From positions 75,775 to 109,054 of the forward strand of contig JAPUER010000075.1 of assembly GCA_027492485.1 (NCBI GenBank): a DNA stretch of 33,280 bases, given 5' to 3'. Shown one piece after another: positions 1 through 33,280 of the stretch. Made by a program: the position numbers and the translations under genes. This stretch comes from Betaproteobacteria bacterium. GTDB taxonomy: Bacteria > Pseudomonadota > Gammaproteobacteria > Burkholderiales > Casimicrobiaceae. The notes under the pieces were generated by a model. That model made no database searches. It saw only the letters and a program-made list of their open reading frames with translations, and was not told the DNA's origin. Within the stretch, counting starts at the first letter, position 1. The number at the start of each line of letters is the position of its first letter.

Positions 1-24
1 GGGGCCCCCGCTAACGCAGCCGTT

Positions 25-47
25 GCGGGGCCACCCCCGCTCCCACA
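25..47. repeat. REP-like palindrome
   Basis: GCGGGG and CCCCGC form a short stem around CCAC at 25-40, followed by TCCCACA. Read on the - strand this gives TGTGGGAGCGGGGGTGGCC, which resembles the REP sequences common between genes in Pseudomonas and beta-proteobacteria. No reading frame in bases 1-124 resembles a known protein. This is a resemblance only; copy number in the genome is unknown. Confidence 0.45.
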
Positions 48-124
48 GTTCACACTTCATCGTGCCGGAGCAATAGTTGCGCTGCGAGCGCGAGGCCAGC
101 GCCGCCACGCGGGCGCGGCCCGAC

Positions 125-240
125 AGCTTTTGGCACTGGTGCGCTTGCCGTTAAGGCTTGCAGCCTATTTTTTTCAATAGTCGACTTAACGTTATTTAGG
201 CCATTTTGTCCATTGTCTACGGGCGATATGGCCAAAAGCT
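125..240. repeat. 116-bp palindromic element, copy 1
   Basis: First of three equal-length copies in the window. The ends are a perfect 10-bp inverted repeat, AGCTTTTGGC at 125-134 and GCCAAAAGCT at 231-240. The palindrome AGTCGACT (179-186) lies exactly at the centre. By hand count 24 of 58 arm positions are self-complementary, mostly at the ends and centre. It ends 34 nt before the nadD start, so it could affect nadD expression. No flanking target duplication is evident. Confidence 0.7.
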
Positions 241-274
241 GCTGGTGGCGCCGGCGTCCACGTAGACTGCCCGC

Positions 275-1009
275 ATGACCGCCGCGCCCGCACCGTCGCC
301 TGCCGTCCCGCCGGATTTGCCGCCCGAGCGGCGGCCGCTGGCGCTGTTCGGCGGCACCTTCGACCCGGTGCACTGCGGGCATCTGCGCGTCGCCCTCGAT
401 ACCGCGATGGCGCTCGGGCTGCCGGAAGTGCGGCTGATTCCGTCGAAAACCCCCGTGCACCGCCAGGCGCCCGGCGCCAGCGAGCGCGACCGGCTGACCA
501 TGCTGCGGCTGGCGGTGGCCACCGACGCCAGCGGCACCCTCGCCGTCGACGACCGCGAGCTGCACCGCAACACGCCGAGCTACACGGTGCTGACGCTAGA
601 TTCGTTGCGCGCCGAGTTCCCGGCGCGGCCGCTGCTGTGGCTGATCGGCGTCGACGCCTTCCTGCAACTGACGAGCTGGCACCAATGGCCGCGACTGTTC
701 GAGCTGGCGCATTTCGTGGTGCTCAACCGACCCGGTTTTGCGCAGGCCGAGGTGCTGTCGGCAGCGCTGGCGCCGGTCTGGCAGGGCCGGCTGACGACCG
801 ACGCCGCGGCGCTCGCCACCCGCACGCACGGGCTCGTCTACCTGCACAGGGTGGCGCCGCAGGCGATCTCGGCGACGGAAATTCGCAACAAAATCGCCGC
901 CGGCGCCAGTGATGAAGCGCTCACTTCGTTGCTCCCCGCGCCGGTGCTGTCCTATATTCGTGCTCATCAGCTTTACCTGCCGGAGCACCCCCCGCTTGCG
1001 CCTCAATAA
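275..1009 (+). CDS. nadD: nicotinate-nucleotide adenylyltransferase
   Basis: NadD joins nicotinate mononucleotide to the AMP moiety of ATP, giving deamido-NAD in cytosolic NAD synthesis. The nucleotidyltransferase signature GGTFDPVHCGH sits at residues 26-36, with the two histidines that bind ATP phosphates. The second family motif is ISATEIR near residue 200, before a short helical C-terminus. The length, 244 residues, is slightly above the usual 210-220 because of a proline/alanine-rich N-terminus of about 20 residues. A later start is therefore possible, but no better codon is obvious. No clear ribosome binding site precedes the ATG. The gene overlaps rsfS by 14 nt, the usual nadD-rsfS coupling. 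Confidence 0.95.
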   Translation: MTAAPAPSPAVPPDLPPERRPLALFGGTFDPVHCGHLRVALDTAMALGLPEVRLIPSKTPVHRQAPGASERDRLTMLRLAVATDASGTLAVDDRELHRNTPSYTVLTLDSLRAEFPARPLLWLIGVDAFLQLTSWHQWPRLFELAHFVVLNRPGFAQAEVLSAALAPVWQGRLTTDAAALATRTHGLVYLHRVAPQAISATEIRNKIAAGASDEALTSLLPAPVLSYIRAHQLYLPEHPPLAPQ

Positions 1010-1667
1010 AGTTCAGAAAGCCGCCGTCGCCGCCCTCGAAGACATCAAGGCCCGCGACATCATTGTCCTCGACACCCGCACGCTGACGGCGATCTACGAC
1101 ACGCTGATCATCGCCACCGCGGAAAGCGCCCGCCAGACCAAGGCGCTGGCGCGCAACGTGCACGACAAGGTCAAGGCCGCCGGCGGCCACGTGATCTCGA
1201 CCGAAGGCGAAGAGGGCGGCGAATGGGTGCTGGTGGATTGCGGCGACATGGTGGTGCACATCATGCTGCCAACCACGCGGGCGCTGTATAACCTGGAAGA
1301 ACTGTGGACGCCGCCGACCCCGGCCAAGCCGCCGAAAGCGGTCAAACCCGCGGCACCGGAGGCGACGACACCGAAAGCCGGCACAGCGAAGAAGCCTGCC
1401 GCCAAGAAACCGGCTGCGGAGAAACCGGCTGCGAAGAAACCAGCTGCAAAGAAACCGGCTGCGAAGAAACCAGCGGCGAAAAGGCCGGCTGCAAAGAAAC
1501 CCGCAGCCAAGGCCCCGGCCGCGCGCAAGCCCGCGGCGAAAAAACCTGCGGCCAAGAAGCCGGCCGCCAAGGCCGTCAGCAAAGTCGCCGCGAAGAAACC
1601 TGTTGCCCGCAAGCCGGCGGCGAAAAGGCCCGCCGCCCGACCGGCAAGCAAAAAGAAAATCGCCTGA
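996..1667 (+). CDS. rsfS: ribosomal silencing factor RsfS with a long Lys/Ala/Pro tail
   Basis: RsfS binds ribosomal protein L14 (uL14) and blocks joining of the ribosomal subunits when nutrients are scarce. The family fold covers about residues 1-110: the N-terminal helix VQKAAVAALEDIKARDI, then DTRTLTAIYDTLIIATAES, then the closing segment WVLVDCGDMVVHIM and YNLEELW. I chose the TTG at 996 because the encoded MRLNKVQ fits the family start; the frame stays open to a GTG at 909, but that stretch lies inside nadD. The product is 223 residues against the usual 105-135. The extra roughly 100 residues are near-perfect repeats of KPAAKK with no acidic residues, like the tails of histone H1-like bacterial proteins. 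The tail may bind RNA or DNA; that is inference. Confidence 0.9.
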   Translation: MRLNKVQKAAVAALEDIKARDIIVLDTRTLTAIYDTLIIATAESARQTKALARNVHDKVKAAGGHVISTEGEEGGEWVLVDCGDMVVHIMLPTTRALYNLEELWTPPTPAKPPKAVKPAAPEATTPKAGTAKKPAAKKPAAEKPAAKKPAAKKPAAKKPAAKRPAAKKPAAKAPAARKPAAKKPAAKKPAAKAVSKVAAKKPVARKPAAKRPAARPASKKKIA

Positions 1668-1695
1668 GACTGCGGCAATCCACGCCGCCTGACCG

Positions 1696-2166
1696 GTGAA
1701 GCTAAAGCTGATCGCGCTCGGCCACCACCAGCCGGGCTGGGTGGACGACGCGGTGGCCGATTACGCCAAGCGCTTTCCACCCGAATGGCCGTTCGAGCTG
1801 GCCGAGCTGAAGCCCAAAAAGCGCGCCGCCAACCGCAGCACCGAGGTCGTGCTCGCCGGCGAGGCCGAACGCATCCGCGCCCAGATCCCGCGACAGGCGC
1901 TGACCATCGCCCTCGACGAACGCGGCGAACAGTTCACCACCCGCGCGCTCGCCGAGCATCTGCAGGGTTGGGCACGCGAGGCGCCGGCAGCCGCCTTCGT
2001 CATCGGCAGCGCCGACGGGCTCGATGCGTCGTTCAAGGCCGGCGCACACGTTCGCCTCGGGCTGTCGAAGCTGACGCTGCCGCACGGTCTGGCCCGCATC
2101 TTTGTGGTCGAACAGCTCTATCGTGCGATAAGCTTGCTGTCTGGTCACCCTTATCACCGCGATTAG
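1696..2166 (+). CDS. rlmH: 23S rRNA (pseudouridine1915-N3)-methyltransferase
   Basis: RlmH is a SPOUT-fold methyltransferase that methylates pseudouridine 1915 in helix 69 of 23S rRNA in assembled 70S ribosomes. The 156-residue length and the whole pattern match the family: N-terminal MKLKLIALG, the SAM-binding knot with [10 protein letters not shown], then [22 protein letters not shown] and the invariant C-terminus HPYHRD. The start is GTG at 1696; it gives the canonical first residues. It follows rsfS by 28 nt and precedes maf by 28 nt, so the three are probably co-transcribed. Confidence 0.97.
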
Positions 2167-2194
2167 GGCAAGCCGATCCGGTTTGCTGCGCTGC

Positions 2195-2803
2195 ATGAAC
2201 GAAATCTATCTGGCCTCCAGGAGTCCGCGCCGCCTCGAGTTGCTGCAACAGATGGGCATCGCTTGCAAGACGGTCTTGCTGCGCGAAGACAACAACCGCG
2301 CGCGCGACGTCGACGAGACGCCGCTGGCCAGCGAAAACCCGTTCATTTACGTCGAACGCATGGCCAAGATGAAGGCCGAGATCGGTGTGCTGCGCTCCCG
2401 CCAGCGCGCGCTGCCGTCGATGCCTCTGCTCGGCGCCGACACCATTGTGGTGTTCAACGGCACCATCTTCGGCAAGCCGGTCGACGCCGCCGATGCCAAA
2501 CGCATGCTGAAGCTCTTGTCGGGCACCCGGCACGAAGTGCTCACCTGCGTCGCGGTGACCGACGGCAAACAAATGCTGCACGACACCTGCGTGTCGCGGG
2601 TGCGCTTCCGCGATCTGGTCGAATCCGAAATCGACGCCTACATCGCCAGCGGCGAGCCGATGGGCAAGGCCGGCGCCTACGCCATTCAGGGCCTGGGCGG
2701 CATCTTTGTCGAACGGCTGGAAGGCAGCTACTCCGGCGTGATGGGATTACCGCTTTTTGAAACTTCGATGCTACTCTCGCGTTTCGGCATCAAAGTTCTG
2801 TAG
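2195..2803 (+). CDS. maf: Maf family nucleotide pyrophosphatase
   Basis: Maf proteins hydrolyse non-canonical or pyrimidine nucleoside triphosphates to monophosphates in the cytosol. The 202-residue product has the N-terminal signature ASRSPRR, the metal-binding segment LLGADTIVV, and the C-terminal YAIQGLGG and SYSGVMGLP motifs. ATG at 2195 begins at [13 protein letters not shown], the usual family start; an in-frame TTG at 2183 would add only four residues. Which substrate subgroup it belongs to (YhdE dTTP/UTP type or YceF m7GTP type) I would leave open. It lies between rlmH and rng, the common beta-proteobacterial order. Confidence 0.93.
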
Positions 2804-2911
2804 ATCGCCGCACGCGTCGCCGGCTGTTGCGGCGACCGAGTTTCCGGTGCTTTCGCCATCGCCGCATGCGCTGCGGTGGCGAAAACAACAGAAATTCTTT
2901 GGGGTCAGCCG

Positions 2912-4381
2912 ATGGCTGAGGAAATCCTCATCAACGTCACGCCGCAGGAGACGCGGGTGGCGGTGCTCGATCACGGTGTGATCGACGAGCTGCACATCGA
3001 GCGCGCCAGCCATCGCGGGCTGGTCGGCAACATCTATCTCGGTCGCGTCGCCCGCGTGCTGCCCGGCATGCAAAGCGCGTTCATCGAGGTGGGGCTGGAG
3101 CGTGCGGCCTTCCTACACGTCGCCGACATCTGGGAATACCGGCAGGCACAGCACACGCCGGAGGCGACGCCGAAGCCGATCGAAAAGCTGCTGCACGAAG
3201 GCCAGCCGCTGATCGTGCAGGTGATCAAGGACCCGATCGGTAGCAAGGGCGCGCGGCTGTCGACGCAGATCTCGCTGGCCGGACGGCTGCTGGTGCACCT
3301 GCCGCAGGATTCGCACATCGGCATCTCGCAGCGCATCGAGGACGAAGCCGAACGCACGCTGCTGAAGGAAACGCTGACCAAACTGCTGCCCGACGACGAA
3401 ACCCGCGGCGGCTTCATCATCCGCACCATGGCCGAAAAGGCCACCGAGCGCGACCTTGCCCGCGACGTCGAATACCTCACCAAGTTGTGGGCGGACGTGC
3501 AGAGCCGCGCCAAATCCACCCGCGCCGGCACCCTGGTGCATCAGGACCTGACGCTGGCCGAACGGGTTCTGCGCGATTTTTCCAGCGAGAACACGCGCCG
3601 CGTGCTGGTCGATTCGGTCGAGGCGCACAAGGCGATGATCGACTTCGCGCTGCGCTACGCCCCAGCGGTGACCGACCACATCCAGCTGCACGAAGGCATG
3701 CGCCCGCTATTCGACATGTACGGCGTCGAGCAGGAGATCGAGCGCGCGCTGCATCGCCGCGTCGATCTCAAGAGCGGCGGCTACCTGATCATCGACCAGA
3801 CCGAAGCGCTGACCACCATCGACGTCAACACCGGCGGCTTCGTCGGCGTGCGTTCGTTCGACGACACCATCTTCAAGACCAATCTGGAAGCGGCGCAGAC
3901 CATCGCGCGGCAGCTCCGCCTGCGCAACCTCGGCGGCATCATCATCATCGATTTCATCGACATGGACCTGCCCGAGCACCGCGCCGCCGTACTCGACGCG
4001 CTCAACACCGCAATTGCCAGCGACCGCACGCGGCTCACGGTGAACGGTTTCACCCATCTCGGCCTGGTCGAGATGACCCGCAAGCGCACCCGCGAATCGC
4101 TCGCCCACATCCTCTGCGAACCGTGCCCCACCTGCAACGGCCGCGGCGAAATCAAGACCGCGCAGACCGTCTGCTACGAAATCCTGCGCGAAGTGATGCG
4201 CGAAGCCAAACAGTTCAATCCACGCGAGTTCCGCATCCTCGCCGCGCAAAGCGTGATCGACCTGCTGCTCGACGACGAATCCGCCACACTGGCCCACCTG
4301 TCCGACGACATCGGCAAGCCGGTGTCGCTACAGGTGGAAGCCGGATATTCGCAGGAGCAGTACGACATCGTGCTGCTTTGA
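2912..4381 (+). CDS. rng: ribonuclease G
   Basis: RNase G is an endonuclease that matures the 5' end of 16S rRNA and cuts some mRNAs; it is the short paralogue of RNase E. The product is 489 residues, the same length as the Escherichia coli enzyme. An S1-like RNA-binding region is visible at residues 30-120 (GNIYLGRVARVLPGMQSAFIE). The catalytic core carries the metal-binding aspartate segment TTIDVNTGGFVG, then IIIDFIDM, and the Zn-link cysteines CEPCPTCNGRG near the end. I chose ATG 2912 (MAEEILINV) because it matches family N-termini; an in-frame GTG at 2876 adds 12 residues without family support. The large RNase E C-terminal scaffold domain is absent. Confidence 0.95.
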   Translation: MAEEILINVTPQETRVAVLDHGVIDELHIERASHRGLVGNIYLGRVARVLPGMQSAFIEVGLERAAFLHVADIWEYRQAQHTPEATPKPIEKLLHEGQPLIVQVIKDPIGSKGARLSTQISLAGRLLVHLPQDSHIGISQRIEDEAERTLLKETLTKLLPDDETRGGFIIRTMAEKATERDLARDVEYLTKLWADVQSRAKSTRAGTLVHQDLTLAERVLRDFSSENTRRVLVDSVEAHKAMIDFALRYAPAVTDHIQLHEGMRPLFDMYGVEQEIERALHRRVDLKSGGYLIIDQTEALTTIDVNTGGFVGVRSFDDTIFKTNLEAAQTIARQLRLRNLGGIIIIDFIDMDLPEHRAAVLDALNTAIASDRTRLTVNGFTHLGLVEMTRKRTRESLAHILCEPCPTCNGRGEIKTAQTVCYEILREVMREAKQFNPREFRILAAQSVIDLLLDDESATLAHLSDDIGKPVSLQVEAGYSQEQYDIVLL

Positions 4382-4403
4382 GTTCACCGTTCGTGGTGAG
4401 CTT

Positions 4404-4469
4404 GTCGAACCATGAACCCGTGGGAAATCGTAGGGTGGGTTTCAACCCACCGCAAATTGATACCAACCA
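4404..4469 (+). repeat. 66-bp repeat, left copy (inverted partner at 5183-5248)
   Basis: It begins GTCGAACCAT, contains CGTAGGGTG and ends CAAATTGATACCAACCA. The reverse complement of 5183-5248 has the same length and, by hand count, matches at 53 of 66 positions without gaps. The pair flanks the GNAT gene in inverted orientation. Confidence 0.7.
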
Positions 4470-4532
4470 CATTTGTTCTCCGCAAAGATGGTTGACTTGC
4501 CGCCAGCGCGCTCCATGGCCGCGCGGGGCCAG

Positions 4533-4582
4533 TCCCTTTCTTTGCGTCGCCAAAGAAAGGAACCAAAGAAAGGCGACCCCAG
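4533..4582. repeat. dispersed palindromic spacer element (CTTTCTTTG/CAAAGAAAG type)
   Basis: CCTTTCTTTG at 4533-4542 pairs with CAAAGAAAGG at 4551-4560 around CGTCGC plus two flanking bases. AACCAAAGAAAGGCGACCCC follows. This resembles a known intergenic sequence type in beta- and gamma-proteobacteria whose open frames are often annotated as spurious short proteins. The assignment is from recall of the pattern, not from a search. Confidence 0.45.
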
Positions 4583-4771
4583 GGATTCGCCTGTTTCCTG
4601 CGGTGCTCGCGGCAGGCGGGCGGCGCAGAAATCGCCCGAAAGTTGCGCTGACGCGCAACCGGTGGGCTCATGGTGCGGGTCTACGACCGCGCGTTGCTCC
4701 GCTCCTCGGGGCGAATCCATGGGGACCCGCCGAACCGAAATTTGATCGCTTCGCGATTGGAACGACGGGAA

Positions 4772-4791
4772 CCCGGATGCGAGCATCCGGG
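4772..4791 (-). terminator. hairpin downstream of the GNAT gene
   Basis: CCCGGATG (4772-4779) pairs perfectly with CATCCGGG (4784-4791) around the tetraloop CGAG. It lies 8 nt beyond the stop codon of the - strand GNAT gene. There is no clear T-run on either side, so it may be a weak terminator or a transcript-stabilising hairpin. Confidence 0.4.
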
Positions 4792-4799
4792 CTCCGCGA

Positions 4800-5087
4800 C
4801 TAGGCGAGCACGTCGCGAATGGACGCGTCTTTGCCGAACTGGGCTTTCGCGAACGGACACAGGGGGACGACCTTGATGCCCGCACTCCGAACCCAGGCCA
4901 CCAGCGCACCCAGCAATTTGCGGCCAACGCCCTGACCGCCGAGCGCGGCATCAACTTCCGTATGGTCAATGATGATCAGCGTCGCGTTGGTACGGCTGTA
5001 GGTCATCTCGGCAACGCGTTGACCGTCCATCTGGACAAAGAAGGCGCCCTTTGACCCGTCATCTTCATGTTCGATCGTGTGTTCCAT
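4800..5087 (-). CDS. small GNAT-fold N-acetyltransferase
   Basis: The 95-residue product matches the short GNAT subfamily of Acetyltransf_CG type (YidJ-like). It starts with a beta-rich half (GAFFVQMDGQRVAEMTYSR, then IIIDHTEVD). Next comes the acetyl-CoA pyrophosphate loop in the form GGQGVGRKLL at about residues 50-59. The tail KVVPLCPFAKAQF is the closing motif of this subfamily. It probably transfers acetyl from acetyl-CoA to an amine, with unknown substrate. It stands alone on the - strand between 66-bp inverted repeats, unlike the conserved neighbours on either side, so it may have been inserted as a unit. Confidence 0.85.
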   Translation of the reverse strand: MEHTIEHEDDGSKGAFFVQMDGQRVAEMTYSRTNATLIIIDHTEVDAALGGQGVGRKLLGALVAWVRSAGIKVVPLCPFAKAQFGKDASIRDVLA

Positions 5088-5182
5088 AGGTTCAGATTGG
5101 AAAAGGTTGTGGCCTTTACGGCCTGAGTTTTGCGCTGAGGTGCGATCCTACCGCAACGTGCTTTTGATCCGATCGCGAGACT

Positions 5183-5248
5183 TGGTTGGTATCAATTTGG
5201 GGGCGTTGAAAACGCACCCTACGTCTTGCTACGAGTTTATGGTTCGAC
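5183..5248 (-). repeat. 66-bp repeat, right copy (inverted)
   Basis: Reverse complement of the repeat at 4404-4469, same length, about 80% identical by hand count. Conserved blocks are GTCGAACCAT, CGTAGGGTG and CAAATTGATACCAACCA. Together with the left copy it bounds an 845-bp segment carrying one gene. Confidence 0.7.
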
Positions 5249-5314
5249 TGGCGTTTGCTCTTGAGCCGGTCGCCGTGAACGGCACGAGATCGGCGAAGCG
5301 TCGATAATCTCGCC

Positions 5315-6013
5315 ATGCGTATCCGTTTTCTCGTTGCCCTGCTGCTGGCGGCCTTGTCTCTGCCGGTGCTGGCGGCCGATGCGCCGGCGCCTGCCGTCGA
5401 TCTGACCGACCGCCTGGCCGCCTGCACCGCCTGCCACGGCAAGGAGGGGCGCACGATCAACGCGGAATACCTGCCGCGCATCGCCGGCAAGCCGGCGGGC
5501 TACCTCTACAACCAGTTGCTCAACTTCCGCGACGGGCGGCGCAACAACGCGGCAATGTCGCACTTGCTGCAGCCGCTGTCGGACGCGTATCTGCGCGAGA
5601 TCGCGGCGTACTTTTCCGCGCTCGATTTGCCGTATCCATCGCCAGCGGCGACCAAGGCGACGGCCGACGAGTTGCGTCACGGCGAAACACTGGTGCTGCG
5701 CGGCGATGCCGCGCGCAAGCTGCCCGCCTGCTCGCAATGCCACGGCACGCCGCTGACCGGGGTGACGCCCGCCATTCCCGGTGTGCTCGGCTTGCCGGTT
5801 GCCTACCTGAGCGCGCAACTGGGCGCCTGGCGCGCGGGACAGCGCAAGGCGCAGACGCCGGACTGCATGGGCGAGATGGCGAAGTCGTTGACGCAGACCG
5901 ACATCAATGCCGTGGCCGGCTGGCTGGCGGCGCAGCCGCTGCCGCCAAGCAGCAAGCCGATTGCGGCGCTGCCGGCGCCGTTGCCGCTCAAGTGTGGCGG
6001 GGTGCCGCAATGA
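5315..6013 (+). CDS. exported diheme cytochrome c (c4-like)
   Basis: A signal peptide of about 20 residues (hydrophobic LVALLLAALSLPVLA, cleavage after VLAA) sends the 232-residue protein to the periplasm. Two heme attachment sites are visible, CTACH at residues 37-41 and CSQCH at 139-143. Each is followed by a candidate axial methionine: MSHLLQPLSD at about 81, and the MGEMAKSLTQ region near the C-terminus. Two similar class I cytochrome domains in tandem are the cytochrome c4 arrangement. It probably passes electrons in the periplasm. Its stop overlaps the next start by ATGA, so it is translationally coupled to the triheme cytochrome at 6010. Confidence 0.88.
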   Translation: MRIRFLVALLLAALSLPVLAADAPAPAVDLTDRLAACTACHGKEGRTINAEYLPRIAGKPAGYLYNQLLNFRDGRRNNAAMSHLLQPLSDAYLREIAAYFSALDLPYPSPAATKATADELRHGETLVLRGDAARKLPACSQCHGTPLTGVTPAIPGVLGLPVAYLSAQLGAWRAGQRKAQTPDCMGEMAKSLTQTDINAVAGWLAAQPLPPSSKPIAALPAPLPLKCGGVPQ

Positions 6014-7326
6014 AGCTGCGCCGAATCCTCTGGAGTGCGTTGATTCTGTTCGGTGTGCTGGTTGTCGCGTGGGCTGCGTTGGTGGCGCGCGAATTCGCGG
6101 CCGGCGCGCTGCCTGCCGGCGCCGAAAAACTGGCCGCGACGACCGTCCAGATCGAACGCGGCGAGTACCTTGCGCGCATCGGCAACTGCGCGGGCTGCCA
6201 TACGGCGCGCGGCGGCGAGCCCTATGCGGGCGGGCGCCCGGTGGATACGCCGTTCGGCGCGGTGTACGCCGGCAATCTCACGCCCGACCGTGCGACCGGC
6301 ATTGGCGACTGGTCGGGTGCGGACTTTTACCGCGCGCTGCACGAAGGCCGCTCGCGCGACGGCCGCATGCTGTACCCGGCGTTCCCGTATCCCAATTTCA
6401 CCCAGGTCACGCGCGAAGATTCGGATGCGATCTTCGCTTACCTGCGCCAACGCGTGCAGCCGGTGCATCAGGTCAACACGGCGCACGCACTGTCGTTTCC
6501 GTATGACAGTTCGCTGGCGCTGGCGACGTGGCGGCTGCTTTACTTCAAGCCCGCCGACAACAAGGCCGATGACAAGCAATCGGCCGACGCCGCGTGGCAG
6601 CGCGGCGCCTATCTGGTGCAGGGCCTCGCGCACTGCGGCGCCTGTCACAGCACGCGCAACGCGCTCGGCGCGCCGCTCGCCGGACACGCCTATGACGGCG
6701 CGATGATGCCGCTGAACGACTGGTATGCCCCGTCGCTGACGGCGCGCGACGAGACGAGCGTGGCGGACTGGCCGCTCGACGACATTGCGCGCTGGCTGCA
6801 AAGCGGCACCTCGTCGCGCGGCAGCGCGTTCGGCCCGATGGCGGAAGTGGTGTTCCAGAGCACGCAGTACCTGAACGCCGACGACGCGACGGCGATGGCG
6901 ACCTACCTCAAGGCGCTGCCGGTGACGCGTGGTGTGGCGTTCAAGGCATCGGCGTCGCCGGTCGCCTCCGGCAAGGGCGTCGCCGCCGACCGCGGAGCGC
7001 AGCTTTATCGCGAGCACTGCGCCGCCTGCCACGGCAAGGAGGGCGAGGGCAAGGCCGGCGCCTATCCCGCGCTGGTCGGCAATCGCACGGTGTTGATGGG
7101 CAATACCGCCAATCTGTTTCGCGTCGCGCTGTCGGGCGGCTTCGCGGCGGCCACCGCCGGCAACCCGCGCCCGCATGGCATGCCGCCGTTCTACCACCTG
7201 CTCGGCGACGACGAATTGATTGCGCTGCTCAACCACGTGCGCGGCGCCTGGGGCAACAACGCCGCGGCGCTCACCTCGCTGGACCTGATCCACTACCGCG
7301 ACGCGCTGCGCAGCGCCCGGCCGTAG
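6010..7326 (+). CDS. membrane-anchored triheme cytochrome c, dehydrogenase-subunit type
   Basis: The 438-residue product has an N-terminal hydrophobic segment (residues 7-26) that serves as signal or anchor. It carries three heme sites: CAGCH at 60-64, CGACH near 215 and CAACH near 340. The motifs CAGCHTARGGEPYAGG and NLTPDRATGIGDWS are typical of the cytochrome c subunits of membrane-bound alcohol, gluconate and aldehyde dehydrogenases, which pass electrons to ubiquinone or a terminal oxidase. The start is ATG 6010, overlapping the previous stop by 4 nt; an apparent longer frame to 5737 lies inside the upstream cytochrome. No flavoprotein, PQQ or molybdenum dehydrogenase gene is nearby, so the electron donor is unknown. 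Confidence 0.87.
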   Translation: MKLRRILWSALILFGVLVVAWAALVAREFAAGALPAGAEKLAATTVQIERGEYLARIGNCAGCHTARGGEPYAGGRPVDTPFGAVYAGNLTPDRATGIGDWSGADFYRALHEGRSRDGRMLYPAFPYPNFTQVTREDSDAIFAYLRQRVQPVHQVNTAHALSFPYDSSLALATWRLLYFKPADNKADDKQSADAAWQRGAYLVQGLAHCGACHSTRNALGAPLAGHAYDGAMMPLNDWYAPSLTARDETSVADWPLDDIARWLQSGTSSRGSAFGPMAEVVFQSTQYLNADDATAMATYLKALPVTRGVAFKASASPVASGKGVAADRGAQLYREHCAACHGKEGEGKAGAYPALVGNRTVLMGNTANLFRVALSGGFAAATAGNPRPHGMPPFYHLLGDDELIALLNHVRGAWGNNAAALTSLDLIHYRDALRSARP

Positions 7327-7355
7327 CCGCTGGGGAGGCGAGCCCGCCGCCGCGG

Positions 7356-7817
7356 TCAGGGCGCGACCGTCGCGTCCGCCAGCAAGGCCTTGAGCGCGGC
7401 GACCTGCCAGGCATGCTCCGGCGCGAACGCATCGAGGTCGTTCACCGCGTAACCGCCGTAGCCGTAGACGGTGGAGTAGGCCGCGTAGTCGGCGGCCTCC
7501 AGCGCCTTGCCGGCGAGCGCCTTGGCCACCGCGTAAGTCGCCGACACGGCGGAATGTTGCGAGCCATCGATCGACGGCGAACCGCGGTGGCGGTTGGCGA
7601 GCGCCGCGCCTTCGTCGGCGGCCTGCGCCAGCGTGGTGTCATCGACGCGGCCTTCGACGTAGCCCTTCAGCACGTCGAGCAGCGCGATCGCGCGGCTATC
7701 TTCCAGTCGGTGCCGCACGCGTTCGGCGCAGGCGTGCGCGAAGGCGTAGCGCAGCGGGCGGCGCCCGGCGGCGGCGAGGTCTTGATCGGCAAAAAGCGTG
7801 TTGAGTTCCGGGTTCAT
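7356..7817 (-). CDS. small all-alpha protein, possibly Imm5-like
   Basis: Product of 153 residues, rich in alanine and predicted largely helical. Segments such as LRYAFAHACAERVRHRLED, a repeated alanine-rich helix (AYAVAKALAGKALEAADYA) and AWQVAALKALLAD recall the Imm5 family of putative immunity proteins. That is a weak, pattern-level match and no toxin gene lies next to it. I prefer ATG 7817 (MNPELNTLF); the frame extends to a start at 7853 with a poor N-terminus. No signal peptide is seen. It converges on the cytochrome genes and is separated from pepE by a 116-bp palindromic element. Confidence 0.6.
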   Translation of the reverse strand: MNPELNTLFADQDLAAAGRRPLRYAFAHACAERVRHRLEDSRAIALLDVLKGYVEGRVDDTTLAQAADEGAALANRHRGSPSIDGSQHSAVSATYAVAKALAGKALEAADYAAYSTVYGYGGYAVNDLDAFAPEHAWQVAALKALLADATVAP

Positions 7818-7895
7818 TTTGCGAGCATCGCACGGCGGCACCGTGCCCGGCAAGCCGGCCCTCGTCGTGGCGGATAATGACGATCTGGCGTTAGC

Positions 7896-8011
7896 AGCTT
7901 TTCGACGAAACGCGCATAGGATATGGGCTCAGCGCGATAAATCACCAATAGTCGACTTTTTCTGTTTTGTGCGTCTTTGCCCAATGTTATTGCGCATTTC
8001 AGCCAAAAGCC
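7896..8011. repeat. 116-bp palindromic element, copy 2
   Basis: It begins AGCTTTTCG and ends GCCAAAAGCC, with AGTCGACT (7950-7957) exactly central. It is the most symmetrical copy: by hand count 35 of 58 arm positions are self-complementary, including GAAA.GCGCA and TGGGC blocks on both sides. The right end overlaps the last 13 nt of pepE, so the element supplies the stop codon and final residues of that gene. Confidence 0.75.
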
Positions 8012-8709
8012 AATGCGCTGCCAGGCGCGACGTCGGCCGGCTCCTGCCCGGCGCGGAACCACTTGCCGGGGAAGGGGCCGTGCAGCGTGATGTCGTTGCC
8101 GCGCACGCGCAGCCAGTCGCCCTCGGGCAGGCCGAACACCGGCATCGTCGGATTGATGTGCAGAAACTCCGCCAGCCGCTGGTCGCGCGTCTCGCCCATC
8201 CAGCCTTCGGGCACCGCGTTGGTGTAGTGCGCGTTCAACTGGAAGTCGATCACGCCGAGCGCGTCGAGCCCAGCCGGATCGATGATCGGCATGTCGTTGC
8301 TGGTGCGGATGGTCGGCGCGCAGATGCCGCTGCCGGCGCTCCAACCAACGTAGGGTTTGCCGCCAAGAATTTCATTGCGCAGCGGCACGATCAGCTCCTT
8401 GCGGCGCAGATGGTGCAGCAAATTGAAGGTGTTGCCGCCGTTGACCATGATCGCATCGCTCTCGGCCAGCGCCGCCACCGGGTCCTTGAAGTGATGGATC
8501 GCGGTGATCTCCACGCCTTCGTCGCGCAGCGCCTGCAGGCCGAGGCGCACATTCTTCGCGGTCGAATCCCACACGATGGTCACGCTCGCGAACGGGATCA
8601 GCACCACTTTCTTCGCGCCACCCAGCGTCTCGCGGATGGCGTCAACCGCATGTTCAAGATAGCCACGGCCGGGCATGCGGGAGTTGGACAGGAGCAGTAG
8701 ATTTTTCAT
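7999..8709 (-). CDS. pepE: peptidase E (alpha-aspartyl dipeptidase, family S51)
   Basis: PepE is a cytosolic serine peptidase that splits dipeptides with N-terminal aspartate. The 236-residue length is close to the E. coli enzyme (229). The nucleophile elbow GWSAGSG places the serine at 124; aspartate 139 (SNDMP) and histidine 161 (NAHYTN) complete the triad. This is the same spacing as Ser120, Asp135 and His157 in the E. coli family member. It starts 13 nt after the iclR stop, so the two form an operon. The last three codons fall in the end of a palindromic element, so the C-terminus may have been altered. The related S51 cyanophycinases are longer. Confidence 0.92.
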   Translation of the reverse strand: MKNLLLLSNSRMPGRGYLEHAVDAIRETLGGAKKVVLIPFASVTIVWDSTAKNVRLGLQALRDEGVEITAIHHFKDPVAALAESDAIMVNGGNTFNLLHHLRRKELIVPLRNEILGGKPYVGWSAGSGICAPTIRTSNDMPIIDPAGLDALGVIDFQLNAHYTNAVPEGWMGETRDQRLAEFLHINPTMPVFGLPEGDWLRVRGNDITLHGPFPGKWFRAGQEPADVAPGSALAFG

Positions 8710-8722
8710 GGTGTATCCGGAT

Positions 8723-9502
8723 TCAGGTGTCCTGTTCGGTAGTTGACTCGCACGCTTCTTGCAGCGCTTTACTGGCGCGAGCCGCGTGCTCGCGAACGGC
8801 GGTGACGTACTGCGGCAGTTTGTCGTTGAGGCGAGCTGCGGTGCCCGATATGCCCAACGCAGCGACGACCTGGCCCAGCGCGTCGCGCACCGGGGCGGCT
8901 ATGGCGACAACCGTCGGCGAGATTTCTCCATCGGAGATTGCAATGTCGGCGCTACGGATTCTTTCCAGTTCCTGCACGAGCTTGCCCCGATGCACAATTG
9001 TGCTGGCCGTAAACCGTGGCATCGGCATACCGAGAAAGGCGTCGCGCACGTCGGACGGCGCAAAAGCAAGCAGCAGTTTGCTGGAGGCGCCTGCGTGAAG
9101 GCTGCGGCGGCGACCTGCCCCGCTGCGAGCGCTTCCTTCGCGCGGACTCAGCCATTGATCAAGGCAGACGCTCTCGAGTCCGTCGCGAACGCGTAGCTGC
9201 ACGTTTTCGTTGCATAAACGCCCCAGCGCCAGCAGGTGGATTCTGGCGCAACGAACGAGGTCAACCTGATCTTGTGCAGCGACGCCAACATGAAGCGCCT
9301 GCGCGTCCAGCCAGTAGTGGGAGGCGTTGGCATCGCGCCGCAAGAAGCGACGCTGCTCCAGCGTATGCAGCATCCGGAACGCGCGCGCCTTGGTGTTGCC
9401 CGAACGGCGAGCCAGTTCAGACACGCCCAATCCCGGACTCTGCGCCACCAGGAGCAACAACGCCAACGTCTCGTCGGCCGCTGCGATTGTGTAGTTAGCC
9501 AT
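8723..9502 (-). CDS. IclR-family transcriptional regulator
   Basis: The 259-residue product has the two-domain IclR layout. A winged helix-turn-helix lies at about residues 5-65 (ADETLALLLLVAQSPGLGVSELARRSG, then TKARAFRMLHTLEQRRFL). The ligand-binding domain follows, with LHAGASSKLLLAF and ISDGEISPTVVAIAAPVRD. IclR regulators sense small organic acids or catabolites and usually control the adjacent divergent operon. Here that operon is porin, N-formylglutamate amidohydrolase-like and Bug protein. It is the first gene of iclR-pepE. An internal insert SPREGSARSGAGRRRS is unusually Arg/Gly/Ser-rich. Confidence 0.9.
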   Translation of the reverse strand: MANYTIAAADETLALLLLVAQSPGLGVSELARRSGNTKARAFRMLHTLEQRRFLRRDANASHYWLDAQALHVGVAAQDQVDLVRCARIHLLALGRLCNENVQLRVRDGLESVCLDQWLSPREGSARSGAGRRRSLHAGASSKLLLAFAPSDVRDAFLGMPMPRFTASTIVHRGKLVQELERIRSADIAISDGEISPTVVAIAAPVRDALGQVVAALGISGTAARLNDKLPQYVTAVREHAARASKALQEACESTTEQDT

Positions 9503-9580
9503 ACGCCGTTACGCCCTGATTCATCGCCTGCGATTTCGATCGTGCAATTCTGTCAAAGCGCTCAAAAGAATGCAGGCGAA

Positions 9581-9599
9581 TGTTTCACGCATCGAAACA
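9581..9599. promoter_or_regulatory. candidate IclR operator
   Basis: TGTTTC and GAAACA form a perfect 6-bp inverted repeat with a 7-nt spacer in the 205-bp gap between the divergent iclR and porin genes. IclR-family operators are commonly short palindromes of TTTC/GAAA type. A -10-like hexamer TAGAAT lies downstream at 9650-9655 on the porin side, without a convincing -35. The gap holds no gene. Confidence 0.4.
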
Positions 9600-9707
9600 A
9601 ACGTAAAAAATCTCACGCGCGTAGCAATCAACATTTACAAATACGTTCTTAGAATTTTTTAAAGCTTGTTGTCGTTTTATCTGTTGAAACGTTTTCTGGA
9701 GATCATC

Positions 9708-10781
9708 ATGACCGTCCTCCTCACCACGCAACGTGCATTGCTGACTGCCGCGCTGATGGGCAGTGCACTGCCTCTGTCGGCCTGGGCACAGGACCGAAGC
9801 ACGGAAATCTACGGCCGCATCGACCTGAGCGTCGACAGCGTTGACGCCGGCAAAAATTCCAACGTGGGCTACGGCAGTGCCGGCAACCGCGTGACACGGA
9901 TGACCGACAATACGTCACGCTTGGGCTTTCGTGGCGCCGAGGCGTTGCCCGGTGGCATGCAGGCGCTGTGGGGACTTGAGTATGGCTTCAATGCGGACGA
10001 CGGCAGCTTCGTCTCGCCACCCATGCGATATGCCTTTGTCGGTCTGAAAGGTGGTTGGGGGGTATTCAATCTTGGCCGACTGGATTCCAGCGTCCCCACC
10101 GGATCCCCCATCTATTCGCAAGCCGCACGCGCGGTTCGCTGGATCGTGCATGATGCGGGTGCAACGGCCATCGGTACGCGCGTGCTCAACGGCAGTAATC
10201 GCGTCTCGAATGCCATGACGTATCGCTCGCCGAGCATTGCGAACTTCGAATTCTCTTCCCGATTGGTGTTCGCCGGGCCCGACGCGCCGTCGACCACCAA
10301 TCCGTCGTTGCGCGGTGAAGGCGACCTCCGTCAGTACCAGTTTGCCGTCGACTATGTTGCGGCCGCGCTCCGCCTGGGTATCGGCCATGGTTTTGACGAC
10401 AAGCGCGGCGGCTTCGTGAATAACGACTTCAAGAACAAGTGGCAAGCTGTCGCGAGCTACGATTTTGGCGTCATCCGCCCCTATGCACTTTACGGTCGGG
10501 ACAAATACCAAAACACCGCGACCACGCGTGCCGCAGTCAACTACTGGCTGGTCGGAGCCACCGCGCCGCTGGGCGGCAATTTCCGGACCACGCTGAACTA
10601 CATGGCCCGCGACGTGCAGACTGACCGTGCTGGCGTGCTGAAAAAAATTCAGGGCGACATCAGCTATTCGCTCAGCAAGCGCTCCACGATTTATCTCTAC
10701 GCCGACCGGGACACCACCAACAGCAATCGCGCCGATAGCCGAGCCACGGCCATCGGTCTCGGAATGCTGCATCAGTTTTGA
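9708..10781 (+). CDS. outer-membrane porin (beta-proteobacterial general porin family)
   Basis: This is a 357-residue porin that forms a diffusion channel in the outer membrane. The signal peptide LLTAALMGSALPLSAWA is followed by the mature N-terminus QDRSTEIYGRIDLSVD, typical of Porin_4 proteins of Bordetella and Burkholderia. Other family marks are SRLGFRGAEALPGGMQALWGL, FVGLKGGWGVFNLGR and the C-terminal strand ending in phenylalanine (GLGMLHQF). ATG 9708 is chosen because GGAG stands 6 nt before it and the signal peptide begins there. The stop overlaps the start of the hydrolase gene (TGATG), so translation is coupled. Such porins often sit in operons for specific small anionic nutrients. 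Confidence 0.92.
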   Translation: MTVLLTTQRALLTAALMGSALPLSAWAQDRSTEIYGRIDLSVDSVDAGKNSNVGYGSAGNRVTRMTDNTSRLGFRGAEALPGGMQALWGLEYGFNADDGSFVSPPMRYAFVGLKGGWGVFNLGRLDSSVPTGSPIYSQAARAVRWIVHDAGATAIGTRVLNGSNRVSNAMTYRSPSIANFEFSSRLVFAGPDAPSTTNPSLRGEGDLRQYQFAVDYVAAALRLGIGHGFDDKRGGFVNNDFKNKWQAVASYDFGVIRPYALYGRDKYQNTATTRAAVNYWLVGATAPLGGNFRTTLNYMARDVQTDRAGVLKKIQGDISYSLSKRSTIYLYADRDTTNSNRADSRATAIGLGMLHQF

Positions 10782-11713
10782 TGAGTTCAGCCAGCTACCA
10801 GTTTGGCGAAGCCCTCCGCGTGCTGCCGGTGCGCACTGGCCGGCCATTGCCGATTGTTGTCGATTCGCCTCACAGTTGGCGCGACTGGCCGGCGATGGTG
10901 CGCACCGTCGCAAGCACGGCAGCGCTGGGTTCCGCGTGGGATGCCTACGTTGACGAGCTATGGGCGTATGCACTCGATCACCGTGCGCCGCTGCTGTGTG
11001 CGGGCTTCCACCGCGCTCTGGTGGACGCCAATCGTGCGCGCGACGACATCGATCCGTTGTTGCTTGCGGGAGTGTGGCCGACACCACTGCACCCGAGCGA
11101 GAAATCGCGGCGCGGGTTTGGGTTGATCCGTCGTCTCGCCTTGCCCGACGTTCCGATGTACGACGGTCGGCTGTCTGTTGCGGAGGTCGAAGCGCGCATA
11201 CGCGATCTATACGACCCTTACCATCAGAAGCTGACGACGTTGATTGACGACTGCGAGGCCCGCTTTGGGTATTGTCTGCATCTGGACTGTCACTCGATGA
11301 AGTCCGTCGGCAACGCCATGAACGACGATGAGGGCACAAAGCGCCCCGACATCGTCGTCAGCGACCTCGACGGACTAACGGCGCCTCCTTTGCTGACCGC
11401 TGCAATCGCCGATCGGCTGGCGGCCTTGGGCTACCGCGTGCAGGTCAACGATCCATACAAGGGCGCAGAGCTGATTCGGCGACATAGCGACGTTGCCAGC
11501 CGTCGATTCAGTGTGCAAATTGAGATCAATCGCGCCCTTTACATGAACGAAGCGGATCTTTCGCGCAACGCGTCGTTCCAGCGGTTGGCCGCCGATTTGC
11601 GCGTCTTTGTTTCATCGCTCCCCGACGTCCTGTCGCCCTACATCGACGACAGGGCCGACCCCAAAAATTTGTTTGCTACAGGCACATCATGCAATCCAAC
11701 CCGATCCTTCTGA
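10781..11713 (+). CDS. N-formylglutamate amidohydrolase family protein
   Basis: The 310-residue product belongs to the N-formylglutamate deformylase/amidohydrolase fold (HutG-type FGase), a zinc-dependent hydrolase removing a formyl or similar acyl group from an amino acid. Visible family marks are the N-terminal VVDSPHSWRDWP with its metal-binding histidine, GFHRALVDANRA, LYDPYHQKL, LHLDCHSMKSVG, and the late QIEINRALYMNE. The start ATG 10781 overlaps the porin stop by one base. No histidine-utilisation genes (hutH, hutU, hutI) are nearby, so the true substrate may be another N-acyl amino acid. The 3' end overlaps the Bug gene by 25 nt. Confidence 0.88.
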   Translation: MSSASYQFGEALRVLPVRTGRPLPIVVDSPHSWRDWPAMVRTVASTAALGSAWDAYVDELWAYALDHRAPLLCAGFHRALVDANRARDDIDPLLLAGVWPTPLHPSEKSRRGFGLIRRLALPDVPMYDGRLSVAEVEARIRDLYDPYHQKLTTLIDDCEARFGYCLHLDCHSMKSVGNAMNDDEGTKRPDIVVSDLDGLTAPPLLTAAIADRLAALGYRVQVNDPYKGAELIRRHSDVASRRFSVQIEINRALYMNEADLSRNASFQRLAADLRVFVSSLPDVLSPYIDDRADPKNLFATGTSCNPTRSF

Positions 11714-12669
11714 CCATGCGCGCGGCCGTCATTGGCACCGTGCTCTCGGCCGCTACGGCGAGCGGTATCGCGCAAGCCGCGTTCCCGGACAAATCGGTAC
11801 ACATTGTGATTCCGTTTCCGGCCGGCGCGGCGGCAGACAACGCGATGCGCGTTATCGGGCGACGTCTCGGTGATCTCTGGGGCAAACCGGTTGTCATTGA
11901 GAACAAACCTGCGGTGCCAGGCGTGCTCGCGGTCATCAATGCACCGGCCGACGGATACACCCTGTTGATGGGGGCGGGTTCGAACATCGTGACGGCGCCA
12001 CTGATCAATAGCAAACTGCCCTACAACCCTGGCAAGCAACTGGTTTCCGTCGCCCGAATCGCAACGACGACGCCGGTTCTCATCGTCGGGCCCCATGTCA
12101 AAGCCAGCTCCGTCGCGTCACTGATCGCGGATGCCCGTAAGCATCCAGGCAAACTTAACTACAGTTCGAGTGGCATCGGCAGCCCCAATCATCTGGCGAT
12201 GGAAATGTTCCAGCACGTCTCGGGCACATCGCTCGTCCACATCCCCTACAAAGGGGGCGCGCCATCGGTGAACGAACTGCTCGGCGGGAGTGTCGATGTT
12301 GCGATCAACGCGGTACCCAGCGTCATCCAGCACATCCGCAGCGGTCGGGTCACCGCTCTTGCCGTCATCAGCCAGGCGCGAGACCCTTCGCTCCCCAATG
12401 TGCCCACCATTTCCGAGGCGGGCCTTCGCGGGTTCGAGTACGACATCTGGTACGGCCTGTTTGCTCCCCAAGGCACACCGGGTGCCGTGGTCAGCAAGCT
12501 GAGCGACGATGTCCAGCGGGTACTGAACGAGCCGGACGTGGTGCGAAGCCTCGCGGCGCAAGGCACTTATGCGAAACCCCAGGATCACGTTACCTTCGGG
12601 CGATTCCTGCAAGCCGACACAGCACTTTGGTCAAAGATCATCAAGGATCGTAATATCAAGGCTGAGTAG
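11689..12669 (+). CDS. Bug-family (TctC-like) periplasmic solute-binding protein
   Basis: The 326-residue product is a binding protein of the tripartite tricarboxylate transporter type, much expanded in Bordetella, Cupriavidus and relatives. The signal peptide MRAAVIGTVLSAATASGIAQA precedes the mature start AFPDKSVHIVIPFPAGAAAD, the usual ligand-loop motif. Further marks are YNSSG-like NYSSSGIGSPNHLAMEMF, VHIPYKGGAPSVNELLGG, and LPNVPTISEAG. Bug proteins bind carboxylates, amino acids or their amides. No TctA or TctB membrane genes are in the window, so it is an orphan binding protein. The start could be ATG 11689 or the in-frame ATG at 11716, which begins the signal peptide more cleanly. It ends the porin operon. 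Confidence 0.93.
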   Translation: MQSNPILLTMRAAVIGTVLSAATASGIAQAAFPDKSVHIVIPFPAGAAADNAMRVIGRRLGDLWGKPVVIENKPAVPGVLAVINAPADGYTLLMGAGSNIVTAPLINSKLPYNPGKQLVSVARIATTTPVLIVGPHVKASSVASLIADARKHPGKLNYSSSGIGSPNHLAMEMFQHVSGTSLVHIPYKGGAPSVNELLGGSVDVAINAVPSVIQHIRSGRVTALAVISQARDPSLPNVPTISEAGLRGFEYDIWYGLFAPQGTPGAVVSKLSDDVQRVLNEPDVVRSLAAQGTYAKPQDHVTFGRFLQADTALWSKIIKDRNIKAE

Positions 12670-12860
12670 ACTGGCGACGTTCCCTGGTTTTGTCACGCCA
12701 GCCTTGGGTTGCCATCCCGTTTCAGATTTCGGCGCGAATGCGTTGCATGCCCTCAAGTCGGCGCCGCGAATACTTCCGAACGCGTGTGGAAACCGGCAAA
12801 GCGCTTGTCGCCGGAACCTGTCCGGTTCGGTCAAAAATACTGGAAGCCTATACACTATTT

Positions 12861-12887
12861 AGCCGCAACGCAGCCCGCGTTGCGGCT
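12861..12887 (+). terminator. perfect 10-bp hairpin before uvrA
   Basis: AGCCGCAACG (12861-12870) pairs with CGTTGCGGCT (12878-12887) around a 7-nt loop, followed by TATTGT. It lies 191 nt after the Bug stop and 17 nt before the uvrA ATG. It could terminate the porin operon weakly or form part of the uvrA leader. A possible promoter, CGGTCA (12828-12833) with TACACT (12851-12856) at 17-nt spacing, precedes it. Confidence 0.35.
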
Positions 12888-12904
12888 TATTGTCGTGTGC
12901 TTCC

Positions 12905-15900
12905 ATGCCCGTTCCGCCTCGCACTGTTCCGCTCTCCCGTCGCAAGAAAAGTGCCGTTCCACCGGCGCCGCTCACGTCGCAAAACACCGACATCCGCATC
13001 CGCGGGGCGCGGCAGAACAATCTCAAGAATCTCGATCTCGACATTCATACCGGCGAGCTGACCGTTGTCACCGGGGTCTCCGGTTCGGGCAAGTCATCGC
13101 TGGTGTTCGATACGCTCTACGCCGAGGGACAGCGGCGCTATGTCGAGACGTTTTCGCCTTATGCGCGGCAGTTCCTCGACCGCATGGACAAGCCGCAGGT
13201 GGATCGCATCGAGGGCATCCCGCCGGCGATCGCGATCGACCAGACCAACCCGGTGCGCACCTCGCGCTCCACCGTCGGCACCATGACCGAGGTGAACGAT
13301 CACCTGAAGCTGATGTTCGCGCGCTTCGCTGCGTTGCACTGTCAGGGCTGCGGCCAGCGCGTGCAGCGCGACACGCCGGATTCGATCTACGTCGACCTCA
13401 AGCTGCGTGCCGCAAAAGCGGACGATCCGCGGGTGGCGATCACCTTCCCGGTGACGGTGCCGGAGAACTTCAAGGAAGCCGAGGTCGAACAGTTTCTGTC
13501 GGCGCAGGGCTACACGCGCGTGCACCAGCACCATGGCGCCACGCTGCATGTGGTGCAAGATCGCATGCGCATCGGCACGGCCGAGAAGGCGCGCGTGATG
13601 GAGGCGCTGGAGGCCGCGCTGCTGCATGGCAAAGGAAGGGTGAATGTGTTCGTGCTCGACCCTCCCCCAGCGGTGGCGGAAGATGTTGGATTAAACCCTC
13701 CCCCAGCGGGGGAGGGCAGGGTGGGGGAAGGTAGTCAGGCGCGCCACCATCCCCCACCCCAGCCCTCCCCCGCTGGGGGAGGGAGCGGTTTGGTGTGGCG
13801 CTACTCCGCCGACCTGCACTGCGCTGCCTGCGACATCACTTACAGCGACCCGCATCCGTCGTCGTTTTCGTTCAACAACCCGCTCGGCGCCTGCGAGACC
13901 TGCCGTGGCTTCGGGCGCGTCATCGGTGTCGATCTAGGTCTGGTCATTCCCGACGAGGGCAAGACGCTCGGCGAGGGCGCCATCAAGCCGTGGCAAACGG
14001 CGAGCTTCAAGGAATGTCAGGACGACTTGAAGAAGTACATGACGGCGCGCAACATCCCGATGGATGTGCCGTTCCGCGATCTTGGCCCGAACGACCGCCG
14101 CTATGTGATCGAGGGCGACGATACCTGGCGCTCGTGGGAGAAGGACGCCAACAAGAAGTGGTACGGCGTGATGCGCTTCTTCGACTGGCTGGAGTCGAAG
14201 GCGTACAAGATGCACATCCGCGTGCTGCTGTCGAAGTACCGCGCCTACACGCCGTGCAGCGCCTGCGAAGGCGCGCGGTTGAAACCGACCTCGATCAACT
14301 TCCGGCTTGGCTCGAAGGCGAATGCGGACGCCGTGCTGCCAGCTACGATGCGCTTTTCGCCGCGCCATTTCAAATTCACGCGCAACACGCTGGAAGCGCT
14401 GCCCGGTCTCACCATTCATGATCTGATGCTGCTGCCGATCGAGCGGCTACGGCAGTTCTTCACAACACTGGATTTCGCCGCGTCGGGCACGGTGATGGAC
14501 GAGGCCGGGGAACTGGTACTTGGCGAAGTGCGCTCGCGGCTCGGCTATCTGTGCGACGTGGGCCTGGGCTATCTGACGCTGGATCGACAGAGCCGCTCGC
14601 TGTCGGGCGGTGAGGTGCAACGCATCAACCTGACCACGGCGCTCGGCACCTCGCTGACCAACACGCTGTTCGTGCTCGACGAACCCTCGATCGGGCTGCA
14701 TCCGCGCGACATGACGCGCATCATCGGCGTGATGCAGCGGCTGAAGGGTGCGGGCAATACGCTGGTCGTGGTGGAGCACGATCCGCAGATCATGTTCGCC
14801 GCCGACCGCTTGCTCGACGTCGGCCCCGGCCCCGGCGAGCGTGGCGGCAACATCATCTTCGACGGTGCGCCGCGCGAACTGGCAAGCACCAGGGACTCGC
14901 GGACGGCGGCTTACCTGCTGGGGCGGGAGCGGCTCCATCGGAAGCGGCGGCCTGTCTGGCCCTCCCCCCTCGTGGGGGAGGGTGCCCGAAGGGCGGGAGA
15001 GGGGGATGTTGCAACACGCAGTGGCCGTCCCCCTCTCCCCCAACCCCTCCCCCACGAGGGGGGAGGGGAGTATTGCATCACCCTCACCGGCGCCCGCGAG
15101 AACAACCTCAAGGGCATCGACGTACAGTTTCCATTGCGCGGGCTGGTCACGGTCACCGGCGTCTCCGGCTCCGGCAAATCGACGCTGGTGCAGGACATTC
15201 TGGTGCCGGCGCTATACAAGGCCAAGGGCAAGACGACCGATGCGCCGGGCACTTACGACCTGCTGCTCGGCCATCAGAGTATCGACGACGTGGTGTTCGT
15301 CGACCAGTCGCCGATCGGCAAGTCCTCGCGCTCGAATCCGGCGAGCTTCGTCGGCGCCTTCGATGCGATCCGTGCGATCTACGCAAAAGCGGCGCTGGCC
15401 GTTGAACGTGGCTACACGCAGGGCACCTTCAGTTTCAATGCGGGCAATGGTCGCTGCCCAACCTGCTCCGGCTCCGGCTTCGAGCATGTCGAAATGCAGT
15501 TCCTGTCGGACGTCTACCTGCGCTGCCCCGATTGCGATGGTACGCGCTTCCGCGCCGAAGTGCGCGAGGTCAAGGTCAACGACAACAGCATCAGCGATGT
15601 GCTAACGCTGACCGTCAGCGAAGCCATCGCCTTCTTCGCCGACATCAAGGGCGGCGCCGAAGTGCTGCGCACCTTGCAACCGCTTGCAGACGTGGGGCTT
15701 GATTACGTGCGTCTGGGGCAGCCGGTGCCCACGCTGTCGGGCGGCGAAGCGCAGCGCCTGAAGCTCGCCGGGCATCTTGCCGAGAGCGCGGGGCCGGATG
15801 GCGGCCGGCCGATCGCCATGCTGCCGCGGCGCATCAAACCGGAAGACCCGGCCACGCCGCGCGGCAAACTGTTCGTGTTCGACGAGCCAACCACCGGCCT

Positions 15901-18900
15901 GCATTTCGACGATATCGCCAAGCTGCTCGGTGCTTTCGACAAACTGCTCGACGCCGGTCATTCGATCGTGGTGATCGAGCACAACCTCGACGTGATCAAC
16001 GCCAGCGACTGGCTGATCGATCTCGGCCCCGAAGGCGGCGACGCCGGCGGCGAGGTGCTGTTCACCGGCACGCCCGATGCCATCCGCCGCGACCCGAAGT
16101 CGCACACCGGCAAGGCACTCAACGATTACGACCGCGATCTGGCGGCGCTCGCGGAATCAACCAAGGTGCTGAAAGCCGCCGAGCCGCGCGGGGTCTATCT
16201 GCATCGCGCGACAGCACGCAACATCAGTGTGCTGCACGCGCGCGAGCACAATCTGAGGAACGTGAGTGTGGAGATCCCGGCCAGGGGCTTCACGGTCATC
16301 ACCGGGCCGTCGGGCTCGGGCAAATCGACACTCGCCTTCGACATCATTTTCAACGAAGGCCAGCGCCGTTACCTTGAATCGCTCAACGCCTACGCGCGGC
16401 AATTCGTGCAGCCGTCCGCACGGCCCGATGTCGATGCGATACACGGTATTCCGCCGACGGTGGCGATCGAGCAGCGCGTCTCGCGCGGCGGCCGCAAGTC
16501 CACGGTGGCAACGCTGACCGAGATCTATCATTTCCTGCGCCTGCTGTGGATGAAGCTCGGCACCCAATATTGCCCGAACTGCGACGTGCCGATCGAGCCG
16601 CAATCGCTCGATGCCATCGCGGCGCGGGTGATGAAGGACTGCAAAGGCAAACACGCGACCATCCTCGCGCCGCTGGTGGTCAACCGCAAAGGGCTTTACA
16701 CCGATCTGGCGAAATGGGCGAAGGGCAAGGGCTTCGCACATCTGCGCGTGGATGGCGAGCTGATCCCGGTCGCGCCGTGGCCGCGGCTGGACCGCTTTGC
16801 CGAACACAATATCGAATTGCCGATCGGCACGGTTGAAGTAAGCGCCAAACGCGAGAAGGAACTGCGCGCGGCGCTGGTCTCGGGCCTCGACTACGGCAAG
16901 GGCGTGGTGCAGGTGCTGTCGTGGCGGAAGGGCAGTGCGGAGGCCGAGTTGACGGTGTTCTCTACCAAGCGTGCCTGTCCGAGCTGCGGCACCAGCTTTG
17001 CCGAACTTGATCCGCGGCTGTTTTCGTTCAACAGCAAACATGGCTGGTGCCCGAGCTGCCAGGGCACCGGCGAGAGCGTGAAGGGCTTCAAGCGCGACGA
17101 CCGCGTCAGCGAGGAATTTGCCGATCGCGAGCTTGATGCCTTCCTCGATGCCAAAGAAGCCTTCGAGCTTTGCACGTCGTGCGAGGGTGCGCGGCTGAAC
17201 CCGGTGGCGCGTAATGTGCGCTTCCGCGAGCAGGGCATTCATGCCGTCGTTGCGCAGTCGGTGATCGACGTTGAGCGCTTCGTGAACGCGTTGAAGCTCT
17301 CGCCGCGCGAGGAAGAAATCGCGCGCGACATTCTGGTTGAGGTGAAGTCGCGGCTTGCCTTCCTGCAGGAAGTAGGTCTGGGTTATCTCACGCTGGATCG
17401 CTCGGCACCCACATTGTCGGGCGGCGAAGCGCAACGCATTCGCCTTGCGGCGCAGCTTGGCTCGAACTTGCAAGGCGTCGCCTATGTGCTCGACGAGCCG
17501 ACCATCGGGCTGCATGCGCGCGACAATCGCATCCTGCTCGACACACTGGAGAAGCTGCAGGCCAAGGGCAACACGCTGGTGGTCGTCGAGCACGACGAAG
17601 ACACCATCAAGCGCGCCCATCACATCATCGACCTCGGGCCGGGTGCCGGCGTGCGCGGCGGCGAGATCGTCGCCGAGGGCACGGCCAGCGAATTGAAGGC
17701 GAATCCGAAATCGATTACGGGCAAGTTTCTCAAGCAGCCGATCAGGCATCCGCTGCATGCACGGCCGCCCCTTCCTCCGCGTGGCGGAGGGGCGCGGGAG
17801 AAAGCGAAGGCGCTGAAGGGTGGGCGACGGGTTCGTGCTGGCGTGCTTCGCCCACCCCAACCCTCCCCCGCTGCGGGAGGGAGTCTATGGCTGGACGTTG
17901 AGGGGGCCAATCTGCACAACCTGAAGAACGTCTCGACCTCCGTGCCGCTGTCGCGCCTGTCGGTCGTCACTGGCGTCTCGGGTTCAGGCAAGTCGACGCT
18001 GGCGCGCGAGGTACTGCACGAGAACCTGCAGGCGCTAGTCAGTGCACGCAACACGCGCAAGAAGGCACCTGCGCTGGTGGGCTGCAAATCGCTGACTGGT
18101 TGGCAAGACGTGGACCGCGTGCTGGAGGTGGATCAGACGCCGATCGGCAAGACGCCGCGCTCCTGCCCGGCCACTTACATCGGCTTCTGGGACAACATCC
18201 GCAAGCTCTACGCCGAGACCTCGGAGGCGAAGATGCGCGGCTACGGTCCCGGCCGTTTCTCGTTCAATGCGGCCGGCGGTCGTTGCGATGCCTGTGCCGG
18301 CGCCGGCGTGGTCACCGTGGAGATGAATTTCCTGCCCGACGTGAAGTTGCCCTGCGACGTCTGCAACGGCTCGCGCTTCAACAGCGAAACGCTGGCCGTC
18401 CTCTGGCGCGACAAATCGATCGGCGATGTGCTGGCGATGGAGGTAGACGATGCGGTGCCGTTCTTTGCCTCGATGCCGTCGATCCATCATCCGTTGAAGC
18501 TGATGCAGGATGTGGGCCTGGGTTACCTCACGCTCGGCCAGCCGAGCCCGACGCTCTCGGGCGGCGAGGCGCAACGCATCAAGCTGGTGACCGAACTGGC
18601 GAAGGTGCGCACCGGCGCGCTTCCCGTCCGCGGCGCCCGCGCCAGCAAAGCGTCACACACGCTCTACGTGCTCGACGAGCCCACGGTTGGCCTGCACATG
18701 GCCGACGTGGAAAAACTGATCCATGTGCTGCACCGCCTGGTGGATGCCGGCAATACGGTGATCCTGATCGAGCACAACCTCGACCTGATCGCCGAGGCCG
18801 ACTGGATCATCGACATGGGGCCGGAAGGCGGCACCGGCGGCGGCACCGTGGTCGTCGCCGGCGACGTGCCAACACTACTCAAGGCAAAGGCGAAATCGCA

Positions 18901-18937
18901 TACGGGGCGGGTGCTGGCGGAGTTCCTGCCTTCGTAG
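12905..18937 (+). CDS. uvrA: double-length UvrA: tandem UvrA dimer in one chain
   Basis: UvrA is the damage-sensing ATPase of nucleotide excision repair and works as a dimer. This 2010-residue chain holds two complete UvrA units (about 1-1080 and 1085-2010) and four ABC ATPase domains. Walker A loops begin at residues 57, 752, 1134 and 1690 (GVSGSGKS or GPSGSGKS). Signatures LSGGE are at 566, 944, 1504 and 1884. Each Walker B reads F/Y-V-x-DEPxxGLH. Zinc-type CxxC pairs are present in both units (CAACD and CETC, CPTC and CPDC, CPSC and CPSC, CDAC and CDVC). E. coli UvrA is 940 residues. I chose ATG 12905; an in-frame TTG at 12890 adds five residues. Three palindromic insertions are translated in frame. 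I believe long UvrA paralogues occur in other Burkholderiales; whether this one acts in repair is unknown. Confidence 0.93.
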   Translation: MPVPPRTVPLSRRKKSAVPPAPLTSQNTDIRIRGARQNNLKNLDLDIHTGELTVVTGVSGSGKSSLVFDTLYAEGQRRYVETFSPYARQFLDRMDKPQVDRIEGIPPAIAIDQTNPVRTSRSTVGTMTEVNDHLKLMFARFAALHCQGCGQRVQRDTPDSIYVDLKLRAAKADDPRVAITFPVTVPENFKEAEVEQFLSAQGYTRVHQHHGATLHVVQDRMRIGTAEKARVMEALEAALLHGKGRVNVFVLDPPPAVAEDVGLNPPPAGEGRVGEGSQARHHPPPQPSPAGGGSGLVWRYSADLHCAACDITYSDPHPSSFSFNNPLGACETCRGFGRVIGVDLGLVIPDEGKTLGEGAIKPWQTASFKECQDDLKKYMTARNIPMDVPFRDLGPNDRRYVIEGDDTWRSWEKDANKKWYGVMRFFDWLESKAYKMHIRVLLSKYRAYTPCSACEGARLKPTSINFRLGSKANADAVLPATMRFSPRHFKFTRNTLEALPGLTIHDLMLLPIERLRQFFTTLDFAASGTVMDEAGELVLGEVRSRLGYLCDVGLGYLTLDRQSRSLSGGEVQRINLTTALGTSLTNTLFVLDEPSIGLHPRDMTRIIGVMQRLKGAGNTLVVVEHDPQIMFAADRLLDVGPGPGERGGNIIFDGAPRELASTRDSRTAAYLLGRERLHRKRRPVWPSPLVGEGARRAGEGDVATRSGRPPLPQPLPHEGGGEYCITLTGARENNLKGIDVQFPLRGLVTVTGVSGSGKSTLVQDILVPALYKAKGKTTDAPGTYDLLLGHQSIDDVVFVDQSPIGKSSRSNPASFVGAFDAIRAIYAKAALAVERGYTQGTFSFNAGNGRCPTCSGSGFEHVEMQFLSDVYLRCPDCDGTRFRAEVREVKVNDNSISDVLTLTVSEAIAFFADIKGGAEVLRTLQPLADVGLDYVRLGQPVPTLSGGEAQRLKLAGHLAESAGPDGGRPIAMLPRRIKPEDPATPRGKLFVFDEPTTGLHFDDIAKLLGAFDKLLDAGHSIVVIEHNLDVINASDWLIDLGPEGGDAGGEVLFTGTPDAIRRDPKSHTGKALNDYDRDLAALAESTKVLKAAEPRGVYLHRATARNISVLHAREHNLRNVSVEIPARGFTVITGPSGSGKSTLAFDIIFNEGQRRYLESLNAYARQFVQPSARPDVDAIHGIPPTVAIEQRVSRGGRKSTVATLTEIYHFLRLLWMKLGTQYCPNCDVPIEPQSLDAIAARVMKDCKGKHATILAPLVVNRKGLYTDLAKWAKGKGFAHLRVDGELIPVAPWPRLDRFAEHNIELPIGTVEVSAKREKELRAALVSGLDYGKGVVQVLSWRKGSAEAELTVFSTKRACPSCGTSFAELDPRLFSFNSKHGWCPSCQGTGESVKGFKRDDRVSEEFADRELDAFLDAKEAFELCTSCEGARLNPVARNVRFREQGIHAVVAQSVIDVERFVNALKLSPREEEIARDILVEVKSRLAFLQEVGLGYLTLDRSAPTLSGGEAQRIRLAAQLGSNLQGVAYVLDEPTIGLHARDNRILLDTLEKLQAKGNTLVVVEHDEDTIKRAHHIIDLGPGAGVRGGEIVAEGTASELKANPKSITGKFLKQPIRHPLHARPPLPPRGGGAREKAKALKGGRRVRAGVLRPPQPSPAAGGSLWLDVEGANLHNLKNVSTSVPLSRLSVVTGVSGSGKSTLAREVLHENLQALVSARNTRKKAPALVGCKSLTGWQDVDRVLEVDQTPIGKTPRSCPATYIGFWDNIRKLYAETSEAKMRGYGPGRFSFNAAGGRCDACAGAGVVTVEMNFLPDVKLPCDVCNGSRFNSETLAVLWRDKSIGDVLAMEVDDAVPFFASMPSIHHPLKLMQDVGLGYLTLGQPSPTLSGGEAQRIKLVTELAKVRTGALPVRGARASKASHTLYVLDEPTVGLHMADVEKLIHVLHRLVDAGNTVILIEHNLDLIAEADWIIDMGPEGGTGGGTVVVAGDVPTLLKAKAKSHTGRVLAEFLPS
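13661..13786. repeat. in-frame REP pair inside uvrA, insertion 1
   Basis: Two palindromes of CCCTCCCCC/GGGGGAGGG type lie at 13696-13716 (loop AGC) and 13763-13783 (loop GCT), in opposite orientation. The facing arms GGCAGGGTGGGGG and CCCCCACCCCAGCC can pair as well, giving a BIME-like unit. It is translated as about 42 Pro/Gly-rich residues (253-294), directly before the first zinc-binding CxxC of ATPase domain 1. Confidence 0.75.
14959..15070. repeat. in-frame REP pair inside uvrA, insertion 2
   Basis: CCCTCCCCC and GGGGGAGGG arms around CTCGT (14960-14982) are matched by an inverted copy containing CCCCACGAGGGG at the other end. The insert encodes about 38 residues such as PSPLVGEGARRAGEG and PLPQPLPHEGGG (residues 685-722). 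It lies in the linker between ATPase domains 1 and 2. Confidence 0.75.
17764..17884. repeat. in-frame REP pair inside uvrA, insertion 3
   Basis: CCCTTCCTCCGC facing GCGGAGGGG, then about 80 nt later CCCTCCCCCGC facing GCGGGAGGG, form another inverted pair. It is translated as about 41 residues (1620-1661) including RPPLPPRGGG and PPQPSPAAGG. It lies between ATPase domains 3 and 4, the position equivalent to insertion 2 in the other UvrA half. Confidence 0.7.
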
Positions 18938-18975
18938 TTCGCGCACCTGAGCAATCGTCGCTACGCCAGTGCTTG

Positions 18976-18995
18976 CCATTTTGGCGCCATAATGG
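18976..18995. promoter_or_regulatory. operator palindrome of the first toxin-antitoxin module
   Basis: CCATTTTGGC and GCCATAATGG form a 20-bp palindrome with a single mismatched pair. It lies just before a consensus -10, TATAAT, at 18999-19004; a TTGCCA at 18973-18978 could serve as a distant -35. This is the expected place for binding of the ribbon-helix-helix antitoxin to its own promoter. Confidence 0.6.
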
Positions 18996-18998
18996 ATT

Positions 18999-19004
18999 TA
19001 TAAT
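18999..19004 (+). promoter_or_regulatory. -10 element of the first toxin-antitoxin operon
   Basis: Exact TATAAT. Transcription would begin near 19011, which removes the ATG at 19003 as a start and supports ATG 19048 for the antitoxin. Confidence 0.55.
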
Positions 19005-19047
19005 GTCACCCGGCGCCAATACGGCTCCATTTTTGCTCCATCCGCCA

Positions 19048-19395
19048 ATGCCCAATCTTTCCATCAAGGACGTTCCCGAATCCCTCGCCGAGGCGCTTCG
19101 CCAGCGTGCCGCCCGCAACCACCGGTCGCTGCAGGGTGAGCTGATGTCGATCATTGAGTCGGCAGCAGAAGAAACGAAGCACCCTGTCGGCTCGCTTGAT
19201 GATCCAGCTGCGCTCGCGCGGGGCGAGAGCATCATGGGCTTCGGCGACGCAGGACGACCAATCATTCGACGTGGCTGGAAGTCAGTCGAGGAAGTCGCGG
19301 CTTCGCTGCGGGCGCGTTTTCCTGACGGCGCGCCCGACGCGACTAACGCGCCGCTCGGCGTCGATATCATTCGCGCCGAACGGGACAGTCGATGA
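19048..19395 (+). CDS. FitA-like ribbon-helix-helix antitoxin
   Basis: Product of 115 residues. Residues 1-42 (MPNLSIKDVPESLAEALRQR, then RNHRSLQGELMSIIESAAEE) have the short beta strand and two helices of Arc/FitA-type ribbon-helix-helix antitoxins. These bind DNA as dimers and wrap the partner toxin with the C-terminal part. The rest carries an unusually long linker with GFGDAGRPIIRRGWKSVEEVAASLRARF, presumably toxin-binding. It overlaps the PIN toxin gene by ATGA. The upstream palindrome at 18976-18995 is the likely autoregulatory site. An in-frame ATG at 19003 lies within the -10 element and was not used. Confidence 0.82.
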   Translation: MPNLSIKDVPESLAEALRQRAARNHRSLQGELMSIIESAAEETKHPVGSLDDPAALARGESIMGFGDAGRPIIRRGWKSVEEVAASLRARFPDGAPDATNAPLGVDIIRAERDSR

Positions 19396-19832
19396 GCGCG
19401 CCGCCCAGACAACTCTATGTAGCGGAGCCACCTGCCAAGTACCTCGTGCGCCTGCCCGTTGTAGTTGATTGCAGCGTCATCGCCGGTCTGGTCTTTCAGG
19501 AGCACTGGCAAACCGAAGCACAAGCCCGCATCGCTGGCCGGACATTGCACGCCCCCCATCTACTGGACGCCGAAGTTGCGCAAGTTGCCGTCAAGAAGCA
19601 CCGCGGCGGCGCCAGCGAGCTCGCGGCGGCGGGTCTCGATGAATATTCGGCAATGATCATCCTGACGCACCCGGTCAAAGCCGCGGATGCGTTCGAGCTT
19701 GCCGTCCGCTACAACCTGTCCGCCTACGACGCCGCCTACCTTTGGCTGGCGGCCATGCTGAAAGCCCCGCTCGCAACGTTCGACGCAAAGCTCGGCGAGG
19801 CCGCGCGGCTGCATCTTTCCTCGCTTTCCTGA
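19392..19832 (+). CDS. PIN-domain toxin (VapC/FitB-like ribonuclease)
   Basis: The 146-residue product has the acidic residues of a PIN-domain endoribonuclease: Asp26 (VVVDCSV), Glu61 (LLDAEVAQV), Asp113 (SAYDAAYL) and Asp131 (ATFDAKL). These bind the metal ions used to cut RNA, often tRNA in this family. A roughly 20-residue extension (MSAPPRQLYVAEPPAKYLVR) precedes the first PIN strand, so a start nearer the VVVD strand is conceivable, although the 4-nt overlap with the antitoxin favours ATG 19392. It is the toxin partner of the preceding gene. Confidence 0.85.
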   Translation: MSAPPRQLYVAEPPAKYLVRLPVVVDCSVIAGLVFQEHWQTEAQARIAGRTLHAPHLLDAEVAQVAVKKHRGGASELAAAGLDEYSAMIILTHPVKAADAFELAVRYNLSAYDAAYLWLAAMLKAPLATFDAKLGEAARLHLSSLS

Positions 19833-19861
19833 GGCCGCTAGATGGTGCTTTGTTTGCGCAT

Positions 19862-19893
19862 AATGTGTATAATGAATTTACTTTATACACATT
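19862..19893. promoter_or_regulatory. operator of the second toxin-antitoxin module
   Basis: AATGTGTATAA (19862-19872) and TTATACACATT (19883-19893) form a perfect 11-bp inverted repeat with a 10-nt spacer. The left arm overlaps a consensus -10, TATAAT, at 19868-19873, so a bound antitoxin would block RNA polymerase. It differs entirely in sequence from the operator of the first module. Confidence 0.7.
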
Positions 19894-19903
19894 TAGTACT
19901 TTC

Positions 19904-20197
19904 ATGCGAACCAACATCGATATCGACGACGGCTTGATGGACGCGGCCATGCGTGCCGGCCCTTATTCCACCAAGCGCGAAGCGGTCGAGGCGGGCTTGC
20001 AGTTGCTCGCCCGCAAGGCGGCCTACCGCGACATCCTTGCCCTTCGCGGCAAGTTGCAATGGGATGACGGGCCTGCGCCGACCGGCATCGCGCGGACAAC
20101 GGCCGCCCTGACGGCGCACAGCCCCGCGCCGCCGCCCTACGACAAACCAGCGTCGGGTGCGGCAAAAGCAGCGGCCAAAAAGGCTTCGTCGAAGTGA
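19904..20197 (+). CDS. vapB: VapB-type antitoxin with extended tail
   Basis: The first 55 residues match the type II VapB antitoxin family: MRTNIDIDDGLMDAAMRAG, then STKREAVEAGLQLLARK and the closing ALRGKLQWDDG, which usually ends the protein. Here a further 40 or so residues rich in Ala, Pro and Lys (ending AAKAAAKKASSK) follow, giving 97 in all. VapB forms the DNA-binding part of the VapBC complex and neutralises the toxin. The gene begins 10 nt after the operator inverted repeat and overlaps vapC by GTGA. Confidence 0.87.
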   Translation: MRTNIDIDDGLMDAAMRAGPYSTKREAVEAGLQLLARKAAYRDILALRGKLQWDDGPAPTGIARTTAALTAHSPAPPPYDKPASGAAKAAAKKASSK

Positions 20198-20595
20198 TCC
20201 TCGTCGATTCGAGCGTCTGGATCGACTTCTTTCGCGGTCGTGAGACGGCGGTGGTCGAGCAGCTTTCTGCGCTGCTGGACGAAGCGGCGGCGCCGATCGC
20301 CGTCGCCGACCTTGCGCTGTTCGAAGTGCTGCGCGGCTTCCGGCACGAGCATGACTACGTGGCTGCCGACCGCGTCATGCGCGCACTGGATATCGTTGCG
20401 ATCGGTGGCGATGCGATGTGCCGCGCCGCCGCGCAGCACTACCGCGAACTGCGCGCGCATGGCGTCACTATCGCCAGCCCGATCGACGTGCTGCAGGCCA
20501 CCTACTGCATCGAACACAACCACGCCCTGCTGCACAACGATCGCGACTTTGACGCGATGGAGACGCTACGCGGACTGAAAGTCTGGCGGCACTGA
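20194..20595 (+). CDS. vapC: VapC-type PIN-domain toxin
   Basis: The 133-residue product begins directly with the PIN strand MILVDSSVWIDFF. The expected acidic residues are Asp5, Glu44 (LFEVLRG), Asp98 (SPIDVLQA) and Asp116 or Asp118 (HNDRDFD). It is the length and pattern of VapC toxins, which cut specific RNAs when freed from VapB. The start is GTG 20194, overlapping the antitoxin stop by 4 nt. It belongs to a different PIN subgroup from the toxin at 19392, so the two modules did not arise by recent duplication. Confidence 0.9.
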   Translation: MILVDSSVWIDFFRGRETAVVEQLSALLDEAAAPIAVADLALFEVLRGFRHEHDYVAADRVMRALDIVAIGGDAMCRAAAQHYRELRAHGVTIASPIDVLQATYCIEHNHALLHNDRDFDAMETLRGLKVWRH

Positions 20596-20631
20596 CGCGT
20601 CTGCGCCGCGCCGATGGTTTGACGCGCAATG

Positions 20632-20826
20632 TCAGGGCGTTTTTTTGTTTGGTAGTGGCGCCGGCGGTGCCTGCCAGTCGAACCAGTCGTCGCCGAAAAA
20701 CTCCACCGGATGCTGCGTGCGCGAGGTGCCGTTGCCGCAGGCCATCGCGTCGGCAGCGCAATATTTGTCGCAGCCCCAGCAATTGCGTTCGGGGTGGGCA
20801 GGATGGATCGGGAATTTTTTTGCCAT
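20632..20826 (-). CDS. small cysteine-rich protein, DUF3079-like
   Basis: Product of 64 residues. The core MAKKFPIHPAHPERNCWGCD, followed by KYCAADAMACGNG and RTQHPVEFFGDDWFDW, matches my recollection of the DUF3079 family, a small protein of unknown function common in beta- and gamma-proteobacteria. Four cysteines (CWGC, KYC, MAC) suggest a metal site. ATG 20826 is chosen because MAKKFP is the family start; the frame stays open to 20892 with an implausible N-terminus. A C-terminal tail of about 14 residues (QAPPAPLPNKKTP) is extra. It converges on vapC, with a T-run at 20640-20646 in the 36-bp gap. Confidence 0.75.
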   Translation of the reverse strand: MAKKFPIHPAHPERNCWGCDKYCAADAMACGNGTSRTQHPVEFFGDDWFDWQAPPAPLPNKKTP

Positions 20827-21178
20827 CGTCGCCGCAGTCGGGCACGGCCACGCTGCGTTCGCGCATTGTGTCGGGCCGCGCGGAGCCATCATTGATCGTG
20901 GTCAAACGCGGTCGCGAACGAACGGCGAAACGGCCCACGCCACAATCGGCCGGCAGTATCGGCTTTTTGTCGAAAGCGGCATTCGCTATGGGCTAACAGG
21001 CATGTTTTGCCGATAGTCGACTTCGGTACTTTTGTCGCGCCATGCCCTATTCAGTAGCCGTTTTTGTGCAAAAGCCGCTGACCGTCGCCGTGTTTTCATT
21101 TTCACATCGGCGCCAGCGCTTTGCGGCAAGGCATGACGCCAGCCACCGCGTCGCAACCACCGCCGGGCAGCGACCGGC
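20827..21178. other. gene-free spacer holding palindromic element copy 3
   Basis: Between the 5' end of the DUF3079-like gene and the 3' end of the EcsC-family gene. Apart from the 116-bp element at 20961-21076 I see no gene, terminator or recognisable promoter. Confidence 0.55.
20961..21076. repeat. 116-bp palindromic element, copy 3
   Basis: It begins GGCTTTTTG and ends GCAAAAGCC; AGTCGACT (21015-21022) is exactly central. By hand count 26 of 58 arm positions are self-complementary, with shared GGCTTTT, CGGC and GGGC blocks. It aligns to copy 2 without gaps over the full length, including TATGGGCT at the same offset and ATAGTCGACTT at the centre. Confidence 0.72.
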
Positions 21179-21970
21179 TCAGGACTCGGAATACAGCCGC
21201 CGGATTTCGTCGGCGCCGTGTGCGCGCTCCAGCCGGCGCACGATGAAATGGCCGCGCGCCATATCCTGAAAGTGATCGATGAACAGCGTGTTGATCAGCG
21301 CGCCGCCGATGGCGCCCACCACCGGCACCGCCTGCGCCGCCGCTTTCTCGGACACGACGATCGAGAAGCGCGCGGTGACCTGGGCAATCAGCCGCACGAT
21401 GGCCGGCGCCCCGTGCTGGCTGAGGCCCTGGGTGGCGAGATGTTTCGCCGCCTCCGACACTGCGCTGGCCATCGCGGCGCGCGCCGCGAAGTAGCCCACT
21501 TCGGCGGCATCGTCGCTCGCCGCCTTGCCGCCGAGTGCCAGCACCTGCACGCATTGCAGACGCGCCTCGGCATCCTTCAGGTTCTCGCCCTCGGCGCGGG
21601 CGATGTCGGCGATCGAGCGCAGCATGATGGTGGTCGACACCGGCAGTTCCACCGCCAGCGCGGCCAGGCCGAAGGCACCGCCTGCCGCCCCCGAAGCGCC
21701 CGCGGCCAGCTTGTGCCACCAGTTGGCCGGGCTCGACTTCGACAGGCTCGCCTCGCCCTGATCCATCGTCCACAGCGCGACGTGCAGTGCCGTGTCGATG
21801 GCCTTATGGGTGGCATCGTTGACCACCGCGTGCCACTGCTTCGGCAGCAGGGCGAACCCCTTTTCGACCGGGGTGCCGACGAAACTGCTGATCTTGGCGG
21901 CGAGGCCGGGATTTTCGAGAAGCTGCTTCGCCGTCCTCAAATCGGCGACATCGGCATTGCTGAGCGGCAT
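21179..21970 (-). CDS. EcsC-family protein
   Basis: Product of 263 residues. The pattern of helical segments with KLAAGASGAAGGAFGLAALAVELPVSTTIMLRSIADIARAEG split over two helices, then VPVVGAIGGALINTLFIDHF near the end, matches the EcsC family. That family is named after a Bacillus gene next to an ABC transporter; its molecular function is unknown. Two hydrophobic glycine/alanine-rich stretches suggest membrane association. No ABC transporter genes are nearby. It is transcribed away from ppx, with a 158-bp divergent spacer containing the ppx Pho box. Confidence 0.85.
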   Translation of the reverse strand: MPLSNADVADLRTAKQLLENPGLAAKISSFVGTPVEKGFALLPKQWHAVVNDATHKAIDTALHVALWTMDQGEASLSKSSPANWWHKLAAGASGAAGGAFGLAALAVELPVSTTIMLRSIADIARAEGENLKDAEARLQCVQVLALGGKAASDDAAEVGYFAARAAMASAVSEAAKHLATQGLSQHGAPAIVRLIAQVTARFSIVVSEKAAAQAVPVVGAIGGALINTLFIDHFQDMARGHFIVRRLERAHGADEIRRLYSES

Positions 21971-22067
21971 CGATGGGTCTCCGCAAACATGGCGTGACCG
22001 CGACGTTACTCCATGTCGTCCGCAACTGCCGTTTCATCCGCGGCGCCGATCAATGCCTTCCAGCCCA

Positions 22068-22085
22068 GCGTCACCCCAATGTCAC
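22068..22085 (+). promoter_or_regulatory. Pho box of ppx
   Basis: GCGTCAC-CCCA-ATGTCAC: two 7-bp direct repeats with a 4-bp spacer, the PhoB half-site layout (consensus CTGTCAT, 11-bp period). A -10-like TATGCT begins 10 nt later, at 22096-22101. Confidence 0.65.
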
Positions 22086-22128
22086 ACGCCTGCAATATGC
22101 TTGGCGGATTCCAGCTTAGGGTGACGCC

Positions 22129-23607
22129 GTGACATTACGAAGACAGCCGGGTGCGCCGCTGGCCGCCGTGGATCTGGGTTCCAACAGTTTTCGCCTGCTG
22201 ATCGCCCGCGACGAGGGCGGGCAGATCGTGCCGATCAGCACGCATCGCGAGGGCGTGCGCCTCGCTGGCGGACTCGACGACCAGCAGCAGCTCGCCGACG
22301 ACAAGATCGCCGAGGCCTGTGCGGCGCTGGCCCGCTTCCGCGAGCGGCTCGGCGCCATCCCGCCGGATCGCGTGCGCGCCGTCGCCACCAGCACCTATCG
22401 CGTCGCGCGTAACGGCGAGGCGCTGCTGCGACAGTCGGAGCACGCGCTTGGCCTGCCGATCGACATCATTTCCGGGCCCGAGGAGGCGCGTCTGATCTAC
22501 CTCGGCTGCGCGCACACGCTGCCGTGGAGCGAGCAGGAGCGGCTGATCGTCGACATCGGCGGCGGCTCGACCGAGTTCATCGTCGGCCGCCGCTACGACC
22601 CGGAACTGACCGAGTCGTTCCCGCTCGGCGCCGTCACCCTGTCGCAGCATTTCTTCCCCGGTGCCACGGTCACTGCGGCCGCGTTCCGCAAGGCCGACGT
22701 CTATGTCCGCTCCCGCCTGGAAGTGCTGCAGAAGCGCTACAAGCAGGGCTGGGCGATTGCGTATGGCTCGTCCGGCACCATTCGCGCGATCTACGAAATC
22801 ATCACCGAAAACAGCTTCGGCGACAGCATCACGGTCGACGCCATGATGCGGCTGAAAAGTGCCCTGATCGACGCCGGACAGATGAGCCGCATCGAGCTGG
22901 CTGCGCTCAAGCCCAGCCGCGCGCCGGTGCTGCCCGGCGGGCTCGCCATCCTGCTCGGACTGATGCAGGAGCTGAACGTCGAACGAATGGAGCCCGCCGA
23001 AGGTGCGCTGCGGCTGGGCGTCATCTACGACATGCTGCACCGGAGCGAGGCGCCGGCCGACGACGACCCGCGCACGATCACCGTGTCGCGCATGCAGCGC
23101 CGCTACGGCGTCGACCTCGAGCAGGCGCGCCGCGTCGAAGCGCTGGCACAGTCGTTCTGGCAGCGTCTCGATCCGTCGGGCCCCGACGCGCTGCTGTCGT
23201 GGGCCGCCGCCGTGCACGAAATCGGCATGGCGATCGCGCACGAGGACTATCACCAGCATTCGGCCTATATCGTCGAGCATTCCGACATCTACGGCTTCTC
23301 CGAACAGGAACGGGCCGCACTCGCGCTGCTGGTGCTCGGCCACACCGGATCGATCAAGAAGATAGACCGCGATTCGCTGCCGCCGAAACTGCTGACGCGG
23401 CTCGTCTGCCTGCGTCTGGCCGCGCTGTTCTGTCACGGCCGCGTCGACGAATCCCCCGCCGCCGCGCTGGCCGTGAATGGCGAAAGCTTTGCGCTGGCCG
23501 TGGATGCGCGCTGGCTGGCCGAGCGGCCCCTGACCGCCTATCTGCTCGACGTCGAGGCGACGCGCTGGAGCAAGTACGGCGTGGCGTTCGCGGTGCGGAC
23601 GAAGTAG
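22129..23607 (+). CDS. ppx: exopolyphosphatase (Ppx/GppA family)
   Basis: Ppx removes terminal phosphate from long polyphosphate chains and can also act on pppGpp. The 492-residue product has the actin-like ATPase fold: AAVDLGSNSFRLLIAR at residues 12-27 (first phosphate loop), then VDIGGGSTEFIVG at about 140-152, and an HD-like C-terminal domain with AAAVHEIGMAIAHEDYHQH. Length fits Ppx of proteobacteria (about 500). The start GTG 22129 has AGGG 7 nt upstream and starts just after the Pho-box promoter. It is separated from ppk by 6 kb here, unlike the ppk-ppx operon of enteric bacteria. Confidence 0.93.
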   Translation: MTLRRQPGAPLAAVDLGSNSFRLLIARDEGGQIVPISTHREGVRLAGGLDDQQQLADDKIAEACAALARFRERLGAIPPDRVRAVATSTYRVARNGEALLRQSEHALGLPIDIISGPEEARLIYLGCAHTLPWSEQERLIVDIGGGSTEFIVGRRYDPELTESFPLGAVTLSQHFFPGATVTAAAFRKADVYVRSRLEVLQKRYKQGWAIAYGSSGTIRAIYEIITENSFGDSITVDAMMRLKSALIDAGQMSRIELAALKPSRAPVLPGGLAILLGLMQELNVERMEPAEGALRLGVIYDMLHRSEAPADDDPRTITVSRMQRRYGVDLEQARRVEALAQSFWQRLDPSGPDALLSWAAAVHEIGMAIAHEDYHQHSAYIVEHSDIYGFSEQERAALALLVLGHTGSIKKIDRDSLPPKLLTRLVCLRLAALFCHGRVDESPAAALAVNGESFALAVDARWLAERPLTAYLLDVEATRWSKYGVAFAVRTK

Positions 23608-23743
23608 AAACACACTTACCTGCCAGAAAGAAAGATGGCCCACGAGGGGCCAAAAAGGGAGGTATCGAGACGTGGTGACGGCGCACCACTTGCGCGCGGT
23701 TCGGATCACATCGGGGAACGATGCCGACGTGCCGGCACCGAGT

Positions 23744-23780
23744 GTGAACGGGTTGCGACGATAGTGCGCAACCCGTTCAC
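23744..23780. repeat. perfect 14-bp stem hairpin
   Basis: GTGAACGGGTTGCG (23744-23757) pairs completely with CGCAACCCGTTCAC (23767-23780) around a 9-nt loop. It stands 136 nt after the ppx stop and has no T-run, so it is not a classic intrinsic terminator. It may be a REP-type element or an RNA-stabilising structure. Confidence 0.6.
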
Positions 23781-23822
23781 GCGCTGGCAGCCGGGCCACG
23801 AGATGAATTCTGCTGCGCGATC

Positions 23823-23840
23823 GTGACACTGCCGTGACAG
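23823..23840 (-). promoter_or_regulatory. reverse-oriented Pho box-like repeat
   Basis: On the - strand: CTGTCAC-GGCA-GTGTCAC, with 7-4-7 spacing and the best half-site match to CTGTCAT in the window. No - strand gene follows it, so it may be an extra PhoB site for the promoter at 23905 on the other strand. Confidence 0.45.
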
Positions 23841-23854
23841 GTGCGCCGTGCCGT

Positions 23855-23894
23855 GCGTCACGTTTCTGTCGCCTGCACGTCACGCCAATGTAAC
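23855..23894 (+). promoter_or_regulatory. tandem Pho boxes of the olsB-like gene
   Basis: Four 7-bp units with 11-bp period: GCGTCAC, CTGTCGC, ACGTCAC, ATGTAAC, separated by 4-nt spacers. A -10-like TACATT (23905-23910) begins 10 nt after the last unit, the same distance as at ppx. This is the architecture of two adjacent PhoB-binding boxes replacing the -35. Confidence 0.7.
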
Positions 23895-23939
23895 CTCGCA
23901 TTCCTACATTGCGGTCGTCCAATTACCGGAGCAAGCCGC

Positions 23940-24716
23940 ATGTCGTTGCAACCGATTACCTCCGTTCTCTCCACCGTCAACGGCACCGGCGAGTCGCAGC
24001 TCAGCGTGCGGCTCGCCACCAGCGCCTGCGAAGTCATCGCCGCCCAGCGCCTGCGTTACAAGGTGTTCTGCGAGGAGATGGGTGCCGACCTGCACCGCCA
24101 TGACGGCCGCGACGTCGACGACTTCGACGCCGTATGCGACCACCTGATCGTCATCGACGAACACCTCGACAAAGTCGTCGGCACCTACCGCATCATGGCG
24201 CCGTGGGCGGCGCGCTCGGTCAAGCGCATGTATTCGGAAGGCGAATTCCGCATCGACAGTCTGCGCCCGATTGCGCACGAGATTTTCGAGGTGGGCCGCG
24301 CCTGCATTCATCCAGCCTACCGTAGCAGCGGGGCGCTGGCACGGCTGTGGTCGGGGCTCGGCATGTATGTGCGCAGCCACGGCGTGAAGTACCTCGCCGG
24401 TTGCGCCAGCGTGCCGCTCGACAGCGGCGCCCTGAACGTCGGCGCGTTGCGCAGCGAGCTGCTCGCGAGGCATCTGGCGCCGGAAGACTTTCGCGTGGAA
24501 CCGATGCGCGGACTGCAATCGCTCGGCGATCCGATGGGTGCGCGGCCGGCAGTGCCGCCTCTGCTCAAGGGTTATCTGCGACTCGGCGCCTGGGTTTGCG
24601 GCGAGCCGGCGTGGGATCCGGATTTCGACAGCGCGGACTTCTTTGTGCTGCTGCCGATCGAGCGCATGGCCCCACGCTATGCGCAGCACTTTCTGGGTGC
24701 GCGGACGGCGCAGTAA
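23940..24716 (+). CDS. olsB: OlsB-like L-ornithine N-acyltransferase (GNAT fold)
   Basis: OlsB acylates the alpha-amino group of ornithine from 3-hydroxyacyl-ACP, the first step to ornithine lipids, which replace phospholipids when phosphate is short. The 258-residue product has the features of this acyltransferase family: AQRLRYKVFCEEMGAD (residues 38-53), VVGTYRIM, and EVGRACIHPAYRSSGALARLW at about 116-136, followed by LAGCASVPL. ATG 23940 is chosen because it follows the Pho-box promoter. The partner O-acyltransferase OlsA is not in the window. A hemolysin-like or other amine acyltransferase role is possible, but the Pho boxes agree with OlsB. Confidence 0.78.
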   Translation: MSLQPITSVLSTVNGTGESQLSVRLATSACEVIAAQRLRYKVFCEEMGADLHRHDGRDVDDFDAVCDHLIVIDEHLDKVVGTYRIMAPWAARSVKRMYSEGEFRIDSLRPIAHEIFEVGRACIHPAYRSSGALARLWSGLGMYVRSHGVKYLAGCASVPLDSGALNVGALRSELLARHLAPEDFRVEPMRGLQSLGDPMGARPAVPPLLKGYLRLGAWVCGEPAWDPDFDSADFFVLLPIERMAPRYAQHFLGARTAQ

Positions 24717-24791
24717 CGGGGCCGCCATCAGCCAGCCCAATGCGGGCGCGAGCCCCATTCGCGGTTGCGGTGCGCCGTTTGCGGGCGCTGT

Positions 24792-26675
24792 TCACAGCAG
24801 CACTTGCGTCCCCAGTTCAACCACCCGGTTGGGTGGCAGGCGGAAATACGCGGCCGCCCCTTCGGCCTGGCGCGTCATCCACGCATACAGCGCGCAGCGC
24901 CACGCCGAAAGTTCTCCCGGTCCATCCTGCACGACGGAACGCGCGATGAAGTAGGTCGTCGTCATCGGATCGATGTCGATGCCTTGCGCTGCGGCGCCGG
25001 TCAGCGCGGCGGGAAGATCGGGTTCTTCACGGAAGCCAAAGCGCACGTCGATCCGCAGCAGGCCGGGCTCACTGCGGTCGATCTGCAACCGGTTGCCAGT
25101 GTCGACGTACGGTATTTCCTCGGTTCGCACATGGACCAGAATCAGCCGCTCGTGCAGCACGTGATAGTGCTTCAGATTGTGGAACAGCGCACTGGGCACC
25201 AGATCGCGATCGGACGCCAGATAGACCGCCGTGCCCGGTACCCGCGGTATGCCTTGCAGCACGCTGTCGGCAATGCCGCGAACGGGCAGGTCGAGGGCGC
25301 TGCGTTGCCGCGCGACCAGCGCGGAGCCTTTCTTCCATGTCATCAGCAGCAAAAAGACCGCGCTGCCGAACAACAGCGGAAACCAGCCACCGTCGGCCAC
25401 TTTCGACAGATTGGAGGCGAGGAAGCCGCTCTCCAGCACAACGAACGTGGCGAGCAGCGCCAGCAATGGCCAGCGGCGGCGGCCGGCCGCCATGAAGAGC
25501 ACGACCGCGACCAGCATTGAGGTGATGATCATGGTGCCCGACACTGCGATGCCATAGGCTGCGGCAAGCGCGCTCGACGAACGAAACTCCAGCACCAGCA
25601 GCACGACGCCGAGCAGCATGATCCAGTTGACGCTGCCAACGTAGATTTGCCCGCGCTCGCGATCCGAGGTGTGCTGCACATCGATACGCGGCAGGTAGCC
25701 GAGGCGCGACGCCTGCTGGGTGATGGAAAACGCGCCGGCGATCGTCGCCTGCGATGCAATCACGGTCGCCGCGGTCGCCAGCACTACCAATGCCAGCAAC
25801 AGCGATTCCGGTGCCAGCAGATAGAACGGATTCTTGATCGCCGTTGCGTCGCGCAGCACCAGTGCCCCCTGCCCGAAGTAGTTGAGCATCAGCGCCGGAC
25901 ACACCAGACCGAACCAGGCGATGCGCACGGCGCGGGCGCCGAAATGACCCATGTCCGCATACAGAGCTTCGCCGCCGGTCAATGCCAGGAACACCGCCGC
26001 CAGCAGCACGAACATCTTGCCCGGCTGCTCGATCGCAAAGTTGAGCGCGTACAACGGATTCAACGCCTGCAACACGACCGGAGTCTCGACAATGCTCTGC
26101 AAGCCAAGCGCCCCGATGACAAGAAACCAGAGACAGGTGACCGGTCCGAACAGGGCGCCAACCCGCCCGGTGCCGAAGCGCTGGATGCTGAACAGCGCAA
26201 TCAGGATGCCGATCGTGATCGGCACAATGAATTTTTCGAAGCGCGGCGTTGCAACACCCAGCCCCTCGACCGCCGATAGAACGGAAATCGCCGGCGTGAT
26301 CAGCGCGTCGCCATAGAACAGGGCGGCGGCGAACACACCGAGCGTCGCGATGATCGCCAGCTTGCGGCTGCTCAACCGTTGACGCTCGGCCAGACGATGG
26401 GTAAGCGCGGTCAACGCCAGCACGCCGCCTTCGCCATCGTTGTCGAAACGAAGCACCAGCCAGACATATTTGATCGAGATGATGCAGGTGACGGCCCAGA
26501 ACAATGCGGATAGCGCCGCCAATACGTTCTGCTGGCTGAGCGCCAGGGCATGCGGGCCGCTGAACGCTTCCTTGAAGGCGTAGAGCGGACTGGTGCCGAT
26601 GTCGCCGTAGACGACCCCGAGCGCCGCAAGCGTGAGCGCGGCCGTGCCTGAACGAACAGGCGTTTGCTGGTTCAT
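24792..26675 (-). CDS. kup: Kup-family potassium uptake protein
   Basis: Kup is an inner-membrane K+/H+ symporter with about 12 transmembrane helices and a cytoplasmic C-terminal domain. The 627-residue product shows the family signature ALGVVYGDIGTSPLYAFKEA at about residues 17-36. Further marks are DNDGEGGVLALTAL, FYGDALITPAISVLSAVEGL, GGEALYADMGHFG, and YFGQGAL. ATG 26675 is chosen because AGGAG stands 7 nt upstream; the open frame to 26783 lies in the spacer and overlaps kdpE. It begins 64 nt after the kdpE stop on the same strand, so it is probably in the kdpD-kdpE-kup transcript. It converges on the olsB-like gene. Confidence 0.95.
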   Translation of the reverse strand: MNQQTPVRSGTAALTLAALGVVYGDIGTSPLYAFKEAFSGPHALALSQQNVLAALSALFWAVTCIISIKYVWLVLRFDNDGEGGVLALTALTHRLAERQRLSSRKLAIIATLGVFAAALFYGDALITPAISVLSAVEGLGVATPRFEKFIVPITIGILIALFSIQRFGTGRVGALFGPVTCLWFLVIGALGLQSIVETPVVLQALNPLYALNFAIEQPGKMFVLLAAVFLALTGGEALYADMGHFGARAVRIAWFGLVCPALMLNYFGQGALVLRDATAIKNPFYLLAPESLLLALVVLATAATVIASQATIAGAFSITQQASRLGYLPRIDVQHTSDRERGQIYVGSVNWIMLLGVVLLVLEFRSSSALAAAYGIAVSGTMIITSMLVAVVLFMAAGRRRWPLLALLATFVVLESGFLASNLSKVADGGWFPLLFGSAVFLLLMTWKKGSALVARQRSALDLPVRGIADSVLQGIPRVPGTAVYLASDRDLVPSALFHNLKHYHVLHERLILVHVRTEEIPYVDTGNRLQIDRSEPGLLRIDVRFGFREEPDLPAALTGAAAQGIDIDPMTTTYFIARSVVQDGPGELSAWRCALYAWMTRQAEGAAAYFRLPPNRVVELGTQVLL

Positions 26676-26739
26676 GAAAAATCTCCTGGGATGAAGCCGG
26701 TACGCACGCAGGATGCGACGGCGATGGCTGCGCCGACGG

Positions 26740-27462
26740 TCAGTCAGGTGCGTTTGCTGGCGGCATGAAGCGGTAACCGACACCGGTTTCGGTAAGGATG
26801 AAACGGGGGCGCGCCGAATCCTGCTCGAGCTTCTGGCGCAAATGCGAGATGTGAATACGCAGGTAGTGGCCGCGTTCGAGATAGGCGTGCCCCCAGACTT
26901 CGGTCAGCAGATGACGCTGGGTGACGACGCGGTCGGCGTTGGCCAGCAGACAAAGCAGGATGCGGTACTCAATGCCGGTCAAATGCAGCGGCTGGCCGCC
27001 ACGCGTCACCAGACGGCGGGAGCGGTCAACCACGACGTCGCCAAAGCGAACCGTCGCGGCCTCTCCCTCGCGGGTGACGGCCGCACGACGCAGCAATGCA
27101 CGCACGCGGGCAAGCAGCTCGCCGGTGGAAAACGGTTTGGTCAGATAGTCGTCGGCACCCGCCTCCAGCGCCGCAATCTTTTCGGACTCGGCGCTACGCG
27201 CCGACAGCACAAGCACCGGCGTCTGCGTCCACGAGCGCAGCTCCTGCACGAACTGCTTGCCATCGCCGTCCGGCAACGAAAGATCGAGCACCACCAGGTC
27301 GGGCCGCGCCGTGCCGGCGTCGATCAGACCGGCCGTCAGCGTGGTCGCTTCGCGCACGACGAAACCCTCATGCGCCATCGACTGCTGCAGAAAGCGGCGG
27401 ATCTGCGCGTCGTCTTCCACCAGCAACACCGTCTGCGCGGCCTGCGAACCGGGGCTAGTCAT
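26740..27462 (-). CDS. kdpE: KdpE-type response regulator (OmpR family)
   Basis: The 240-residue product has a receiver domain at residues 11-125 with the acidic pair VEDD, phospho-acceptor Asp60 (LVVLDLSLPDGDG) and Lys109 (YLTKPF). It also has a winged-helix DNA-binding domain at about 140-232 ending ISHLRQKLEQD, RFILTETGVGYRF. The receiver and linker wording (GADDYLTKPFSTGELLARVRALLRR) is that of KdpE, which activates potassium-uptake genes. The start overlaps the sensor stop by ATGA. The next gene downstream is kup rather than kdpFABC, so the target may be kup. Confidence 0.9.
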   Translation of the reverse strand: MTSPGSQAAQTVLLVEDDAQIRRFLQQSMAHEGFVVREATTLTAGLIDAGTARPDLVVLDLSLPDGDGKQFVQELRSWTQTPVLVLSARSAESEKIAALEAGADDYLTKPFSTGELLARVRALLRRAAVTREGEAATVRFGDVVVDRSRRLVTRGGQPLHLTGIEYRILLCLLANADRVVTQRHLLTEVWGHAYLERGHYLRIHISHLRQKLEQDSARPRFILTETGVGYRFMPPANAPD

Positions 27463-29054
27463 AACCGCTCCTCGCCGTCCGGCTCCACCACCGGCGGCGT
27501 ACCGCGCGGCAAACGGATGACGACTCGCGCGCCGCGCAGGGCGGCGTCGCCCGCGCTGCCATCCGCTGTCGCCCGCATGGCCTGGATGGTGCCGCCATGT
27601 GCCTCCACAATCGCCTTGCAGATGGCGAGCCCGACACCCATGCCGGTAGTCGTACCTTCCGAGACGCCCCGCTCGAACAGCTCGAACAAGCCCTGCTCGC
27701 GTCCGTCGGGAAAGCCGGGACCATCGTCGTCGACGGCAATCTCGACGTACTCGCCGTCCTCCCGCGCCGAGAGCCGGATGCAGCTTGCCGCCGGCGAATA
27801 CTTCGCCGCGTTCTCCAGCAGGTTGCTCAACACCCGTTCCATCAGCACTGCATCGATGCAGAGCAGTGGCAAATCGGCCGCCAGGTGCAGTGCGATCCGG
27901 TGCCGACCGAGCGCTGCCTCGCTATGCCGCAGACTGGCGCCCACGACTTCTTCCAGCGGCTGCCATTCGCGGCGCAGACGCACGGCACCGGACTGCAGGC
28001 GGGCCATGTCGAGCAAATTGCTGACCATGGCGTTCAGACGCAGCGCCTGATCCTGCAGCGCCTCGGCGGTTTGCCTTAGCCCGCCGTCGCCAAGTTGCGG
28101 GTCGCGTGCGATCGATTCGGCCAGACCATAGATGCTGGTCAGCGGCGTTCGCACGTCGTGCGACAACGCGGCGAGAATGCGCGCCCGCAGACGTTCGTCG
28201 CGCGCGGCCAGGTCGTTCTGCGCCGCCACCTCGACGTAGTGAATCCGCTCCAGCGCCGTGGCCAGCAAATCGGCAATGGCGTGCAGCAATTCGACGCGCC
28301 CGGCCAACGGTGCCGCCGCCTCGCCGGCAGCAACGATCAGCACGCCGCGCCGACGCGTGGCGCCGCGCAGGCTCAGCAGCACGCGCTCGCCATCGTCGTT
28401 GCCAAGCTCGCGCGTATCGAACCCGGTGGCCTGTTCATAGGCGGCCTGCGCGGCCGCCTGCTCAGCCTGGCTCAAGGTGTATTCGCCGCTGCCGGACAGC
28501 GGTTGCAGACGGCCACCATCGTCGGGAACCAGAACCGCGCAACGGGCCTGAATCTGGTCACGCAGAAATTTGCCGACAGCGTCCACGCACATCTCGCGCG
28601 TCATCGAACCGGTCAGACTGGCCGCCAGGCCGAACAGCGCGGTACGCTCCACCGCCCGCAGCTCGGCATCGTCGACCCGCTGGCGCAGCGCATTGGTCAG
28701 ATGACCGATGGTCAACGCGACTGCAAGCATCACCACGAAGGTAAGCAGATACTGGATATCGTTCACCGCGAACGAAAACCGCGGTGGCACGTACAGGAAG
28801 TCGAACAGCGCCACACTGAGCACGGCGGCGATCACGCCGGCGCGACGGTTGCAGTAGTAGGCAATCACCAGCACGCCGAGCAGGAACAGCATCACGATGT
28901 TGGCCGCCGCCAGCCAGCCGGACAGCGGCCAGATCGCAAGCGCGATGACCGATGGCAGCAACAGCGCGCGCAACTCGCCCCGGCGTCCGCGACCGGTGGT
29001 CACGGGAAGGGACGTATCAACATCGTGAAGCCGCACCGCAAACGCTCCGTGCAT
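27459..29054 (-). CDS. kdpD: KdpD-like sensor kinase lacking the N-terminal KdpD domain
   Basis: This sensor phosphorylates the adjacent KdpE-type regulator. The 531-residue product has a four-helix membrane region of DUF4118 type (residues 30-122, with FDFLYVPPRFSFAVNDIQYLLTF). A GAF-like domain follows (about 140-270), then the dimerisation helix with His299 (AALSHDVRTPLTSIYG), and an HATPase domain with NLLENAAKYSP, DDDGPGFP and GMGVGLAICKAIVEAHGG. E. coli KdpD has 894 residues; the roughly 370-residue cytoplasmic KdpD/Usp input region is missing, with no trace before the start. I chose ATG 29054; an in-frame GTG at 29066 adds four residues. The first ~30 residues have no membrane segment. 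Confidence 0.88.
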   Translation of the reverse strand: MHGAFAVRLHDVDTSLPVTTGRGRRGELRALLLPSVIALAIWPLSGWLAAANIVMLFLLGVLVIAYYCNRRAGVIAAVLSVALFDFLYVPPRFSFAVNDIQYLLTFVVMLAVALTIGHLTNALRQRVDDAELRAVERTALFGLAASLTGSMTREMCVDAVGKFLRDQIQARCAVLVPDDGGRLQPLSGSGEYTLSQAEQAAAQAAYEQATGFDTRELGNDDGERVLLSLRGATRRRGVLIVAAGEAAAPLAGRVELLHAIADLLATALERIHYVEVAAQNDLAARDERLRARILAALSHDVRTPLTSIYGLAESIARDPQLGDGGLRQTAEALQDQALRLNAMVSNLLDMARLQSGAVRLRREWQPLEEVVGASLRHSEAALGRHRIALHLAADLPLLCIDAVLMERVLSNLLENAAKYSPAASCIRLSAREDGEYVEIAVDDDGPGFPDGREQGLFELFERGVSEGTTTGMGVGLAICKAIVEAHGGTIQAMRATADGSAGDAALRGARVVIRLPRGTPPVVEPDGEERL

Positions 29055-29166
29055 TGAACACGCCACGAAGCATAGGCAGTGACGCGCAAAAAGTCCGTCT
29101 ATTTGCGGCGGCTGCGCGTAAAGAACGCGTAAATTCCGTCGCCGGACGCGACCAGCATGCCGCGGC

Positions 29167-29631
29167 TTACAGCAATTCCGGCGTAGTCACCGCGCGCAGA
29201 ACGATGTCGCGCTCGCCATTGCGCTCGCGCGACTGCAGCCACCAGACCGCGCCTTTTTTGACGTTGAGCGGCGCCACCGTGTCGAACAGCAGCCAGTGCA
29301 GGCAATCGCCGATCCAGGGTTGATGGCCGACAACCACAATCGGCTCCGTCTGCGTTCCCCAACCGACGGCGGCCAGCACGGCCTCGGGCGTCGCATCCGG
29401 GTTCAGCTCTTTCAGGGTCTTGTGCTTGCGGGCAAGGCAGCGCGCGGTCTGCTGCGCGCGTCTGGCCTGACTGACGAAGACCTTGCACTGCTGCGGCAGG
29501 TTGCGGTCGAGCCAGAAGGCAACCCGCTCCGCCTGCCGCTGCCCCTTGACGGTGAGCTTGCGATCGAGATCGTCCTGACCCGGTTCGGCGTCGTGCGCCT
29601 CGGCGTGGCGCCAGAAGATGATTTCGCTCAT
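29167..29631 (-). CDS. sixA: SixA-family phosphohistidine phosphatase
   Basis: SixA removes phosphate from phosphohistidine, in E. coli on the phosphotransferase protein NPr and reportedly on the ArcB HPt domain. The 154-residue product begins with the RHG-type catalytic motif IIFWRHAEAHDA (His9). It continues with LTVKGQRQAERVAFWL, VFVSQARRAQQTA and VVGHQPWIGDCLHWLL, whose histidine completes the phosphate pocket. ATG 29631 is chosen because family members begin there and it overlaps the ppk stop by ATGA; the frame runs on to 29778 inside ppk. A ppk-sixA pair occurs widely in proteobacteria and suggests a link to phosphate signalling. Confidence 0.9.
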   Translation of the reverse strand: MSEIIFWRHAEAHDAEPGQDDLDRKLTVKGQRQAERVAFWLDRNLPQQCKVFVSQARRAQQTARCLARKHKTLKELNPDATPEAVLAAVGWGTQTEPIVVVGHQPWIGDCLHWLLFDTVAPLNVKKGAVWWLQSRERNGERDIVLRAVTTPELL

Positions 29632-31712
29632 GATTGATCGGCCTCTTGTTGTTCGAATGCTGCCGCCGGGTGCCCCAGCCGCGCGGCAAGCACCTGCTGC
29701 GCGCTGACCGGCTTCTGCCTTGCCGCCGGACGCAGCAGGCGATAAGCGCCCGTCTGCTCCAGTTGCCACGCCTGACAATTGTCACTGAGCCCGACGGCGA
29801 GACCTTCGTCGATCACCCGCGCCCGCAGCGCCGGATCGAGGATCGGCGCCGCCACCTCGACGCGGCGATCGAGATTGCGGCTCATCCAGTCGGCGCTGGA
29901 GATGTAGACCTTCGGCTCGCCGCCATTCTCGAAGTAATACACGCGGCTGTGTTCGAGAAAGCGACCGACGATCGAGCGCACGCGCAGGCGTGTCGTCTGC
30001 CCGGCAACATCGGGTCGCAGGCAACAGGCGCCGCGAACGATGAGGTCGATGTCGACGCCCGCCTCCGACGCGGCGCACAGCGCGGCCATCACCGCTTCAT
30101 CGGTCAACGCATTGACGCGCGCCATGATGCGCGCGGGTTTGCCGGCCTTCGCCGCCCGCACTTCGGCGGCGATCGCGGCCAGCAGATGCTGTTTCATGGT
30201 GTGCGGCGCCCACCACAGGTGTTTCAGGCGCGGCGGCTGCGACAGGCTGGTGAGATGATGAAAGATGGCGGCAACATCGCGCACAATTTCCCGGTGCGCC
30301 GTCAGCAGGCCGAAGTCGGTGTAGAAGCGCGCCGTGTTCGGGTTGTAGTTGCCGCTGCCGATGTGGGCATAGTGGCGAATCGCGTTGCCCTCGCGGCGCA
30401 GCACCAGCGCCATCTTGGCGTGCGTCTTGAGGCCGACCAGGCCGTACACCACGTGGGCGCCGGCCTGTTCCAGTTTGTCCGCCCAGTTGATGTTGGTTTC
30501 TTCGTCGAATCGCGCCTTCAGCTCGAGGACGACGGTGACTTCCTTGCCGCGCCGCACCGCCTCCAGCAGCAGATCCATCAGCACCGACTTCGAGCCGGTG
30601 CGGTAAATCGTCTGCCGGATGGCGATGACGTCCGGATCTTCCACCGCGCAGCGGACGAACTGCACCACCGGTGCGAACGACTGATAGGGATGGTGCAGCA
30701 GCACGTCGCGCTGGCGCAGTTCGGCGAACACGCGTTCGTCGGGCAGCTCCGGCTGCGGCGGCCCCGGCGTGAACGGCGGGAAGCGCAATGCGGGATGTTC
30801 CACCGCCTCGGCGAGCGCCTGTAGCCGGACCAGATTGACCGGGCCGTCGACGCGATACACCTCGTGCGCGTCAAGCCGGAAATGCCGGGTGAGCAATGCG
30901 GTGATCGACGGGCTGCAATCGGCGTTGATTTCCAGCCGCACGGCGCGGCCGTAGGGGCGCCGGCGCAGCTCACCGGCGAGCGCCGCGCGAAGATTGGTCA
31001 TCTCCTGTTCGTCGACCCAGAGGTCGCTGTCGCGGGTCACGCGAAACTGCGAATCGCTGACCACGTCGCGGCCGGGAAACAGGCTCGCCAGCTCGGTTTC
31101 GATCAGCGTCGAGAGCAGGATGAAGCTGCGGCGAGCATTGCTGCCGGCGCTGCCGATCTCGAACAGCCGCGGCAGCGTGCGCGGCACCTTGACGATCGCC
31201 ACGCTGGCCTTGCCGGCGCCGCGCCGGGCGCGCAACTCGACGATGAAATGCAGCCCCTTGTTGGCGACCGCCGGGAACGGATGCGCCGGGTCGAGCCCGA
31301 TCGGCGTCAGTACCGGCGCGATTTCGCCGGCGAAGGTTGCCTTCGCCCAGCGGCGCTGGGCAGTGCTGAGGTCATGCCCGCCGACCAGATCGATGCCGGC
31401 GTCGCGCAGCGTCGGCAGGATCTGCTGGTCGAGCAGACAGTACTGCCGCGCCACCAGCAGGCGCACGCGGTCGCCGACGTCATGCAGCGTCTGCCGCAGC
31501 GCCGCCGCGTCCGGCGAGCGCTGTGCCGCGAGCGCTTTCAACCGCTCCTTCTGCTCGGCAATGCGCACCTCGAAGAATTCGTCGAGATTGCTGCTGACGA
31601 TGGTCAGATAGCGCAGGCGTTCGAGGGCGGGGACCCACGGCAGCTCGCACTGCGCAAGCACGCGTTCGTTGAAGGCGAGCATCGACAGCTCGCGGTTGAT
31701 GAGTGGAATCAT
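29628..31712 (-). CDS. ppk: polyphosphate kinase 1
   Basis: Ppk1 reversibly adds the terminal phosphate of ATP to polyphosphate through a phosphohistidine intermediate, at the inner membrane. The 694-residue product (E. coli 688) has the four-domain pattern: INRELSMLAFNERVLAQ at the N-terminus, RYLTIVSSNLDEFFEVR, DVLLHHPYQSFAPVVQFVR, and LKARFDEETNINWADKLEQAG. The active-site stretch HYAHIGSGNYNPNTARFYTD carries the autophosphorylated histidine, and EHSRVYYFENGGEPKVY carries the second conserved histidine. ATG 31712 (MIPLINREL) fits the family; ATGs at 31742 and 31751 add up to 13 residues. It is first in ppk-sixA. Confidence 0.96.
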   Translation of the reverse strand: MIPLINRELSMLAFNERVLAQCELPWVPALERLRYLTIVSSNLDEFFEVRIAEQKERLKALAAQRSPDAAALRQTLHDVGDRVRLLVARQYCLLDQQILPTLRDAGIDLVGGHDLSTAQRRWAKATFAGEIAPVLTPIGLDPAHPFPAVANKGLHFIVELRARRGAGKASVAIVKVPRTLPRLFEIGSAGSNARRSFILLSTLIETELASLFPGRDVVSDSQFRVTRDSDLWVDEQEMTNLRAALAGELRRRPYGRAVRLEINADCSPSITALLTRHFRLDAHEVYRVDGPVNLVRLQALAEAVEHPALRFPPFTPGPPQPELPDERVFAELRQRDVLLHHPYQSFAPVVQFVRCAVEDPDVIAIRQTIYRTGSKSVLMDLLLEAVRRGKEVTVVLELKARFDEETNINWADKLEQAGAHVVYGLVGLKTHAKMALVLRREGNAIRHYAHIGSGNYNPNTARFYTDFGLLTAHREIVRDVAAIFHHLTSLSQPPRLKHLWWAPHTMKQHLLAAIAAEVRAAKAGKPARIMARVNALTDEAVMAALCAASEAGVDIDLIVRGACCLRPDVAGQTTRLRVRSIVGRFLEHSRVYYFENGGEPKVYISSADWMSRNLDRRVEVAAPILDPALRARVIDEGLAVGLSDNCQAWQLEQTGAYRLLRPAARQKPVSAQQVLAARLGHPAAAFEQQEADQS

Positions 31713-31798
31713 GCGGGCGCCCGTTGCCGTGCCGGCCCGCATGCAGATCATGTGCTGCTACCGCGCCGTCGACGAACGGCAGAGTGTCGTCGCCATTC

Positions 31799-31816
31799 GT
31801 TACAGCCTGATGACAT
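31799..31816 (-). promoter_or_regulatory. Pho box of ppk-sixA
   Basis: On the - strand: ATGTCAT-CAGG-CTGTAAC, two 7-bp direct repeats with a 4-nt spacer. A weak -10-like GACACT (31783-31788, - strand) begins 10 nt later, the same distance as at ppx and the olsB-like gene. The ppk start lies about 64 nt beyond the expected transcription start. Confidence 0.6.
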
Positions 31817-31851
31817 GCCGGGCAATGGCCAGCGCGGCCGCCCCCAGGGCG

Positions 31852-32967
31852 TTACTTTTTGCCGTCGCTGACGCTGTAGCCGCCCGGCACGCGAAACAGC
31901 GCGGCGTCCGGCTCGCTGCGCTTGATGTCCGTCATGCGGTAGATCGATTCGCCATTGCGAGGATCGCTGCGGCGGGAGAAGACGGTCATCTTCAGTTCCG
32001 GCGAGTAATAGCGCTCGACCATGCTCTCGATCGGCTTGCTGTTGCCGATGGCGCCAGCGGCGATGGTTTCCACCGTGCGGTCGATGTCCACCTGCAGGCC
32101 CTCGTAGGATTGCTGCGTCTTCTTCTCGCGGGTGACCTGAGCGTTGCCGCTGTCACCGCTGCGCAGCCCCGCCAGCGGCGGCAGCGGGGGCATTGGCGGC
32201 GTCGGTGGCACCGGCGCCTCGACCGTCTTGCCGTCGCGATGCACGTAGGCCTTGCGGGTGAGATCGATGATCTGCGCACGCGGACTGACTTCCACCGAAA
32301 TGTCGTCGCGGGCGCTCATCATGCCGAGCCCGCTGCGGCTGTTGGCGTTGAGCATGAAGCCGAGCGGCTTCCAGTCGCCCTTGATCTGCGCATAGCAATC
32401 GTTGATGGCGCGCTCGTTGAATTCGGCGCGGCAGGCTGTTTTTTTCTGCGGGTCGACGATGTAGGCAAGCTTGTCGACCGGATCGTTGATGAACACGCGG
32501 GCGCTGCCATCGGCCTGCCGCAGTTCCTGCCGCAAGCGGCCCTCGCGGTCGCGCGCCAAGAGGCGGGTGCTCTGGCGCTGGATCACGGTGCCATCGGCGA
32601 GCGACTGCTTGAACTCGCGCACTTCGCGCGCCGAGTAGGGGTTGTTCTTTTCCACCGCATCAGCGGCCGAGCGGCGATTGATCACCACGCCATGGGCATT
32701 GGCCTCGTCGATGGCCTTGCGGATCGACTCGCGGATTTCTTCGGCATTGACGGTGGCCAGCTCTTTCGATGCCAGCGCCGAGTCGAGCGCGGCCATCGCC
32801 TTGTCGATGGCGTGGCTGGCGGCCTCGGGAATGCTCATCTCCTTGCCGTCGATCTTGATGACGATGCTGCGCTTTTCTTCCCTTTTTTCTTCGGCGTGCG
32901 CCGGCAGAGCCAGCGCGGCAGCCAGCGTGCTCAAGGCTCCCAGCGTGAACAGGGCGGTGGTTTTCAT
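31852..32967 (-). CDS. exported protein of unknown function
   Basis: The 371-residue product has a clear signal peptide (TALFTLGALSTLAAALALPAHA, cut after AHA), so it is periplasmic or secreted. A helical first part (residues 40-115) contains SIPEAASHAIDKAMAALDSA. From about 120 it has a beta-rich domain with QRQSTRLLARDREGRLRQEL and FINDPVDKLAYIVDPQKKTA. A proline-rich linker (PVPPTPPMPPLPP) follows near 255-267, then a second half ending YRMTDIKRSEPDAALFRVPGGYSV. These wordings recall uncharacterised exported proteins, notably of Acidobacteria, often next to ECF sigma/anti-sigma genes. No enzyme motif is seen. It follows the partial gene by 33 nt on the same strand. Confidence 0.8.
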   Translation of the reverse strand: MKTTALFTLGALSTLAAALALPAHAEEKREEKRSIVIKIDGKEMSIPEAASHAIDKAMAALDSALASKELATVNAEEIRESIRKAIDEANAHGVVINRRSAADAVEKNNPYSAREVREFKQSLADGTVIQRQSTRLLARDREGRLRQELRQADGSARVFINDPVDKLAYIVDPQKKTACRAEFNERAINDCYAQIKGDWKPLGFMLNANSRSGLGMMSARDDISVEVSPRAQIIDLTRKAYVHRDGKTVEAPVPPTPPMPPLPPLAGLRSGDSGNAQVTREKKTQQSYEGLQVDIDRTVETIAAGAIGNSKPIESMVERYYSPELKMTVFSRRSDPRNGESIYRMTDIKRSEPDAALFRVPGGYSVSDGKK

Positions 32968-33000
32968 GGCGTTATCTCCAGGTCTGGTCGCTATCGGTGA

Positions 33001-33280
33001 TCAATAAAAGAACAGGCGCTTGCGTTCGGGCTTTTCGATGAAGCGCACGGCGAGCAGTTCGCCGCGCTGACCGAGCAGCATTTCGGCGCCCACCGGCTCC
33101 TGCAGTTTTTGCGGTGGCACCGGGATGCCGAAGTCGAGCATCGCCTCGCGCGAAACGCTGACGCGCACCATCTGGGCAACGTCGAGGCGGCCGCCGACCG
33201 GTTCCGCCACCAGCATGAACGGCGTGGTCTGTTCCGTCGGGGCAGTAAGCAGCGGCAACCACCACGGCGCCGCAAAGGCG
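33001..33280 (-). CDS. C-terminal part of an uncharacterised protein, possibly anti-sigma-factor-like
   Basis: The reading frame enters from beyond the window edge and stops at 33001; at least 92 residues are visible. The segment AFAAPWWLPLL is followed by FMLVAEPVGGRLDVAQMVRV, then REAMLDFGIPVPP and EPVGAEMLLGQRGELLAVRF. This pattern resembles the periplasmic C-terminus of putative anti-sigma factors (zf-HC2 or FecR-like context) that I recall from beta-proteobacteria. The N-terminal domain that would prove it is outside the window. It precedes the exported protein by 33 nt, so they probably form an operon. Confidence 0.6.
   Translation of the reverse strand, partial: AFAAPWWLPLLTAPTEQTTPFMLVAEPVGGRLDVAQMVRVSVSREAMLDFGIPVPPQKLQEPVGAEMLLGQRGELLAVRFIEKPERKRLFFY

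What the first reader, a model, noticed from the sequence alone, without database searches (positions are those of the whole stretch)
125..21076. A length-invariant 116-bp palindromic element, three diverged copies
Seen directly: 125-240, 7896-8011 and 20961-21076 are each 116 bp and align end to end without gaps. All begin RGCTTTT, end AAAAGCY, and carry ATAGTCGACTT so that AGTCGACT is exactly central. TATGGGCT (TTAAGGCT in copy 1) sits at the same offset. Between-copy identity is low outside these blocks (about 60% for copies 2 and 3 by hand), yet no indel has occurred. Arm self-complementarity is 24, 35 and 26 of 58. A decaying mobile element should collect indels; constant length with diverged sequence suggests selection on spacing or on folding. 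It recalls Correia-type elements in outline but not in sequence. I do not know a named family that fits.
Basis: seen in the sequence. Interest (0 to 1): 0.78.

Follow-up and report, generated by a model that had tools for sequence, protein, structure and literature searches.

The report
Genus-wide 122-bp symmetric intergenic DNA sites
Hundreds of 122-base mirror-symmetric DNA sites sit between genes around the chromosomes of one group of uncultured bacteria; many keep their place and their key bases between species without any sign of folding, so they look like docking sites for an unknown DNA-binding machine rather than dead mobile DNA.

Summary
The three copies are real and belong to a large family: a strict pattern finds 206 copies in this genome and none with the reversed control; 400 kb taken without regard to them holds 30, so about 300 per genome. 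True edges are 122 bp (WWYRGCTTTT...AAAAGCYRWW) around a central TCGA. Length is not invariant: each half is 60 or 61 bp. Copies show no base-pairing signal. They are intergenic, near gene 3' ends, and often orthologous between species (6 of 7; 12 of 14 ybeY-corC gaps, but only 4 of 16 ybaB-recR gaps). At orthologous sites free positions agree at 0.33 and motif positions at 0.83. No target-site duplication; RAYT genes carry GTAG-REPs instead. Detected in 16 of 17 genomes of the genus and none of 102 relatives outside it. Inner sub-sites come in dialects that do not match the species tree. Best reading: a genus-specific, chromosome-wide protein docking site under selection in place. The protein is unknown; gyrase is a likeness without support from GyrA.

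The parts
122..243 (.). copy 1, dialect A, 122 bp, dyad between 182 and 183; 31 bp upstream of nadD (275-1009 +)
   Evidence: PWM 74 bits; gene CTP_transf_like
179..186 (.). copy 1 central AGTCGACT
7893..8014 (.). copy 2, dialect A, 122 bp, dyad between 7953 and 7954; overlaps the last 16 bp of a Peptidase_S51 gene (7999-8709 -), 75 bp from the next called gene (7356-7817 -)
   Evidence: PWM 115 bits
7950..7957 (.). copy 2 central AGTCGACT
20958..21079 (.). copy 3, dialect A, 122 bp, dyad between 21018 and 21019; between convergent PIN (20194-20595 +) and EcsC (21179-21970 -) genes
   Evidence: PWM 106 bits
21015..21022 (.). copy 3 central AGTCGACT

Best explanation
Each element is one large two-fold-symmetric DNA site made of two 60/61-bp half-sites facing each other across a central TCGA. 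Shown: symmetric consensus, near-rigid half-length, no base-pairing signal, intergenic placement near gene ends, frequent positional conservation between species, motif positions held while free positions drift, species-wide dialects of the inner sub-site. Inferred: a dimeric or higher-order DNA-binding complex contacts both halves of intact duplex DNA (base-specific at GCTTTT, the inner block and the centre; partly by DNA shape at the AA/TT and CA/TG steps) and acts chromosome-wide at gene ends, most likely in chromosome organisation or DNA topology. The complex would be specific to this genus, and its specificity has changed between species, perhaps more than once. Its identity is not known.
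For: 206 strict copies, control 0. Symmetric PWMs with 85-90 bits. In all held genus sequence 202 of 212 scan maxima above 8 bits exceed 35 (top 125, overlapping loci not merged); shuffled DNA never exceeded -35. No Watson-Crick signal: within-copy complementarity 29.2 of 58 against 28.5 between different copies in G000 (35 copies), 30.3 against 30.7 in G012 (42); RNAalifold 0 pairs over 86 copies. The strongest well-estimated dependencies within a half are between neighbours, AA or TT at 48-49 and CA or TG at 3-4. Intergenic: 0 of 167 inside genes, 2 partly; 0 inside genes in 30 unselected G000 elements and in the 25 of 27 G005 elements that could be classed. Place kept: 6 of the 7 G000 copies (of 43) whose neighbour gene fell in the G005 stretches have an element there; in ybeY-corC 12 of 14 genomes with a gap score 11 bits or more, above all 1000 shuffles of each gap; downstream of gyrA over 80 bits in 4 of 13 genus loci. 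At 7 G000-G005 orthologous sites high-information positions agree at 0.83, free positions at 0.33, flanks at 0.38; non-orthologous pairs 0.76 and 0.29. No near-identical copies: best pair 0.63-0.69 within four genomes. Genus-limited: 16 of 17 against 0 of 102; exact pattern in 85k species only in 7 MAGs, each matched to a genus genome by a contig length.
Against: No binding protein identified; no binding, expression or chromosome-conformation data. Turnover exists: ybaB-recR holds the element in only 4 of 16 genomes; L025's place is empty in G005. High-information positions agree only slightly better at orthologous than at non-orthologous sites (0.83 and 0.76), so replacement by another copy cannot be told from conservation at single sites. 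Solitary halves occur. In the larger sets some longer-range dependencies among columns 3-7, 24, 29 and 36 appear; they are what 1-bp register shifts of 60-bp halves would give, but I did not model them. Spacing along the G005 chromosome is random (74 copies, CV 0.88, p 0.16), which gives no direct support to an architectural role. The sets used for searches were mostly fetched by the fixed-length pattern.
Confidence: 0.5

Rival explanations
1. A non-autonomous mobile palindrome (MITE, REPIN or Correia/ERIC type), old and still copied or overwritten in place by a trans-acting recombinase, which keeps species-wide dialects.
For: Symmetric inverted pair, intergenic, hundreds of copies, solitary halves, gains or losses at some loci, species-wide dialects.
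Against: No target-site duplication in 180 copies, no near-identical copies, shared places between species with near-saturated synonymous sites, few low-scoring relics (10 of 212 scan maxima above 8 bits are below 35, in loci mostly fetched by the strict pattern), no excess near RAYT genes (2 of 20 loci hold an element, one more a half-site), whose flanks carry GTAG-type repeats in the 8 loci looked at; G009 has no Y1_Tnp match yet 26 strand matches to the model.
Confidence: 0.25
2. Strong gyrase (type II topoisomerase) wrapping site: dyad at the cleavage point, two phased arms wrapped on GyrA C-terminal domains, placed at gene ends to absorb positive supercoils.
For: E. coli gyrase motif is two-fold and 130 bp with 47-bp phased arms and gyrase favours regions downstream of transcription units (PMC6379681, passages). 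Here 122 bp, dyad centre, some A/T phasing, bias to gene 3' ends and convergent gaps. Only one type IIA A-subunit (GyrA) was found in 11 of 11 genus genomes tested.
Against: Peak period here 9.75 bp (in dialect A an 8-bp peak is nearly as high), there 10.75 bp. Predicted curvature is close to that of dinucleotide shuffles: A slightly less bent (p 0.02), B slightly more (p 0.04). The GyrA C-terminal domain is highly conserved in the genus (0.93 over 78 pairs) and so does not follow the dialects. A single A-subunit is also found in 11 of 16 other genomes of the family, which lack the element.
Confidence: 0.1
3. Operator of a very large regulon: a transcription factor binding symmetric sites to control neighbouring genes.
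For: Intergenic, base-specific blocks, some copies between divergent genes (33 of 162 with orientation).
Against: Nearer gene 3' ends (median 28 bp) than starts (median 103 bp), many between convergent genes (46 of 162), some between adjacent co-directional genes such as ybeY-corC; 122 bp is far larger than usual operators (recalled).
Confidence: 0.1
4. A structured RNA or bidirectional terminator encoded between genes.
For: Palindromic look; close to gene 3' ends.
Against: No consensus pairs, no covariation, no Rfam match in the window at gathering thresholds.
Confidence: 0.03

Closest known systems
REPIN / REP-BIME with RAYT
   Same: Two inverted units with a spacer, intergenic, hundreds of copies, symmetric consensus
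   Different: REPINs pair with common compensatory changes and lie by RAYT genes (PMC3116915, passages); here no covariation and no RAYT link, copies far more diverged, places often shared between species
E. coli gyrase motif / strong gyrase sites
   Same: About 120-130 bp, two-fold, some A/T phasing, gene-end bias
   Different: Peak period 9.75 against 10.75 bp; base-specific dialects; GyrA does not co-vary
Correia elements, ERIC (recalled)
   Same: 100-150 bp imperfect palindromes in intergenic DNA
   Different: No target-site duplication, no pairing signal; sequences not compared by a tool
DNA uptake sequence dialects (recalled)
   Same: Genome-wide sites with species dialects
   Different: Short contiguous words, not a 122-bp symmetric site

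Membership tests
REP/REPIN | lies beside a RAYT gene | tested here: not met
   2 of 20 RAYT loci (67.5 kb in all) hold an element and one a half-site; flanks of the 8 loci looked at carry GTAG-type repeats
REP/REPIN | arms pair, compensatory changes common | tested here: not met
MITE / Correia | target-site duplication | tested here: not met
   180 copies; exact edge matches of 2-9 bp at or near control levels
MITE / Correia | recently copied, near-identical members | tested here: not met
   best pairwise identity 0.66, 0.66, 0.69 and 0.63 among the 35, 42, 19 and 12 copies held of four genomes
Gyrase strong site | two-fold span of about 130 bp | tested here: met
   122 bp, dyad at TCGA
Gyrase strong site | 10.75-bp phased G/C in the arms | tested here: not met
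   peak 9.75 bp; curvature close to shuffles
Gyrase strong site | cleavage or binding by gyrase | not testable with these tools
   needs Topo-Seq
Structured RNA (Rfam) | match to a known family | tested here: not met
   0 matches in the window at gathering thresholds

The most novel reading that the evidence does not exclude
A genus-specific system of about 300 bivalent 122-bp docking sites at gene ends, read on intact duplex DNA by an unknown protein complex whose recognition sequence has switched across the genome, probably more than once, while many sites stayed in place: a bacterial counterpart of boundary sites with protein-site co-evolution.
Probability: 0.3. Interest if true: 0.88.

Novelty: new variant of a known kind. 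Interest (0 to 1): 0.74.

Why it matters
Dispersed palindromes in bacteria are usually explained as mobile hairpins. Here is a large family that shows symmetry without pairing, signs of selection in place, a half-length limited almost to two values, and dialects that change over a whole genome. It makes testable how hundreds of sites and their reader can change together, and points to an unrecognised chromosome-wide DNA-binding system in uncultured Burkholderiales.

Tried and rejected
Terminus exclusion: one search seemed to leave 1.95-3.0 Mb of G005 empty; one search showed this was a cut in the listing. Hairpin, cruciform or RNA. Mobile element. Regular spacing. Extra HU/IHF: 2-4 copies in the genus as in relatives. 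Gyrase co-evolution. Literature: four searches aimed at the family and one at gyrase; their listings named nothing that describes it. Of PMC6379681, PMC12393610 and PMC3116915 I read passages only. Viral contigs: 0 exact matches.

Errors and limits of mine: searches used a PWM misaligned by two bases between strands and are replaced. The CorC figure for G000-G005 (0.96 four-fold identity with 67.6% protein identity), and likely that for G012-G003, are wrong-frame alignments and are not used. My note put the ybeY-corC count at 10 of 14; by score it is 12 of 14. The permutation test ignores autocorrelation and is liberal. The A/B classes were trained on the same copies. In one search the pair L002/L081 is not adjacent (gene 3.2 kb from the element). 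Some z-values are infinite because the shuffles had no spread.
Full report
What is there. The three window copies were read directly and aligned without gaps. The window is G000:C75:75775-109054 of a 4.12-Mb genome in 83 contigs. The 11-mer ATAGTCGACTT gives 34 matches against 1 for the reversed word. The three-block pattern with up to 3 mismatches gives 206 copies and 0 in the control.

Anatomy. In 400 kb of G000 (contigs C16 and C53, taken without regard to the elements) there are 30 paired elements, 16 of 122 bp, 13 of 121 and 1 of 120, plus 6 unpaired half hits, and no half-site hit in shuffled DNA. That extrapolates to about 300 per genome, so the strict pattern sees about two thirds. Edge to dyad is 61 bp in 45 halves and 60 in 15; the two halves of a copy vary as if independently (16, 13 and 1 pairs). 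In 20 stretches of G005, some chosen near known copies, there are 27 pairs: 19 of 122, 5 of 121, 3 of 120; re-anchored blocks give 16, 7 and 3, and one of 129. Across all loci then held, mostly fetched by the fixed-length pattern, 156 of 175 were 122 bp.

Not a fold. Within-copy complementarity equals that between different copies (29.2 against 28.5 of 58 in G000, 35 copies; 30.3 against 30.7 in G012, 42 copies). Within half-sites the strongest well-estimated dependencies are between neighbouring bases, AA or TT at 48-49 and CA or TG at 3-4; weaker longer-range ones link columns 3-7, 24, 29 and 36, as 1-bp register shifts would, without a marked gain in Watson-Crick pairs. RNAalifold over 86 copies predicts no pair. 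This points to reading of duplex DNA, partly by shape. The A/T profile of a half has a peak period of 9.75 bp in both dialects, with an 8-bp peak nearly as high in A; predicted curvature stays close to dinucleotide shuffles, A slightly less bent and B slightly more.

Placement. Of 167 copies with enough flank, 83 lie between tandem, 46 between convergent and 33 between divergent genes, 0 inside, 2 partly in a gene, 3 at an edge; median distance 28 bp to a gene 3' end and 103 bp to a start (genes called by my own codon-usage script, first run on the window, where it misses some ORFs). The unselected G000 sample agrees: 14 tandem, 11 convergent, 5 divergent, while gaps of at least 122 bp are 75, 25 and 38. 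Along G005 the spacing of 74 listed copies is random.

Kept in place. Among 17 locus pairs sharing a homologous gene I compared 15 between G000 and other genomes, 12 distinct G000 sites (left out: L008/L066, the same copy as L039, and L043/L089); by the coordinates the element lies within 500 bp of that gene in the other genome in 14. These loci were fetched for holding elements. Less biased: of 43 G000 copies, 7 have a neighbour gene in the G005 stretches and 6 of these have the element there. In the ybeY-corC gap 12 of 14 genus genomes with a gap score 11 bits or more and exceed all 1000 shuffles of their own gap; G010 (-2) also exceeds its shuffles, G002 (-30) does not; two genomes have no gap. 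In ybaB-recR only 4 of 16 have it. Downstream of gyrA it scores over 80 bits in G000, G005, G012 and G004 and 31 in G011, of 13 genus loci. Four-fold sites of neighbour genes between G000 and G012 agree at 0.50-0.69, near saturation. At 7 orthologous G000-G005 sites motif positions agree at 0.83, free positions at 0.33, against 0.76 and 0.29 for non-orthologous pairs. So the motif is held while the rest has drifted; replacement by another copy would look alike at a single site.

Dialects and spread. The inner block is GCCCAT..ATGGGC (A) or CGACC..GGTCG (B). G000 has 27 AA, 4 BB, 2 AB and 2 unclear; G012 39 BB, 2 AB, 1 unclear; G008 19 BB; G003 10 BB, 1 AB, 1 unclear. G013 shows a third form, seen by eye. 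G007, G011 and G002 keep outer and inner parts with other centres, seen by eye in 22 loci, with 125, 68 and 33 strand matches to the model at E up to 1. A tree of RecR, CorC and GyrA puts G012 with G000 and G005 (support 94) and G003/G008 beside G001/G015 (99), of which only a few, A-like copies were seen; so B is not one clade, or both forms are ancestral. The sequence-only model finds the family in 16 of 17 genus genomes (1-2 matches only in G002, G010 and G011) and none of 102 others. An exact pattern scan of 85k species returned 72 stretches in 7 MAGs by record prefix, each sharing a contig length with a genus genome; the tool may leave out the window's own records. Viral contigs gave none.

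What it is not. RAYT genes are present, but of 20 neighbourhoods 2 hold an element and one a half-site, and the flanks of the 8 that I looked at carry GTAG-type repeats. No target-site duplication was found. Gyrase sites are the nearest functional likeness, and a single type IIA A-subunit was found in 11 of 11 genus genomes, but the period differs and the GyrA C-terminal domain is more conserved than the N-terminal part within the genus (0.93 and 0.88).

Conclusion. The best-supported account is a two-fold-symmetric docking site for an unidentified, genus-specific DNA-binding complex, selected in place near gene ends. The structural claims are shown; the protein and the role are inferred.

Noticed in passing
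12905-18937: A double-length UvrA-like protein (2010 aa, five UvrA-matching stretches) with proline/glycine-rich in-frame inserts that look like translated palindromic repeats.
   Followed up: no
genus g1 and relatives: Only one PF00521 match (GyrA) in 11 of 11 genus genomes and in 11 of 16 other genomes of the family: topoisomerase IV may be missing; many are incomplete MAGs.
   Followed up: partly
L257, L259, L260, L263, L267, L273, L274, L275: GTAG-type palindromic repeats beside RAYT genes, a separate repeat system in the same genomes.
   Followed up: partly
L179, L187, L189, L191 (ybaB-recR gaps): Other palindromic repeats fill the gap where G000 has the element, judged by eye.
   Followed up: no
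L121 and L116: The element is 108 of 116 identical between G003 and G008 although four-fold sites of a gene on these loci agree at 0.60.
   Followed up: no
19904-20595: A PIN-domain gene (20194-20595) behind a small ORF, possibly a toxin-antitoxin pair.
   Followed up: no
L134:9431, L140:14199, L142:19741, G000:C16:5104: Solitary half-elements whose match stops at or just after the central AGTCGA.
   Followed up: partly
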